Shown here in pieces: positions 1 to 64,000 of a stretch of 64,000 bases of DNA. Location: positions 1,921,001 to 1,985,000 of the forward strand of contig NC_009901.1 in assembly GCF_000018285.1 (NCBI RefSeq), written 5' to 3'. Below the pieces are notes generated by a model, which had not been told where the DNA came from, made no database searches, and saw only the letters and a program-made list of their open reading frames with translations. Positions within the stretch are counted from its first letter, which is position 1; each line of letters opens with the position of its first letter. The translations under genes were made by a program, and so were the position numbers. Origin of the DNA: Shewanella pealeana ATCC 700345 (lineage in GTDB: Bacteria; Pseudomonadota; Gammaproteobacteria; Enterobacterales; Shewanellaceae).

Positions 1-379
1 GCTTCGAACAGAAGCTTTTAACTGGAGCGTTTAAACTGGAACTTTGTACTGGAGATTTTAACTAGGGAGGACAGGTTTGCCGATAAGTATAGTGGTGCTT
101 TTAGGGGAAAAGCGCCATCGGCGAAAACATATTGAGCAACAAGGTTTAAAATGCTTTTATAAGTCGTGAAAAACGACTTTCGATAGTGATTAACTAGAGG
201 CGTGTTATTGATGCTTCAATATCGTAAAAGTTGCATCTAAATCAAACTAAAAATACAAACCGTGATCGCTAATCCAAACTCGAAATATACTCGCTATAGT
301 GTTAATCAGACGGCAGTTTTTATTGTACTTGCTGATTATAATCTGCCTCAGTTTTTGACTCGCTGAGAATATCAATTAA
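1..379. other. Intergenic region upstream of assT
   Basis: No gene is recognisable here. Positions 16-68 hold about four decayed copies of a 13-14 bp unit containing ACTGGA (at 21, 35 and 48, with ACTAGG at 61). All three forward frames close by about base 65, so the repeats may be the 3' tail of a gene that lies left of the window. The rest is AT-rich sequence that must hold the assT promoter, but I could not place -35/-10 boxes with confidence. Confidence 0.4.
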
Positions 380-2185
380 ATGTCTAAACCCTCGTTAATT
401 CTATCGGCAATAGCCCTATCTCTTAGTCTTTGTAGCAGCCAAGTTTTTGCTTCTATCGATGGCATGAAACCTAAGCCTGTTGAAGGGGCTCCTTTAGGTT
501 ATATCATTCATAACCCATATGAAAATGCGCCACTCACCGCTTTGGTGACCCTAGCTGGTCATACCATTTCTGGCGTTGAAGTGACTGTACATGCCAATGA
601 TGCTGATGGCGTGAGTTTGACATACCAAGTTGATGATATGCGGGTGATGGACGAGGGTGGAGTACCCATTTTTGGCCTTTACCCTGCATTTATGAACACC
701 TTTACCGTGAAGTGGACGGAAAATGGTGAACAAAAGTCTCATGATTATAAGATGCTAACGCCTGATATCGATATGGGATTTTCTGAAAGCCAGTGGGCGA
801 AAGCACCACTTGTTGAAGTTGAGCATGTTGATGCAGACTTTAAAGACAGACTGTACTTTGTAAACTGGACCAATGCCGACGGCAAAGCCGCGCCACTGAT
901 GCACAACAATTCAGATGCACCAGGGGCATTTTCTTGGGATGGCAAACCGGGTTTCTTTATTATCGATACAGCGGGTGATATTCGCTGGTATATGAACCCT
1001 TACACGACTCATGATGCCAAAACCTATGACAATGCGGGCTATGCCATGGGGATGAACGTCACTAAAGACGGCAACATGGTATGGGTACAAGGTCAGGGCT
1101 GGAAGAAAATGTCGATCATGGGGCGGATGATCTCTGAGCATAGTCTTCCGGGTAACTTTATTGACGCCTCTCATGAGGGAATTGAAGGCGCGAACGGTAA
1201 TATATTTATTCGTGCAGCAGCCAAAGATTACCGCACAGCAGATGGCCGTTTGGTCAATACTATTCGCGACCAAATTATCGAAGTTGACAACACAGGCAAG
1301 CTGGTGGATTACTGGGACTTAAATACTATTTTAGATCCTATGCGTGATGCGGCTCTGCTATCGCTCGATGCGGGCGCGGTTTGTTTAAACATCAACCTTG
1401 ACGATGCCGGTCACCAAACCACAGAAGAAGATTTAGCCAAAGCGCCTTACGGTGATATACACGGTGTGGCAACTGGTCGTAACTGGGCCCATGTTAACTC
1501 TATTGAGTATGATCCAACTGACGACAGCATCATTATCAGCTCACGCCATCAATCGGCTGTAATTAAGATCGGCCGCGACAAGCAAGTAAAGTGGATCTTA
1601 AGTGCCAGCAAAGGCTGGAGTGAGAAGTTTCAAGATAAGCTACTTAAACCTATTACAGCTGATGGCAAGCCAATTTGGTGTAACGAGAAGGGCGCATGTC
1701 AGGACAAGGATTTTGATTTTAGTTGGACTTCACACACTGCCTATTTAGTCCCAGAAAAAGGCACATTAACAGTGTTTGATAACGGCGATGGCCGTGATTT
1801 AGGTCAGCCGATGTTTGCTAACGAAAAGTACTCTCGCTCTGTAGAGTACAAGATTGATGAGCAAAACATGACGGTTCAGCAAGTATGGGAATACGGTAAA
1901 GATGAGCTAGGTTATGCAGGTTACTCACCAGTGACTTCTATCGTTAAATACCAAGCAGATAAAGACAGTATGATGAGCTACTTTGCTTCTGCAGGTTTAT
2001 TTGGTTTAGGTGGTGGTTACGGCAACCTGAAGATGGATGACACTACAGGTAAGGTGCAATCGATTCTGGTTGAACACAGATATGGCGAAACAAAGCCAGC
2101 GGTGCGCATCAATATCGATAGCCATGATATGTTTGCTACGGGCTATCGCGCTCAGGTTATTCGCGCTAATGAAATGTTGAAATAA
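380..2185 (+). CDS. assT: Aryl-sulfate sulfotransferase (AssT), periplasmic
   Basis: Predicted PAPS-independent arylsulfotransferase, which moves sulfate from one phenolic ester to another phenol in the periplasm through a sulfo-histidine. The 601-aa protein starts with a signal peptide (about residues 1-25, ending QVFA). The active-site layout of E. coli AssT is visible: a cysteine pair six apart (Cys434, Cys440) matching the known structural disulfide, the catalytic His452 exactly 12 residues after the second Cys in SWTSHTAY, and supporting His265, His371 and Arg389. E. coli AssT needs a dedicated DsbL/DsbI pair for that disulfide; none is adjacent here. The gene appears monocistronic, with a bidirectional terminator between it and trpA. 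Its last four codons are the first unit of a 19-bp tandem repeat. The ribosome site before the ATG is weak. Confidence 0.93.
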   Translation: MSKPSLILSAIALSLSLCSSQVFASIDGMKPKPVEGAPLGYIIHNPYENAPLTALVTLAGHTISGVEVTVHANDADGVSLTYQVDDMRVMDEGGVPIFGLYPAFMNTFTVKWTENGEQKSHDYKMLTPDIDMGFSESQWAKAPLVEVEHVDADFKDRLYFVNWTNADGKAAPLMHNNSDAPGAFSWDGKPGFFIIDTAGDIRWYMNPYTTHDAKTYDNAGYAMGMNVTKDGNMVWVQGQGWKKMSIMGRMISEHSLPGNFIDASHEGIEGANGNIFIRAAAKDYRTADGRLVNTIRDQIIEVDNTGKLVDYWDLNTILDPMRDAALLSLDAGAVCLNINLDDAGHQTTEEDLAKAPYGDIHGVATGRNWAHVNSIEYDPTDDSIIISSRHQSAVIKIGRDKQVKWILSASKGWSEKFQDKLLKPITADGKPIWCNEKGACQDKDFDFSWTSHTAYLVPEKGTLTVFDNGDGRDLGQPMFANEKYSRSVEYKIDEQNMTVQQVWEYGKDELGYAGYSPVTSIVKYQADKDSMMSYFASAGLFGLGGGYGNLKMDDTTGKVQSILVEHRYGETKPAVRINIDSHDMFATGYRAQVIRANEMLK

Positions 2186-2243
2186 GAGTGAGATGTTAAA
2201 ATAAGAGCGAGATGCTTAAATAACAGTGAGATACTGAAGTAAC
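2174..2243 (+). repeat. 19-bp tandem repeat spanning the assT stop codon
   Basis: Units at 2174-2192, 2193-2211 and 2212-2230, plus a partial decayed unit at 2231-2243. Unit 1 is the coding end of assT (ATG TTG AAA TAA and on). The following units keep the ATG..TTA/TTG..AAATAA pattern and so repeat the stop codon outside the gene. Confidence 0.8.
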
Positions 2244-2268
2244 CGGTTATTAAATCGAGCACACAAAC

Positions 2269-2296
2269 AAAAATAGCGCCTTAAGGCGCTATTTTT
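2269..2296. terminator. Bidirectional intrinsic terminator between assT and trpA
   Basis: A perfect 28-bp palindrome centred on GCGCCTTAAGGCGC, with A5 on the left and T5 on the right. It can end assT transcripts (plus) and trp operon transcripts (minus), which converge here. Confidence 0.88.
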
Positions 2297-2341
2297 ATAT
2301 CTGTAACTCTTAGCTAAAGCAGAGCAAGATGCAGCGGTGCT

Positions 2342-3151
2342 TTAACGAGCGGTTGCCGCTTTCATATTGCGAGTAAATTCAGCAAGGGCGCTTAACAGTG
2401 CCGCTTCATTGTCTTTATTCGCCTCGATAATTTTGACTACCGCAGAGCCTGAAATCGCGCCCGCGGCTCCAGCATCGATAGCGGCTTTGACCTGACTCGG
2501 CTCGGCAATACCAAAACCTAGTAGTGGCGGCGCACCATTAAACTCTTTTAGACGATTTAGAATATCACTGATTGGCATACCGGCCTTTGACTCCGTACCC
2601 GTCACACCAGCGCGAGATAACAGGTAGGTATAACCTTCACCTTTTTCACTTACCTGTTTTAATGTTTCGCTGTCGGCATTTGGCGGCGCGATAAAGATTG
2701 GGCACACGCCGTGGGCTTTTGCCGATTCGATAAATGGTGCTGCTTCCTCTACTGGCACATCGGCAATCAGTACCGAGTCAACGCCAGCGGCTTGGCATTT
2801 GGCGTAGAAGGTATCGATGCCATTGGCGAACACTAAATTGGCGTACAGTAGTAGGCCAATCGGTAAGTCAGGATATTTAGCTCGAATAGCCGTGAGCATT
2901 TCAAAGCACTGAGTCGGTGTAGTGCCAGCAGCTAAAGAGCGTAGGTTAGCGCCTTGAATAACCGGGCCATCGGCGAGCGGATCTGAAAACGGGAAGCCGA
3001 GCTCTAGGGCGTCGGCACCGTTTTCAACTAAGGTGTCGATGATTTTAAGTGATAGCTCAGGCGATGGATCGCCTAAGGTCACGAATGGCACAAATGCGCC
3101 TTGCTGTTTCTCATTTAGGGCGGCAAAGGCTGCCTGGTAACGTTGACTCAT
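2342..3151 (-). CDS. trpA: Tryptophan synthase alpha subunit
   Basis: Cleaves indole-3-glycerol phosphate to indole and glyceraldehyde 3-phosphate, passing indole to TrpB through the alpha2beta2 tunnel. The 269-aa product carries the TIM-barrel motif [15 protein letters not shown] with the catalytic Glu, and the catalytic Asp in [11 protein letters not shown]. The frame is open upstream to 3238, but the real start is the ATG at 3151: it follows AGGAGAGTGGCA, begins MSQRYQAAF as in relatives, and lies just after the trpB stop. It is the last gene of the trp operon. Confidence 0.97.
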
Positions 3152-3161
3152 TGCCACTCTC

Positions 3162-4391
3162 CTAGTTGTTCTGATTGTTAGTTTGTTGCTGTTCAGCTTC
3201 TTGTTGCTCAACTTTTTGTTGCTCAAGAATGTCCGCAACCGTGAAGATATCTTTGTCGCCGCGGCCAGACAGGTTAACCACTAAAATGGTCTCTTTGGTG
3301 GCTTCTTTTGCAAGTTTTACCGCATAAGCTAGGGCGTGAGCCGACTCAAGTGCGGGGATGATCCCTTCTGATCGTGCCAGTAATTGGAAAGCTTCTAACG
3401 CTTCATCATCGGTGGCTGACTCGTAAGTTGCGCGGCCGGTTGCGGCAAGGTGTGCATGCTGCGGCCCAACAGATGGGAAATCCAGACCGGCGGATACAGA
3501 GTAAGACTCTTCAATTTGCCCTTCGCTGTCTTGCATAAGTGGCGCTTTCATACCAAAGAAAATACCAGTTTTACCATGCTTTAGTGGCGCGCCGTGCATT
3601 GGAGTATCGATGCCTTTTCCTGCAGGCTCAACACCAATTAGTGCCACCTCTTCTTCGTCAATAAAGTCGGCAAACATACCAATCGCGTTAGAACCACCGC
3701 CGACACAGGCAATAACCGCATCAGGTAGGCGGCCTTCACGCTCAAGAATTTGACTCTTAGTTTCTTCGCCAATCATACGTTGGAATTCACGTACAATTGT
3801 TGGGAATGGGTGCGGACCTGCTGCAGTGCCCAGTAGGTAGTGGGCTTTATCATAACTACCAGACCAGTCACGCATCGCTTCGTTACAGGCATCTTTCAAA
3901 GTGGCCGAGCCAGAGGTCACTGGGATAACTTCTGCGCCCATTAGCTTCATTCTAAATACGTTTGGTGATTGACGTTCAACGTCTTTCGCGCCCATATACA
4001 CCTTACACTTAAGGCCTAGCAATGCGCAGGCAAGGGCTGTTGCCACACCGTGTTGACCCGCGCCAGTTTCAGCGATGATCTCTTTTTTACCCATACGTTT
4101 AGCCAGTAATGCCTGACCTAATACTTGGTTAGTCTTGTGGGCGCCGCCGTGTAGCAAATCTTCACGTTTTAGATAGATCTTAGTCAGCGGATTAGGGCTT
4201 AAGTTGCGCGTTAAGGTCAACGCCGTTGGACGACCGGCATAGTTCTTTAAAAGCTCGGTAAACTCCTGCTGAAAGCTCTCGTCTTCTTGGGCTTCAATAA
4301 AAGCGGTTTCTAGTTGCTTAAGCGCTGGCATTAAAATTTGCGGTACGTACATACCACCGTATTCCCCAAAGTATGGGTTTAACTTGCTCAT
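3162..4391 (-). CDS. trpB: Tryptophan synthase beta chain
   Basis: PLP enzyme that condenses indole with serine to give tryptophan. The PLP lysine is visible in [14 protein letters not shown], the phosphate-binding glycine loop in [10 protein letters not shown], and the C-terminal serine in [10 protein letters not shown]. At 409 aa it is about 12 residues longer than E. coli TrpB. The excess is a Gln/Glu/Asn-rich tail (residues 390-409) encoded by about three decayed 15-bp repeats at 3180-3224. The start [17 protein letters not shown] is the conserved family start. A gap of about 96 bp separates it from trpCF, wider than the other operon junctions. Confidence 0.97.
3180..3224 (-). repeat. 15-bp tandem repeat at the trpB 3' end
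   Basis: Three in-frame 15-bp units (3224-3210, 3209-3195, 3194-3180) read GAGCAACAAAAAGTT, GAGCAACAAGAAGCT and GAACAGCAACAAACT, encoding [10 protein letters not shown] and EQQQT beyond the usual TrpB C-terminus. Confidence 0.8.
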
Positions 4392-4487
4392 ATTCTTGTC
4401 CTTTATGACTAATTTTTTACCACAGGCCGATTTTGCATGTGGGGATAATAGGGTTTAGAAACTAGCTTTTTACAGCTGCTAATAAAA

Positions 4488-5915
4488 TCAGTACTGGCGC
4501 AACTGGTTAAATGCCGCTGCTACTTTGCTTGGGTCTTTAATACCAGGACTTTGCTCAAGGCCAGAGTTAAAATCTAAGCCGTAGAAACCTTGGCTTGCTG
4601 CATCAATGGCATTCTCTGGGCTTAAACCACCGGCAAGTAATGCAGACTCTTTGTTTGGTAGCATCTTTTGCCAATCAAAAGCTTGGCCCGTACCGCCAAA
4701 TTGACCATCTGATTTACTGTCAAACACCACGCGATCAACGCCTGCAGGAATAACTAATTCATTGTCACTTGCCACATCTACCGCAACCGCTTTCCAAATT
4801 TGAGTCTGGCTATTGTTTGTGGTCAATATTGCTTTTAATGCATCAATTTCGAGTGCGGTTTCTTTACCGTGTAACTGCACGGCAAACAGGTTTAGTTCAG
4901 TAGCGAGCTTGGCGATCACATCGGCCGCTTCATTAACAAACACGCCAACTAAATTGAGTTTAGTGCCGCTTTGCTTTAACTGCGCAACCAGCTTATTAGC
5001 CTGCTCAGGCGTTACCGCGCGTGGTGATTTTTGAGCAAAGATAAGGCCGCCATAAATGGCACCAGCCTTTGCGGCTGCTATCATGTCTTCCATGCGGGTT
5101 AGGCCGCAGACTTTGTTATGGCCAAAGGTCAGTGTTCGGCAGGCAAGGTCTAAATCATCTTCTGCCATTAACGAGCTGCCGACTAAGAAACCATCCACTA
5201 GCGGGCTTAAACGGCGAACTTGAGCTTGGTTATAAATACCAGATTCGCTGATCACCACTCTGTCGGATGGAATATGCGGCGCCAGCGCCTCTGTGGTTGC
5301 AAGGTCGGTAGACAAGTCGCGCAGATTACGGTTATTAATGCCGATAATCTTGGCATTAAGCGCAATGGCGCGCGTGAGTTCTGCTTCATTACTCACTTCG
5401 GTCAAGATATCGAGTTGATATTTCGCCGCTTCGGTGGCTAGGGCTTGATAACGGCCGTCATCGAGTACCGATAGCATTAACAAGATTGCGTCAGCGCCTT
5501 GGTGAGCGGCCAATTTGACTTGGTACTCATCGACGAAAAAGTCTTTACACAAAATCGGCTGGCTAACGCGAGCACGAACCCTTGGAATATAGTCCATGTC
5601 GCCTTGGAAGAACTGCTCGTCGGTTAATACTGAAATACCTGCGGCGTAGCGGTTATAAACATCAGCTATAGCATCAACATCAAACACATCCCGAATTAAG
5701 CCTTTTGATGGGCTGGCTTTTTTACACTCTAGAATAAAACCTGCATTTGGCGCTTTAAGTGCATCAAATAAACTTCTGTCAGACACTTTTGGCGATAAGT
5801 CCTTTTCAGGAAATCGCTGCTTGAGTGAGGCGATATGTGCCGCCTTAGTATCGACAATTTTAGTCAGTACATTGCTTTCTTTTATTGCTGGTTCTTCTCT
5901 TAAATCCGTGCTCAC
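4488..5915 (-). CDS. trpCF: Bifunctional indole-3-glycerol phosphate synthase / phosphoribosylanthranilate isomerase
   Basis: A fused two-barrel enzyme for the two steps between TrpD and TrpA. The N-terminal TrpC half (about residues 15-265) shows the catalytic lysine motifs ECKKASPSKG and ILCKDFF and the SESGI phosphate loop. The C-terminal TrpF half starts near KVCGLTRMED with the catalytic Cys and has the catalytic Asp in DRVVFDSKSDG followed by GGTGQAFDW. The 475-aa length fits the enterobacterial-type fusion. The start lies 1 nt from the trpD stop, so the two are translationally coupled. Confidence 0.96.
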   Translation of the reverse strand: MSTDLREEPAIKESNVLTKIVDTKAAHIASLKQRFPEKDLSPKVSDRSLFDALKAPNAGFILECKKASPSKGLIRDVFDVDAIADVYNRYAAGISVLTDEQFFQGDMDYIPRVRARVSQPILCKDFFVDEYQVKLAAHQGADAILLMLSVLDDGRYQALATEAAKYQLDILTEVSNEAELTRAIALNAKIIGINNRNLRDLSTDLATTEALAPHIPSDRVVISESGIYNQAQVRRLSPLVDGFLVGSSLMAEDDLDLACRTLTFGHNKVCGLTRMEDMIAAAKAGAIYGGLIFAQKSPRAVTPEQANKLVAQLKQSGTKLNLVGVFVNEAADVIAKLATELNLFAVQLHGKETALEIDALKAILTTNNSQTQIWKAVAVDVASDNELVIPAGVDRVVFDSKSDGQFGGTGQAFDWQKMLPNKESALLAGGLSPENAIDAASQGFYGLDFNSGLEQSPGIKDPSKVAAAFNQLRQY

Positions 5916-5916
5916 A

Positions 5917-6993
5917 TTAGGCTCCTTTGCCAGCTTGGCTAGCGTTAGCCAGCTGGGTCAATAATTTGTAGGCTTTGCCGCTGTTAATGGTCTCGAGTGC
6001 TAACGCTGTGCCAGATTTGATGTCAGTGCAAATGCCTGCCACATAGAGGGCGCAGCCTGCATTGATAGCAACCGCATTCATATGGGCAGCTTTTCCTTTG
6101 CCTTGCAATATGGCGCGGGTGTAATCAGCATTTTCTTCAGGTGCGCCGCCTTCTAAATCAGTAAGCTTAGCCTCTGGTACGCCAAGCATGGCTGGAGTAA
6201 TACGGTACTCGCTGATAGCGCCATCTTTAAGCTCATGCACTAAGGTATCGCCGTGAAGCGCGACTTCATCGAGGCCGCTACCGTGCACCACCATGGCGCG
6301 TTTAATACCGAGTGCTTTTACGACTTGTGCGATGGGGGCTACCAGCTCTGGGCTATACACACCAAGCAGCATAAAGTCTGGGCGAGACGGGTTAATGAGC
6401 GGCCCCAACACATTAAATAGAGTACGGGTTTTTAGTGCCTGACGCACAGGCACCGCGTGGGCCACGCCGCCATGATAGTGTGGCGCAAACAAGAAGCACA
6501 GTCCTAGCTCGTCTAAGCAGTCACGTGCCGTTTCTGGTGCCATGGTTAAATCGATACCAAATTGCGCCAGTAAGTCTGATGAACCCGATTTGCTCGATAC
6601 GCTGCGGTTACCGTGTTTAGCCACCTTAGCTCCAGCCGCCGCGGCAACAAACGCCGCCGTGGTAGAGATATTGATAGTGTTGTGACCATCGCCACCAGTG
6701 CCTACAATATCGACAATGCCTTGACTGACGGTCGATTCACTCGGCGTCGGAAAGGATTTTGCAGCCGTACGAAGTGCATCGGCCGCACCCGATATTTCAT
6801 CGATGGTTTCGCCGCGCATTTTCATGGCGACTAACATTCCTGCCATGGTGACTTCATTCATCTCACCTTGAATGATACGGCTAAATAACGTTTTTGCATC
6901 AGTGCGGTTTAGGCTTTCACCGCGATAAAGGGATTCGATTAACGTTTCAGAGCTTTTAATTTCAAGCTGCTTGATTTCGGTTTGAGTCATCAT
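5917..6993 (-). CDS. trpD: Anthranilate phosphoribosyltransferase
   Basis: Transfers phosphoribose from PRPP to anthranilate. The glycine-rich PRPP loop DIVGTGGDGHNTINIST and the anthranilate-side motif KHGNRSVSSKSGSSD are clear. At 358 aa it is a stand-alone TrpD; the glutamine amidotransferase is the separate upstream trpG rather than a fusion as in E. coli. It starts 1 nt after the trpG stop behind AAAGGATAAG. A second ATG three bases in is an equally possible start. Confidence 0.96.
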   Translation of the reverse strand: MMTQTEIKQLEIKSSETLIESLYRGESLNRTDAKTLFSRIIQGEMNEVTMAGMLVAMKMRGETIDEISGAADALRTAAKSFPTPSESTVSQGIVDIVGTGGDGHNTINISTTAAFVAAAAGAKVAKHGNRSVSSKSGSSDLLAQFGIDLTMAPETARDCLDELGLCFLFAPHYHGGVAHAVPVRQALKTRTLFNVLGPLINPSRPDFMLLGVYSPELVAPIAQVVKALGIKRAMVVHGSGLDEVALHGDTLVHELKDGAISEYRITPAMLGVPEAKLTDLEGGAPEENADYTRAILQGKGKAAHMNAVAINAGCALYVAGICTDIKSGTALALETINSGKAYKLLTQLANASQAGKGA

Positions 6994-6994
6994 C

Positions 6995-7609
6995 TTATCC
7001 TTTGATGTTGTCTTGGCTATCTTGTGCTAAAGCACTGGCGAGGTAATCTAAGCTCTGTACCAATAACTGGCTGCCTAAAGTGGTTAAAATTGATTCCGGA
7101 TGGAACTGAAAACCCACCGCTATATCTTCGCGGTGAATAACCGCCATTGGCATCTCTTCTGTAGTGGCGATAACGTCTAAGCAATCCGGCACTTTGGTTG
7201 CCACAAGGCTGTGATAACGGGCAACGGGAAGCGGCGAGGGTAAACCGCTAAAGATATCTTGGCCGTTATGAAATGTCGGACTCGCTTTGCCGTGTACCAC
7301 TTGAGCTGCACGCTCAACTTTACCGCCGTAATGCTCAACTAAGGCTTGGTGCCCAAGGCAAATACCCAGCATTGGTACTTTGCCTGCAACACACTCAATC
7401 AGAGCCATTAATGAGCCTGCTTCGTGAGGTGCTCCGGGACCTGGCGACAGTACAAGTGCGGCGGGTGTTGTTTCGTTTAATAGTTTACTGGCGATAAAGT
7501 CAGCGTCGACGTCGTTACGATAAATGACTACTTCATAGCCTAAGCTTCTAAACTGATCCACTAAGTTGTAGGTGAATGAGTCGAAGTTATCGAGTAGATA
7601 GATTTTCAT
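6995..7609 (-). CDS. trpG: Anthranilate synthase glutamine amidotransferase component
   Basis: Class I glutamine amidotransferase (204 aa) that supplies ammonia to TrpE. The nucleophile Cys is in GICLGHQALVEHYGG and the His-Glu pair in FQFHPESI. The N-terminus MKIYLLDNFDSFTYNLVDQ is the family signature. Its ATG overlaps the trpE stop by 4 nt (ATGA), so translation is coupled and the two subunits are made together. Confidence 0.96.
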   Translation of the reverse strand: MKIYLLDNFDSFTYNLVDQFRSLGYEVVIYRNDVDADFIASKLLNETTPAALVLSPGPGAPHEAGSLMALIECVAGKVPMLGICLGHQALVEHYGGKVERAAQVVHGKASPTFHNGQDIFSGLPSPLPVARYHSLVATKVPDCLDVIATTEEMPMAVIHREDIAVGFQFHPESILTTLGSQLLVQSLDYLASALAQDSQDNIKG

Positions 7610-9189
7610 AGTCCACCTCCCATTTTTATAGCTGAAATAACGGCTTGTGCCTTTTGGCGCGTTTCATCGGCTTCGGCTTGTGGGTCTGAGTCGTACACCA
7701 CGCCAGCGCCTGCTTGAATAAAGGCTGTGCCATCTTTGACAAAGGCAGAGCGGATAACAATGCAGGTATCCATGTCACCTAGGCCATTTAAGTAGCCGAC
7801 AGCGCCACCGTAGCTGCCGCGACGGGTTTTCTCTGCACCGCGAATAAGCTGCGCCGCGCTCACTTTTGGGGCGCCAGTTAAAGTGCCCATATTCATGCAA
7901 GCTTGGTAGGCATGCAGTGCATCTAAATCGGTTCTAAGCTGGCCAGTGACTCGGCTAACGAGATGCATAACATGGCTGTATCTATCGACTTTTAATAACT
8001 CTGGCACTTTGCGGGTACCACTTTGGCTGATGCGGGCGATATCGTTACGAGCCAAGTCTACAAGCATGATATGTTCGGACAACTCTTTCTTGTCTAAGCG
8101 AAGCTCAAGCTCGTTACGGCTATCGAGATCGAAATCGATTTCACCGCTGGCAGTTTTGCCGCGCTTTCGCGTTCCGGCAATCGGGTAGATCTCGACTTGG
8201 TTGCTTGCGGCCTCATACTTGAGCGCGCTCTCTGGTGAGGCGCCAAACAGGGTGAAGTCATCGCCGCGAAAGTAGAACATGTAAGGGCTTGGGTTGGTCA
8301 GTCTTAATGCGCGGTAGGCGCCTAATGTATTGGGGCAAGGCAGGCTAAAACTGCGTGATGGCACTACCTGGAAAATATCACCTGCGATGATGTGCTCTTT
8401 AAGGCCATTGACTGTGTCTTTAAAGTCGCTGTCTGAGATATTCACTTGCGTTTCAGCTTCAACGGCTTGTAACTCGGCAATGGGAGCCAATGACTGGCAA
8501 GCTTGCTGTAGCTCAGTCATACGCTGAGCGAGTGAGTTTGTAATGCAATCGACAGCGCTTTGGACTGGCTGAACAAATTGGTGAGTGACGATTTCAGCGC
8601 TTTGCTGCTGATGATCCACTAGGATTAACGTTTCGGCGAGATAAAACAGGTAATCAGGGCAGGTGTTATCACCTTCAGGCACGCTTGGCAGTGGCTCAAC
8701 GGTATCAATCAAATCATAAGAGAGCACGCCGCCTAAAAACAGATCTTCAAACTCGGGGCTTTCATCGCAGCGGATATGCTTAACCAACATTCTTAAGCCA
8801 TCAAGCGGAGAGGTTGACTTTAAACGCGCATCCTCATCGAGTTGGTTAGACTCTTTTTGCAGGGTAAGGCTTAAGCTTGACTCATCACAGTGGTTTATTT
8901 CCGTGGTCGGAAAATCTTTTTCGAAGAAGGACTTTATTGGTGAGAGCAGAGTCTTACCATTATCTGTTAATGCGTTAAATTGAAGTTGGTAACCGTCACA
9001 GCGGATCTGCATGGCTGCGTGAGTCAGCACGATACTCTTTAAGTGGTCCTTGCTATCAATTTCAGCAGATTCCAGCAGCATAGTGTGAGGGGCGTTCTGG
9101 GTCACATGCTGGTATAAGCTAAGCGGATCTTCATGATACGCCAACGCCTCTTTTTGAGTGACGACTTTAGCGATAGTGTCGGTTGTCAT
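7606..9189 (-). CDS. trpE: Anthranilate synthase component I
   Basis: Chorismate-using large subunit (527 aa) and first enzyme of tryptophan synthesis. The N-terminal LLESAEIDSKD matches the LLES motif of the tryptophan feedback site. The C-terminal chorismate-binding domain shows GDIFQVVPSRSF, the PIAGTRKRGK motif, and TGAPKVSAAQLI. First structural gene of the operon, about 190 nt downstream of the trpL leader, so both attenuation and feedback inhibition are expected. Confidence 0.97.
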   Translation of the reverse strand: MTTDTIAKVVTQKEALAYHEDPLSLYQHVTQNAPHTMLLESAEIDSKDHLKSIVLTHAAMQIRCDGYQLQFNALTDNGKTLLSPIKSFFEKDFPTTEINHCDESSLSLTLQKESNQLDEDARLKSTSPLDGLRMLVKHIRCDESPEFEDLFLGGVLSYDLIDTVEPLPSVPEGDNTCPDYLFYLAETLILVDHQQQSAEIVTHQFVQPVQSAVDCITNSLAQRMTELQQACQSLAPIAELQAVEAETQVNISDSDFKDTVNGLKEHIIAGDIFQVVPSRSFSLPCPNTLGAYRALRLTNPSPYMFYFRGDDFTLFGASPESALKYEAASNQVEIYPIAGTRKRGKTASGEIDFDLDSRNELELRLDKKELSEHIMLVDLARNDIARISQSGTRKVPELLKVDRYSHVMHLVSRVTGQLRTDLDALHAYQACMNMGTLTGAPKVSAAQLIRGAEKTRRGSYGGAVGYLNGLGDMDTCIVIRSAFVKDGTAFIQAGAGVVYDSDPQAEADETRQKAQAVISAIKMGGGL

Positions 9190-9303
9190 GCTTATGCTCC
9201 TGCCTTGTAGGGTAACGCATTATTCATTATTTTATCTCACTTTATCTTTAAGCCTGCTGCTCTGGGTTTTCTCTCTTCTTGCCGATTTATTTTCGCTTAG
9301 ATA

Positions 9304-9336
9304 CAAGAAAGCCCGCAGTGTATGCGGGCTTTCTTG
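9304..9336 (-). terminator. trp attenuator hairpin (regions 3:4)
   Basis: A perfect 14-bp stem (9304-9317 with 9323-9336; core GCCCGCA/TGCGGGC) and a 5-nt loop, U-rich at its 3' arm, between trpL and trpE. GCGGG at the end of trpL (complement of 9379-9383) can pair with CCCGC of this stem as antiterminator. An 8-bp pair between the start of trpL (9429-9436) and 9363-9370 provides the alternative 1:2 structure. Confidence 0.85.
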
Positions 9337-9382
9337 TTGAATCTTGTCTCAGTTTTCTGAGCACACAGTTCCACACCACCCG

Positions 9383-9439
9383 CTAATTTGGGAAGTGCCA
9401 CCACCAATTAATGTTTTGGAAAGTTGTTAACTGTGTCAT
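9383..9439 (-). CDS. trpL: trp operon leader peptide
   Basis: An 18-residue ORF reading MTQLTTFQNINWWWHFPN and stop, with three consecutive UGG codons. This is the standard design for ribosome-mediated attenuation: when charged tRNA-Trp is scarce the ribosome stalls on the Trp run and the antiterminator forms. It lies about 46 nt before the attenuator stem and about 190 nt before trpE, on the same strand. Enterobacterial TrpL usually has two tandem Trp codons; here there are three. The SD is poor, with only a loose purine stretch (ACAAGATGA) upstream. Confidence 0.9.
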   Translation of the reverse strand: MTQLTTFQNINWWWHFPN

Positions 9440-9470
9440 TTAAAATTCATCTTGTTTGTTTCAATGACTA

Positions 9471-9501
9471 TATAAAAACATTTGCGGGTGAAAGCTGTCA
9501 A
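9471..9501 (-). promoter_or_regulatory. Candidate trp promoter
   Basis: On the minus strand, TTGACA (9496-9501) is a perfect -35 box, followed after 19 nt by TTTATA (9471-9476) as -10, about 30 nt before the trpL ATG. The spacer is slightly long. No clear TrpR operator palindrome was recognised. Confidence 0.5.
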
Positions 9502-9886
9502 TCGAATATTTCTACTTTTGAATGATTTTCACTAATTGAGTGATTATTTTCCTTGGATTTTATCTTTATGGAGAAGTTTTAGTGTTTTTTGAGTGGATTT
9601 TGCTAAAAACTGGCTTTATAGACTTTGAGCGTTTGTGTCTATTTGACGGTTAAATGATTGGCTCGTGCGTTAATTAGACACTCTTGAGGAAGCGGGCCAG
9701 TTCTTAATGTATGTATAGTTGATCATAATGTAAGCATTTGTATGCTTTTACTGCCTAACAGTTTAACGATTGCGACGATATAGGTGATATTTGATCCAGC
9801 TCAAACTTGTTGTGGTGATTGTTAGTTATTTGTTGTGATCCATGCTGATTTTGGCACACTAAAAATGTGGCCCAAAAGGAATGAGT
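9502..9886. other. Divergent intergenic region between trpL and the DUF1538 operon
   Basis: AT-rich and without a recognisable gene. It holds the upstream side of the trp promoter and, near the right end, an FNR/EtrA-like palindrome listed separately. Confidence 0.5.
9791..9804 (+). promoter_or_regulatory. FNR/EtrA-like binding site upstream of the DUF1538 operon
   Basis: TTGATCCAGCTCAA agrees at 12 of 14 positions with the FNR/EtrA-type palindrome TTGATCTAGATCAA, and lies 83 bp before the proposed start at 9887. It suggests control by oxygen or by a CRP/FNR-family regulator. CRP can recognise overlapping sequences, so the regulator is not decided. Confidence 0.5.
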
Positions 9887-10621
9887 ATGGCTTCAATCAA
9901 TCAGCTGTTAAAAGCACTGTTCAATAGTTTCAAGGATCTGATCCCTATTATATTAGTGGTCTGCTTTTTCGAAATATTCGTCCTACAGCAAGCGCCGGAG
10001 AATCTGTTTTCGATTCTAATTGGCCTTGTCTTCATCGTAGTCGGTTTAACCTTTTTTGTTTTCGGTCTCGAAATGGGATTGTTTCCTATCGGTGAGTCGC
10101 TTGCTCAAGCGTTGGCTCGTAAAGGCAGCGTTTTCTGGTTGGTGGTTTTTTCATTTTCATTGGGCTTTGGCACGACATTAGCCGAACCCGCTTTAACCGC
10201 TGTTGCTAATGAGGCTGCAGAAGTGGCGGCTGAGGCTGGAGCAATAAAAACCTCAGAGGAAGCGATGGATAGCTACGCCATGGGGCTAAGGTTAACTGTG
10301 GCGTTATCGGTTGGCCTCGCTATTTTGCTCGGGGTGGTGCGGATCTTAAAAGGTTGGCCCATCCACTATCTCATTATCTCGGGTTACATCATCGTCATGG
10401 TGCTGACCTCATTTGCTCCTGAAAATATTATCGGTATTGCCTATGACTCAGGCGGGGTGACGACATCGACGATTACCGTGCCACTAGTGACAGCGCTCGG
10501 TGTAGGTTTAGCCTCTGTGATTAAGGGGCGCAATCCTATGCTTGATGGTTTTGGCTTAATTGCCTTTACCAGCTTAATGCCGATGATTTTTGTACTAATT
10601 TACGGAATGGTGGTGCTCTGA
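9887..10621 (+). CDS. DUF1538 family membrane protein, first subunit
   Basis: A 244-aa protein with about six to seven hydrophobic segments. It carries the two DUF1538 signatures: [16 protein letters not shown] (about residue 90) and [20 protein letters not shown] (about residue 185). The function is not established; the architecture suggests a transporter or channel. Many bacteria encode both halves in one polypeptide; here they are two adjacent genes. An ATG exists at 9881, but it abuts AAAAGGA; the ATG at 9887 has proper spacing and is preferred. The stop overlaps the next start. Confidence 0.8.
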
Positions 10622-11406
10622 TGGAACTGCTTGAGCAAGTGCTTGATACTCTACTGGTAACCATACGTGATGTGGTACCCATTGCGATTATCTTATTTGG
10701 CTTTCAGCTCGGGGTGCTTAAAAGGCCCGTGGCGAATTGGCGCCGGGTTGCCGCTGGCTTTGTTTATGTGATTTTAGGGCTCAGCTTCTTCTTAGTAGGC
10801 CTTGAGATGGCCCTGTTTCCCATCGGTGAGAGTATGGCTGAGCAACTGACCTCCCATGAGTTTATCCATGAAGGGGATTTGCAAAATACCGTCAACGCTT
10901 GGCAGGACTATTATTGGGTTTATATCTTCGCCGCGGCGATAGGCTTTAGTACCACGATTGCAGAGCCATCACTTATCGCGGTTGCGATAAAGGCTAACCA
11001 AGTATCCGGTGGCACCATAGGCATTCAAGGCTTGCGTATATCAGTGGCAATTGGGGTTGCCTTCGGTATTGCGCTAGGGTGTTTCCGTATTGTGGTGGGG
11101 GATCCTATTCATTACTACATTATGGCTGGTTATGTGCTGGTGGTGATCCAGACCTTTTATGCCCCCAAAATGATTGTCCCGCTTGCCTATGATTCGGGCG
11201 GTGTGACCACCTCTACCGTAACCGTGCCGTTAGTGGCTGCGTTAGGCTTAGGTTTAGCAACCAATGTCGAGGGACGAAACCCGCTTATTGATGGCTTTGG
11301 CCTGATAGCCTTTGCTAGTTTGTTTCCAATGATCACTGTGATGGGCTATGCCCAGTTAGTGGAATTTAAGAACAGAACCCAAAAGGAGCGAGATAATGCG
11401 CTTTAA
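10621..11406 (+). CDS. DUF1538 family membrane protein, second subunit
   Basis: Paralogue of the gene before it (261 aa), with matching signatures GFSTTIAEPSLIAVAIKAN and [20 protein letters not shown] and a shared LEMALFPIGES segment ([11 protein letters not shown] in the first). The start overlaps the previous stop by one base (TGATG), which implies equal production and probably a heteromeric complex. The C-terminus is a charged tail. Membrane location is inferred from hydrophobic segments; substrate unknown. Confidence 0.8.
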   Translation: MELLEQVLDTLLVTIRDVVPIAIILFGFQLGVLKRPVANWRRVAAGFVYVILGLSFFLVGLEMALFPIGESMAEQLTSHEFIHEGDLQNTVNAWQDYYWVYIFAAAIGFSTTIAEPSLIAVAIKANQVSGGTIGIQGLRISVAIGVAFGIALGCFRIVVGDPIHYYIMAGYVLVVIQTFYAPKMIVPLAYDSGGVTTSTVTVPLVAALGLGLATNVEGRNPLIDGFGLIAFASLFPMITVMGYAQLVEFKNRTQKERDNAL

Positions 11407-11746
11407 ATTGATTCTAGTGTTTATTGATGATGCCTGTACCGATGCGATCTTAGATGCGGCTCGTAGTAAAGGCGCTACTGGCGCCACAGTGATTAACCAT
11501 GCTCGTGGTGAAGGTCTTAAGCAGCAAAAGACATTCATGGGTTTGTCGTTAGATGTTCAGCGAGATGTAGTGTTGCTGCTGGTTGAAGAGCATCTATGCC
11601 GAACTATTTTAGAAACGGTCAGTGAAGTCGGTGAGTTTGATCGTGACTCGGGCAAAGGCATCGCCATTCAAATTGATGTGGAGGACGCCGTCGGAGTCGC
11701 TCATCAGGTACAAAAGCTAAGCCATGATATTGAGGATCAAATATGA
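11396..11746 (+). CDS. P-II-like signalling protein
   Basis: A 116-aa protein resembling the P-II/GlnB ferredoxin-like fold: N-terminal strand FKLILVFIDDACTDAILDAARSKGATGATVI, then HARGEGLKQQKTFMG where P-II proteins carry the T-loop, then DVVLLLVEE and a C-terminal GKGIAIQIDVEDAVG. It lacks the uridylylated Tyr motif of GlnB. It overlaps the DUF1538 gene by 11 bp behind AAAAGGAGCG. By analogy with GlnK-AmtB, it may sense a nucleotide and gate the membrane pair; this is inference. Confidence 0.65.
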   Translation: MRFKLILVFIDDACTDAILDAARSKGATGATVINHARGEGLKQQKTFMGLSLDVQRDVVLLLVEEHLCRTILETVSEVGEFDRDSGKGIAIQIDVEDAVGVAHQVQKLSHDIEDQI

Positions 11747-12150
11747 AGAACGAAAAGCTAGTCAGAAATCATGATGTCATGAGTCAAGATTATGCCATGA
11801 TCGATGGGTTGCAAACCGTGGCTGAAGCGATTGAACACGCGGTGAAAAACAAGGTTAACGTGTTATTCGTGAACAAGCGCCATGATGATGACGAGTATGG
11901 CATGGTACTAATGAGTGACATTGCCAAAAAAGTATTGGCACAAGACAGATCGCCTGAGCGAGTCAATGTCTATGAGATCATGGTTAAGCCCGTGCTATGT
12001 GTGCCAGGGAGTATGGATGTACGATACAGTGCGCGCTTATTTGATAGGTTCGGTATTACAAAGGCGCCAGTGGTTGAAGAGGGGAGAATTGCAGGACTGG
12101 TGAGTTATCACGAAATCGTGCTCAAAGGCATGATTAATAAGACAAGCTAA
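11743..12150 (+). CDS. CBS domain protein
   Basis: A 135-aa protein formed by a CBS pair: VNVLFVNKRHDDDEYGMVLMSDIAKKVL is the first repeat and VRYSARLFDRFGITKAPVVEEGRIAGLVSYHEIV the second. CBS pairs bind adenine nucleotides. It begins with a 4-nt ATGA overlap with the P-II-like gene, so all four genes form one tightly coupled operon. A likely role is nucleotide-sensing control of the DUF1538 proteins. Confidence 0.8.
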   Translation: MKNEKLVRNHDVMSQDYAMIDGLQTVAEAIEHAVKNKVNVLFVNKRHDDDEYGMVLMSDIAKKVLAQDRSPERVNVYEIMVKPVLCVPGSMDVRYSARLFDRFGITKAPVVEEGRIAGLVSYHEIVLKGMINKTS

Positions 12151-12169
12151 GCTCACTATCGTCGAGTAT

Positions 12170-12194
12170 AACCGAGCAGGCTATCCACTCGGTT
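12170..12194 (+). terminator. Possible weak terminator after the DUF1538 operon
   Basis: AACCGAG and CTCGGTT form a 7-bp stem around an 11-nt loop, followed by ordinary sequence rather than a clean T-run. Termination efficiency is doubtful. Confidence 0.35.
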
Positions 12195-12348
12195 TACCGG
12201 CTTTAGCTTTTTAGGCCCGATCTGAAAGTGCTTGAGGCGCTCGCATATAGCTGCTAACTCGGCTTACCACTTCTAACCTGGGCTCCTCAAGAATGCAGGC
12301 TTCTGCTACACTGGCTTTGGTCACTTTTTAATTTAAGTTCAATTCGTT

Positions 12349-13158
12349 ATGCAGCGCCCACCATTACGTCAAGCCAAAACCATCGATAATGTGTTTAATA
12401 GTGCTTATTGGCATTTGAGCCAGCAGGATTTCACTATTAATGAAATTCGCACCAAACTCGAACGTAAAACCGAAAACCAAGAATGGATCGATACCGTCCT
12501 TGCTAGACTCATCGAGGGGGGCTACCTAAAAAATGATTTTGACTTTGCCGTGCGTTATTGCGAGCTAGCTTTTAGTCATGAACTCGGTGCTGGGGCAATA
12601 AGGCGCAAACTACAACAGCGAGGCGTATCCCTTACAGATATTGATAGCGCAATAGAGCGGGTAACTGATGAGCAAAATGTCGATGGTTATGAGATGGCAA
12701 CATCTAGGCTGCTCAGCAGATTTGATAACTTTTATGGCACCAATAAAGAGAAGGTGTATGCACAAATGACGGCAAAAGGCTTTTCTCGAGTAGAAATTGA
12801 TCACGCATTAGCAGCGCATCCGATGCGTGAAACTTTGCGCAGTAAAATGGCCGTTAAAGCTGACAAAGCGGACTTAAGCACCGAAATTATTAAGTTATAT
12901 AGCAAGGGAAAAGGTCAAACCCTTATTCAACAGGAGCTTAAGCAGCGACTGATTGATTTAAGCGATTTTGAAGACACCCTGTACCAATTGACGCTTGCTG
13001 GAGATGTTGATTTTTATCAAAGCTGTAAAGTTGAACTAGCTAAGAAGCGCTATGACTTATCGGATTATAAAGATAAGTCGAAAGCCTATGCCTATTTATC
13101 ACGTAAGGGCTTCAACAGTGATGAAATCAAAGAGGCGATGAGGCTGGATGATGAGTAA
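12349..13158 (+). CDS. RecX-like protein
   Basis: A 269-aa protein of helical repeats typical of RecX: AYWHLSQQDFTINEIRTKLERK, then LARLIEGGYLKNDFDFAVRYCE, LGAGAIRRKLQQRGVSLTDIDSAI, and further repeats to YAYLSRKGFNSDEIKEAM. RecX regulates RecA filaments, but the normal recX sits beside recA and is about 150-170 aa. This longer gene is far from any recA seen here, so it is probably a paralogue with unknown partner. It stands alone, divergent in function from both neighbours. Confidence 0.6.
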   Translation: MQRPPLRQAKTIDNVFNSAYWHLSQQDFTINEIRTKLERKTENQEWIDTVLARLIEGGYLKNDFDFAVRYCELAFSHELGAGAIRRKLQQRGVSLTDIDSAIERVTDEQNVDGYEMATSRLLSRFDNFYGTNKEKVYAQMTAKGFSRVEIDHALAAHPMRETLRSKMAVKADKADLSTEIIKLYSKGKGQTLIQQELKQRLIDLSDFEDTLYQLTLAGDVDFYQSCKVELAKKRYDLSDYKDKSKAYAYLSRKGFNSDEIKEAMRLDDE

Positions 13159-13191
13159 TCTACTCAAAATAACTTGTTGTAGGTAAAGTTT

Positions 13192-13872
13192 CTATATTGA
13201 GTAGTCGCTATGTTGGTTCAGCCATAATTTACTCATATGGCGTAGTAGTTTGTTGATGCGCTCGGCTTGGTATTTATCATTTAACTTGGTATTTAGCGCA
13301 GGGATCGGCACGCTTCGGTCTGTAAGGCGGTGGAAGATTGTTGAAAAAAGCTCTGTCATGCAGATTTCATATTCATTGCTGGCGTATAACCGATCCCACT
13401 CTATGCCTGCCTTAGTGGAAAAGATTAGAGTCAACAATTCAATGTCTTGGGAGAACTTTTTAATTTGTTCTGTACCCATACAGTGTTCCTTTATTAAATC
13501 TAAGAATAGATCGAGACATTCTCCTCTGGGAATAACATCAAATAGATCGCCTATGCGACGGGCTTTATGTTTTTTTTCTGAAATGACTTCAACAATTTGA
13601 GTATAGTAATCTTCAAATTTATGGACGATAAGGCGATCGAGTACTCGTTCTCTCGTGGGCGGTACATTGGTAAAATGTCGATGAACATGGTCACAGAAGT
13701 TGGCCGCATCTAAGTTTTCGATGAGTGTTGAGGAAATTTTTGAGCCGATATCATTAGGTAAGGCGTTGGCTTCCATTACCTTTTCTATACCTAAGGATAT
13801 ATAGGAGTCGAATTGTCGAGGAAGTCTGCTATTGCAGGGATACGGGCAGAAATCTTTTTTTGAACATTTCAA
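13192..13872 (-). CDS. Hypothetical protein with N-terminal cysteine cluster
   Basis: Not recognised. A 226-aa, mostly helical, charged protein without signal peptide or membrane segment. The N-terminus holds three cysteines in CSKKDFCPYPC, with further Cys at 14, about 60, 119 and 131, and two His in CDHVHRHF, suggestive of metal binding but unproven. The start is a TTG at 13872, supported by GGAG eight bases upstream. It is convergent with the RecX-like gene across a 33-bp gap. Confidence 0.6.
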   Translation of the reverse strand: MKCSKKDFCPYPCNSRLPRQFDSYISLGIEKVMEANALPNDIGSKISSTLIENLDAANFCDHVHRHFTNVPPTRERVLDRLIVHKFEDYYTQIVEVISEKKHKARRIGDLFDVIPRGECLDLFLDLIKEHCMGTEQIKKFSQDIELLTLIFSTKAGIEWDRLYASNEYEICMTELFSTIFHRLTDRSVPIPALNTKLNDKYQAERINKLLRHMSKLWLNQHSDYSI

Positions 13873-14128
13873 ATTGATTACTCCATCCTTGAGTATCTAG
13901 ATTCATCCTACCTAAAGCTATAATACACAGACTTATTCCCGTCAAATAATAACTATTTTGTGCACCTAGTATCAGAAGCATCACCATATTTATCAGTTTA
14001 CTCTGAAATCTAAGTATCTAAAGCCGAAAATCTAAGTCACGGCATCTGAACTTAAAATAGTCAGATTTTCGACTATGCTTATTGAGCTGTGAACTAGTCA
14101 TATCAAATTGATAAAGGTAGGTAAATCT

Positions 14129-14680
14129 ATGAGGCTCAATCAAACCCTGTTACTGGCACTGTTTTGCTTGCTGGTATTCCCAAGCCAGGCCATAGAGCTT
14201 AACAGTATTGATATCAGCGAAGGCAAGACGCTCAAGAAAGCCCAGATATTTAATCAATGGGGCTGTAGCGGGGAAAATAGTTCTCCTGAACTCAGTTGGA
14301 GTGAGATCCCTATAGGCTCGAAAAGTTTTGCTGTGACCATGTACGACCCAGATGCACCAACAGGCAGTGGCTGGTGGCATTGGCTGGTTGTTAATTTACC
14401 CGCTAACACCCAAGGCTTGCCTGCAAACTCGGGGGTAAAAGGAGGGGCGAATCTTCCAGAGGGGGCGAGTATGGTCAATAATGATTTTGGCTTTAAGGGA
14501 TTTGGCGGCGCCTGTCCGCCAGCAGGTTCTGCGCCACACAATTATCAGATCACCGTTTATGCACTGGATGTCGCTCATATTGAGTTGCCAGATAACGCAA
14601 CGGCGGCATTGGCGGGATACAATATCTATCAACATCTTCTCGGTAAGGCTACATTGACTGCGCCAACTAATGCTAGATAG
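14129..14680 (+). CDS. YbhB/YbcL family (PEBP-like) exported protein
   Basis: Phosphatidylethanolamine-binding-protein fold (183 aa). It shows the ligand-site motifs YDPDAPTGSGWWHWLVVNLP and PHNYQITVYAL, and an N-terminal signal peptide ending near PSQA, so it is probably periplasmic. Bacterial members have no settled biochemical role. The frame is open from a TTG at 14108, but the ATG at 14129 begins a proper signal peptide and follows AGGTAGG. Single gene with its own terminator. Confidence 0.85.
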   Translation: MRLNQTLLLALFCLLVFPSQAIELNSIDISEGKTLKKAQIFNQWGCSGENSSPELSWSEIPIGSKSFAVTMYDPDAPTGSGWWHWLVVNLPANTQGLPANSGVKGGANLPEGASMVNNDFGFKGFGGACPPAGSAPHNYQITVYALDVAHIELPDNATAALAGYNIYQHLLGKATLTAPTNAR

Positions 14681-14750
14681 GCTTTGTGCTTATTAATTAA
14701 AGCTGTTAGCGCAGAAGTAGGCTGAGCGAGATAGCGAGAAATTGATATGA

Positions 14751-14778
14751 AAAAGGCAGCATATATATGCTGCCTTTT
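14751..14778. terminator. Intrinsic terminator, bidirectional
   Basis: A perfect 28-bp palindrome (AAAAGGCAGC arms around ATATATAT), lying between the converging PEBP-like and glutaredoxin-like genes. Confidence 0.8.
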
Positions 14779-14846
14779 GCTTTTAGCTCACTGTCCTTTC
14801 TTGAGAACTGTTGACACCGATTAGGACAAGATATGAGGTTTACTGG

Positions 14847-15203
14847 TTAAGCAAATTTCTTATCGAGAAAGCTGATGATCTCTGATGACTCATACATCCA
14901 AGTCGACTGACCATTTTCTTCAATCTTCATGCAAGGAACCTGTAGCTTTCCACCTTCGTTTAGCAAAGTGGTCTTGTGTGGCTCTTGCTTGGCATCGAGC
15001 GTGACGATATTTAAGCCTTGGCGACGCAGTGAGCGGCGAACTTTGACGCAAAATGGGCAAGCCTTATATTCGTAAATAGTCATGCTGCTGGTTGCGCTGT
15101 CGATTTTTTGTTGTTCTTCTTGTGGACGCTTTAGTTTTTTAGGCGCAAAAACAAAGTTTAAAAACAAAATGATACGGCCTAATACCCAACGAATGATAAA
15201 CAT
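14847..15203 (-). CDS. Membrane-anchored glutaredoxin-like protein
   Basis: A 118-aa protein with one N-terminal hydrophobic segment (about residues 3-20), a basic linker, and a glutaredoxin/GST-N thioredoxin-fold domain from about residue 41. The redox motif CPFC is at residues 49-52 and the cis-Pro is in KLQVPCMKI. It probably reduces glutathione-mixed disulfides or passes thiols at the cytoplasmic face of the inner membrane. No partner gene is adjacent. Confidence 0.8.
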   Translation of the reverse strand: MFIIRWVLGRIILFLNFVFAPKKLKRPQEEQQKIDSATSSMTIYEYKACPFCVKVRRSLRRQGLNIVTLDAKQEPHKTTLLNEGGKLQVPCMKIEENGQSTWMYESSEIISFLDKKFA

Positions 15204-15291
15204 TAACTACCTCTGATATATTGATACTCGCGCAGATTTTAACTCAAGCGTTACAGGGTTGAAAGTATTGATTAAAAAATGAGTTTCATTT

Positions 15292-15948
15292 TCACAGCAA
15301 GTGCCAATGACATTGACCCAGTTGCTTTAGTTCCTTGTCTATAGACAAGAGTGCTGCATCGTCTGGACATAGGCAGATCTGCTGGCTAAATCTTGCAAGC
15401 TGCTGTTGAAAAGGCTCGCTCAGTGGCTGCTCTTGGCTAACGTGAAGCTCAATGTGAGGGGCAAATAAAAAATCCACTAAATTAAGTGCGTTTAAGTCTT
15501 CGAGTTCGCAGTTATTGATATCGCCGCAAAGGCTGGCGCTGGCTATCGATGGTGTCATTATCATCGCGCCAGCACTCACGCCGACTAGAGCGCCACCATT
15601 TATGGCATATTGGCGCAAAACCGGCAGTAGCTTTCTGGATTTTAGTGCTTTTAAGAAACGGTAGGTGTCGCCCCCAGACAGCTGAATGGCGTCACAGTCT
15701 AGCAACTGGTCTAGCGCATGTTGTGAAAAGCCAGCTTCCAATTCGAGGTAGACGCTGAGCTCTGCACCACACGTTTTATATAGCATTTTGGTCTGTTGAA
15801 AGTATTCTCTTTGCGGATCCGGTTGTGATGCGATATAGCCAACTTTTAGCGGAGACTGGCTTTTGATACTAACGAGTGATTGGAGTAGTGCATTGATCGC
15901 CGCTTGGCCATTTTCAGTATTGGGATCACTCAGTAGAGCGAGTTTCAT
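15292..15948 (-). CDS. Peptidase E-like (S51) / class I GAT-fold protein
   Basis: Family S51 fold (218 aa). The nucleophile serine is in the elbow GVSAGAM (Ser125) and the preceding loop is LSGGDTYRFL. True PepE cleaves Asp-X dipeptides. The sequence diverges from classical PepE, so substrate specificity is open. The frame extends upstream to 16011, but MKLALLSDP at 15948 is the natural start of the first beta strand. Confidence 0.75.
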   Translation of the reverse strand: MKLALLSDPNTENGQAAINALLQSLVSIKSQSPLKVGYIASQPDPQREYFQQTKMLYKTCGAELSVYLELEAGFSQHALDQLLDCDAIQLSGGDTYRFLKALKSRKLLPVLRQYAINGGALVGVSAGAMIMTPSIASASLCGDINNCELEDLNALNLVDFLFAPHIELHVSQEQPLSEPFQQQLARFSQQICLCPDDAALLSIDKELKQLGQCHWHLL

Positions 15949-16090
15949 ATATTCAGTCCTTTGAGCGTTTGTGGCTGTATGACAAATGATTTTTGTGTGT
16001 ATCGAGAGCAATGCTTAACTCGTACATTGACCTTAACGGATCCATGTTTATTAAAGCGAAAGCTAAATTCATCGTTGAAGCTGAGCTCGA

Positions 16091-16116
16091 TAGGCACACT
16101 AAAATGAGTGTGCCTA
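16091..16116 (-). terminator. Hairpin downstream of the DUF748 gene
   Basis: A 10-bp perfect stem (TAGGCACACT/AGTGTGCCTA) with a 6-nt loop, about 20 bp after the DUF748 stop. The T-run after it is poor. Confidence 0.5.
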
Positions 16117-16136
16117 ATCAAGATTGGATTTCAGTT

Positions 16137-19100
16137 TTACTTGGCAGATAAGCTTAATAATGCTTGGCTTGCTCCGGTGTTGAGTTCCACTCGGCTATCG
16201 AGCAGAAATATTCTTTCTGGTGCGATATTCCTGTTCTCAATTAAGTAGGTTTTGACTGCCGTGGCACGTGTTTGTGCAAGCTCTCCGAGAGTTTCTTCGG
16301 CTACACGTTGTGCTCCTAAGGTAAAGTTATAAAGGGCAATGTGCCAGCGCTGAGATAGTTGCTCATCATTAAGCTTGTCTTCACCTTGATGCTCAGCCTC
16401 TATCTTGTCTTTCACCGCTTGAGCCGAGCTACCCAGTTCAGTTTCATAGAGTTTAATGAGTGCATCAGATAGCGGCCCAGATGTTGGAAAGCTGCTTGGC
16501 GAAAGATCCGCTGGGACACTTGTGATATCAAGCTTGGCTGTTTGAGCGAGTTTACTCTTAAGTTGCTGCTCACTGAGGGCTTGACTGTCTTCAAGCATAT
16601 TAACGCCGCCTTCAACATTGAGGGTTAGCATAGGTCTGTCACTCAGTCCTTTAGCTAATTTATCTAAGGTTTCTTGCTCTTTTGCATCCAGAGACGCAAT
16701 ACCCGGCGCAAAATTGATCTTGTCTAATTCGCCTTCATCGGCGCCAAGTAAATTAGCGAGCAGGGTAAACGGAGCGGTTACCACCTTGGTGATCACGTTG
16801 GTAAAGGCTGTCATCACTATGCTGCCGATGCTAAAGCTTGGGTCGTCAATATCGCCAGAGACCTGCAGACCTAAATCAATCACGCCATGTCTGTCTTGCA
16901 ATAGAGCAATGGCTAAGGTGACAGGTAAGGTGGTGGCTAGGCTGCTGTCGCTAGGTTTACCCAGTTTTAGCTGGTCGACGATTAAATGGTTATCACCAAC
17001 AAGTTGGTTGTTATCGAGTTTATAGTTGAGATCTAACGATAATAGGCCTTTATCTATGTAATAACCTGCGTAGGTGCCTGAATAAGGATTAACAGATGTG
17101 AGCTCGACATGTTTAAAGCTAAGGGCTAAGTCTAAGTAAGGCTGCTCCAGCAAGGGATTGATATCGCCTTTTAGGGTGACAGGCGCGTAGCGATCGATTT
17201 TACCCTTAAGATCCACCGATGCAGTTTGGTTACTGCTTGAAGATAGTTTGCTTACCTTACCGTCTAAATGCTCGATACTGGCGGCAAAATTAGGTGTTAA
17301 TGAGTTATCAGCGAAGAAGGTTGAGCCATCATTAAAGCTAATTTGATTGATGGTTAACGCCAAAGATTTCTCCGTTGTTTTGTCTGCTTGTTGAGTCGAC
17401 ACGCTGGCCGTGACCGCAGCTTTTTGTTGCCCCTGTTTGGTGGCCGCTTTTGTGTTAGCCCTGTTTTTGTCAGAAGTCGCTTGTACCACAATTAAATCAC
17501 CGATGTTGGTGCTCTTATCTTTGGCGATAATGATACGACCATAGGGCTTGTTAAGGGTAACTAGGTCGATATCGAGGCGGTTATCCTGCTTATCAAATTC
17601 TAGGTGATTGACTTCCAGTGCTTTCCATTTGAGTAACTCTTTTTTCTGCACAGTATCTTTAATCAGTAGATCGTTAACGCTTAAGTTACCGATATAGCTT
17701 AACTGCTCGGTTTTAGCATTGATAACCAGTTCGCCTTGAGTATTGAAATCACCTTGCTGGAGCTGGATATTCACATAAGGTTTCAGGTAACTCTGTATTT
17801 GCGGCAGGGCAAACTCGGTTACCGAGACTTTGGCATTCACTAACTGCTTTAATGCATCTATGCTGCCGCTAGATTGAACTATCCCCTCTTGGTTGACGTT
17901 AAGCGACAGTTGATAGTCGATGGGGTTGGCAAGGCTAGCGTCGATTGCGCCAGTGGTTAAGTCAATATCATCTATCTGCCAAAGGGTGTTTTTAGTCACC
18001 AATTGCTCTGTCAGGTTGACTTGATAATCCTTAAGTTTGATAGCCTTAAGCACAGCAGTCCAACTTTGCTTGGCCGTTTTCGCAGTATCGTTATTGGCTT
18101 GTTTAGCAATATTGGTATCAACTCTAGTATCAGCTGGTTCTATTGACTCTGAGCTCGTTGCCTCAGAGCTATTTTTCTCAGACTTAGTTATTTCTGGCTT
18201 AGTTATCTTAGGCTTAGGAGCCTGTGCCTGGGTGAACACAGGTTTTTCATTGATTGGCGTAAAGAGCTTGCTAAGGTCGATGCCGTCTTTATTTATTTTG
18301 GTGTTAAGCACTAAACCGTGAGTATCTAAGGTTTCAGCTGTGACCGTTTGCTGCTGAAGATCGAAAGCTATTCCTTTAAGGGCGGTCATAGGCAGGTTAA
18401 TAATCGACTGTTCTTGATAGTCAAAATTAAGCTCGTCGAGTTTTACTAGACCAAGGTCGGTAGTGACTTCGAATTTATCATTTTGGATCTGTAGCTGATA
18501 ATTGCTCGATAGACTCAAACGCCCAGAGGTCAACACTGGCGCAAACTGCTCAGAGATGAACGACCAAAATTGTGGCAGTTGAATGTTAGTGAGTTGCACA
18601 TCGCCGACAATATTAAGGGGAGACAGTTGCACTAGGCCCTGAGTAGCTATTTCTCCGCCATTACGCCCGACCACATGAATTGCATAGTGGTTAGTTTGCT
18701 GCTTGTCACCTAAGTTTTCCAGTGTCGATTTGATGACATGATTCGAGTCGAAAAATTTTACATTGAGGTTAAGCTCTGGATAGTGCAATTGACTATTGGT
18801 CACGTGATCAATAAAACTCAAATCGGCGTTTACAATCGCTAAGTTAGTGACGATAAAATGAGGAAGTCGACTGGACTCGGTTGACTGCTCACTTTGTTCT
18901 GTTTTAGGGCGATTTGCTAATGTGTCGATAATATCTGAAAAATTAAAGCGTAAGCTTTGAGGTGCTTTTATTCGCTCAACGTTTATCGAAGGCGCCGCTA
19001 AGGTGACGTCTGCAACACTAAATGCTGTATTGAATAGCGAGTTCCAAAATTGGTACTCAAAACTGAGTTGCTTAAAGCCGACAAAGGGCTGGTTGTTCGT

Positions 19101-19358
19101 TTCGTGAAGCTCGAAGTTATCAACGGCAACCTCAAGAGTGAATGGGTTAATTTTCACTCTTTCTAATGTTACCGGTCGCTGCAGTAATTCTGATAATTGC
19201 TTAGGTGCCTGCTTAACAATAATGTAGGGAACCAAAAGGCCTAAAACGGCGGTAAAGCTCAAGTAAATGGCAGAGACTATGAGCAGCAGGCGCTGGTATC
19301 TAGGGCGTTGTCGATAGCCGTTGAGTACAGGTTTAAGAAATTTTGAGATAAAAGACAT
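16137..19358 (-). CDS. DUF748 (AsmA-like) envelope protein
   Basis: A 1073-aa protein with an N-terminal membrane anchor (about residues 22-48, RLLLIVSAIYLSFTAVLGLL) and long beta-rich repeats of DUF748/AsmA type. A low-complexity Ser/Thr/Lys linker lies near residues 375-425. The conserved block GYYIDKGLLSLDLNYKLD...LATTLPVTLAIALLQDRHGVIDLGLQVSGDIDDPSF marks the C-terminal third, followed by an OmpA-like C-terminal end (RATAVKTYLIENRNIAPERI). AsmA-like proteins are thought to bridge the envelope and move lipids; the role here is unproven. Transcribed alone. Confidence 0.85.
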   Translation of the reverse strand: MSFISKFLKPVLNGYRQRPRYQRLLLIVSAIYLSFTAVLGLLVPYIIVKQAPKQLSELLQRPVTLERVKINPFTLEVAVDNFELHETNNQPFVGFKQLSFEYQFWNSLFNTAFSVADVTLAAPSINVERIKAPQSLRFNFSDIIDTLANRPKTEQSEQSTESSRLPHFIVTNLAIVNADLSFIDHVTNSQLHYPELNLNVKFFDSNHVIKSTLENLGDKQQTNHYAIHVVGRNGGEIATQGLVQLSPLNIVGDVQLTNIQLPQFWSFISEQFAPVLTSGRLSLSSNYQLQIQNDKFEVTTDLGLVKLDELNFDYQEQSIINLPMTALKGIAFDLQQQTVTAETLDTHGLVLNTKINKDGIDLSKLFTPINEKPVFTQAQAPKPKITKPEITKSEKNSSEATSSESIEPADTRVDTNIAKQANNDTAKTAKQSWTAVLKAIKLKDYQVNLTEQLVTKNTLWQIDDIDLTTGAIDASLANPIDYQLSLNVNQEGIVQSSGSIDALKQLVNAKVSVTEFALPQIQSYLKPYVNIQLQQGDFNTQGELVINAKTEQLSYIGNLSVNDLLIKDTVQKKELLKWKALEVNHLEFDKQDNRLDIDLVTLNKPYGRIIIAKDKSTNIGDLIVVQATSDKNRANTKAATKQGQQKAAVTASVSTQQADKTTEKSLALTINQISFNDGSTFFADNSLTPNFAASIEHLDGKVSKLSSSSNQTASVDLKGKIDRYAPVTLKGDINPLLEQPYLDLALSFKHVELTSVNPYSGTYAGYYIDKGLLSLDLNYKLDNNQLVGDNHLIVDQLKLGKPSDSSLATTLPVTLAIALLQDRHGVIDLGLQVSGDIDDPSFSIGSIVMTAFTNVITKVVTAPFTLLANLLGADEGELDKINFAPGIASLDAKEQETLDKLAKGLSDRPMLTLNVEGGVNMLEDSQALSEQQLKSKLAQTAKLDITSVPADLSPSSFPTSGPLSDALIKLYETELGSSAQAVKDKIEAEHQGEDKLNDEQLSQRWHIALYNFTLGAQRVAEETLGELAQTRATAVKTYLIENRNIAPERIFLLDSRVELNTGASQALLSLSAK

Positions 19359-19723
19359 ACTGACCTTCGTCGAATTAAATGTGGCAGAGTGTTTGTTGCT
19401 TGGACAGTAAGGCTTGCCTCAAGCTTGATACACCTATTTTAATTTTAGGTTCATTATCATGGAAATGAAGCTGGTATTATATTCTTTCTGGTGTTTTTAG
19501 TGAAAATATTTGTTACTTCGCTATGTGGAGGGGCTAGTAGGCTCTAGGGCTGGGCTGTTGTTAATCTGAGACTTTAGCTCTAGCGGATAATCATTTTGCG
19601 ATAATGCTGGCGTTAACCGTCGCTATTCGGATCAAGCCTATAAGTGAAGTGACAAGTCTATTGCTTCCACTCTTTCTTGATTGGTACCATAGCGCGTTTT
19701 CAATCTTGCTTTGGGGAATTAGC

Positions 19724-20431
19724 TTGAATAAGAGTGTTATTACTAATCTGCTTGCGGCCATTCTTGTTGCTGTAGGTTACTTGTTTGCCTTACCAATCGT
19801 ACTGACCGTCGGACTCTTTGCACTATCTGGGGCGGTGACTAACTGGTTAGCTATTCATATGTTGTTTGAGAAGGTGCCAGGTTTATATGGCTCAGGTGTT
19901 ATCCCATCTCGATTCGAAGAGTTTAAACAAGCTATCGCGAACTTGATGATGAAACAGTTCTTTACTGAAGAAAATATTGACCGGTTTTTATCGGGTGAAG
20001 GTGGTATTGAAAAGCAACTAAACTTACAACCGGTTATCGATAATATTGATTTATCGCCCGCATTTGATGCCTTGGTGACGACCGTTGAGCAATCCTCATT
20101 CGGCGGGATGTTAGCTATGTTTGGTGGCTCTGACGCCATAACGCCGCTACGTGAACCTTTTATTGAGAAAATGAAGAGCTCTTTGAGTGAAATCGCCCAA
20201 AGTGAAGACTTTTATGAGTTACTAAAAGCCGAACTAGAGCAACCCAATATGATTGCGGATATGCGCGCAAAAGTGGAAGAGATTGTGACTCAAAGACTCG
20301 ATGAGTTAACACCGCAACTTGTTAAAGAAATCGTGCAAGAGATGATCCGTGAACACCTTGGTTGGTTAGTGGTGTGGGGCGGTGTCTTTGGTGGCTTAAT
20401 AGGCCTAGCTGCGGCGCTTATTCAGGGGTAA
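19724..20431 (+). CDS. DUF445 family membrane protein
   Basis: Membrane protein of the DUF445 (YheB/YjiN-type) family. An N-terminal hydrophobic pair surrounds GAVTNWLAIHMLFEKVPGLYGSGVIPSRFEEFK, the family signature. An amphipathic helical middle and a C-terminal membrane segment (LVVWGGVFGGLIGLAAALIQG) follow. Function unknown. The frame is open from an ATG at 19604 without a ribosome site; the TTG at 19724 follows GGGGA at good spacing and starts at the family N-terminus (LNKSVITNLLAAI), so I prefer it (235 aa). Confidence 0.75.
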   Translation: MNKSVITNLLAAILVAVGYLFALPIVLTVGLFALSGAVTNWLAIHMLFEKVPGLYGSGVIPSRFEEFKQAIANLMMKQFFTEENIDRFLSGEGGIEKQLNLQPVIDNIDLSPAFDALVTTVEQSSFGGMLAMFGGSDAITPLREPFIEKMKSSLSEIAQSEDFYELLKAELEQPNMIADMRAKVEEIVTQRLDELTPQLVKEIVQEMIREHLGWLVVWGGVFGGLIGLAAALIQG

Positions 20432-20470
20432 TGTTCGCCTGAAATTTAGGTGTTAACACTGATAAAATTA

Positions 20471-20494
20471 AAGAGAGCTTCGGCTCTCTTTTTT
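20471..20494 (+). terminator. Intrinsic terminator after the DUF445 gene
   Basis: AAGAGAGC-TTCG-GCTCTCTT stem-loop with a stable UUCG tetraloop, followed by T-rich sequence. Confidence 0.85.
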
Positions 20495-20604
20495 GTTGCT
20501 GTCATTGACACGTATTCGCTACAAACTCTGGGGCTGTTATCTAAAGCAGAATATGTTTTAATCAATAGCGAGTTGGAATGACCCCATGATCACAGGAGTG
20601 ACAG

Positions 20605-20967
20605 ATGCAGCAACAGCAAAACCAACACCATAGCATTAACTACCTTGAGATCCCGGTGAAGGATATTGATAAGACGAAGACTTTTTTTAATCAAGTTTTC
20701 GGTTGGGAGTTTATCGATTACGGCCCAGATTATAGCTGCTTTGTCGATGTGGGCATCACGGGGGGCTTCTTTGCCAGCGACAAGTCTTTTACATCTGCCT
20801 CTGGTAGCCCTTTGATTGTGATCTACTCTGGTCATTTAGAAGAGTCACAGGCCAAAGTGGTAGAGGGAGGAGGTCAGATTTCTCAAGCAATTTTCTCGTT
20901 TCCCGGTGGACGTCGATTCCATTTTCTCGACCTCAATGGCAATGAATACGCCGTTTGGTCTGAGTGA
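20605..20967 (+). CDS. VOC family (glyoxalase-like) protein
   Basis: A 120-aa vicinal-oxygen-chelate fold protein: INYLEIPVKDIDKTKTFFNQVFGWEF at the start, FASDKS and PLIVIYSGHLEESQAKVVEGGGQI in the middle, RRFHFLDLNGNEYAVWSE at the end. Members include dioxygenases, glyoxalases and antibiotic-binding proteins; the specific activity cannot be told. The start is fixed by AGGAG six bases before the ATG. Confidence 0.85.
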   Translation: MQQQQNQHHSINYLEIPVKDIDKTKTFFNQVFGWEFIDYGPDYSCFVDVGITGGFFASDKSFTSASGSPLIVIYSGHLEESQAKVVEGGGQISQAIFSFPGGRRFHFLDLNGNEYAVWSE

Positions 20968-21093
20968 GTCGCTATCACGCCTAACGATGGATTCCCAGTA
21001 GCGACTAACATAGGTTCTAGCAGCAGGCTTTTATTCACTGAGTGCTAGCAACTGATTTTTAGGATCAGTTTTTAGACGACTTAGTTTTTTAAA

Positions 21094-21130
21094 TTAGCTT
21101 TTAGAATTAGCTTTTAGAATTAGTTTATTA
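21094..21130 (+). repeat. 13-bp tandem repeat
   Basis: TTAGCTTTTAGAA at 21094-21106 is repeated exactly at 21107-21119, then a decayed third unit follows. It lies between the VOC and tautomerase genes, 45 bp before the latter's start. Confidence 0.75.
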
Positions 21131-21163
21131 GCAAAAGATGACCAGTAAAGAGAAGAGCAGCAT

Positions 21164-21508
21164 ATGCCACATTGTACGATTGAATATTCCGCCCCACTAG
21201 CCGAAGTGCTATCGATTGAAGCGCTAGTCAGTGCAATTCACCGAGGCCTGAGTGAAACTGAGTTATTTGAACCGCAAACGATAAAGACGCGGGCCCTTCG
21301 TTGTGATTTCTTTCAGGTTGGCGAAGAGGAGGGCGCTCAATTCATTCATCTTAATATTGCTATCATGCCTGGGCGCAGCGATGAGCAGAAAGCTATGCTG
21401 CTTGAGCGAGTCTATGATGCTATCGCCCTAATAACCTCAACGGTGAATAGTGTGACTTTAGAAGTAGTGGATATTAAACAGCAGCACTATTTTAAGGCAC
21501 TAAATTAA
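21164..21508 (+). CDS. 5-carboxymethyl-2-hydroxymuconate isomerase-like tautomerase
   Basis: A 114-aa protein of the HpaF/CHMI family in the tautomerase superfamily. Its N-terminus MPHCTIEYSAPL places Pro2 as the catalytic base after Met removal. Further family features are ALRCDFFQVGE and FIHLNIAIMPGRS. In homoprotocatechuate degradation this enzyme isomerises CHM, but no hpa pathway genes are nearby, so the physiological substrate may differ. Confidence 0.8.
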   Translation: MPHCTIEYSAPLAEVLSIEALVSAIHRGLSETELFEPQTIKTRALRCDFFQVGEEEGAQFIHLNIAIMPGRSDEQKAMLLERVYDAIALITSTVNSVTLEVVDIKQQHYFKALN

Positions 21509-21566
21509 CCGCGAGTGTTTAAGGTCTTATCAATACTGCGTCATTACCGCAGTCATCGCGACAATA

Positions 21567-21596
21567 AAAGTCACTCAAATGAGTGGCTTTTTATAT
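21567..21596 (+). terminator. Intrinsic terminator after the tautomerase gene
   Basis: A 10-bp stem (AAAGTCACTC at 21567-21576 with GAGTGGCTTT at 21581-21590, one G-U pair), loop AAAT, then a T-rich tail. An IS remnant begins 17 bp after the stem. Confidence 0.8.
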
Positions 21597-21606
21597 ATTG
21601 AGTGTC

Positions 21607-21740
21607 TGTCCCGTCCTGAGATAAGTTGACACTTTGTAGACTTTATTATGACAACTCAAATCCCTACCCGCATTAAGCGAACACAAGGTGATCATTGCTT
21701 AGGTTTAAAATTGTAGGTGCCGTTGAACAAGGCGATATAC
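21607..21740 (+). mobile_element. Truncated, decayed IS3-family element remnant
   Basis: TGTCCCGTCCTGAGATAAGT begins an end identical over its first 24 bp to the orfA-side end of the IS at 42595-43896. An orfA start at 21648 reads MTTQIPTRIKRTQ, aligning with the orfA at 33963-34361 (MTTPIPARVKRTQ). A stop and a frameshift near 21713 break it, with similarity resuming as GAVEQGDI in another frame. Only the 5' end survives; no second inverted repeat or target duplication was found. Confidence 0.85.
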
Positions 21741-21877
21741 ATTTTCCATAACCAATTGATTGTTTTAGTGGCTTCATTGACTCCCGCTGTATTTCTATCC
21801 ATATTTAATGCTAACTAAATTAGTGGCTAATTGTTCAACAGGTGCTTGAAGCTAACGGATTAAATATTAAGGGATGA

Positions 21878-22606
21878 ATGAAAATGATTCGAATGACAAA
21901 TGTGTGTAAGGGCGGCGGATTTTTAAAGGCAGTCATAGTTATGGGCATACTAGGGTTAACAGCCTGCAGCTCTGAGCCCGCAAGCCTACAACAAGGGCCC
22001 GATGCAGAGATGACCAAAGAGGGTTTAGTCAGAGTCGACCATTCTAAGTTGGACCTCTCTTATGCTCGGCCCGATGTCAACTGGGCTAACTACACTAAGC
22101 TCTATTTTGAGCCAGTTAAAGTCACCAATGATCATCCTGCCGATTACCAACCACCTAAGATAGATAAAAGAGCCGATGGCCTCAATGCAACTTATGAGTT
22201 GCCTCAAGAAGCACTGGCTAAAATGTCAGAGCAGTTTAGCCTAACGGTAAAAGAAGTGTTTAACAGTGAGCAACCATTTGAGCTGGTGGCCCAACCGGGC
22301 CCTAACACCTTAGTCATTGAAGCGGCGGTTACTGACATTCGCCTCAGTGCACCTCTAGAGTCCAGTCGAAGAAGCTTCAGCTCGATGGGGCGTACGTATA
22401 CAGAGAATTCAGGCTCTATGATGTTACTCGCGGTGATTAAAGATGGAGAAACCGGTGAGGTGTTAGCCAAGGCTGCGGACAGAGGGCAAGGGTTTAATCA
22501 GTGGAGTCAAAATACTCAAGTGTTTAACTGGGGCGATGTCAAAACCGTTTACCGCAGTTGGGTGAATGATTTTAAGAACGCTCTTATGAATGCAGGAGCC
22601 GAATAG
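21878..22606 (+). CDS. DUF3313 domain lipoprotein
   Basis: A 242-aa predicted lipoprotein with a lipobox LTAC-S after a hydrophobic signal (residues 16-30). The body matches DUF3313: DLSYARPDVNWANYTKLYFEPVKV near the start, then NTLVIEAAVTDIRLSAP and GETGEVLAKAADR. Function unknown; probably outer-membrane attached. The start is supported by GGGA just upstream. Terminator follows. Confidence 0.85.
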   Translation: MKMIRMTNVCKGGGFLKAVIVMGILGLTACSSEPASLQQGPDAEMTKEGLVRVDHSKLDLSYARPDVNWANYTKLYFEPVKVTNDHPADYQPPKIDKRADGLNATYELPQEALAKMSEQFSLTVKEVFNSEQPFELVAQPGPNTLVIEAAVTDIRLSAPLESSRRSFSSMGRTYTENSGSMMLLAVIKDGETGEVLAKAADRGQGFNQWSQNTQVFNWGDVKTVYRSWVNDFKNALMNAGAE

Positions 22607-22624
22607 AACTCGTAAGGGAAAAAC

Positions 22625-22646
22625 AAAGCGCCAATTAGGCGCTTTT
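22625..22646. terminator. Intrinsic terminator after the DUF3313 lipoprotein
   Basis: AAAGCGCC-aatta-GGCGCTTTT stem-loop; it lies between converging genes and may also serve mnmC. Confidence 0.75.
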
Positions 22647-22700
22647 GGGGTTTATAACTCGGGTTTATAGACTTGAGTGTGAAGGCAGACAAGCTGTGAT

Positions 22701-24626
22701 CTAAACCTCGACACCCACCTCTAGCGCTTTGCCTTTGAGTAGTTTTCGCATCCACATTCTATTAGGGTTGAGTAGTGCCACAAAATCACGACTAATAGGC
22801 ATTAAATCGCCACAAATCTGCGCTGCGAGCGATTCTGCGGCGAGTGGCCCAGAGCTTAAGCCTCGCGAGCCTAATCCTCCCAGCACATACAGACCTTGAT
22901 GAACTGGCGCATTATGGCTTTGCCAGTATTTACGGCTCTGCGGTGTTAACTGATGATCTTGATATAGAGTCATAATTGAGTCGATATCGGGGGCGGGACC
23001 CATCATAGGAGCATGATCGCGGGTTACCATACGTACGCCAACACGAGCGCTATGGCCAGATACATCAATGTCTTCCACCCACTCTTGGCCAACATAACTA
23101 TGTTGAATTTTATGTAAGTTTTCGACCTGCTCATTCGGGCAATAATCAGTATTTGGCGCATTTTTAACGTAGCTTGCGCCTAGGCAATGTAATGTATTGT
23201 TGCTCGGTGTCATATAGCCATGGGCGCACAAAACACTGCTAAGTTTTGAAAGTTTAGCTCGAGAAGGCACATGACTGACTTGACCTCTAAATCCCGTAGC
23301 CTGTAGGTATTGGGTTTGCGGGAATTGAGTTATCGACTTACCGTTAGCAAGGATAAGCGCCTTAAAGGAGCCAAAGCGTTCGGTGTTACTAGTTAGCTCC
23401 CAGCCACCATCCTTGTAGTGAATATCGGTTATTTGTGTATTGAGTTTAAGTGATGCACCAGCAATCGCCTTAGCCTGATTAAATGCCGCTCGGGTAAAGT
23501 CTTGTGGAGACACCCAGCCACCCATAGGGTAGAAAATACCTCCATCATCAATCTTCAATCCAGCAATGCTAGAGGCCTGCTCGGCTGTAATTGCCCGGGC
23601 GATGCTCGGCTGCCAGTTTTGACCATTAATAATCTTAGCCACTCGCTTGCGGCTGCGTTCATCATGCCCGGTGTGCACTACGCCGCACAGGTCAAAATCA
23701 ATTGGGTGTCCTTGCGCTGCTAGGCTCTTGAGTCTTTGTAAGCTAAACAGGTAGGCCTGCTGAAAATACTGGCTTAAGGTGTTGTTATCTGGCGTGAGTA
23801 ACGGATAGATCGCCCCTTGCTTGTTGCCAGAGGCGGCTTGCGCTAGGGCATGGTCTTCACAAAAAAGTGTGACTTGCTGTCCTCGCTCGGCTAAGGATAA
23901 AGCCAAACACGCGCTGGCGACGCCGCCGCCAATAATGGCGATGCCTAGGTTGCTGCATGTTGCATGGGTTGTAACAGCAGCAGAACAGATTGGGTAGGGG
24001 GCTTGCAACGCTCGGCTCTGCGCACGCATCGCGGCTCGTTCTTGAAAACAGATCTCATCGCCGCTCTGTATATTTCCTGGAATGTTGTCAGCATAGCGAT
24101 AAAGCCCCACTTGCTCGGCCTGAGTATAGAGTTCTAGCTGAGAAACTTCGGTAAATGTATCATCAAGGCTGAACTGGGCATCATTTTTACTTAATTTTGC
24201 TAGCTGCCAAAACAGTATTTGCCTTAACTGAGTTTGGTCTGCATCACTTGTAACGTGCCAGCCGTCGACAAAACCATCGTTAACCATAGGCAAAGCCTGC
24301 AGTTGGGTGAGGTATTGGCCGAGATAAAAATCGATAGTGAGTTTGCAATTACTAACGATGACTCGCTGACAGCCTTCTATTGCGGTTAAAGAAATGCTCC
24401 CCTGAGGACATAGCAGTGTCGTTAACTCTTCATTAGCAAGTAAGATACCTGAGGTATCGCTTATATCGACAAACAACTTCAGCGTAAGCTGCTTGTCTTT
24501 ATGGTGAGCGAGTAGAGTTATCAGCTGTTTAAGTTTGGTAATGCTACCTAAACCTAACTGGCCAATGACCACATTTTTAGTGGTTTGACTGTCGATGATC
24601 TGCTTGAGAATTTTACTTACTGTCAT
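22701..24626 (-). CDS. mnmC: MnmC-like tRNA mnm5s2U34 biosynthesis protein with degenerate methyltransferase half
   Basis: The C-terminal FAD oxidoreductase half is intact: dinucleotide motif IAIIGGGVASACLALSLAERG (from residue 229), QAASGNKQGAIYPLLTP, and the C-terminal LGGLGSRGLSSGPLAAE. It removes carboxymethyl from cmnm5s2U34 of tRNA. The N-terminal half should be a SAM methyltransferase, but the GFGTGLNF-type loop reads GQLGLGSITKLKQL (residues 22-35), and of the usual DGFAPAKNPDMW motif only DGF (117-119) remains. It also lacks the first 40 or so residues of the family. Divergent from fabB, the usual arrangement. 641 aa versus 668 in E. coli. Confidence 0.88.
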   Translation of the reverse strand: MTVSKILKQIIDSQTTKNVVIGQLGLGSITKLKQLITLLAHHKDKQLTLKLFVDISDTSGILLANEELTTLLCPQGSISLTAIEGCQRVIVSNCKLTIDFYLGQYLTQLQALPMVNDGFVDGWHVTSDADQTQLRQILFWQLAKLSKNDAQFSLDDTFTEVSQLELYTQAEQVGLYRYADNIPGNIQSGDEICFQERAAMRAQSRALQAPYPICSAAVTTHATCSNLGIAIIGGGVASACLALSLAERGQQVTLFCEDHALAQAASGNKQGAIYPLLTPDNNTLSQYFQQAYLFSLQRLKSLAAQGHPIDFDLCGVVHTGHDERSRKRVAKIINGQNWQPSIARAITAEQASSIAGLKIDDGGIFYPMGGWVSPQDFTRAAFNQAKAIAGASLKLNTQITDIHYKDGGWELTSNTERFGSFKALILANGKSITQFPQTQYLQATGFRGQVSHVPSRAKLSKLSSVLCAHGYMTPSNNTLHCLGASYVKNAPNTDYCPNEQVENLHKIQHSYVGQEWVEDIDVSGHSARVGVRMVTRDHAPMMGPAPDIDSIMTLYQDHQLTPQSRKYWQSHNAPVHQGLYVLGGLGSRGLSSGPLAAESLAAQICGDLMPISRDFVALLNPNRMWMRKLLKGKALEVGVEV

Positions 24627-24856
24627 GGTTACGTCTTTAATGTTAAATTAAGCACTCACAAATATGCTTTATAATCGGTTTTACTTGCGGAAATTGTACA
24701 TTTTTATGGGCATATTTTGGCAAAGATTATACGTAAGGTCTCATAATGAGCATTATTTTTGTGTTCCTTATGGAAAGCTGACCACTTAAATGGATGAAAA
24801 GCGATACCATTGGTGCAGCAAAATTGGTACTAGATGTACAAAATGGAAAGTTAATA

Positions 24857-26068
24857 ATGAAAAGAGTCGTGATCACTGGACTTGGTGTCGTATCAAGTAT
24901 CGGTAACAACAAGCAAGAAGTCACTGAATCATTAAAAGCGGGTCGTAGTGGTATTACCCACTCTGATCAGTTTGAAGAAATGAAGCTGCGTAGTCATGTT
25001 TGGGGCGACATTAAGATTGACCCATCAGAATATATTGACCGTAAAGCACTGCGCTTTATGGGTAATGCAGCAGCTTACGCACATATCGCAATGCAAGAAG
25101 CGATTAAAGATGCAGGTTTAGTTGAAGAGCAGTATTCAGACCCTCGTGTCGGTATTATCGTAGGCTCGGGCGGCGCATCTTCAGCAAATCAGGTTCAAGC
25201 TGCTGACACGTTACGTGAAAAAGGCGTTAAGCGCGTTGGTCCATATATTGTGCCGCGTATTATGTCGAGCACAGCAAGCGCATGTTTGGCTACGCCATTT
25301 AAGATTAAAGGCATGAACTACTCAATCAGTTCTGCTTGTGCAACTAGCGCACACTGTATCGGCCACGCGGCTGAACTTATCCAGATGGGTAAGCAAGATA
25401 TGGTATTTGCTGGTGGTGCAGAAGAAGTGGATTGGACGCTTACCATGGGCTTCGATGCTATGGGCGCACTATCGACTAAGTTTAATGATGATCCCACTAA
25501 AGCATCTCGTACCTATGATGCAGACCGTGATGGTTTTGTTATCTCTGGTGGCGGCGGAATCGTGGTTGTTGAAGAGCTAGAACACGCTCTTGCACGTGGC
25601 GCAAAAATCTACGCTGAGATCATCGGTTATGGCGCATCATCAGACGGCTATGACATGGTTGCTCCATCAGGTGAAGGTGCGGTTCGCTGTATGCAGATGG
25701 CTCTTGCCGATGTAGACACACCAATCGATTACATCAATACTCACGGTACATCAACACCTGTGGGTGATATGCGTGAGCTTGAAGCACTACGTGAAACCTT
25801 TGGTGATAACCTACCAGCTATCGCATCGACTAAGTCTCTAACGGGTCATGCACTGGGCGCGGCGGGTGCACACGAAGCGATTTATAGCTTGATCATGATG
25901 GAAAGTAGTTTCATCGCACCAAGCATCAACATTGATACTGTCGATGAAAAAGCCGAAGGCATGCCAATTGTGACTAAAATGACTGAAAAAGAGCTCAATA
26001 CTGTGATGAGCAACAGTTTTGGTTTTGGTGGCACAAACGCAACTTTGGTTATGCGTAAGTACAAGTAA
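24857..26068 (+). CDS. fabB: 3-oxoacyl-[acyl-carrier-protein] synthase I
   Basis: Beta-ketoacyl-ACP synthase I, the elongating enzyme needed for unsaturated fatty acid synthesis. The active-site Cys161 lies in [12 protein letters not shown]; the two His motifs are [10 protein letters not shown] and [11 protein letters not shown], and the glycine tail [13 protein letters not shown] closes the protein. 403 aa from the ATG at 24857 ([13 protein letters not shown], the conserved start); the frame extends upstream to 24794 but that part is not conserved-looking. Confidence 0.97.
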
Positions 26069-26098
26069 ACTGTACTTATACTCAGCAAAGATAGATTG

Positions 26099-26125
26099 AA
26101 AAGGAAGCCTAGGCTTCCTTTTTTT
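26099..26125. terminator. Intrinsic terminator after fabB
   Basis: A perfect 20-bp palindrome (AAGGAAGCCT/AGGCTTCCTT) followed by seven T residues. Confidence 0.88.
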
Positions 26126-26206
26126 GTGTCTTGTTTTGCTGTCCAGCCCCAATTGACAGGATCCCTTCTATAGTTAGTTTGTAATAAATTATATAGGAGA
26201 GAGCAA

Positions 26207-26566
26207 ATGCATTTAGCAGATATAGTGCAACGTGGCTGGCAAGCCGTCGGTGCCGGAGATTTTGACACCTTGGTGGCTGACTACGTTGAGAATATGTCAT
26301 TCATCATGCCGGGGCAAAACGATGTACTTGAGGGGCGACAGGCTTTTCGTAGTGCGCTGGACTCTCTTGGTCAAATTCTTCCCCCTGGTTTTGAAATTAC
26401 ACAGCTTCATCAGATAGAAGGAGAGAATGAAGTGGTTTCAATCCTTGAGTGGAAATCCAATAAAATAGCGGGATCTCAACTGTGTGTTTTGTTTAAGTTC
26501 GAAGCGAGTAAAATCTACGAAGAAAGGTGGTTCGTAGACACTGAGCAGTGGAAGAATGCTTTCTAA
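26207..26566 (+). CDS. SnoaL-like / NTF2-fold protein
   Basis: A 119-aa protein resembling the SnoaL-like polyketide-cyclase/NTF2 superfamily: GWQAVGAGDFDTLVADYVENMSFIMPGQNDVLEGRQAFRSAL, then a beta-rich C-terminus ending EERWFVDTEQWKNAF. Such proteins bind small hydrophobic ligands; no activity can be assigned. Strong AGGAGAG ribosome site. It sits after the fabB terminator and is transcribed separately. Confidence 0.7.
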   Translation: MHLADIVQRGWQAVGAGDFDTLVADYVENMSFIMPGQNDVLEGRQAFRSALDSLGQILPPGFEITQLHQIEGENEVVSILEWKSNKIAGSQLCVLFKFEASKIYEERWFVDTEQWKNAF

Positions 26567-26712
26567 AACAGTCAAAAATGTGCGCTAAAATCAAGTTAAA
26601 ACAAGAATTAATCAAAAGTGCTGATGCTCAGTTATCGCCGTCTGTTGTATTAGTTTCGTTGTATTAGCTCTACTTTATTTGGCGGCTTTAGTCGTTCAAA
26701 TGTATCGATTGC

Positions 26713-27666
26713 TTACTTCCAAGGAAGCGGGGTTAGTCGCTGTTTGAGGAGCTGAATAAAGCCAGAAATACGAGCCGAACGTTCTTTCTCTGGACTACTT
26801 AATAACGCAACTATATTGGCGTTCGGTAGTGAATAATCGGCTAATATACGCACAAGTTCACCGTTGTTGATCTGCGGCTGCACATCCCACTCAGATCGCA
26901 TAATGACGCCTAACCCTGCCATAGCCCAATCTTTAATGACGCGGCCCTCGTTGCTTGCCAGTGTCGGCGTGATCCTGATCATTTCAAGTTTGTCATCGGT
27001 TGGCTTGTCGTTGGAAAGCTTGTCATGTGACAATTTCTCATGTAACAGCTTGGTAAACGGCCACAAGGTCACATCTTCGTTGTTTTCCCTTAATGCGATG
27101 CATCGATGTTTGAGTAGCTCTTGAGGCTCCTTTGGTTCTCCCATTTGCTCAAGGTATTTTGGGGAGGCACAGACAAATCTTTGGTTTTTAGCCAAAGTTA
27201 TCATTTTCAATGAGGAATCATTGAGCGCACCTATATAGATAATGATGTCCCATTTATGATGACTAGACCAATTGGGGTTATCGGATAACTCAAGTTCGAT
27301 ATCTAGCTGAGGATGTAGGAGCTTGTATTCGCCAAGCAAGGGCGCGATATAATCATTACCAAAACCTAAGGGGGCTAATACTCTCAGCTTGCCACAAACA
27401 TGCTCCTTAAGCTCATCCAGCTGTTCTTGTAGTTCATCGAGTCCACGCAGAATAGGCAAGCCTTTATCCAGTAAAAGTTGTCCTTCTTCCGTTAGGCTCA
27501 CGACTCTTGAGGGGCGCTGAATAAGTTTGATCGACAGTTTTTTTTCAATATGTTGCAATCTAAGCGTTACCGACGGCGGAGTAATATTTAACGTCCTAGC
27601 CGCATCGGCTAGGGTTTTATGGCTGGCGATTGTGGTGATGAATCTTAGATCTTCTGTGGTGATCAT
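26713..27666 (-). CDS. LysR family transcriptional regulator
   Basis: A 317-aa LTTR. The N-terminal winged HTH is TIASHKTLADAARTLNITPPSVTLRLQHIEKKLSIKLIQR, followed by a periplasmic-binding-like effector domain. Divergent from the aldolase/cyclodeaminase pair across a 144-bp gap, so it probably controls them. Unusual: the effector domain contains a low-complexity stretch HEKLSHDKLSNDKPTDDKLE encoded by four 15-bp repeats (26983-27042). Confidence 0.9.
   Translation of the reverse strand: MITTEDLRFITTIASHKTLADAARTLNITPPSVTLRLQHIEKKLSIKLIQRPSRVVSLTEEGQLLLDKGLPILRGLDELQEQLDELKEHVCGKLRVLAPLGFGNDYIAPLLGEYKLLHPQLDIELELSDNPNWSSHHKWDIIIYIGALNDSSLKMITLAKNQRFVCASPKYLEQMGEPKEPQELLKHRCIALRENNEDVTLWPFTKLLHEKLSHDKLSNDKPTDDKLEMIRITPTLASNEGRVIKDWAMAGLGVIMRSEWDVQPQINNGELVRILADYSLPNANIVALLSSPEKERSARISGFIQLLKQRLTPLPWK
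26983..27042 (-). repeat. 15-bp tandem repeat inside the LysR gene
   Basis: Four in-frame decayed units (27042-27028, 27027-27013, 27012-26998, 26997-26983), each encoding x-D/E-K-L/P-x. They insert about 20 charged residues into the effector domain. Confidence 0.75.
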
Positions 27667-27810
27667 TTAGTTTTAACCTAATCTATACCTTAATAAGTAT
27701 TAATGTAAAACAAAACAAACTTCTTGGATACTCTTGTTCTACACGCTGGTTTGATATTGCTCACGTGCATCAATCCAGATATGACCTATTGATGGATCAG
27801 GAAAATGATC

Positions 27811-28977
27811 ATGTTAGCTAATGAAAGCCAAAACCCAGAATTATTGAGAAAGTACCAGAGTCTTGATACGCCTTTCTTGTCGGTTGATAAACAAATCGTG
27901 CTAAAAAACTTAGCTAGATTGCGTAATAAGATAGATGGGTTAGGAGCTGAATTAAGACCTCATTTTAAAACGGTAAGAGCAATTGAAGCTGTTGAGCATT
28001 TATTACCGCAAAAAATATCCCCAATTACGGTGTCGACGGTAAAAGAAGCCGAGGCGCTGGTAGAAGAGGGCTATAGCAATATCGTTTATGCGGTGGGTAT
28101 TTCAGAGGGGAAATTACCTAGAATTTCTCAGCTTATTGCGAAAGGTGCAAAAGTACGAGTATTGCTAGACACCCTAGAGCAAGCTCAGTTTGTGAGCCAA
28201 TATAGTGAACAGCACTGCTGCGTTATTCCAGCAATGATTGAAGTTGATTGTGACGGACACCGAGGCGGCATTCATCCTGATGACCCTCTGCTAATCGAAA
28301 TCGCCAATATATTGCATCAAGGCGTAGCGAGCTTTCATGGCGTACTTGCTCATGCCGGTGAGTCATATCTTTGTTTCGATCCAAAGTCATTAGCAGAAGC
28401 TGCCAATAATGAAGTTAACATGACGCTAAAAGCGGCTAATAACCTTCGCGCGGCAGGGATCCCTTGTGACATAGTGAGTATAGGATCAACGCCTACCGCT
28501 CATAGTTATCAAGACTTAAATGGCATCACCGAAGTGAGGGCCGGGGTGTATGGTTTCTTCGACTTAGTCATGGCCGGAATAGGCGTCTGTCAGCTAAAGG
28601 ATATCGCTGCTAGCGTAGTGACCACCGTCATCGGCCATAACAGAGAAAAGGGCTGGATATTTATCGATGCAGGCTGGATGGCACTGTCTTTAGATCGCGG
28701 CACAGCGGGTCAACCCAAAGATTGCGGTTATGGTTTGGTTACCGACTGCAATGGAGCAGTGCTTGATGGACTACAGGTTATTTCTGTTAATCAGGAGCAC
28801 GGCATTATAGGTGCGGTTGATAATAGTGACTTGAGCCTAGATAACTTCCCTGTAGGTAGTCGATTACATATTTTACCTAATCATGGCTGCGCCACAGCCT
28901 CCATGCATCAGCACTACCATGTGTTTGATACAGCGAATGAAACCTATGAGATCTGGAATCGAATTCAAGGCTGGTAA
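27811..28977 (+). CDS. D-threonine aldolase / D-serine dehydratase-like PLP enzyme
   Basis: Alanine-racemase-fold PLP enzyme of the DSD1/low-specificity D-threonine aldolase group (388 aa). The Schiff-base lysine is in RPHFKT (residue 53). The C-terminal metal-binding motif of the family is in LPNHGCATASMHQHYHV (His and Cys). Such enzymes act on D-3-hydroxy amino acids: aldol cleavage of D-threonine or 3-hydroxyaspartate, or dehydration of D-serine. The ATG at 27811 has AGGA at proper spacing; one at 27805 is too close. One base separates its stop from the next gene. Confidence 0.85.
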   Translation: MLANESQNPELLRKYQSLDTPFLSVDKQIVLKNLARLRNKIDGLGAELRPHFKTVRAIEAVEHLLPQKISPITVSTVKEAEALVEEGYSNIVYAVGISEGKLPRISQLIAKGAKVRVLLDTLEQAQFVSQYSEQHCCVIPAMIEVDCDGHRGGIHPDDPLLIEIANILHQGVASFHGVLAHAGESYLCFDPKSLAEAANNEVNMTLKAANNLRAAGIPCDIVSIGSTPTAHSYQDLNGITEVRAGVYGFFDLVMAGIGVCQLKDIAASVVTTVIGHNREKGWIFIDAGWMALSLDRGTAGQPKDCGYGLVTDCNGAVLDGLQVISVNQEHGIIGAVDNSDLSLDNFPVGSRLHILPNHGCATASMHQHYHVFDTANETYEIWNRIQGW

Positions 28978-28978
28978 C

Positions 28979-29920
28979 ATGCAATATTTAAATGAAGCGC
29001 AAACCGCAAAACTGATCACTCATCAACTGGCCTACTCAGCTGTTAAAGAAGCGTTTATAGCAGCCACCACAGATGAAGCAACTTTGTTTCCTGTGGTCAA
29101 TGCATCAGGCCCTCAAACCGACTCGATGTTTTCAATGAAGTCAGCGTCAACGGCGACACTAGTTGGTTGGAAAACGGGGAGTTACTGGCCGGGTAATCAG
29201 GCTAAAAACATACCCTGCCACGGCACCAATGTGTTCTTATTAAGCCCTGAAACCGGTGAGCTGGTTGCTGTAGTTGCAGCCACGCAAGTCAATGCTTATC
29301 GCACAGCGGCAGCAGACGCAGTTGCAGTCGATTACCTAGCGCGAAAAGAGGCGACTGTATTGACGGTATTTGGCAGTGGGCACCAAGCAGAGTACGAAGT
29401 ATTAGCCATCGCGGCAGTGCGTGATATTACTAAGGTGATTGTTGTTGGCCGAGATAACGATCGCTGCCAAGCATTCATTAAGCGTCTAGTTGATAAAGGC
29501 TTACAAGCAGACTGTACCGTTGCCAGCGCCCAATACGGTTGCGAAAATGCAGACATTATCGTGACCGCTACCACTGCCACTGCGCCGCTATTTAAGGCTA
29601 GCTGGGTTAAAGAGGGCACCCATATCTCCGCCATGGGGGCTGATAAAGTCGGTAAACAGGAGTTACCAGTGGAGCTTTATCAAGGCGCCAGTTTATTTTG
29701 TGACTACCGAGCGCAGTCGGTGGTTATTGGCGAATTTCAGCACTCAGAAAATGGGCAAGTGACAGAGATGGGCCACGTCATAACTAGCCATTCAGCAGGG
29801 CGTATTGATAGCGCTGAGATTACTATTTTTGATAGCTCTGGCATCGCTATTCAAGACCTGTTTGTTGCCGCGAAACTGCTACAGCTGAGTGAAGAGCTAA
29901 CTGAACGAGTGTTCGATTAA
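28979..29920 (+). CDS. Ornithine cyclodeaminase/mu-crystallin family protein
   Basis: An NAD(P)-binding protein of the OCD/mu-crystallin family (313 aa). The Rossmann segment is VLTVFGSGHQAEYEVLAIAAV with the DIIVTATTATAPLF strand after it; the substrate side shows MFSMKSASTATLVGWKTG and NAYRTAAADAVAVDYLA. Known members include ornithine cyclodeaminase, alanine dehydrogenase, ketimine reductase and iminosuccinate reductase (BhcD). Coupled to the upstream PLP enzyme (stop and start 1 nt apart), so it probably acts on that enzyme's imine or keto product. Confidence 0.85.
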   Translation: MQYLNEAQTAKLITHQLAYSAVKEAFIAATTDEATLFPVVNASGPQTDSMFSMKSASTATLVGWKTGSYWPGNQAKNIPCHGTNVFLLSPETGELVAVVAATQVNAYRTAAADAVAVDYLARKEATVLTVFGSGHQAEYEVLAIAAVRDITKVIVVGRDNDRCQAFIKRLVDKGLQADCTVASAQYGCENADIIVTATTATAPLFKASWVKEGTHISAMGADKVGKQELPVELYQGASLFCDYRAQSVVIGEFQHSENGQVTEMGHVITSHSAGRIDSAEITIFDSSGIAIQDLFVAAKLLQLSEELTERVFD

Positions 29921-29931
29921 TATTAAGGTCA

Positions 29932-29961
29932 AAGGGCCAGTAGCAATTGCTGCTGGCCTTT
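29932..29961 (+). terminator. Intrinsic terminator after the cyclodeaminase-like gene
   Basis: GCCAGTAGC-aatt-GCTGCTGGC stem flanked by A/G and CTTT runs. Confidence 0.75.
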
Positions 29962-30140
29962 ATTGTTCATGAATCCTCCGAAAGCTAACATGGAAGAGAC
30001 TAACTCCCACATTGATACTCTCCTTTATCTGGTTACACCTGACTACAATGATTAAGCCTAGATTAATGAGCAAAAATTACTGCTTAAAATGATTGACGCA
30101 GGAGTAAAAGTGAACTGTTTTGGCCTGATTTATTTACTTG

Positions 30141-30572
30141 CTATACGCAATTAAGAGCTAATTCTTTTTTTAGCCAACAACGACTATGCTCTTTAGGGTA
30201 GTTTTCAAGTTTGCCAAAAATTTCATAACCTTGTTTTATATAAAAATCAGCCGCTTGGTAACTAAAGCTTGTTAAATGAGAATTTTTACAGCCATTCTCT
30301 GCAGCAGCGCCTTCTATTTTGTTTAGTAACTGTATTCCAAACCCTTGGCCTCTTACGCTTTGTGATATCCATAATGAATCAATCCAAAGCCAACCAAAAT
30401 TATCGTAATTCCCCTGTATTCCTCCTACAAGTTCGCCCTTTTCATTATGTAATAAAAAACATAATTCATGACGACCCGTATCACCAACGATAGGCTGTGT
30501 GAAACTTTCAATTCCATCCCAAAGAGCATGTTGCTCTTCATCTGATAATTTATTCTTACGAACTATGTTCAA
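30141..30572 (-). CDS. GNAT family N-acetyltransferase
   Basis: GNAT acetyltransferase (about 143 aa) with the acetyl-CoA loop SVRGQGFGIQLLNKIEGAA and the C-terminal YIKQGYEIFGKLENYPKEHSRCWLKKEL. The substrate is unknown. The frame is open to 30713, but that extension is basic and unlike the family. A TTG at 30572 (or 30578) after AGGA gives the expected N-terminus LNIVRKNKL. The gene looks more AT-rich than its neighbours, which may mean recent acquisition. Confidence 0.7.
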   Translation of the reverse strand: MNIVRKNKLSDEEQHALWDGIESFTQPIVGDTGRHELCFLLHNEKGELVGGIQGNYDNFGWLWIDSLWISQSVRGQGFGIQLLNKIEGAAAENGCKNSHLTSFSYQAADFYIKQGYEIFGKLENYPKEHSRCWLKKELALNCV

Positions 30573-30922
30573 CTTCAATTTCCTAGACCTTTTTTTGATA
30601 ACTTTTATTGATAGCTTTTGCTTATAACAGCGCTTTAGCGCTAATTCCGATAAAACGCTCGCTAGATATAGCGTGCGAGTAAAACTTATTGTGTTATCAC
30701 AATTGCTTAACAACTTATCATTGGACGCTTAGGTGAACAACTTAAAGCTTATGCGGATAAACTAAGAATTTATTGATTACATGCCAAAAGTGAGCTGGAT
30801 ATTTTCTGGGTATATACAAATAGACAGGATGAAAGCCTTTATTTTCAATCCTTGTTTCTAATAAATAGCCCATCTTGCTAGAATGCAGCCCATACTCATT
30901 CAGCACACTTTTGGAAACCATG
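30573..30922. other. Intergenic region between the GNAT gene and pdxB
   Basis: AT-rich and without a recognisable gene. It contains short GC-rich dyads (for example AGCGCTTTAGCGCT near 30633). An integron attC site was considered and not supported. Confidence 0.4.
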
Positions 30923-32053
30923 ATGAAGATCCTTGCCGATGAAAATATGCCTTATGTTCAACAGTTATTTGGTGACTTAGGCACGATTGAAACCGTAAAC
31001 GGTAGGGAGCTAACGCCTGAGCAAGTTAACGATGCCGATGTGTTACTCGTTCGCTCTGTGACTAAGGTGAATCAAGCCTTATTGGCAGAGAATAACCAAC
31101 TTAAGTTTGTTGGCAGTGCCACCATAGGCACAGATCATATCGATGTTGAATACCTTGCAAGTCGCAATATTCCCTTCTCTAATGCGCCGGGCTGTAACGC
31201 CACCGCTGTGGGGGAGTTTGCCTTTATCGCCATGCTTGAGCTTGCACAGCGCTTTAATAGCCCGCTAAAAGGCAAGGTGGTTGGTATTGTTGGTGCTGGC
31301 AACACTGGCACAGCGGTAGCTAAATGCCTTGAGGCTTATGGCATTGAAGTTCTGCTTAATGACCCATTGTTAGAAGAGAGTGGCGATCCTCGTAGCTTTG
31401 TATCACTCGATACCTTAATCGAAAAGTGCGATGTGATTAGCTTGCATGTACCGATAACTAAAACCGGTGAGCATAAAACTTGGTATCTGTTCGATGAGTC
31501 GAGACTTAATAAGCTAGCTGAAAACTGCTGGCTGCTTAATTGCTGCCGGGGCGAGGTGATTGATAACTGCGCCTTGATTAACTTCAAGCAACAGCGAGAT
31601 GATGTAAAAGTGGTGCTTGATGTGTGGGAAGGTGAGCCTAATCCTATGCCAGAGTTGGTGCCTTATGTGGAGTTTTGTACGCCCCATATCGCTGGCTACT
31701 CGTTAGAGGGCAAAGCGCGCGGCACCTATATGCTCTATCAAAAGTTAGCTGAGGTGCTGAAGATTGAGGCCGACAAACAGATGGACTCGTTACTGCCGCC
31801 GCTCTGGAGTGAGCAGGTTAACGTACAAGAAATCAGCGATGAAAGAGCACTTTTGCAGCTCGCGAGATTTGTATACAATTTGCGCGATGATGACGAATTA
31901 TTTCGAAAAATGTTTCTAAATAAGCAGGGGTTTGATCATATGAGAAAAAATCACACCCATCGCCGCGAATTTAGTGCATTAAAGGTAGGCAACACGGGGC
32001 AAACTAATGTAAATTGGTTATCCAATTTAGGGTTTTCAGGAGTCGAGCTGTAA
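30923..32053 (+). CDS. pdxB: Erythronate-4-phosphate dehydrogenase
   Basis: NAD-dependent D-2-hydroxyacid dehydrogenase of the DXP-dependent pyridoxal phosphate pathway. The start [16 protein letters not shown] is the family hallmark. The NAD loop is [15 protein letters not shown], the catalytic Arg is in [10 protein letters not shown] and the His in CTPHIAGYS. 376 aa from the second of two adjacent ATGs. It sits just before asd, the same neighbourhood as pdxB-usg in E. coli. The C-terminal region [14 protein letters not shown] fits the PdxB dimerisation domain. Confidence 0.96.
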
Positions 32054-32055
32054 TT

Positions 32056-33072
32056 ATGTCGCAGGAATTTAATGTTGTCGTATTAGGTGCATCGGGCGCA
32101 GTGGGTCAAACAATGATTGAGATCCTCGAAGAGCGTAACTTTCCGGTTGCTAATTTATTTCCATTAGCCAGCAGTCGCAGCGCCGGTAATACGGTCAGCT
32201 TCCACGGTAAACAGGTCGAAATTTTAGATGTAGACACCTTTGACTGGTCACAGGCCCAAATCGGTTTCTTCTCTGCAGGTGGTGACGTATCAGCTAAATG
32301 GGCTCCCATTGCTGCTGAAAACGGTTGTGTTGTTATCGATAACACCTCTCACTTCAGATATGACATCGACGTGCCATTGGTGATCCCAGAGGTAAACCCT
32401 GAAGCGATTGCCGATTTCAGAAACCGTAACATCATTGCTAACCCTAACTGTTCAACCATTCAGATGTTGGTTGCGCTTAAGCCTATTTATGATGCATACG
32501 GTATTTCGCGTATTAACGTGGCGACTTACCAGTCTGTATCGGGATCGGGTAAGCAAGCTATTGAAGAGTTAGCAGGCCAGTGCGCTAAGCTTTTACAAGG
32601 TTTACCTGTAGAGCCTAAGACTTATCCTAAGCAAATTGCGTTTAACGTATTGCCACAAATCGATAAGTTTATGGATAACGGCTACACCAAAGAAGAGATG
32701 AAAATGGTGTGGGAAACGCAGAAGATCTTTGGTGATGACAACATCGTTGTGAACCCAACGGCTGTGCGTGTACCAGTATTTTACGGTCACTCAGAAGCTA
32801 TTCACCTAGAGACATTACAACCTGCTGATGCCGAAGACATTAAATCCGTATTACGTGGTGCCGACGGTGTAGAACTATTCGAAGGTGATGAAGATTACCC
32901 AACTGCGATAACAGAAGGCGCAGGTACCGATCCTGTTTATGTTGGTCGTGTGAGAAAAGATATCTCCCATGAGAATGGCATAAACCTTTGGGTTGTATCA
33001 GATAACATTCGTAAAGGCGCAGCACTTAACAGTGTGCAAATCGCTGAAGTTTTGATTAGAGATTATTATTAA
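32056..33072 (+). CDS. asd: Aspartate-semialdehyde dehydrogenase
   Basis: Reduces aspartyl phosphate to aspartate semialdehyde for Lys/Thr/Met/diaminopimelate synthesis. 338 aa with the NADP loop VLGASGAVGQTM, active-site Cys132 in NPNCSTIQ, and the VRVPVFYGHSEA segment. This is the position of E. coli usg, a homologue lacking the catalytic Cys; here the Cys is present, so an active enzyme is expected. The ATG is 2 nt after the pdxB stop. An IS3-family element begins 22 bp after its stop, separating it from its native terminator. Confidence 0.95.
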   Translation: MSQEFNVVVLGASGAVGQTMIEILEERNFPVANLFPLASSRSAGNTVSFHGKQVEILDVDTFDWSQAQIGFFSAGGDVSAKWAPIAAENGCVVIDNTSHFRYDIDVPLVIPEVNPEAIADFRNRNIIANPNCSTIQMLVALKPIYDAYGISRINVATYQSVSGSGKQAIEELAGQCAKLLQGLPVEPKTYPKQIAFNVLPQIDKFMDNGYTKEEMKMVWETQKIFGDDNIVVNPTAVRVPVFYGHSEAIHLETLQPADAEDIKSVLRGADGVELFEGDEDYPTAITEGAGTDPVYVGRVRKDISHENGINLWVVSDNIRKGAALNSVQIAEVLIRDYY

Positions 33073-33126
33073 TTTCTAGTTCGAACCGACTAAGTGTCCC
33101 GTCCTGAAATAGGTTGACGGTTTTTA

Positions 33127-33936
33127 CTAGACCAGTAGCTTCTGCTGCTGGTCTTTTTTATGCACTTGATTAGGTGTTTTCATACCCAAGCTTAAGTGCG
33201 GTCTCAGCTCATTGTATATAAAAATTGACTCCTCAACGAGTTGCTTTAACTCATTAAGGTTGCAGCAAGGAGATAATAGAAACTCTTGCTTTAATATCCC
33301 ATTTATACGTTCTGCTAGTGCGTTTTGGTAGCAGTCATATCCATCGGTCATTGATGCGCGGATGTCACTTCTTTGCAACGCTAACTGATAAACGGCAGAG
33401 CAATACTGTAACCCTCTGTCTGAGTGATGCACTGCTCGATGTTGATACTGCCGATTACTTATCGTCATTTCTAACGCTTTGACTACGTCTGTAGCTTTCA
33501 TTTCATTACTTAATTCATATCCCATTATTTTACGACTGAACGCGTCAGTTACCAATGATAGATAATGTATGCCTTGCTCTGATTGCACATATGTTATATC
33601 ACTAACAAACACCTCTTCAGGTGCTGTTGGCACTAACTCTTTCAGTAAATTTGGATGTTTCTTCATCCAATGTTTACTGTTAGTCGTCTTGGTATAATTA
33701 CGCTTAGGTTTGACTAACAAGCCTTCACTTTTCAAGTAACTAAAGAAGTTATCGCGCCCAAGTTTAATCCCTTTCTCGATGAACTTAGGTTTAAGTAAAA
33801 AGTAGAGTTTCTTGCCACCAATCCGAGGCATAAACCGACGGATATCTAGTATCATCGCTCTTACAGGGGCTAACTCCATTGCTCTACAATTCGCTCTTCG
33901 TTCTCTTTGATAGATAGCTTGTCTTGTTATACCCAG
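33127..33936 (-). CDS. IS3-family transposase OrfB (DDE integrase domain)
   Basis: The catalytic half of the transposase. DDE residues are in VSDITYV, HHSDRGLQY and NALAERINGILKQE. The first ATG is at 33879, but the -1 frame is open further upstream and reads SLNRACKLLGITRQAIYQRE, the normal OrfB N-terminal HTH, overlapping the end of orfA. The product is therefore probably made as an OrfAB fusion by -1 frameshifting near the A-rich stretch at about 33965-33975. The upstream coordinate given is approximate. Confidence 0.88.
   Translation of the reverse strand: MGITRQAIYQRERRANCRAMELAPVRAMILDIRRFMPRIGGKKLYFLLKPKFIEKGIKLGRDNFFSYLKSEGLLVKPKRNYTKTTNSKHWMKKHPNLLKELVPTAPEEVFVSDITYVQSEQGIHYLSLVTDAFSRKIMGYELSNEMKATDVVKALEMTISNRQYQHRAVHHSDRGLQYCSAVYQLALQRSDIRASMTDGYDCYQNALAERINGILKQEFLLSPCCNLNELKQLVEESIFIYNELRPHLSLGMKTPNQVHKKDQQQKLLV
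33129..33154. terminator. Intrinsic terminator carried inside the IS (orfB end)
   Basis: AGACCAGTAGC-ttct-GCTGCTGGTCT, an 11-bp stem with one G-U pair and a T-run on the plus side (A/T-rich on both sides). It can stop asd transcripts on the plus strand. Confidence 0.8.
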
Positions 33937-33962
33937 AAGCTTACAAGCGCGATTTAAGCTCG

Positions 33963-34361
33963 TTACTTTCTGTTTTTGAAGACTTCTCGCTCCCTGGCTA
34001 AGTACTTTTTTCTAAGGCCAGCTCCATATTCTGCATCAATAATATCAACGGCTTCATTGAGTAATAGATTACGTAAGTGCTCATCTTCCAGCTCTTTTTC
34101 AAGGCGCTTAATCTTTTGAGCTGGGGTTTCTTTAGCTTTAGTTGTTTTTGGCATAGTCATTCTCACTGGTTGAGTCCAGTCCATCTTACCGTGCTTTCTA
34201 AGCCAAGTAAGTACCGTGGAGCGACCTTGGATGCCATAGGTTGTTTGAGCTTGTTTATAAGTCATATCGCCTTTTTCTACGGCAGCTACAACTTGTAATT
34301 TAAAGCCTAACGAATAATCTCGCTGTGTTCGCTTAACGCGGGCTGGTATTGGTGTAGTCAT
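33963..34361 (-). CDS. IS3-family transposase OrfA (HTH)
   Basis: A 132-aa DNA-binding half: KRTQRDYSLGFKLQVVAAVEKGDMTYKQAQTTYGIQGRSTVLTWLRKHG is the HTH, followed by a leucine-zipper-like coiled coil KIKRLEKELEDEHLRNLLLNEAVDII. Its 3' end overlaps orfB in the -1 frame. Confidence 0.9.
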   Translation of the reverse strand: MTTPIPARVKRTQRDYSLGFKLQVVAAVEKGDMTYKQAQTTYGIQGRSTVLTWLRKHGKMDWTQPVRMTMPKTTKAKETPAQKIKRLEKELEDEHLRNLLLNEAVDIIDAEYGAGLRKKYLAREREVFKNRK

Positions 34362-34413
34362 TATAAAGTCCTAAATGTGTAAACACATTTCAGGACAAGA
34401 CAAAGAAAACATA

Positions 34414-34440
34414 AAAAGCCCGCTAATTGCGGGCTTTTTA
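34414..34440. terminator. Bidirectional terminator palindrome next to the first IS
   Basis: AAAAAGCCCGC-taatt-GCGGGCTTTTT. It is probably the native asd terminator, now cut off from asd by the 1.3-kb IS. Confidence 0.85.
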
Positions 34441-34519
34441 TGTTTTAAAGATGTGAACAGTAGCAGGGCAACAGAATCTAGTTTATAGTAATCTCAATAA
34501 ATACAATTGCCTAAAGCTC

Positions 34520-34536
34520 GTCACCAGGGTGGTGAC
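34520..34536 (+). other. Small hairpin upstream of fimV
   Basis: GTCACC-AGGGT-GGTGAC, a 6-bp perfect stem 28 bp before the fimV ATG. It could affect translation or be a protein site; no assignment. Confidence 0.35.
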
Positions 34537-34563
34537 TCCAGAGTGCTTTAAAGGGAAGGATTG

Positions 34564-37437
<2,874 letters not shown>

Positions 37438-37454
37438 ATTCCTCAACTAAAATC

Positions 37455-37476
37455 GGCGCCTTTGGCGCCTTTTTTA
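37455..37476 (+). terminator. Intrinsic terminator after fimV
   Basis: GGCGCC-TTT-GGCGCC followed by six T residues. Confidence 0.85.
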
Positions 37477-37600
37477 TACTTATCGTTTGCCTTGAGTATG
37501 CTAGAATCGCCGGCTATTAAAAGATTTTGTCTATCCGACTGCATTGCCTTGAAAACACAGGCAGTCGAATAACAGTTTAACTGAGTTATAGAGGTGTGGA

Positions 37601-38386
37601 ATGCGGGTTGCGCTAGGTATAGAGTACGATGGTAGTCAATATTTCGGATGGCAACGTCAGGCGGAAGTTGACACAGTGCAAGAGCGATTAGAAAAAGCGC
37701 TTTCTATTGTTGCCAACGAACCTATTGCAGTGCACTGTGCTGGCCGAACTGATGCGGGCGTCCACGCGACAGGTCAAGTGGTTCACTTTGAAACCAATGC
37801 GATTAGAAAAGAGACGGCTTGGACACTAGGCGTCAATGTTAACCTGCCTGACAATATTGCTGTGCGCTGGGTTAAAGTCGTTGATGATGAATTTCACGCA
37901 CGTTTTACTGCTACGGCAAGACGTTATCGCTATATGATTTACAATCACCAGCTTCGTCCAGGCATTTTGCGTAGCGGTGTCAGTCATTACCCAGGTGATA
38001 TCGACGAGTCTAAGATGCATCAAGCCGCGCAGTACCTTCTCGGTGAGCAGGATTTTACTAGTTTTAGAGCTGTTCATTGTCAGTCTAATACGCCGTTTCG
38101 CTGCGTGCATGAAGTTAACGTGACGCGTCAAGGGATGTATATCTGTGTCGATATTAAGGCTAATGCTTTCTTACATCACATGGTGCGCAATATTGTAGGC
38201 TCTCTGTTGGAAGTCGGTTTAGGTAATCAGTCTGTCGAGTGGATTGAACAGCTACTGGCGCTTAAAGACAGAAATAAAGCCGCAGCAACTGCCAAGCCTA
38301 ACGGCTTGTATTTAGTGGACGTGACTTACCCTGAAAGCTACCAATTGCCTAAGTTGTCACTTGGCCCATTATTTATGTTGGACTAA
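37601..38386 (+). CDS. truA: tRNA pseudouridine(38-40) synthase
   Basis: Makes pseudouridine at tRNA positions 38-40. The catalytic Asp is in [16 protein letters not shown], the N-terminus [20 protein letters not shown] is the family signature, and [21 protein letters not shown] lies near the C-terminus. 261 aa. In E. coli and, as I recall, in other Shewanella, accD follows this gene before folC; here folC follows directly after 76 bp. Confidence 0.96.
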
Positions 38387-38421
38387 GGCATGTTTAATGA
38401 GAGTTAAGGATAATCTTAACG

Positions 38422-38446
38422 GTAAAGGTTTGGGCCTTTACGTTTT
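38422..38446 (+). terminator. Weak intrinsic terminator between truA and folC
   Basis: GTAAAGG-tttggg-CCTTTAC stem followed by GTTTTAAAT. Low GC content makes it weak. Confidence 0.5.
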
Positions 38447-38462
38447 AAATGGATAAAAGTTT

Positions 38463-39749
38463 GTGATTGAACAAGACACATTAATGCCAGTAGCACCAAA
38501 GTCAGGTGCTACGTTAAACCGCTGGTTAGATTTCTTATTGGCAATTCACCCAACTGAAATTGATATGGGACTTGCACGGGTATCAACTGTCGCTACTAGA
38601 ATGGAATTGAACCATTTAGGCGAAACCAAAATAGTCACTGTTGCAGGCACTAATGGTAAAGGCACTACCTGCGCCATGATCGAAGCTGCGTTACAGCTAT
38701 CAGGGAAAACGGTAGGCGTATACAGTTCACCGCATTTACTGAACTACAATGAGCGCGTGCGGATTAATGGTATTGATGCTACTGATACAGCTTTAGTCGG
38801 TGCCTTCGAAGCCATTGAAGCTGCTCGAGCCGAGATCTCATTAACCTTCTTTGAGTACGCAACGCTAGCTGGTCTTTATCTCTTTAAAGCTGCCAAGCTT
38901 GATGTGGTATTACTCGAGGTAGGTTTAGGTGGTCGCTTAGACGCAACCAACTTAATCGATGCAGATATTGCAGTCGTGACTTCTATCGATCTTGACCATC
39001 AAGAGTACCTTGGTGATACGCGAGAGTTGGTTGGCGCAGAAAAAGCAGGAATATTTAGACAAGGGCGCCCTGCAATTGTAGGTGAGCCTGATTGTCCACA
39101 ATCGGTACTTGATGCGGCCAATCGAGTCGGTGCATCGCTTTATCGAGTTAATAGTGAGTTTAGCTACCAGTGCACTAACGAGGATTGGCATTTCAAAGGT
39201 CAGCATTTCGATTTATCGCATTTGCCACTGCCATATTTGCCTCAACCTAATGCCGCCACAGTTATTGCGGTACTAGAGCACCTTTTTCCAACTATTTCCG
39301 CCGAAATTATTGCTAAAGCCGTCGGTAACACTCAGCTCGCTGGACGTTTAGAAACTCTTAATCCGTCACCTAAAGTTATAGTCGATGTCGCCCATAATCC
39401 TCACGCTGCACGTTATTTAAAATCACGTTTAGCTGCGATGGTAAAAGGGCGTTTATTTGCACTTTGTGGCATGTTAAAAGATAAAGATGCTCGCTCGGTA
39501 CTACTTGAGCTATCAAGTGATGTTGATAAGTGGTTTTTATGCGACTTATCGGTCCCACGTGGCGCATCGGCAGCAGAGTTAAACGCACTAATGCCGCAAG
39601 ATGTAGACGCTGCCACTTATCAGCAGATGAGCGATGCTTGGCAAGCGATCAAAGCGCAATTGCACAGCGATGATATCGTTATTGTATTTGGCTCATTTTA
39701 CACTGTTGCGGGTTTTAAAGAGTTGTTTAAGGGAGAGAAACTTGTCTAG
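38463..39749 (+). CDS. folC: Folylpolyglutamate synthase / dihydrofolate synthase
   Basis: Mur-ligase-fold enzyme adding glutamate to dihydropteroate and to folates. The P-loop is TVAGTNGKGTTCAMIEAAL, then SSPHLLNYNERVRING, LLEVGLGGRLDATNLID, and VDVAHNPHAARYL in the C-terminal domain. 428 aa from a GTG start; an in-frame ATG seven codons later is possible, though its upstream sequence is no better. Ends inside the dedD start. Confidence 0.95.
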   Translation: MIEQDTLMPVAPKSGATLNRWLDFLLAIHPTEIDMGLARVSTVATRMELNHLGETKIVTVAGTNGKGTTCAMIEAALQLSGKTVGVYSSPHLLNYNERVRINGIDATDTALVGAFEAIEAARAEISLTFFEYATLAGLYLFKAAKLDVVLLEVGLGGRLDATNLIDADIAVVTSIDLDHQEYLGDTRELVGAEKAGIFRQGRPAIVGEPDCPQSVLDAANRVGASLYRVNSEFSYQCTNEDWHFKGQHFDLSHLPLPYLPQPNAATVIAVLEHLFPTISAEIIAKAVGNTQLAGRLETLNPSPKVIVDVAHNPHAARYLKSRLAAMVKGRLFALCGMLKDKDARSVLLELSSDVDKWFLCDLSVPRGASAAELNALMPQDVDAATYQQMSDAWQAIKAQLHSDDIVIVFGSFYTVAGFKELFKGEKLV

Positions 39750-40371
39750 TCAATTTCAAAACCGTCTTGTTGGTGTCATCGTGATTGTGGCATTAGGGGT
39801 GATTTTTTTACCCGATATATTAGATGGTAAAAAGCAGCGAGAAGAAGAGCAGTTTGCTGAAATACCTTTGAGACCCGAGATCCAAGAGAGCACCTTGCCA
39901 GCTCAGAAAATTGAAACGGTCGATCTTGCTGTGAACGATGGTTCAAACGCTGATGGCGCTTCATTGGATAACGCCACTCATTCTGGCGATGAGGAACGTT
40001 CCGGTAATGGCGATCGTTCCGGTGATGCCTCTTGGCACATAGCCGAAGAGGGCGGGCAGCCAACAAAGCCGCAACAGTCAAAGCCTGCAGTTAAGTCGGT
40101 AACTAAACCGGCACTTGAATTAAAGAACGCTTGGACGATTCAACTTGGCAGCTTTAATAATGCAGCCAACGTTAGAGGGTTAGTTAAACGCCTTCGCGAT
40201 AATGGATTTACCGCCTATACCTTGCCGACTAAACCCGTCGATGGTCAGTTAACTAAGGTATTTGTTGGGCCTAACGTTTCTAAAGATAAGTTGAGCCGTA
40301 TGCAGAATGATATTGAAAAGCTGACGCAGCTAAAAGGTCGTGTAGTTACTTATAGCCCTGTCGAAAAATAA
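39742..40371 (+). CDS. dedD: DedD-like SPOR domain cell-division protein
   Basis: Small membrane-anchored division protein (209 aa): N-terminal segment RLVGVIVIVALGVIFLPDIL, a Pro/Ser/Gly-rich periplasmic linker, and a C-terminal SPOR domain (WTIQLGSFNNAANVRGLVKRLRDNGFTAYTLP...KVFVGPNVSKDKLSRMQNDI) that binds denuded septal peptidoglycan. Start is the TTG at 39742 behind GGGAGAG, overlapping folC by 8 bp; the longer upstream frame lies wholly within folC. The linker holds a short GDxERSGNGDRSGD duplication. Confidence 0.9.
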   Translation: MSSQFQNRLVGVIVIVALGVIFLPDILDGKKQREEEQFAEIPLRPEIQESTLPAQKIETVDLAVNDGSNADGASLDNATHSGDEERSGNGDRSGDASWHIAEEGGQPTKPQQSKPAVKSVTKPALELKNAWTIQLGSFNNAANVRGLVKRLRDNGFTAYTLPTKPVDGQLTKVFVGPNVSKDKLSRMQNDIEKLTQLKGRVVTYSPVEK

Positions 40372-40486
40372 TAAATCGTGATTGTCTTTGTTTGAGAAAA
40401 AGTTATTTCGCCGTGAAAGCGTGAGAAATAACTCTGTCTCTGTTAGAATCGCGCCGTCTTAAACCCTATGCTGGATTATCTCTTAA

Positions 40487-40975
40487 ATGGTTTGGATTGA
40501 TTACGCCATCATTATCGTTATCGGACTATCAACTTTGATCAGTTTGGTCCGTGGTTTTGTAAAAGAAGCCATGTCTCTCGTTGTTTGGTTCGCCGCTTTT
40601 TTTATTGCCAGCCAGTTTTACCTCAAACTCGCCTTGCATCTTACCCAGATGCAAGATGAAATGGTTCGAAATGGGGTCGCAATTGCCATTTTGTTCGTTT
40701 CAACGCTTATTCTAGGCGCTCTCGTTAATTACCTAATAGGTCAATTGGTTTCTAAAACAGGATTGTCAGGCACTGATAGAGTGCTCGGCTTGTGTTTTGG
40801 TGCCCTTAGAGGCGCATTAATCGTAAGCGCGTTACTGTTTTTTATGGATGCTTTTACCGGAGCACCCAACACAGATTGGTGGCAGGATTCTACACTCGTG
40901 CCCGAATTTGGAGTTGTGATCCAGTGGTTCTTTGACTACTTGGAAAACACCTCGAGCTTTGTACCCAAAATATAA
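40487..40975 (+). CDS. cvpA: CvpA family membrane protein
   Basis: A 162-aa inner-membrane protein with four predicted membrane segments and the CvpA motifs WIDYAIIIVIGLSTLISLVRGFVKEAMSLVVW and GLSGTDRVLGLCFGALRGALIV. Linked to colicin V production and envelope stress in E. coli; precise function unsettled. Upstream of purF as in most gammaproteobacteria. Confidence 0.93.
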   Translation: MVWIDYAIIIVIGLSTLISLVRGFVKEAMSLVVWFAAFFIASQFYLKLALHLTQMQDEMVRNGVAIAILFVSTLILGALVNYLIGQLVSKTGLSGTDRVLGLCFGALRGALIVSALLFFMDAFTGAPNTDWWQDSTLVPEFGVVIQWFFDYLENTSSFVPKI

Positions 40976-41074
40976 AATGCACTAAAGCATTACTTGGTTT
41001 TAGGTAGAGACGTCAGTCTCACCTAAAGCAAAAATATTAAATAATAGAACATCTTACAATGAGGAAGCTTACCC

Positions 41075-42589
41075 ATGTGTGGTATTGTCGGAATAGTTGG
41101 CCAGTCATCGGTTAATCAAACCATTTATGATGCACTGACTGTGCTCCAGCATCGTGGACAGGATGCTGCTGGCATTGTGACCGTCGATGGCAGCGCGTTT
41201 AGATTGCGTAAAGCCAATGGTTTGGTGAAAGACGTTTTTGAACCAAAGCATATGCAGCGTCTACAAGGCAATGCAGGCATAGGTCACGTTCGTTACCCTA
41301 CGGCAGGAAGCTCTAGCGCTTCTGAAGCTCAGCCGTTTTATGTTAACTCTCCTTTTGGTATTTCATTGGCGCACAATGGTAACTTGACCAATACGGTTGA
41401 GCTGCATGAGCGTTTATTGAAGCAGCGCCGTCATGTTAATACCACATCAGACTCTGAAGTGTTACTTAACTTACTCGCCGATGAACTTCAGCAATCTACA
41501 ACAGATGATCTTAGCGCTGAAGATGTGTTTAATGCTGTTGCCAAGGTGCATGATATTACTCGTGGTGCCTATGCGGTAGCTGCCATGATTATCGGCCAAG
41601 GGCTAGTTGCTTTTAGAGATCCATTTGGTATTCGTCCGTTAGTGCTAGGTAAGCATGAAACGGCGTCAGGCACCGAATACATGATCGCATCTGAAAGCGT
41701 TGCGTTAGATGCGGTGGGTTTTGAGTTTATGCGTGACGTAGCGCCTGGTGAGGCGGTTTATATTACCCTTGATGGTGAGCTATATACTCGCCAATGCGCA
41801 CACTCGCCAAGCTACTCTCCTTGTATCTTTGAATTCGTATATTTTGCTCGTCCTGACTCAACCATTGATAACATTTCTGTTTATAGCAGCCGTGTTAATA
41901 TGGGCACCATGTTGGGCGAAAAAATTAAGAGAGAGTGGGAAGATCATGATATCGATGTAGTTATCCCGATCCCTGAAACCTCTTGCGATATCGCACTCGA
42001 AATTGCACGTCATATGGATCTGCCATACCGTCAGGGCTTCGTTAAAAATCGCTATATCGGCCGTACTTTTATCATGCCAGGTCAGCAAGAGCGTAAGAAG
42101 TCTGTACGCCGTAAGCTCAACGCGATTGGTGCAGAGTTTAAAGGCAAGAACGTATTACTTGTTGATGACTCTATTGTGCGTGGTACCACGTCTGAGCAGA
42201 TCATCGAGATGGCACGTGATGCTGGCGCTAATAAAGTGTATTTCGCGTCAGCAGCACCAGAAATTCGTTTCCCGAATGTGTACGGTATCGATATGCCAAC
42301 CACAAATGAACTCATTGCCCATGGACGCGATGTTGAAGAGATCAATAACTTAATCGGCGCCGACGGCATGATTTTCCAATCGCTACCGGATTTAATTGAA
42401 GCGGTACGTAAAGAAAATCCAAGTATTAAGCGTTTTGAAACCTCTGTATTTGACGGTAAGTACGTCACCAATGACGTAAATCAAGAGTACTTAGATTACA
42501 TTACACAATTGCGTAACGATGATGCTAAGGCAAATCGTAGCAAAGATATTGGCACTAACTTAGAGATGCATAACGTCTGTCATCCTTAA
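41075..42589 (+). CDS. purF: Amidophosphoribosyltransferase
   Basis: First committed step of purine synthesis: PRPP plus glutamine to phosphoribosylamine. Catalytic Cys2 follows Met1 (MCGIVGIVG), with no propeptide. The glutaminase domain shows [20 protein letters not shown] and LAHNGNL; the PRPP loop is [14 protein letters not shown]. 504 aa. Good AGGAAG ribosome site. An IS3-family element starts 5 bp after its stop codon, separating it from the terminator at 43911-43937. Confidence 0.97.
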
Positions 42590-42626
42590 GCAAGTGTCTA
42601 GTCCTAAAATAGGTTGACGGTTTTTA

Positions 42627-43441
42627 TTAAGCCAGTTGGAACTCCCGACTGGCTTTTTTATGTACTTCATTAGGGGTTTTCATCCCTAAACTAAGATGCG
42701 GCCTTAAATGGTTATAAGTCTCTATCGACTCTTTGATTAACATATCGAGCTCCTTCATCGTACGGCAGCGATAAAGCAAAAACTCGTGCTTCAAAATCCC
42801 ATTAACCCGCTCTGCAAGTGCATTTTGGTAGCAGTCATATCCATCTGTCATGGACGGAGTAATACCATTTGCCGCTAACGTCTCCTGGTACTCAGCTGAG
42901 CAGTACTGCATCCCTCTATCTGAGTGGTGAATGGCATCGCCTGTTGTCTGACGATTCTTTATCGTCATATTCAATGCTTTGACCACGTCACAAGCTTTCA
43001 TTTCATGGCTTAACTCATATCCCATTATCTTTCTTGAGTACGCATCTGTTACCAGAGACAAATAGTGCGTCCCCTCATCTGATTTCACGTAGGTGATATC
43101 GCTAACGAGCACCTCTTCAACACGCTTGACCGCTCTGTCTTTTAGTAAGTTGGGATACTTTCTTAGCCAGTGATGGCTATTGGTCGTTTTAGTGTAATTT
43201 TTTCTGGGTTTTACCAGCATATTTTGTTGCTTCAAATACTGAAATAACCCATCTCTACCGAGCTTTATCCCTTGTTCTATCAGTTGTGGCTTGATGAGCT
43301 GGTAGAGCTTGCGCGTCCCCACTCTAGGCATAAACTGGCGCCAATACATGACCATCTTCATCACAGGTTTAAGCGTTTCAGCTTTTGCCGTTCTGCGTTG
43401 TTTCCATTGATAAATTGCTTGTCTAGATAAGTTGAACTGCC
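42627..43441 (-). CDS. IS3-family transposase OrfB (second IS)
   Basis: DDE integrase domain: VSDITYVKSDEGTHYLSLVTDAYSR, HHSDRGMQYCSAEY and NALAERVNGILKHEFLL. The first start codon in frame is a GTG at 43364, but the frame is open upstream and reads LSRQAIYQWKQRRTAKAE, so it probably continues from orfA by -1 frameshifting. The upstream coordinate is approximate. The sequence is clearly homologous to the first IS but with many substitutions. Confidence 0.87.
42629..42655. terminator. Intrinsic terminator carried inside the second IS
   Basis: AAGCCAGT (42629-42636) pairs with ACTGGCTT (42648-42655), then a T-run on the plus side. It is at the same relative place as in the first IS and can stop purF transcripts. 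Confidence 0.75.
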
Positions 43442-43471
43442 GACTCGCTGTGGCTAACTTTATGGTGCCTT

Positions 43472-43855
43472 TTACTTTGGCGAACCAGAGCGTTCGGCTA
43501 AGTACTTTTTTTCTAAATCGATGCCGTATTCGTTTTTAAGCAACTCGACCATATCGCCATAAATCATGTTTTTCATTTCTAGATTAGAGACTTGCTTCTC
43601 CAATCGCTTAATTTTCTGGGCTGGCGTTTCTTTAGATTTAGACATAGGAGAGTGCTCAATAGGCTGGGACCAGTCTAATCTACCATGCTTTCGTAACCAT
43701 GTAAGGACGGTACTTCTTCCTTGGATACCATAGTGGTCTTGAGCTTGCTTATAGGTCAGCTCGCCTTTTTCTACTTGGCTGACGACGGCTAATTTAAAGC
43801 CTAATGTGTAATCACGCTGAGTACGTTTATTGCTGATAGAACCTGAAGGTTTCAT
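43472..43855 (-). CDS. IS3-family transposase OrfA (second IS)
   Basis: A 127-aa HTH protein (KRTQRDYTLGFKLAVVSQVEKGELTYKQAQDHYGIQGRSTVLTWLRKHG) with a coiled coil KIKRLEKQVSNLEMKNMIYGDMVELL. It aligns along its whole length with the other OrfA. Confidence 0.9.
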   Translation of the reverse strand: MKPSGSISNKRTQRDYTLGFKLAVVSQVEKGELTYKQAQDHYGIQGRSTVLTWLRKHGRLDWSQPIEHSPMSKSKETPAQKIKRLEKQVSNLEMKNMIYGDMVELLKNEYGIDLEKKYLAERSGSPK

Positions 43856-43910
43856 AGATAAGTCTCCAATGTGTCAACTTATCTCAGGACGGGACAAAGT
43901 TGTTATGTTT

Positions 43911-43937
43911 AAAAGCCGAGCATCTGCTCGGCTTTTT
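43911..43937. terminator. Terminator palindrome next to the second IS
   Basis: AAAAGCCGAGCA-tc-TGCTCGGCTTTTTT. It is probably the native purF terminator, displaced by the IS. Confidence 0.85.
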
Positions 43938-44007
43938 TGTTTTCAGTCTAAAACACCGGCTTCATATCGATCAACTTCTTATACTGATTGGTATTATTAC
44001 CTAACGC

Positions 44008-44277
44008 TTAAATCAGCTGGGTTAACCAGACTAGCATCCAGCTAGCAAATAAAAAACTATACGACTTCTTGTTAAAGCCGTGACCTAATTTTAGACCGAA
44101 TAAGATACTGATACAGGTTAGAGGGACTAATGCGCTGCTGAGTAACACTGGAACCTGGTTAACTGTTGAGTGAAAAAATGGAGCGATAATTAACAGCCAT
44201 GATGTGACAAGTAGTAAGTGGAAAAGCATAAGTTTATCGAGTCTAATTCCTCGGTGACTTAAGGTTGCTAGCATCAT
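44008..44277 (-). CDS. Small hydrophobic membrane protein, unknown
   Basis: Not recognised. 89 aa with about three hydrophobic segments (LMLFHLLLVTSWLLIIAPFF, VLLSSALVPLTCISILFGL, FLFASWMLVWLTQLI). The start is supported by GGAG five bases before the ATG. It stands alone between the second IS and topB. Confidence 0.6.
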   Translation of the reverse strand: MMLATLSHRGIRLDKLMLFHLLLVTSWLLIIAPFFHSTVNQVPVLLSSALVPLTCISILFGLKLGHGFNKKSYSFLFASWMLVWLTQLI

Positions 44278-44467
44278 TATTTCTCCATAGTTAAGATGAG
44301 AGAATTAAAACACTTAATGAGAACTGTTCTCAACAAGATTTACATTGGCTGAGCAAAACTTACTCATGCAGCGAATAATGCCTTTTGAGGGACGGCTTTC
44401 ATTTGCACCATTTAGCGCTTCGATGTACAGTTACTGTTAATTTATACAGTAATCCTAATTTTTCTAA

Positions 44468-46486
44468 ATGATCTTATATATTGCTGAAAAACCCAGCCTT
44501 GGTAGAGCTATTGCCGATGTGTTGCCTAAACCCTTAAAGAAAGGTGATGGCTTTATTCGCGCCGCAAATGGCGATTGTGTCTCTTGGTGTGTCGGTCATT
44601 TACTCGAACAGGCTGAACCAGATGCATACTCACCAGAGTACAAGTCATGGAAGTTCGAGCATCTGCCAATCGTGCCAGAGACCTGGAAGATGAAGCCTAA
44701 ATATAAGATGCGCGGCCAGATAGCGGTGCTGCGAGGCTTAGTCAAAGAGGCGAGCCAGCTCGTAAATGCCGGCGACCCGGATAGAGAAGGGCAGCTATTG
44801 GTCGATGAGATCATTGCCCACTTAGGCGTAAAAGGCCCAAAATTGCAAAACGCGCAGCGTCTACTCATCAGTGACTTGAATCCACAAGCGGTGAAAAGGG
44901 CATTAGGGCAGTTACGCTCTAACCGCGAGTTTATTCCTCTGTCGACCTCAGCCTTAGCGCGCTCTCGCGCCGATTGGCTCTATGGCATGAATATGACCCG
45001 GGCTTACACCATTCAAGGGCGCAAAGTCGGCTATCAAGGCGTGCTGTCTGTTGGGCGGGTGCAAACTCCTGTGCTGGGCTTAGTGGTTCGCCGCGACGCC
45101 GAAATTGCCGAGTTTATCTCTAAACCTTTCTATGAGGTGTTGGCGCATTTAGCGACCGATAATCAGCAGCGATTTAGTGCAAAATGGCAACCAAGTGAGG
45201 CCTGCCAGCCTTATATGGATGAAGAGGGGCGAGTACTCTCAAAAGGGTTAGCGCAAAACGTAGTCGGGCGTATAAATGGCCAAAACGGCACCGTAGAAAA
45301 GGTAACAGCACAAGATAAGAAACAAAATGCACCTTTGCCTTATAGCTTATCGGCACTGCAGATTGATGCGGCTAAACGCTTCGGTATGAGTGCAAAGTCA
45401 GTACTCGATACCTGCCAGTCTTTATATGAAAAACATAAGCTTATCACCTATCCCCGTTCAGATAGCCGTTATCTACCTGCTGAACAACATGCTTTGGCTC
45501 CGAGCGTCATAGGTGCCGTACTGAATGGTGCCAGTGAGTTAGTGTCAGGCATAGAGCAACCTAATAGCAAGCTTAAATCTAAGGCGTGGAATGATAAAAA
45601 GGTTGAGGCTCACCACGCGATAGTGCCGACCGAGAAGACCGCTAATTTACAAAACTTAAATCAGGCTGAGAAGCAGTTGTATCTACAGGTTGCTCGTCAG
45701 TATTTGATGCAATTTTATCCTGCGTATCTTTATAAAGAGACTCAAGTTGAGATAATCATTGCAGGTGGCTTATTTAAAACCAAGGCCAAACAAGAGGTGG
45801 CATTGGGTTGGAAGCAACTGCTTAAGCAAAATAAAGAGAAGAGCCAAAGCGAAAAGCAACAAACTGATGATGACGAGTATCTAGCCAACATTCCCGCCCT
45901 AAAAAAGGGCCAAATTCTGTTATGTGAGCGCGGTGAGTTACTGGAGAAACAGACTCAGCCACCAAAGCACTTTAGCGATGCCACTTTACTGGGCGCGATG
46001 ACAGGGATCAGCCGTTATGTGACCGACAGTGAGATCCGCAAAATATTAAAGGAGACTGATGGGCTCGGTACCGAGGCGACTCGCGCTGGGATCATCGAGT
46101 TGTTGTTTAAGCGAAACTACCTAACGCGTCAAGGTAAGTCTATTTTAGCGACAGAGGTAGGCAAGGGTTTGATAAACAGCTTACCCCTGAGTGCGACCAC
46201 ACCGGACATGACGGCACTTTGGGAAAATAATCTCGATGCTATTAGTCGTAAAGAGGCTAAATATCAAAGCTTTATGGCGCCTTTATTAATATCACTGCAG
46301 CAGCTTATCGAGCAGGCTGGGGCGCAGTTACCCACCTCGTTGCAGGGCGTTAAATCTCCTGATAGCGGCTTTAAAAAGCGTCGTTACTCGGGCAATAAGA
46401 GTGCGGCTACGACAAAATCGGCTACAGCTAAGAAAGCGTCAGCTAAAAGAGTGAGTACGACTAAGGCTAAGAGAGCGACCTCCTAA
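44468..46486 (+). CDS. topB: DNA topoisomerase III
   Basis: Type IA topoisomerase that decatenates and resolves DNA. The TOPRIM domain begins MILYIAEKPSLGRAIADVLP with the metal triad in GDPDREGQLLVDE; the catalytic Tyr328 is in KLITYPRSDSRYLP. 672 aa, a little longer than E. coli TopB. The C-terminus is a Lys/Ala/Ser/Thr-rich basic tail (about 40 residues) rather than zinc fingers, probably for DNA binding. The ribosome site is weak. Confidence 0.95.
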   Translation: MILYIAEKPSLGRAIADVLPKPLKKGDGFIRAANGDCVSWCVGHLLEQAEPDAYSPEYKSWKFEHLPIVPETWKMKPKYKMRGQIAVLRGLVKEASQLVNAGDPDREGQLLVDEIIAHLGVKGPKLQNAQRLLISDLNPQAVKRALGQLRSNREFIPLSTSALARSRADWLYGMNMTRAYTIQGRKVGYQGVLSVGRVQTPVLGLVVRRDAEIAEFISKPFYEVLAHLATDNQQRFSAKWQPSEACQPYMDEEGRVLSKGLAQNVVGRINGQNGTVEKVTAQDKKQNAPLPYSLSALQIDAAKRFGMSAKSVLDTCQSLYEKHKLITYPRSDSRYLPAEQHALAPSVIGAVLNGASELVSGIEQPNSKLKSKAWNDKKVEAHHAIVPTEKTANLQNLNQAEKQLYLQVARQYLMQFYPAYLYKETQVEIIIAGGLFKTKAKQEVALGWKQLLKQNKEKSQSEKQQTDDDEYLANIPALKKGQILLCERGELLEKQTQPPKHFSDATLLGAMTGISRYVTDSEIRKILKETDGLGTEATRAGIIELLFKRNYLTRQGKSILATEVGKGLINSLPLSATTPDMTALWENNLDAISRKEAKYQSFMAPLLISLQQLIEQAGAQLPTSLQGVKSPDSGFKKRRYSGNKSAATTKSATAKKASAKRVSTTKAKRATS

Positions 46487-46580
46487 ATCATCAGCTTGAG
46501 TTCTTGTTTAGTAACTTTCAATTGTTTAACAAAGGCCTATGGGGTAGCTTGGTATCTAAAGCAACTATGGAGTGAGACAG

Positions 46581-47459
46581 ATGTTTGAATGGGTTGAGAA
46601 GATCTCCTTTAACGAAGCCAGTCCATTAGCAGTGCAAGCTCAAGATACTCAATTTGGCTTACATCGTAAAAAACCCGCTGTAATGCCCCATAGTCATTGG
46701 CATGGCCATATAGAGATCAATTACCTGTTTGATTGCTCAGCCGATTATCTGATTAATGGCCAAGAGATCACTGTGCCTGAGGGGCGGATGATCATCTTTT
46801 GGGCCTCTTTCCCCCATCAAATGGTCGCTTCTCGTGGCGACGGCGAGCTAGTCAATATCTATATCCCGTTGCAATCCTTTTTGACATGGATGCTGCCAAG
46901 TAGCTTTGTGAGTCAGTTGCTGCACGGCGAGGTTATCGTGTCTGACAGCTTATATGCTTGCGATAAAGAGCTGACGCAGATCTGGGAAACCGATATTAAA
47001 CGAAATGCCCCTTTACTAACCAGCCAGGTGATTAACGAGATCCGCGGCCGAATTCGACGCATGTCGATAGAGGACTACAGCACCTTCGAGCTAGCGAATC
47101 GAGTGGCGAAACAGGAAGATAAACCCGTGTTTGGTGGCTTAAACCATATCCAAACCATGTTGCGTTATATTGCCGACAATTACGATCAAAAAATTACAAT
47201 TGAAAATGTTTCAACCTCTACTGGCTTACATAAAAACTATGCCATGAAGTTGTTTAATCGGGTGATGAAAGTGTCGATTAAGCAATACATTAACCAGCTT
47301 AGGCTACAGCATGCCCAGGCGCTCCTTATCGATACCCAAAGTCCTGTGCTCAATATTGCACTGGAAGCGGGCTTTGGCTCAGTTAGTCGCTTCTATGATA
47401 TTTTTCAGCGAGAATTTGGCATGTCGCCACTTGAATTCAGACGAAAAGTAAATTGCTGA
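46581..47459 (+). CDS. AraC family regulator, MelR-like
   Basis: AraC/XylS regulator (292 aa). The N-terminal cupin holds MPHSHWHGHIEINYLFDCSADYLINGQEITVPEGRMIIFWASFPHQMV. The C-terminal double HTH is MLRYIADNYDQKITIENVSTSTGLHKNYAMKLFNRVMKVSIKQYINQLRLQHAQALL. The arrangement resembles E. coli MelR, the activator of melibiose genes. The GH genes directly downstream, one a GH97 alpha-galactosidase candidate, agree with alpha-galactoside control. Start is the ATG at 46581 (GGAG eight bases before). Confidence 0.85.
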   Translation: MFEWVEKISFNEASPLAVQAQDTQFGLHRKKPAVMPHSHWHGHIEINYLFDCSADYLINGQEITVPEGRMIIFWASFPHQMVASRGDGELVNIYIPLQSFLTWMLPSSFVSQLLHGEVIVSDSLYACDKELTQIWETDIKRNAPLLTSQVINEIRGRIRRMSIEDYSTFELANRVAKQEDKPVFGGLNHIQTMLRYIADNYDQKITIENVSTSTGLHKNYAMKLFNRVMKVSIKQYINQLRLQHAQALLIDTQSPVLNIALEAGFGSVSRFYDIFQREFGMSPLEFRRKVNC

Positions 47460-47624
47460 AGTGATTTTCTAGGAAGGCTTTAGGGCTTTCTAGTAAGAGC
47501 ACTCGTGACGGTTCGTGCTTCAATCAGTTTCAATAAATATATTAGTTTTAATAACCTGTACCGCCCCGTCAGGATTATTGGCTAAGAAGCTGACTCGAAT
47601 CACGTCAAAAATAACGAGAGATCT

Positions 47625-49703
47625 ATGAGAAATCTATTTATCACCTCTGCTTGTGCCATCGCCATATTATCTGCCTGCTCCAATGACTCCCAATCAGTTG
47701 CTCAAGCCGAGCAAGAGCAACTCATAGCTGAACAGCTCAAGGCAGAGCAAGCTAAGGTGTATCTAAATGGCTTAGCCGATACCTTGACCGACCGCTGGCA
47801 GCAAACTGATGATGGTCTAGTGTGGAATGTGAAAGATAGCCATGAAGATCATATTGAAATGAGTGGCGAACAAACCTCTGCCATTATCTATTATGGCAGT
47901 GATGCCGATGGTGCTCTGACCCTGAGTCGTAAGCTCGTGTGGCCTATGCTACGCACCATCCCAAATGATACCCACGCTAGCCTTATTCATGATTTCCCAC
48001 TCTCCGTTTCTCCTAGTATTGCCGTTAATGGTCTGGCGGTCGTTCAAGAGTTGTTAACCCAGGCAAGAATCGATGGCCGACTCTCACTTACCAGTCAAAT
48101 TGCTGAAGGGGTTGAACTGATGCGCCTGTTATCGCCAAGCACCACGCAACCAGTGATGATTGAAGCATTAAGCTTTAAAAATAGCGGTGTCGATGATGTT
48201 GAGTTGGCGCTAGGGGAGTTAGATTATCAAATCGACACCCCTAAAGAGCAGGGGGTATACGGTAGCTATAAAATCCAGGCCACAAGCGACAGAGCTGGGA
48301 TATTTAAATTAGCTCCGAATGAGGCCGTTACGGTTTATCTCGAGTTTAAAGCCACCAAAGCGGGACAAACTACCGAGTTTGATGCGGTCAAAGAGCTTGA
48401 GCTACGTAAAGACTATGTGGCGAGCCTGAATAATAATCTGCAGTTGGTCACACCCGATGAGAACATCAACAAGATGTTTGAATTTGCAAAAATTCGTAGT
48501 GCGGAATCGATCTTTAGAACTAAGGGCGGCTTGATGCATGCACCTGGTGGCGGACGCTATTACGCCGCTATTTGGGCTAACGATCAGGCTGAATATATCA
48601 ATCCCTTCTTTCCATTTTTAGGCAATGATGTGGGTAATGAGTCGGCAATCAACAGCTTTGAGCATTTTGCCCGCTTCATGAATGATGAAGGCAAAGCCAT
48701 TCCGTCTTCAATTATCGCCGAAGGGGATGATATTTGGAACGGCGCGGGCGATAGAGGCGACTGCGCCATGATAGCCTACGGCGCCAGCCGTTTCGCATTG
48801 GCTTACGGTGATGAGGAGCAGGCGAAAGCCTTGCTGCCTTTAATCGATTGGTGTATCGATTATAGTTACGCTAAGCAAACAGCAGACGGCGTGATTGCAT
48901 CCGACAGTGATGAACTCGAAGGGCGATTCCCCGCAGGTGACGTTAACTTAAGCACCAATATGTTGACCTACGGCGCTTTGGTGTCATCGAGTCATTTGAA
49001 TAATGAGCTAGGGCGAACTGCACTTGCGGCAGATTATCAACAGCGTGCGGTTAAGCTTGCAACAGATATCGAGGGTTACTTTGGAGCCAATGTTCAAGGC
49101 TTCGATACTTACCAATACTATCAAGGCAATGACAAGCTAAGAGCCTGGATTGCGCTGCCATTCTCTTTCGGTGTTTTTGACCGCAAAGATCAGACCCTTG
49201 CAGCAGTTTTGTCTGAGCATTTATGGAGTGCCGATGGGATCTACAGTGAAGCGGGCAACAAAACCTTTTGGGACAGAGCGACACTCTATGCGTTTAGAGG
49301 CATTTTTGCGGCTCAAGAGACGGATACCGCAATGCGCTACTTTAAGTACTACTCACGTAAGCGTCTACTTGGTGAGCACGTACCCTACGCGGTGGAAGCT
49401 TGGCCAGAAGGCGACCAACGCCATCTATCGGCTGAGAGTGCACTTTATGCCCGAGTGGTTACAGAAGGTATTTTTGGTATTGAGCCGACAGGCTTTAAAC
49501 GCTTTGACGTTGCGCCATATTTGCCTACAGGCTGGGATAATATGTGCCTGAAGCATATTCGCGCGTTCGAGAGTAACTTTGATGTCTGTGTGAGTCGTGC
49601 TGAAGATGCCGATAAAGGTTTTAATGTCACGATTGAGCAGAAGCAAGGTGAGTTGCAGCAGATCAATTGGGACGGGCAATCTCCTATCAGCGTTAGTCTA
49701 TAA
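47625..49703 (+). CDS. Predicted lipoprotein glycosidase, (alpha/alpha)6-type, family unassigned
   Basis: A 692-aa lipoprotein (lipobox LSAC-S at residues 15-19, then a Gln/Glu-rich linker). The N-terminal half is beta-rich. From about residue 275 it resembles six-hairpin glycosidases: IFRTKGGLMHAPGGGRYYAAIWANDQAEY, EGDDIWNGAGDRGDCAMIAYGASRFALAYGD, and the C-terminal HLSAESALYARVVTEGIFGIEPTGFKRFDVAPYLP typical of GH78-like enzymes. Acidic residues in WANDQAEY and AEGDD are candidates for catalysis. I cannot name a GH family. Between a MelR-like regulator and GH97, so a galactose-containing glycan or glycoside is the likely substrate. Confidence 0.65.
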   Translation: MRNLFITSACAIAILSACSNDSQSVAQAEQEQLIAEQLKAEQAKVYLNGLADTLTDRWQQTDDGLVWNVKDSHEDHIEMSGEQTSAIIYYGSDADGALTLSRKLVWPMLRTIPNDTHASLIHDFPLSVSPSIAVNGLAVVQELLTQARIDGRLSLTSQIAEGVELMRLLSPSTTQPVMIEALSFKNSGVDDVELALGELDYQIDTPKEQGVYGSYKIQATSDRAGIFKLAPNEAVTVYLEFKATKAGQTTEFDAVKELELRKDYVASLNNNLQLVTPDENINKMFEFAKIRSAESIFRTKGGLMHAPGGGRYYAAIWANDQAEYINPFFPFLGNDVGNESAINSFEHFARFMNDEGKAIPSSIIAEGDDIWNGAGDRGDCAMIAYGASRFALAYGDEEQAKALLPLIDWCIDYSYAKQTADGVIASDSDELEGRFPAGDVNLSTNMLTYGALVSSSHLNNELGRTALAADYQQRAVKLATDIEGYFGANVQGFDTYQYYQGNDKLRAWIALPFSFGVFDRKDQTLAAVLSEHLWSADGIYSEAGNKTFWDRATLYAFRGIFAAQETDTAMRYFKYYSRKRLLGEHVPYAVEAWPEGDQRHLSAESALYARVVTEGIFGIEPTGFKRFDVAPYLPTGWDNMCLKHIRAFESNFDVCVSRAEDADKGFNVTIEQKQGELQQINWDGQSPISVSL

Positions 49704-49742
49704 AGGTACTATCAAGATTAGCCTATAAAGATGCTAAGCAGA
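49693..49742 (+). repeat. 25-bp tandem repeat spanning the stop codon of the glycosidase gene
   Basis: Unit 1 at 49693-49717 contains the last codons and stop (TTAGTCTATAA); unit 2 at 49718-49742 matches at about 19 of 25 positions and repeats the CTATAAAG core. Confidence 0.75.
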
Positions 49743-49773
49743 GTAGGTTAAGTCGCAATGGCTTAACCTACTC
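49741..49773 (+). other. Hairpin between the two glycosidase genes
   Basis: A 12-bp perfect stem (GAGTAGGTTAAG at 49741-49752 with CTTAACCTACTC at 49762-49773) and a 9-nt loop, with no T-run. It could protect the upstream message from 3' exonucleases or set the ratio of the two enzymes. Confidence 0.55.
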
Positions 49774-49872
49774 GGTCTAAAGCTTTGACGCTTATCTTTG
49801 ACACTGACCTTCGATACTCTCCTTTAATACTTACCTTAGATGTATTGACTCATGCTTACTTAAGAGAAGCCT

Positions 49873-51909
49873 ATGAATACCCAACTCCTTAAATTATCGG
49901 CACAATTGTGCTCCATTATCTGTTTGGCCCTTGTGCTGTGTGTGCCGGCTCATGCGGCTAATCTGGCTGATATAGCAGATAAGACGGCGCCATACACCTT
50001 AGCCTCACCTAATGGGCAGTTACAGTTAAGTGTCACTAGAACGGCCGCTCAAGGCGTCAATTACTCGCTGCGCGTGTCAGGTAAACAGGTTTTACAAGAT
50101 GCGGTAGCCGACATCACGCTTCAAGGCATGAAAACGAGTCTGACAAAGGCAAAACTTATCGATATTACTCGCCAGAGTATTGATCGAGAATTAGAGCCCC
50201 ATGTGCAGCAAAAGTCAGAGCGAATTCGTGAGCACTATAACCAGCTAACATTACGCTTTGATAATAAACTGACTCTGGCTTTTCGACTCTTCGATCAAGG
50301 TTTAGCCTATCGCTTTATCACTGAGCAAAGCGGAGAGTTAGTGGTAGAAGCTGAAACCGTGGCGGTAAATTTTGCTGGCGATCACTCGGTGTTGTTTCCA
50401 GAGGAAACCAGCTTTATTAGCCATAATGAACGGCTCTATTTGCCTAAGAAGCTTTCCGAGATCAGCTCGAAGCAGTTTGCTAGCTTGCCACTATTAGTCG
50501 ATGTGGATGGTATTAAGCTGGTTATTACCGAAACGGGGCTAAGGGACTATCCAGGGCTTTGGCTTGAGGGCAGTGACAAGCAGGGCTTTAATGCCCGCTT
50601 CCCAGCGGTTGTGCTGGGCAGTGAGCTTAAACAAGATTCTGACAGAAACGAGAATATCCTCAAACGTGCAGACTTTATCGCTCAGAGGCAGGCGATAGAC
50701 GTCGCATCGCAATCGGGTCAGTTTCCATGGCGCGTGTTTGCCATTGCTCAAAATGATGCAGAGTTACTCACTAATGAGCTGTCTTATTTGTTGGCCGATG
50801 AGCTGGCTATCGATGCGTCTTGGGTAAAACCTGGGCAAGTGGCGTGGGATTGGTGGAACGCTAATAATGTGTTTGGAGTCGACTTTGAGGCCGGCATTAA
50901 TACGCAAACCTATAAGTACTATATCGACTTTGCGGCTAAATACGGTATCGAATACATAGTATTAGATGAGGGCTGGCACCATTTAGACAGTGTGCTTAAT
51001 GTTGTCGATGACATCGATGTGCAAGAGATTATTGCCTACGGCAAGAGTAAGAATGTCGACGTGATCCTCTGGGTGATCTGGAAGACACTCGATAATGAGC
51101 GAGAGCAAGCCTTAGCGCAATTCGAAGCCTGGGGCGCCGCGGGGATAAAGGTCGACTTTATGCAAAGAGACGATCAAGCAATGGTTAACTATTACTGGAA
51201 GATCGCCGAGCAAGCGGCTAAGCACAAGCTGCTGGTGGATTTTCATGGCTCATATAAGCCTGCAGGCCTGCGACGCGCTTATCCTAACGTGATCACTCGA
51301 GAAGGCGTGCGTGGCCTTGAGCACAATAAATGGGCAGATTACATCACTGCAGAGCATAACTTAACGCTACCGTTTATTCGCCAGTTAGCAGGCCCAATGG
51401 ATTATACCCCTGGCGCTATGGTTAACGCTCAGCCTGAAAACTTTAAGATTAACTTCAATCGTCCTATGAGCAAGACGACAAGAGTACATCAATTAGCCAT
51501 GTATCTGGTGTTTGAAAGTCCATTGCAGATGCTTGCCGATACGCCATCACACTATCTTCGCGAGCATGAAAGCACCGAATTTATCACGAGTGTGCCAACG
51601 GTTTGGGATGAAACTCTAGTGTTATCGGCCAAAATTGGTGACCACATTATTATTGCGAGGCGCTCCGCTGACAAATGGTTTATTGGCGTGATGGGCAATT
51701 CACAAGCTCGTGAGTTTACGCTTGATTTGAGTTTTCTTGCTGATAGCGCAAGTCAGGTATATCAAATGAATAGTTTTGCCGATGGCCTTAATGCCGATAA
51801 ATATGCCAGTGACTATCTGAGTAAAAGTGAGCAGGTGACAGCTAAGGATAAAGTAAAGATAACCCTTGCACCAAGTGGTGGTTGGGTAGCGAGCTTAACG
51901 CCACAGTAA
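49873..51909 (+). CDS. GH97 family alpha-galactosidase (retaining type predicted)
   Basis: Secreted glycoside hydrolase family 97 (678 aa; signal peptide ending near PAHA). The beta-sandwich N-domain (YTLASPNGQLQLSVT) precedes the barrel: WDWWNANNVFGVDFEAGINTQTYKYYIDFAAKYGIEYIVLDEGWH, then GIKVDFMQRDDQ and ITREGVRGLEHNKW. The Asp in KVDF (residue 428) matches the nucleophile of retaining GH97 members (BtGH97b type, alpha-galactosidase); inverting SusB-type members lack it. Glu477 or Glu483 is the likely acid/base. Probably an alpha-galactosidase acting in the periplasm. The 3' end has in-frame hexamer repeats of stop codons. Confidence 0.88.
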   Translation: MNTQLLKLSAQLCSIICLALVLCVPAHAANLADIADKTAPYTLASPNGQLQLSVTRTAAQGVNYSLRVSGKQVLQDAVADITLQGMKTSLTKAKLIDITRQSIDRELEPHVQQKSERIREHYNQLTLRFDNKLTLAFRLFDQGLAYRFITEQSGELVVEAETVAVNFAGDHSVLFPEETSFISHNERLYLPKKLSEISSKQFASLPLLVDVDGIKLVITETGLRDYPGLWLEGSDKQGFNARFPAVVLGSELKQDSDRNENILKRADFIAQRQAIDVASQSGQFPWRVFAIAQNDAELLTNELSYLLADELAIDASWVKPGQVAWDWWNANNVFGVDFEAGINTQTYKYYIDFAAKYGIEYIVLDEGWHHLDSVLNVVDDIDVQEIIAYGKSKNVDVILWVIWKTLDNEREQALAQFEAWGAAGIKVDFMQRDDQAMVNYYWKIAEQAAKHKLLVDFHGSYKPAGLRRAYPNVITREGVRGLEHNKWADYITAEHNLTLPFIRQLAGPMDYTPGAMVNAQPENFKINFNRPMSKTTRVHQLAMYLVFESPLQMLADTPSHYLREHESTEFITSVPTVWDETLVLSAKIGDHIIIARRSADKWFIGVMGNSQAREFTLDLSFLADSASQVYQMNSFADGLNADKYASDYLSKSEQVTAKDKVKITLAPSGGWVASLTPQ

Positions 51910-51936
51910 CAGTAATAGTGACAGTAATAGTAACAG
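51904..51936 (+). repeat. Hexamer repeat containing successive stop codons after GH97
   Basis: CAGTAA, CAGTAA, TAGTGA, CAGTAA, TAGTAA, CAG in the reading frame of the gene, so the true stop is followed by several more in-frame stops. Confidence 0.75.
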
Positions 51937-51965
51937 AAAAGAACTGAAGCTTTAGAACCATAACA

Positions 51966-52012
51966 AAAAGGGAAGCCTTAGCTGTGTTCACAGTCTAGGC
52001 TTCCCTTTTTTT
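51966..52012. terminator. Bidirectional terminator between GH97 and the chemoreceptor
   Basis: A 14-bp stem (AAAAAGGGAAGCCT/AGGCTTCCCTTTTT) with an inner CTGTG-tt-CACAG hairpin in the loop. Serves both converging genes. Confidence 0.85.
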
Positions 52013-52036
52013 ATTTATTGCTGGTTGTCTTGTCTT

Positions 52037-53908
52037 TTACAAGATAAAGGTATCGACCTTTGAATTTAGATTATCGGCTCTATCTTTTAACGCTTGGGCT
52101 TGATTCAGATGCTCAAGCGCCGACTCGGTAATGTCATCTGTGACATCCTTAATCGCGACGGTGTTTTGGGTGATCTCATTGGTCACCTGAGTTTGCTCCT
52201 CGGCCGCAGTCGCTATTTGACTTGCCATATCTGAGATCACATTGACCGCCTGAGTGATCTCTTCAAGTGCTTTGCTGGCGGCGTTGACATCGGTGACACT
52301 GTCGCTCGCCAAGCCTTGGCTACTTTGCATCAAGAGTACCGCTTTTTTAGTGGTGCTTTGCAAGGTCTCGATAGTGGTGTAGATCTCTTGAGTTGAGTCC
52401 TGAGTACGGCGTGATAAGACTCTGACTTCATCGGCAACAACCGCAAAGCCACGGCCTTGCTCGCCGGCGCGGGCCGCTTCAATCGCAGCGTTTAATGCTA
52501 ATAGGTTAGTTTGCTCTGCAATGCCTTGAATGGTAGTTAAAATACCAGAGATGGCTTGAGCATGTAGATTGAGCTCACCAATAACATCCGTAGCTTCACC
52601 TACTTCATTTGCCAGCGAGTTAATTGTGCTACGAGTCTTATCGACTAAGCCTTTGCCTTCTTCACTACTTGTTGCCGACTGCTGAGCTGCGGTAGCAGTA
52701 TTCTCCGCATTAGCGGCGATTTCATGGGTGGCACTGGCCATTTCGGTTACGGCTGTTGCAACCATAGCCACTTCTTGCTGCTGGCGTTGTAACTCATCTA
52801 CTGTCGTTTGATTGGTCGCCAAGCTGTGCTGGGCATCGCTATCTAACTCACCAGCTAGCTGTCGAATATGACTAATTAGTTGGTGTTGGCTTGCCACAAA
52901 CCGGTTAAAGCTTGCAGCTAGTACAGCCACTTCATCCTGAGTATCTACTTCGATGCGTTGAGTCAGATCGCCATTACCGTCAGCAATATGGGCTAAGGCT
53001 TGTGATACTCGGCCAAGTGGCGCGAGTAAAATGGTTAAGAACCATGAGATAGCTAGGACGCTAAAGACGAGAGCAAGTGCTGACAAGCCAAGTTGGGTCA
53101 GCAGTAATTTACTTAACGGCGCTTCTAAGGTTTCTTTATCGAGAACAAAGATAAGTTCCCAGTCAGTATTTGGGATCTCAGAGCCCCACACTAGCTTGTC
53201 ACGCCCTTCACTTTCAAAATAAAGCGGTAATAAGCTATCTGTTTGGCGGCTTTTAGAAGGGAGTTGAGCGTTAAGCTGACGGTCGATATTCTGTATTGGC
53301 CCCATTGATTTAGCATGGTCTTTATACGCGATAACGGTGCCATCTTTATGCATCATAATGGCGTAGCCCTTCGCAGGTAACTGCATATTGTTAACGCTAT
53401 CCACTAGGCTAGCAATCGACAAGTCGCTGCCAACCACACCACCTTTAGCGGGTTGTGCCATAGTGACGACGAGAATATTGTAGGCAACATCGATATAAGG
53501 TTTGGTTAGAATTGAAGTTTGCTTGGCGATGGCTTGTTGATACCAGCCGCGGCTGCGAGGATCGTAACCGCTACGATCAATGCTAGGATCTGAATCTAAC
53601 ATTTGGCCTGATTGAGAACCGAAATAGGACAATTGAAAAGGGCCTGATAGTTGAGCCTGTTGCAGAACATTTAGGCTATCGCCATCAACTTTTTCAGCAA
53701 TTGCGGCTACGATTCTTTTACGATCGGCTAGCCACTCTTGGATCTGTTTTGCTTGTTGCTCACCAAGTTGGCGCACTTGATCGGCACTGCTTTTCATTAA
53801 CAGTTGCTTTTGGCTCGAATAACTTTGCCATGATAGCAGTCCTATTACGACGGAAAAGGCTAGCACAACTGATAGAAGGATCTTTGTCTTGAGCGAATAT
53901 GAGTTCAT
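52037..53908 (-). CDS. Methyl-accepting chemotaxis protein with dCACHE amino-acid-type sensor
   Basis: A 623-aa chemoreceptor: membrane segment (about 9-27), periplasmic dCACHE domain (about 30-265), second membrane segment (about 270-295), HAMP, then a full signalling domain with the [32 protein letters not shown] tip. The dCACHE holds Tyr115, Arg120, Trp122, Tyr123, Tyr138, Asp140 and Asp162, whose spacing (5, 7, 8, 23, 25) equals that of the known amino-acid-binding motif of PctA-type receptors. So the ligand is probably an amino acid even though the gene lies in a galactoside locus. Confidence 0.88.
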
Positions 53909-54183
53909 TTCAGGTCTAATTTTGGCTTGAGGTGAAAAGTAGGCTTGTAAGCTATAAGGCGACTGAAGTAGTGGGAAACTGAAAGTTAACCACTCAACTT
54001 TACTATTTTCGCATACTTAGGCAGTGAGTAAATAGTGTATCAGGCCTAATTTTGTAAATAAATTACATAGTTGGACTTATTTAACGCTTCTCGTACTGAA
54101 TCAAGTAAAGATCAAACCTAACCAATTACCATCTTTAACAATACATAATGCCTACGCTAAGAATATAAGATTAGCCTGAGTTG

Positions 54184-55077
54184 TTATGGTATTGAGTGAC
54201 TCGCTTTTAAAATGTTTTTCACGGCAAGATAACGCGCAGCTAGCTCACGATTTCGTTTAGAGACTAAATACAGTGACTCAGTAACGGCTGTATCTGGGCT
54301 ATGTACATGCAGCTGATCTCTATCGGCAAAACTGTCTAATGCACTTTTTGGGAGTACGGTAAAACCTAGTCCTTGGGAGATTGGCAACAAGATCTGACTG
54401 AGCTGATTAACATAACTGGTCATGGGGAGTTGGTTGATATTCACCTGTGCAAGCTCTGGATTTGCGCATAGTTCGAAGTAGCGTGATAAGTAGTGCGCAG
54501 CATCAGGGTGATTAACAACTCCACATTGCATTAGGCATTGAGGATCAATCACTCTATTTTGATACTGCTTTGGCATGATAAGACAAAGTGGTTCAAGACC
54601 TATGGCTTCAAAGTTGAACTCACCTAAGTTTGGGAGTTGGGTGACTACGCCGATGTCGATTGTTCCTTCGGTAATATCTTTTAGTATTCTATAGTTTGGT
54701 GCCGCCTCTAAATGCATAGCCAGCGCCGGATGTTCCTGCTGCAGTTTGAGTAACTTTGGGTAATACAGAAGTGCTAAAGCGCCTGAACAAGATAAACGGC
54801 ATTGGCCCGAGTAAGGATCATCAAAGGCTAGATTTTCTATTAGTTCAATTTCTTGCTGCGCCATCCGTTGAGCGTGCTCGTAGACCAGCCTGCCTTGCTC
54901 AGTAATTTCAAACTGCTTATTCACTCTTTTAATCAGAGAGTAGCCACAGGCCTGCTCAAGCTTTTTAATCTGTTGGCTGACTCCGGGTTGGGTCATAAAC
55001 AGCTTTTCTGCGGTTTGAGTGAAATGGCCTGTCTCGATAAGGGTTGTAAAAGTCTTTAACCAAATAGGGTTGAGCAT
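54184..55077 (-). CDS. LysR family regulator, probably of galTK
   Basis: A 297-aa LTTR: NPIWLKTFTTLIETGHFTQTAEKLFMTQPGVSQQIKKLEQACGYSLIKR is the HTH, followed by an effector domain. Divergent from galT across 245 bp that contain two dyads suited to LTTR binding. Start is the ATG at 55077, with GGAG six bases before; the frame runs on to 55137 without support. Confidence 0.9.
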   Translation of the reverse strand: MLNPIWLKTFTTLIETGHFTQTAEKLFMTQPGVSQQIKKLEQACGYSLIKRVNKQFEITEQGRLVYEHAQRMAQQEIELIENLAFDDPYSGQCRLSCSGALALLYYPKLLKLQQEHPALAMHLEAAPNYRILKDITEGTIDIGVVTQLPNLGEFNFEAIGLEPLCLIMPKQYQNRVIDPQCLMQCGVVNHPDAAHYLSRYFELCANPELAQVNINQLPMTSYVNQLSQILLPISQGLGFTVLPKSALDSFADRDQLHVHSPDTAVTESLYLVSKRNRELAARYLAVKNILKASHSIP

Positions 55078-55128
55078 AGGGTTCTCCGAGCTTACAGCCG
55101 TCTTGCTAAGCATACAGTCCAAAATCAA

Positions 55129-55147
55129 TGATAACAAAAAATTATCA
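55129..55147. promoter_or_regulatory. Dyad TGATAA-N7-TTATCA
   Basis: A perfect 6-bp inverted repeat with a 7-bp spacer, 52 bp upstream of the LysR start. A possible operator, listed with the next site. Confidence 0.4.
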
Positions 55148-55157
55148 AAATAAGAGA

Positions 55158-55172
55158 ATAGGATAACCCTAT
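55158..55172. promoter_or_regulatory. LysR-type box between lysR and galT
   Basis: ATAGG-ATAAC-CCTAT, a perfect inverted repeat with 5-bp arms and a T-N11-A core, the classical LTTR recognition form, in the divergent promoter region. Confidence 0.55.
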
Positions 55173-55322
55173 ATTTATGTTGGTGTTTTTTGATTTAATA
55201 TACTCATCATTGCTTGAGTCGCTAAGGTGAGAGTTTTATAGGAGTTAAAAGCACCTTTTCGGGAATGACTCTTAGGCTCAACTAGCTGAGCATACGGGGT
55301 ATTCATACTCAGCCTATCAATC

Positions 55323-56417
55323 ATGGTCATGACGCAAATAACTGATGTAAATTTTGATCCCAGTGAGCACTCTCATCGACGCTATAACCCATTAACGTCA
55401 GAGTGGGTATTACTCGCTCCCCATAGAGCAAAGCGTCCTTGGCAGGGACAGGTAGAAGCACCAGATACCTCTTCATCACCTAGCCATGATAGCGGCTGCT
55501 TTTTATGTGCCGGTAACACTCGGGTAAACGGCGAGACCAATCCGAATTATCAATCCACCTTCGTATTTAAAAATGACTTCTCAGCTTTAGTGCCCGATAC
55601 GCCAGAGTCAAGTGATGATGATCCGCTGTTTCGATTTAGCACCGAGAGAGGTGAGAGCCGAGTGATCTGTTTTTCCCCGGATCACTCTAAGACCTTACCT
55701 CTACTCTCAGTGGCTGAGTTAGAGTCGGTGATCAGTACGTGGCGTGAACAGAGTGCTGAACTTGGACGCGATTACTCTTGGGTGCAAATTTTTGAGAACA
55801 AAGGTGCTGCCATGGGATGCTCTAATCCCCACCCTCATGGGCAAGTATGGGCGCAGCAACAACTCCCAAGCCTAGTGCAGAGTAAGCAGCGCAATTTATT
55901 GGATTATGCCCAAACCCATGGCAGTAACTTACTCGCAGATTACGTGGATAAAGAACTGGAGCGTCAAGAGCGAATCGTTGTTTGTAATGATGACTGGCTG
56001 GTGGTGGTGCCTTACTGGGCTGCCTGGCCCTTTGAAACCTTGCTGTTACCACGCTTTGATATCCAACGTATGACGGATTTAAATCAATCGACTCAAACCT
56101 CGTTAGCGGAGATCATAAAGCAGCTAACGACCTGTTATGACAATTTATTTCAGTGTTCATTTCCTTACTCTATGGGGTGGCAAGGGGCGCCATATGATGG
56201 ATTAAAACACAATGAGTGGCGCTTACATGCTCATTTCTACCCACCTTTACTGCGCAGTGCTAGCGTTAAAAAGTTTATGGTTGGCTATGAAATGCTCGCT
56301 GAAACCCAGCGCGATATTACGCCTGAGCAGGCCGCGTCACGCCTACGGGGTGCCCGTGGTATTCATTACAAATTGAAGCCATACAAATTGAAGCCATGCA
56401 AATTGGAGCAAGAGTAA
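55323..56417 (+). CDS. galT: Galactose-1-phosphate uridylyltransferase
   Basis: Leloir pathway enzyme swapping UMP between UDP-glucose and galactose 1-phosphate. The N-terminal zinc site [18 protein letters not shown], the active-site HPHGQVWAQ and the C-terminal domain [21 protein letters not shown] are intact. 364 aa; a second ATG two codons in is possible. Its C-terminus [16 protein letters not shown] is made of 15-bp repeats. The TAATG overlap couples it to galK. Confidence 0.96.
56367..56411 (+). repeat. 15-bp tandem repeat at the galT 3' end
   Basis: TACAAATTGAAGCCA at 56367-56381 and 56382-56396 are identical; a third unit at 56397-56411 (TGCAAATTGGAGCAA) has changed so that it contains GGAG, the ribosome site for galK. 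Confidence 0.9.
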
Positions 56418-57601
56418 TGGATGAACTTACAATACGCGATAGGTTCAAGCAGCTCTACCAAGTCGAGGCCGACATAGTCGCCTATGCACCTGGGCGGGTT
56501 AATATTATTGGCGATCATACCGATTATAACGATGGCTTTGTATTGCCTGCCGCCATTGATATGGGGACCTATGTTGCGGCGCAAAAGCGTGATGATCTTG
56601 GTATTAATGTGATAGCAAATGATCTTAATGGCGTGAGAGTTAGCTTTAGTCTGGATGCGATTAGCTTTGACGAGCAAGTAGGCTGGGGTCATTACGTTAA
56701 AGGTGTAATACAAGCCTTATTAAGCCATTTTGATTCACTCGATAGCCCCTTTAGTAAACCTATTGATAGAACTGGAACGATGCAAGGTTGCAACCTCTTG
56801 ATCAGCGGCAACATTCCACAGGGAGCAGGGTTAAGCTCGTCGGCTTCTCTCGAAATCGCACTGATCAAAGCCATTACTCAGCTATATGACCTTCCTATGG
56901 ACGGTATTGGTGCTGCATTGATTGGTCAGCAAGCCGAAAATGTTTATGTGGGTTGTAACTGCGGCATCATGGATCAGCTTATTTCGGCATTGGGACAAGA
57001 TCATCAAGCCATGCTGCTCGACTGTAATGACTTAAGTTATCGTTACGTCACCATTGATGAATCGTTGCAAGTGCTGGTGATTAACTCCAATGTCCAGCGC
57101 CAGCTCGTGGGAAGCGAATACAACGATAGGCGAGAACAGTGCAATCAAGTCGCGCAATTTTTTAATCAGTCTTCGTTACGCCATATCAGTATACAAGAGT
57201 TAGAGGCGGCAGAAGGGGATCTTCCTGAGCTGTTATTTAAGCGTGCACGGCACGTGATCCTAGAAAGCAGTCGAACCTTACAGGCATTTGAGGCGCTAGC
57301 CTTAGGTGATATTGCTAAGATGAGTCAGTTAATGCAAGACTCGCATGCTTCCCTGAGAGAAGATTTTGAGGTGACCACTGCAGAGGTCGATTACCTGGTT
57401 AACTGTGTTTCTGAGGTTATTGGCAGTCATGGCGGCGTGAGAATGACAGGTGGGGGCTTTGGAGGCTGTGTTATTGCTCTAGTGCCCCATGGTCTGGTCG
57501 ATGCTGTTACAGCTGTGATTGAGCGTGATTACCACAGAGAAACCGGTCTCAAGGCCGATATATATAGCTGCTCGGCTAAAGCGGGCGCCTTTAGCGCTTA
57601 A
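56417..57601 (+). CDS. galK: Galactokinase
   Basis: GHMP kinase phosphorylating galactose. The three GHMP motifs are APGRVNIIGDHTDYNDGF, IPQGAGLSSSASLEIALIKA and GGFGGCVIAL. 394 aa from the ATG at 56417, one base shared with the galT stop, with GGAG eight bases before. No galE, galM or sugar transporter follows; the pathway must be completed elsewhere. The 3' end runs into 14-bp repeats. Confidence 0.96.
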   Translation: MDELTIRDRFKQLYQVEADIVAYAPGRVNIIGDHTDYNDGFVLPAAIDMGTYVAAQKRDDLGINVIANDLNGVRVSFSLDAISFDEQVGWGHYVKGVIQALLSHFDSLDSPFSKPIDRTGTMQGCNLLISGNIPQGAGLSSSASLEIALIKAITQLYDLPMDGIGAALIGQQAENVYVGCNCGIMDQLISALGQDHQAMLLDCNDLSYRYVTIDESLQVLVINSNVQRQLVGSEYNDRREQCNQVAQFFNQSSLRHISIQELEAAEGDLPELLFKRARHVILESSRTLQAFEALALGDIAKMSQLMQDSHASLREDFEVTTAEVDYLVNCVSEVIGSHGGVRMTGGGFGGCVIALVPHGLVDAVTAVIERDYHRETGLKADIYSCSAKAGAFSA

Positions 57602-57649
57602 GGGGGAGCGCTTAATGGATAGTTCTTAAGGGGTGGTTCTTAAGAGAGA
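57594..57649 (+). repeat. 14-bp tandem repeat spanning the galK stop codon
   Basis: Four units, at 57594, 57608, 57622 and 57636, share the core CTTAA. The first contains the galK stop; the others repeat it with decay (GCGCTTAAGGGGGA, GCGCTTAATGGATA, GTTCTTAAGGGGTG, GTTCTTAAGAGAGA). Confidence 0.85.
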
Positions 57650-57684
57650 GTGTCTCAGGATTTAATTAGTTAAATGTTGTTGTA

Positions 57685-57879
57685 TCAACGAGGCTTATAT
57701 TGGTTGCAGCCTGGGTCATACTCAAATCCGCTAGCGGCCAATTTTTGCTCTAACAGTTCACTCGATATATCAAGATCATAAAACAGCGCCTGCTGATCTT
57801 TACAGTTTAAACGCAGGTGCTCATTGGCAATGCCGACTAAAATCTCGGCGGGTAAGGTGTCGAGTCGGTTATTCTTCAT
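57685..57879 (-). CDS. DUF4250-like small protein
   Basis: A 64-aa soluble protein: LPAEILVGIANEHLRLNCKDQQALFYDLDISSELLEQKLAASGFEYDPGCNQYKPR. It resembles DUF4250, a short helical family of unknown function. Strong GAGGAG ribosome site before the ATG. Confidence 0.7.
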   Translation of the reverse strand: MKNNRLDTLPAEILVGIANEHLRLNCKDQQALFYDLDISSELLEQKLAASGFEYDPGCNQYKPR

Positions 57880-58013
57880 AAATATCTCCTCAAGGTGATA
57901 ATGTGCCGTAGGAATGGCTAGATTTTCGCGGTCATTCCTTCAAAGCTATTATCAAAAGTATGGGTAAAAATGGTGGAATTTCCAATGCGGCTAAGAAGGG
58001 CGAATTTTGAGGC

Positions 58014-58042
58014 AAAAAAAAGCAAGCCTTGATAAGGCTTGC
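58014..58042 (-). terminator. Intrinsic terminator for the S33 hydrolase gene
   Basis: GCAAGCCTT-atc-AAGGCTTGC (minus strand) followed by eight T residues, 60 bp beyond the hydrolase stop. Confidence 0.85.
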
Positions 58043-58103
58043 GAAAGTGATACAGGTGAGGAACAGATTACATAATGTCCCATTAAGCTTAAGAGTTTAT
58101 TAA

Positions 58104-59405
58104 TTAACGCAGCTTTTCCCCGCGATTAATTGCAATTAATCTATCAAGAATATGCTCGCCATCCATGCGGATCCCGTTGTGTTCATATTCAGAGGTTAGC
58201 CAATATTTGAGCTTACCGACTTGTGCCGTCGTTTCTAGGCTGTACTGCATCTCAACGAACATATCTTCACTGTATATCGCGGCGGCAACAGGCACCTGAT
58301 TATCGGCAAGTTTGTCGACTTGATATAGGTTCGGCCAGTCCTGTTTCTCGGCCAGTTTCTTCGCTGCTTGCTGTAGCGGCTTGAGATTATTGAATTGCTC
58401 GAACATCCACGGATAGACCATTTCGCCGGTAAACAGGAATGGCTTATCGGTTTGATAATTAAATTCAGGATACTGCTGCCTAACGCGATGCGCCGCCCAG
58501 TTAGACGCCGATTGTTGGCAATAGATAGATTCATGCAACAGGGCAAATATGGGGTTAGTGTTGAAATCGAGTAGTTGGCAGAAGTGCGCCAAGAAAAGAG
58601 GATTAACTTGTGTCCCAGTCGCCGTTTCGATTAACGCTTGTTCTAGTAGGTAATAGACGCTTTCAGGACCTTGCTCCATACCGATATTGATCCCAAGCAA
58701 TTGCAACATCTCAACCGTTAGACGTTCGCCAGTGGCAAGGAAAACTTCGTTGTCTTGGATATGGCTTGCTAGTGCTTTAACCAAATCCTGAGCATCGCTA
58801 AAACGGTTAAAAAAGTCTTGGTTTTTTGCCTGTACGCGCTTGTAAGTTGCTTGATATACCTCATCTGCGCTGCGGGTTAGTGACGGAATACCACCGGTTA
58901 TATAGGCTTCCGCTAATCCTTCGGGTGCATCATTTAAGTATTTGAGTACGCAAAAACCACCAAAACTTTGTCCGAGAATCGTCCACTTTTCGTCATTGGT
59001 GAGCTGTTTTCGAATAGTCTCTGCATCACGAATGATATTGTCGGCTCTAAAATGGCTTAGGTACTCGGCTTGCTCGCTGGCAGGTAAGTGCGCCAAACTA
59101 GCAAAACTCACCGGTGTCGACAGTCCAGTGCCGCGTTGATCGAGTAGCAATACACGGTACTCTTTGAGGGCTCGCTTTATCCAGCCGCCGTTTGCCGCAG
59201 GACGGACCGCTCCAAACCCAGGGCCGCCTTGAAAGAACACAATAAAAGGTAGGGCTTTATCTTGATTTTCAGGGCTTGAGATCTCGCGGACAAATATTGA
59301 AATTTGCTCGCCATCAGGATTTTGATAATCAAGAGGTAAACTAAATTGGTGTTTACGGGCAATCATGCCAGAAAAAGTAAGTGATGCAGAAAATTCAGAA
59401 GTCAT
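58104..59405 (-). CDS. S33 family alpha/beta hydrolase (prolyl aminopeptidase-like)
   Basis: A 433-aa alpha/beta hydrolase. The oxyanion motif FFQGGPGFG (residues 58-65) and the nucleophile elbow ILGQSFGGF (Ser147) fit the proline iminopeptidase group, as does LLDQRGTGLSTPV. It has no signal peptide. It is likely an aminopeptidase releasing N-terminal residues such as proline, but substrate preference is not provable here. Start has AAGG upstream. Confidence 0.85.
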   Translation of the reverse strand: MTSEFSASLTFSGMIARKHQFSLPLDYQNPDGEQISIFVREISSPENQDKALPFIVFFQGGPGFGAVRPAANGGWIKRALKEYRVLLLDQRGTGLSTPVSFASLAHLPASEQAEYLSHFRADNIIRDAETIRKQLTNDEKWTILGQSFGGFCVLKYLNDAPEGLAEAYITGGIPSLTRSADEVYQATYKRVQAKNQDFFNRFSDAQDLVKALASHIQDNEVFLATGERLTVEMLQLLGINIGMEQGPESVYYLLEQALIETATGTQVNPLFLAHFCQLLDFNTNPIFALLHESIYCQQSASNWAAHRVRQQYPEFNYQTDKPFLFTGEMVYPWMFEQFNNLKPLQQAAKKLAEKQDWPNLYQVDKLADNQVPVAAAIYSEDMFVEMQYSLETTAQVGKLKYWLTSEYEHNGIRMDGEHILDRLIAINRGEKLR

Positions 59406-59709
59406 AGAGTCGACCTTTTATTAGGAGTTCTTGTTAGGTTGCAACTTAAGGTTGCGGCATCAGTCGGACAATCACTTGCCCCAATGACAGCGAACGAATA
59501 ACAACGATTCTATATCAATTTTTGTAGGCAATGCAGTGTTTATGCTGATGGAAAGCAATCGCTACAAACCGAGATTGGATTAGGCAAAAATTTAATGCAG
59601 ATTTTGTGAGCGTTAGATCAAATTATCCTAATTATAGATAGTCGAAGCGGCCAACATGGCGTAATCTTTATCCATTCACAGCGAAACATAGAGCCTTAGG
59701 TGATTTTCG
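59406..59709. other. Divergent intergenic region
   Basis: No gene seen. It holds the promoters of the S33 hydrolase (left) and the metallo-hydrolase (right), which I could not pinpoint. Confidence 0.4.
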
Positions 59710-60354
59710 ATGAAGTATCAGTTAATACCCGTCACCCCATTTCAGCAAAATTGTAGTTTAATCTGGTGCGACCAAACCATGAAAGCGGCGGTAGTCGACC
59801 CAGGTGGTAATATCGAGCGTATTCTAGAAGAAGCAGCCAAAAATAAGGTGGTGGTGGAAAAAGTATTACTGACTCACGGCCATATAGATCATGTTGGCGC
59901 GGCGAAATCATTAGCCGAACAACTCAATGTGCCCATTATTGGTCCTCATAAAGCCGATGAATACTGGCTAGATAGCTTACCGAAACAGAGTCAGCATTTT
60001 GGTTTTGTGCATTGTGACGCTTTTGCGCCAACGCAATATCTCGAAGATGGCGACGACGTCACTGTAGGTAATCAAGTCTTGAAGGTACTGCATTGCCCAG
60101 GTCATACACCCGGCCACGTGGTGTTTTTTGCCCAATCGGCAAAGTTAGCCTGGGTCGGTGATGTGCTGTTCAGAGGCTCCATCGGTCGAACAGATTTCCC
60201 GTTATCGAATCATCAAGATTTGATTGATTCGATCACCCAAAAACTGTGGTCATTAGGCAGTGACGTCCAGTTTATTCCTGGTCACGGTCCACTATCGACT
60301 TTTGGCGATGAGCGAGTACAAAACCCCTTTGTAGCCGATCAATTATTCAGCTAG
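59710..60354 (+). CDS. Metallo-beta-lactamase-fold hydrolase (YcbL/glyoxalase II-like)
   Basis: A 214-aa MBL-fold enzyme with the metal motif THGHIDHVGAA (HxHxDH), the third-ligand His in HCPGHTPGHV, the bridging Asp in WVGDVLFRGSIGRTDFP and the last His in IPGHGPLSTFGDE. This arrangement matches E. coli YcbL, a type II glyoxalase-like thioesterase. No C-terminal HAGH domain, so it is not a classical GloB. Confidence 0.85.
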   Translation: MKYQLIPVTPFQQNCSLIWCDQTMKAAVVDPGGNIERILEEAAKNKVVVEKVLLTHGHIDHVGAAKSLAEQLNVPIIGPHKADEYWLDSLPKQSQHFGFVHCDAFAPTQYLEDGDDVTVGNQVLKVLHCPGHTPGHVVFFAQSAKLAWVGDVLFRGSIGRTDFPLSNHQDLIDSITQKLWSLGSDVQFIPGHGPLSTFGDERVQNPFVADQLFS

Positions 60355-60781
60355 TCGCGAGTTGAGTCGCTTAATTTTGGCTTGTTGTAAAAAAATCGCG
60401 TAACAAAGTTTTGAAACGCTAAATACCGTTAACAGCCCCTCGTAAAGCGAGGGGGCTGTTTTATATCAGGACTTCTCTTTCCTCAAAGCTGCTTGACGTT
60501 TTAATCCATCAACCCCACCAAGCTAAATTTGAATCGCAATCACTGCCAGCTAATAAGTTTTACTTTTGTGTTTTCACTTTTTGTTAGCGATAAATTAGTT
60601 TTTTTACTACATATTTGGCATTTTTGTGCGATTTATCGGCAGTTGAGGTGGATAGTTGGGGCTAGATCGTGTTTTTTTACATATAAAAAAGGTAATTTAG
60701 CTCACCTGATACTAATCGACTCAATGTTAGTGGATTGTTTGAGTGGATTGGTCGAGTGGATTTAATGTAAAGAGGTTAGCT
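60355..60781. other. Intergenic region between the metallo-hydrolase and DUF1097 genes
   Basis: Contains a terminator (60431-60462) and otherwise AT-rich sequence. A 78-aa open frame (60529-60765) has no ribosome site or family features and is not called. Confidence 0.5.
60431..60462 (+). terminator. Intrinsic terminator after the metallo-hydrolase
   Basis: AACAGCCCCTCG pairs with CGAGGGGGCTGTT (one bulged G), followed by TTTA. Confidence 0.8.
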
Positions 60782-61270
60782 ATGGAAAATCGTTGGCAGA
60801 TTGCTATTTCAGCTGGGTTACTCGCAGCAGTGTGGGCCGGTGTAGCCGATGCACTTCATCTTGTGACATGGATAGGTTTTCTAAGCTGCAGCACTTTCTT
60901 TGCTCAAACCCATTCAGGTATAAAGGGCATGCTGATGGCGATGACGACTAACATGTCAGGTGTTTTCTGGGGTTGGTTAATCATATCGGGTAGCAGCTTC
61001 TTCGTATCGCCTTTGGTGGGGTATACCTTTACCGGGATAGCAACTGCGGCGATGTGCTTACAAGCGAGTTACCAAAAGCTGGCATTTATTCCAGGCGCCT
61101 TTATCGGTTGTTGTATTACCTTTGCTATGGGCGGTGATGTCGCTGCGATTCTTCCGCCACTGTTACTTGGGGCTGTGCTGGGTTATAGCATGAGTTTACT
61201 CACGGGGCAGCTGATTAACCTTACTCAGAAAATGCAGGGCAATGTAGGTGCAGAGGTTGAAGAATCATAG
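60782..61270 (+). CDS. DUF1097 family membrane protein
   Basis: A 162-aa inner-membrane protein with about five hydrophobic segments resembling DUF1097 (YcdZ-type): LLAAVWAGVADALHLVTWIGFLSCSTFFAQ, MLMAMTTNMSGVFWGWLI and LLGAVLGYSMSLLTGQLI. Function unknown. The ATG at 60782 has AGAGG upstream; the longer frame from 60743 is not supported. Confidence 0.8.
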   Translation: MENRWQIAISAGLLAAVWAGVADALHLVTWIGFLSCSTFFAQTHSGIKGMLMAMTTNMSGVFWGWLIISGSSFFVSPLVGYTFTGIATAAMCLQASYQKLAFIPGAFIGCCITFAMGGDVAAILPPLLLGAVLGYSMSLLTGQLINLTQKMQGNVGAEVEES

Positions 61271-61570
61271 CGAGTATTGTTGCTGTGAGTTTTACTCAGT
61301 CAGATTTAAATTTAGTGTGTGAATAATTATAATAATAGTTACGTATGCCTCTTACCTCGCTCCATTTTAGTCAGGACTAACTCAGGGCTAAGTCAGGGAT
61401 TAAGTCAGGGACTAAGTCAGGATTAAGTCAGGATTAAGTCAGGATTAAGTCAGGATTAAGTCAGGATTAAGTCAGGATTAAGTCAGGATTAAGTCAGGAT
61501 TAAGTCAGGACTAAATTAGGGCTAAGTGAGATTTAAGCGCTATACGTAAGGCTAAGCCAAGGAAATCATA
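61271..61570. other. Intergenic region with repeat array before the chemoreceptor
   Basis: Half of it is the 11-bp repeat array (61369-61535). The remainder is AT-rich. The promoter for the chemoreceptor must lie before, within or between the array and the start at 61571. Confidence 0.5.
61369..61535 (+). repeat. 11-bp tandem repeat array
   Basis: Eight perfect head-to-tail copies of AGTCAGGATTA (61415-61502), with two 11-bp and two 12-bp decayed units to the left (61369-61414) and three decayed units to the right (61503-61535): about 15 units. The period is close to one DNA helical turn. Many units contain TAA or TGA in one frame or another, and there is no spacer, so this is not CRISPR. 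Confidence 0.93.
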
Positions 61571-63019
61571 ATGAAACAGATTAGTTTTCGTAAAGTCGAT
61601 GCTGTACTAATCAAACTTAGCTTGAACGGAAAATTTTGGGCGATTTGTACCATGGTGGCAATGATCACCGCAGCAATCGCCACGCTCAATTACAACAATA
61701 CCCAATCGTTAATTGAATCCTCTTCTTTAAACCGTGCTCAGTCGAGTGTTGATGCCTATGCGGCAATCGCAAAATCTCAAGCGCTGACAGGAAGCGCTCT
61801 GGCCGAATTTGCTCAACAAGCAGGCCTCAAAATCTCTGGCAGTTCAATTACCCAGCGACGCAATGACTTGCTGACCGTCAGTGCTCAAGTCGACGATAAG
61901 GCGTTAACGGCTCAAGTTGACGTAACGAGCTGGGAGCAAGAGGCACTAGCTCATGCTAATAAGATGCTGCTGTTAGCCTTTGCAGGGTTATTACCGCTGT
62001 TTTTGGTCAGTTATTGGGTGTCGACTTCACTCGGTGGCGGCTTATGGGATATGTACATGGCCATCAAACGTTTGGCCGACGGTGATTTAAGTCAAAGACT
62101 TAATTTCTTTGGTAAAGATGATTTTAGCCTTATTGCCCGTGAGATTGACCGAAGCGCCGATAATATGAGTGAGATGGTGCAGGCAATTTCACGCAATGCA
62201 CAGACCCTTAATGAGGCGGCTGATGAGTTTACTCAGCAAGCGGGACATAGCGTAGAACTAACCGATTATCAGCATCAGTTTCTCGATACAGTTGCCGTCG
62301 CCATGGCCCAGATGACGGCAGCGGTGGAAGAAGTTTCACACAGTGCTTCTAATACCTCAGATCAGACTCAGCAAAATGCGGCGCAGGCTGCCAATAGTCA
62401 GACATTAATTACAGAAGCGGTTGCGCGTATTGCCGTGCTAAGCACAAAAATCTCAGAAGCTTCTGTATCGGTACAAGATCTGTCTCAAGCGGCGTCAGAT
62501 ATTGGCGCGGTTGTGACAACGATCAACAGTATTTCAGAGCAGACTAATCTGTTAGCACTTAACGCTGCTATCGAAGCGGCGCGGGCTGGTGAGCAGGGCA
62601 GAGGCTTTGCCGTTGTCGCCGATGAGGTGAGAACGCTTGCGAGCCGAACCCAGCAAGCGACGGTTGAGATCCAATCTATGATTGAAGGATTACAAACGGG
62701 CACCGGCAAGCTTTCAAATATTACCAATGATATCGTATCGCAGGCAGATAAGGGCAGGGCGGCCATAGAGTCAGTAGGCCAAGATGTGGATAGTATGGCT
62801 GAGTCTATCAGCATAGTATTTGATATGAGCTCGCAGATAGCGGCATCATCAGAGGAACAAAGCGCGGCTTCACGTGAAATTGCAACTCAGTTAAATGATA
62901 TTCGCGCCCAGGCTGAAACGATTAAGCAAACGGCTCAGAGTTCGGTGGATCTGGCGACTAATTTGACGGATTCATCCAGAGGCTTAGAGCAGATTTTAGG
63001 CCAATATAAGATCAGCTAA
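61571..63019 (+). CDS. Methyl-accepting chemotaxis protein with small periplasmic domain
   Basis: A 482-aa chemoreceptor. Two membrane segments (about 22-42 and 132-152) frame a periplasmic region of only about 90 residues, too short for a dCACHE; the domain type was not recognised. HAMP follows ([30 protein letters not shown]), then the signalling domain with [32 protein letters not shown]. Start has AAGGA. Preceded by the 11-bp repeat array. Confidence 0.92.
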
Positions 63020-63102
63020 GGCTTATTTGCTTTGTAGTAATCGCTATTGTTGATAAATAAGATTGATGAACAAGTCTAATTGTTAAGCTTTTGAATATGT
63101 TA

Positions 63103-63132
63103 AAAAAATGCCAGCTATTGCTGGCATTTTTT
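63103..63132. terminator. Bidirectional terminator between the chemoreceptor and xthA
   Basis: AAAAAATGCCAGC-tatt-GCTGGCATTTTTT, serving both converging genes. Confidence 0.88.
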
Positions 63133-63184
63133 ATGTTGATCAGATTTGAATGAGCTAGCTTATAGCAATCAGCTTAAAGCTTAA

Positions 63185-63991
63185 TTAACTAAAAGTGCTC
63201 CAAATCGGCGCATGATCAGATGGCTTGTCGATGCCGCGTAGATCGTAATCAACATCCGACTCAGTGAGGCGCTCAGCCAATGTCTTGGTAGCCAAGACAA
63301 CGTCGATGCGTAGGCCGCGATTATCGACAAAGCCTTTACTGCGATAGTCAAACCAAGAGTAACGTTCACTACGCTCTGGGTGGAGTTCACGGAAGGTATC
63401 GACTAAACCCCAATCCATCAAGGTTTTTAGCCACTCACGCTCTTCCGGTTGGAAGCTACACTTGCCAGTTTTAAGCCAGCGTTTAGCGTTAGGCTCGCCA
63501 ATACCGATATCTAAGTCCACAGGAGAGATGTTGATGTCGCCAATAATAGCGATATCTTCGTCACTGCTGTGATATTCATTCAGATAAAGCATTAAGTCTT
63601 TGTAGAACTTACGCTTAGCCGGGTACTTGGTTTCATGGCTGATGTTATCGCCTTGAGGGAAGTAACCATTGAGTACGGTTAATGGACGGCCGTTTTCTTG
63701 GGTAAAGGTGCCCATGATCATCCGGCGCTGTGCATCCTCTTCATCGGTCGGAAAGCCTTTCTGTACCTTTATAGGCTCAAGCTTAGACAGCATGGCAACG
63801 CCATAATGGGCCTTACCGCCATGGTAATGCACCTTGTAGCCCATGGCTTCAACGTCAGCGAAAGGAAACGCTTCGTCATGCACCTTAGTCTCTTGCAGGC
63901 CGATAATGTCTGGTTGATGGCTATCAATCAGCGCTTGAAGTTGGTGCAGTCTTGCTCGCAATCCATTGATATTAAATGAAACAATCTTCAC
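63185..63991 (-). CDS. xthA: Exodeoxyribonuclease III
   Basis: AP endonuclease and 3'-5' exonuclease of base excision repair (268 aa). The metal Glu34 is in GLQETKVHD, the catalytic Asp/Asn in [13 protein letters not shown], and the His in [12 protein letters not shown]. The gene is complete; its start lies 9 bases from the window edge, so its promoter is mostly out of view. Confidence 0.97.
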
Positions 63992-64000
63992 TTTATGGTC

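Follow-up and report, generated by a model that had tools for sequence, protein, structure and literature searches.

Most copies of the insertion sequences of one IS3 clade are found beside predicted intrinsic terminators, with nearly constant spacing and a single orientation, and the reading favored here, to which we assign a probability of roughly 0.78, is that their transposase reads the junction between the GC-rich part and the T-run of the terminator in double-stranded DNA and that a hairpin carried by the element itself is predicted to take over termination. Two intact elements of this clade, designated types A and B, and a remnant of a third are located in the window, i.e., the whole analysed stretch of 64,000 nucleotides (Table 1). 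In the genome to which the window belongs, all 21 intact copies (10 of type A and 11 of type B, near-identical within each type) feature a terminator-like hairpin that lies 14-18 bp beyond the end bearing orfA, in a single orientation and together with a 3-bp duplication. At the opposite end, 1 of the 21 copies passed the same test for a hairpin, and of 145712 combinations of intergenic position and strand tested across 400 kb of this genome, 3623 (2.5%) passed, which rules out chance genome-wide.

Table 1. Elements of the terminator-linked IS3 clade in the window and the features belonging to them (positions within the window).
Feature	Position	Strand	Basis or remark
Third clade element, left-end remnant	21607..21738	+	Similarity to left ends of types A and B
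Predicted terminator stem ahead of the remnant, downstream of ORF 21164-21508	21570..21587	+	
Type B IS3-family insertion sequence, intact, 1308 bp	33095..34402	-	Ends and length from alignment of 11 copies
Type B orfB, DDE transposase, counted from first start codon	33127..33879	-	Pfam rve and rve_3; NCBIfam transpos_IS3, 231.8 bits
Type B orfA	33963..34361	-	A6G at 34005-34011, likely frameshift site
Type B own right-end hairpin with T-run, inward, antisense to transposase; predicted terminator	33129..33159	+	Inspection, covariation
Type B target: predicted intrinsic terminator stem of gene 32014-33072, flanked by A-run and T-run	34418..34434	+	
Type A IS3-family insertion sequence, ISShfr4-like, intact, 1302 bp	42595..43896	-	Copy alignment, protein identity
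Type A orfB, DDE transposase	42627..43364	-	Pfam rve; NCBIfam transpos_IS3, 238.9 bits
Type A orfA	43472..43855	-	A6G run at 43505-43511
Type A own right-end hairpin with T-run, inward; predicted terminator	42630..42659	+	Inspection, covariation
Type A target: predicted intrinsic terminator stem of gene 41075-42589	43915..43932	+	

The original prediction had placed three IS3 traces next to terminator palindromes in the same orientation, and its coordinates and spacings proved right: the stem begins 15 nt beyond the orfA end of the type B copy, 18 nt beyond that of the type A copy and 19 nt ahead of the remnant. Likewise, the AAG duplication reported for two of the three traces was found on both sides of each intact copy (33092-33094 and 34403-34405, window strand, as the 3-bp duplication of type B; 42592-42594 and 43897-43899 for type A). 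As types A and B are only about 71-80% identical where segments align, the pair in the window does not go back to one recent duplication, which had been anticipated as well. The remnant matches the left end of type B at 74.8% over 139 columns and that of type A at 73.6% over 106 columns. Both transposases exceed the 160-bit cut-off of the NCBIfam model NF033516 (transpos_IS3), and the type A protein shares 89% identity with a transposase named as ISShfr4 family. In both types, orfA and orfB occupy two frames with an A6G run at the junction, from which a frameshift is predicted; a programmed frameshift is annotated in ISSen1-like relatives. Terminal inverted repeats of the form 5'-TG...CA and the 3-bp duplication are present in 21/21 copies of the genome. 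An Rfam search of 33000-44500 gave zero matches at the gathering score, and the AlphaFold model of the ISShfr4 transposase was poor (mean pLDDT 57, pTM 0.34) and was left unused.

The flanks of the copies in this genome reveal what the targets have in common. Folding of the 40 nt adjoining each copy with RNAfold resulted in a mean of -18.8 kcal/mol on the left and -5.5 kcal/mol on the right, compared to -5.0 kcal/mol at 3000 random intergenic positions. By eye, a hairpin also precedes all four listed left-end remnants, including the one in the window. The stem sequences are unlike from site to site, and symmetric targets consisting of A-run, stem and T-run are enriched: an A-run on the far side (at least 5 of 7 positions) was detected in 19 of the 21 targets vs. 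37% of 177 terminators taken from this genome as background. Over 122 copies the proportion is 79%, a figure which mixes many genomes, so that the comparison rests on the 21 copies and the background of their own genome. A target of the REP type, i.e., insertion inside a repeated REP family, was not found among these sites, as the insertions lie outside the hairpin and the stems are unrelated.

The spacing differs between the two types. In type B, the element lies 14-15 bp from the near base of the stem independent of hairpin length (14.2 +/- 0.4 across hairpins of 14-22 nt), and regressing near distance on hairpin length gives a slope of -0.07 for type B and its close kin (19 copies). In type A, the near distance falls as the hairpin grows (slope -0.67, 19 copies), and a slope contrast of this size was reached in 0 of 5000 permutations. 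The spacing of type A is tightest when taken from the middle of the hairpin (SD 0.79 vs. 1.02 from the far base), although the 10 type A copies of this genome alone show a slope of only -0.44 and a near distance no looser than the far one. Of 416 intergenic GC-to-T-run junctions, 89 (21%) have a stem, vs. 11/11 type B copies; junction and stem are present together in 8 of the 10 type A copies of the genome, the other two missing the strict near-junction motif. The positional information of type B resides mostly in the T-run junction. Type B presumably uses the near half-site of the target, and type A the far half-site or the middle of the hairpin.

Terminator siting extends well beyond the window's genome, and the expectation that the orfA flank carries the hairpin, as opposed to controls and the other end in the window's genome, held in every collection of copies. 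Among the matches listed for other genomes of the genus, 41/47 copies of the clade pass the hairpin test and six fail; fragmentary and contig-edge hits (most of G022, G031, G026:C69 and G032:C1) were unscored and L155 was unused. In named genomes, covered by the best 80 of 589 loci, 54 of 63 copies pass, distributed over Gamma- and Alphaproteobacteria, Desulfobacterota and Bacteroidota; the 80 were reduced to 63 by removal of 14 without recognizable ends and three with less than 50 bp of left flank, 18 of the 63 (15 passing) belong to one Salinivibrio genome, and one site is present in both collections (L113 and L203). For the nine failing named-genome copies, a hairpin was assigned otherwise in five (L205, L223, L226, L249, L251) and none in four (L236, L274, L278, L281). 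In the branch of about 50% identity and the plasmid set, a hairpin was assigned in 24 of 30 entered copies, and L336, L338 (a copy from G088 lacking a clear terminator) and L341 were excluded from the distance set. Other IS3 elements of the genus passed in 1/39 cases. Judged from sequence, terminator siting is confined to one of the sampled IS3 clades, with the clade labels of the tree having been assigned after inspection of the flanks, the tree carrying a long-branch warning and a few rows (e.g., the Bernardetia plasmid copy) featuring a poor hairpin. The siting suspected for this lineage is therefore real; it belongs to a clade far wider than the genus.

The elements themselves end in a hairpin. 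An inward hairpin with a T-run was found in 71 of 75 distinct right ends. Across 18 aligned right ends, selected from 28 for like spacing between lineages, 85.5% of cells pair vs. 69.6% after shuffling; pairs changed on both sides number 7 vs. 4.6, weakly above expectation (23 of 500 shuffles reach this value). The earlier idea that the element brings its own terminator thereby gains support at the sequence level, including compensatory changes in the 18 ends tested. The right-end hairpin is predicted to be a replacement for the terminator which is cut off by the insertion. Of 129 copies with enough flank, analysed with ORFs of at least 300 nt instead of annotation, eight had no assigned hairpin; the other 121 comprise 78 between convergent genes, 25 in tandem genes with the element following the terminator, 17 separating a gene from its terminator and 1 between divergent genes, and most copies lie directly behind stop codons. 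Both window copies are situated between the stop codon of a gene and its own terminator, and in relatives free of the insertion sequence a hairpin directly follows the gene (14/14 inspected at each of the two sites, by eye). Hence, the notion of terminators as a safe harbor stands with regard to the siting beside hairpins and falls short where both window copies precede the terminator of the gene.

According to the proposed mechanism, the transposase would select its site via the GC-rich-to-T-run junction, most plausibly by recognition at the DNA level. Where the element is inserted between a gene and its terminator, the right-end hairpin would end the transcription of that gene, the displaced terminator being replaced within about 60 bp; host and element hairpins presumably both act as terminators. 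This would provide mutual insulation, with insertions missing genes and a hairpin of host or element separating the neighbors from the transposase genes. Considering the fixed siting beside stop hairpins and the element's own predicted stop hairpin, insertions of this clade are probably of little detriment to the host. By implication, an insertion sequence would provide the terminator of some genes in these genomes.

The strongest alternative, possible but on balance doubtful, is structural recognition of the palindrome, extruded or bent (a hairpin or cruciform), with the flanking runs merely aiding melting. The enriched symmetric targets and the excess of junctions with a stem at type A and B copies are in favor of this explanation. 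It is at odds with the concentration of type B positional information in the T-run junction and, moreover, with the ISSen1-like branch. ISSen1 is a member of the clade with about 50% transposase identity to type A. Its sites were drawn from 13 records examined among the 60 listed of 920 E. coli matches; without the duplicates L376 and L377 these give 11 sites, and the plasmid sites L359 and L360 bring the set to 13. At 12 of these 13 distinct sites, some of them inside genes, a GC-to-T-run junction is located 13-15 bp away, and 7-8 of the 13 have no clear hairpin. Likewise, the four G036 copies (L150-L153) lack a clear hairpin and feature a stem-less junction at a similar distance. From the stem-less sites of both kinds it follows that a hairpin is no strict requirement in that branch, and a pure-hairpin rule was rejected for ISSen1 because the junction spacing is kept without it. 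The assumption that the hairpin is the target accordingly fits all 21 copies of the window's genome but not the ISSen1 branch, in which the junction suffices.

Transcription-coupled targeting, in which RNA polymerase pausing at the terminator, or else the hairpin in the RNA, would lead the transposase to its site, the cue being RNA or protein and not a DNA sequence, appears improbable. Every target in the window's genome is a terminator-like hairpin, the insertion point would lie roughly at the front of a polymerase halted on the T-run, and the explanation could be rescued if a palindromic terminator were transcribed in both directions. Nevertheless, copies in tandem genes occupy both sides of the terminator (25 vs. 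17, both window copies being upstream), which gave no support to a rule based on transcription direction; the near distance of type A varies with hairpin length, and the hairpin-less ISSen1-like copies inside genes hold the same spacing. As both sides of the terminator are used and these copies keep the junction at about 14 bp, direct recognition of DNA by the transposase is likelier than targeting via transcription. Random insertion with survival just at gene ends is highly improbable and was rejected as sole cause: copies do lie mostly in convergent contexts and directly behind stop codons, where harm is least, but survival cannot impose a single polarity and a 14-15 bp spacing, neither the right flank nor the other IS3 elements of the genus (1/39) show such a signal, and the junction is retained by ISSen1-like copies within genes. 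That the hairpin, adjoining nearly every copy, is the outer part of the element's left end can practically be dismissed, given stems differing by site, the 3-bp duplication separating hairpin and element, and the hairpin without element at the empty sites of the relatives.

Target selection by DDE insertion sequences is mostly regarded as weak or regional. The target of the clade described here is a functional genetic sign and not a fixed sequence; the clade is spread over several phyla, and it appears active in the window's genome because the 10 and 11 copies are nearly identical. The broader proposal, that a cross-phylum DDE clade reads the DNA signature of terminators by rulers that differ between lineages (the near half-site for type B; for type A, the far half-site or the middle of the hairpin) and swaps terminators, is somewhat more probable than its opposite. 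Natural variants, comprising two rulers as well as hairpin-associated and hairpin-optional branches, now make terminator recognition by a small transposase testable. Furthermore, landing sites in genomes and plasmids become predictable, and a naturally gene-sparing insertion tool is offered.

A search of the open-licence literature, a scope which leaves subscription papers and ISfinder notes aside, found no report of terminator targeting by ISShfr4, ISSen1 or any IS3 element. Several known systems are comparable in part. Tn7 inserts at the glmS terminator (attTn7), with a dedicated protein reading the end of the glmS coding region; it shares the harmless insertion in fixed orientation just past a gene and differs by using one site instead of many unrelated terminators. 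IS1397 and ISKpn1 are IS3-family elements targeting REP sequences or palindromic units, for which the transposase is held responsible for the choice of these extragenic palindromes (PMC1525189). Their target is a REP sequence family, whereas the present clade inserts 14-18 bp outside hairpins with unrelated stems and carries a predicted terminator. Bacterial class C (group IIC) introns likewise use intrinsic terminators with fixed polarity, inserting after them and additionally requiring intron-binding sequences (PMC3522654); they consist of a ribozyme and a reverse transcriptase and are located downstream of the terminator, in contrast to a DDE transposon with 3-bp duplications on either side of it. 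Finally, the ISAjo2 group of the IS1202 family inserts at dif/pdif on the XerC side, 5 bp away and with a 5-bp duplication, by means of a transposase of 441-457 aa to which the specificity is attributed (PMC10132070). The fixed distance and single orientation beside a host site are alike, but that group belongs to another family with dif as target, whereas an IS3 transposase, a 3-bp duplication and the terminator as target characterize the clade described here.

The association between this IS3-family lineage and transcription terminators is real, strongly non-random and lineage-wide. In the genome containing the window (a single contig, C1, of 5174581 bases, with the window at 1921001-1985000), an integrase-core family search gave 21 matches, namely 10 copies of type A, the ISShfr4-like element (window copy 42595-43896, minus strand), and 11 of the related type B (33095-34402, minus strand). 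Just beyond the orfA (left) end, all 21 feature a hairpin followed by a T-run, pointing at the element. Scoring demanded a stem closed by GC with 5 or more pairs, 4 or more T among the 7 positions that follow, and 10-22 nt between stem end and insertion. Such a flank is found at 21/21 left and 1/21 right ends, and in 3623 of 145712 tests of the intergenic background of this genome (400 kb). The original prediction of a terminator beside the orfA end, in fixed orientation and lacking at the other end, is thereby borne out. RNAfold energies were -18.8 kcal/mol for the left flank, -5.5 for the right flank and -5.0 at 3000 random intergenic positions. Four left-end remnants, including that at 21607 of the window, are likewise positioned behind such hairpins; the remnant evidence on this point comes from left ends, two solo right-end remnants being uninformative here. 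At locus L107 (around C1:508137), two left-end fragments of the lineage adjoin behind a single terminator, which would fit a rearrangement or two uses of one site.

Both transposases exceed the curated IS3-family cut-off, and the type A protein is 89% identical to a transposase named ISShfr4 family. Aligned to the window copies, type A measures 1302 bp and type B 1308 bp, with open frames of 302 and 294 aa, an A6G run where orfA meets orfB in both types and a 3-bp duplication at 21/21 copies. The types are about 71-80% identical to each other, counting alignable segments only. Within each type, identity to the window copy is at least 99.8%, and this near-identity among 10 and 11 copies suggests that two different elements of the clade, i.e., of types A and B and their relatives, were recently active in one genome.

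Among the matches listed in 60 genomes of the genus, 47 further copies of about 48% identity or more were assigned to the clade and others served as outgroup; 41 of the 47 show the terminator flank, as do 54 of the 63 scorable copies among the best 80 of 589 loci in named genomes. The other IS3 elements of the genus show it at 1 of 39 copies (L180). In a tree of 61 transposases, a branch supported at 100/100 has all 43 clade rows to one side; the labels follow clade membership and partly depend on it. The named genomes include the Gammaproteobacteria Photobacterium, Vibrio, Salinivibrio, Pseudoalteromonas and Microbulbifer, the alphaproteobacterium Kiloniella, a Desulfobulbaceae genome and Bacteroidota, e.g., Tenacibaculum, Aquimarina, Maribacter and Roseivirga. 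The ISSen1-like branch (about 50% identity), to which Salmonella ISSen1 belongs, is uncommon (matches in 6/299 genomes of the phylum, this one included; E 1e-40), and a hairpin was assigned at 24 of the 30 copies entered.

The distance between stem base and element is 14-15 in 11/11 type B and 16-18 in 10/10 type A copies. For type B and close kin (19 copies), the distance from the stem side facing the element (near side) stays at 14.1 +/- 0.5 over hairpins of 14-25 nt (slope -0.07), whereas for type A and close kin (19 copies) the slope is -0.67 (95% bootstrap -0.79 to -0.44), the near distance falling from 18 to 12 while hairpins lengthen from 16 to 25 nt; the slope difference was matched by 0/5000 permutations. 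Accordingly, the type A insertion point tracks either the middle of the hairpin or its far base. Since the middle fits slightly better (SD 0.79 versus 1.02), a pure far ruler is not claimed for type A. Position profiles concur, the sharp signal of type B falling on GGCTTTTTT at the near side and that of type A on the far A-run. A near-ruler tendency (slopes -0.03 to -0.24) also occurs in Salinivibrio, in the G005/G036/G039 genome group, in the 50% branch and among the other named copies, with the exception of five Vibrio copies (slope -0.98).

On the far side, a strong A-run, meaning 5 or more A in 7 positions, accompanies 19/21 targets in this genome and, across all genomes, 79% of 122, compared with 37% of 177 background terminators of this genome. 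The GC-to-T-run junction itself is frequent, with 416 intergenic sites in 400 kb, only 89 of which carry a stem. Type B copies have a stem at 11/11 junctions. Were the junction sufficient, this would have a chance of 0.214 to the 11th power, so the hairpin or a second half-site matters in these elements. The ISSen1-like set comprised 13 distinct sites from E. coli, Salmonella and Citrobacter, with 13 of 920 E. coli records read. At 12/13 sites, 13-15 bp separate the junction from the element. A stem was scored by script at 5/13, and one further site, L373 behind feoC, resembles a large-loop terminator by eye; several copies lie within genes, annotated, e.g., as hsdR, trbJ and flk. Likewise, four copies in genome G036 (L150-L153), designated here as a natural relaxed variant, use T-run junctions without a clear hairpin. 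Because both groups keep the junction, often without a stem, it is likely the core of recognition, to which the main clade adds the palindrome as a further requirement. The transposases of L150-L153 group with those of terminator-targeting elements in G024 and G045, and three of these copies touch predicted ORFs. E. coli ISSen1-like copies (L366-L378) were also seen behind topA, feoC and aspC, and L372 alone, among 11 distinct E. coli sites read, has no such junction.

Insertion could alternatively be guided by the terminating RNA polymerase. Of the copies with sufficient flanking sequence, 121 had a hairpin assigned: 78 of these sit between convergent genes, 25 follow the terminator in tandem genes, 17 stand between gene and terminator and 1 is in a divergent context (79, 26, 21 and 3 when 8 hairpin-less copies are added). 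The copies between gene and terminator, both window copies among them, argue against such guidance, as does the presence of the hairpin where the element is absent: in element-free relatives, hairpin and T-run directly follow the gene in 14/14 inspected cases per window site (by eye). Still, antisense transcription could allow for insertions on the gene side. Recognition of the terminator's DNA signature by the transposase, using a lineage-specific ruler, is the likely reading.

The further prediction that the element carries its own terminator holds at the level of predicted structure, a hairpin and T-run inward from the right end being found at 71/75 distinct ends, mostly 30-77 bp inside, and at 14/75 in the reverse direction. 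In 18 aligned right ends, 85.5% of cells pair; the figure is 69.6% for shuffled and 24-48% for slid controls. Changes on both sides occur in 29 cells versus 8.6; thus, the structure is kept while its sequence varies. In the order gene-element-terminator, this hairpin would stop the gene's transcript no more than about 60 bp into the element, so that the displaced terminator is predicted to be replaced by the element's own; in any arrangement, it would shield the transposase genes against antisense transcription. Two solo right-end remnants of 65-69 bp still contain this hairpin, possibly kept as a terminator.

Solo right-end remnants in the genome containing the window
Locus	Feature	Position	Genome
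L104	solo right-end remnant	C1:4616102-4616166	own genome
L106	solo right-end remnant	C1:3147844-3147912	own genome

Group IIC introns resemble this clade in the type of target, although it falls outside their target class. Likewise, IS1397 is a palindrome-seeking IS3 element as described here, but the clade lies outside the IS1397 target class.
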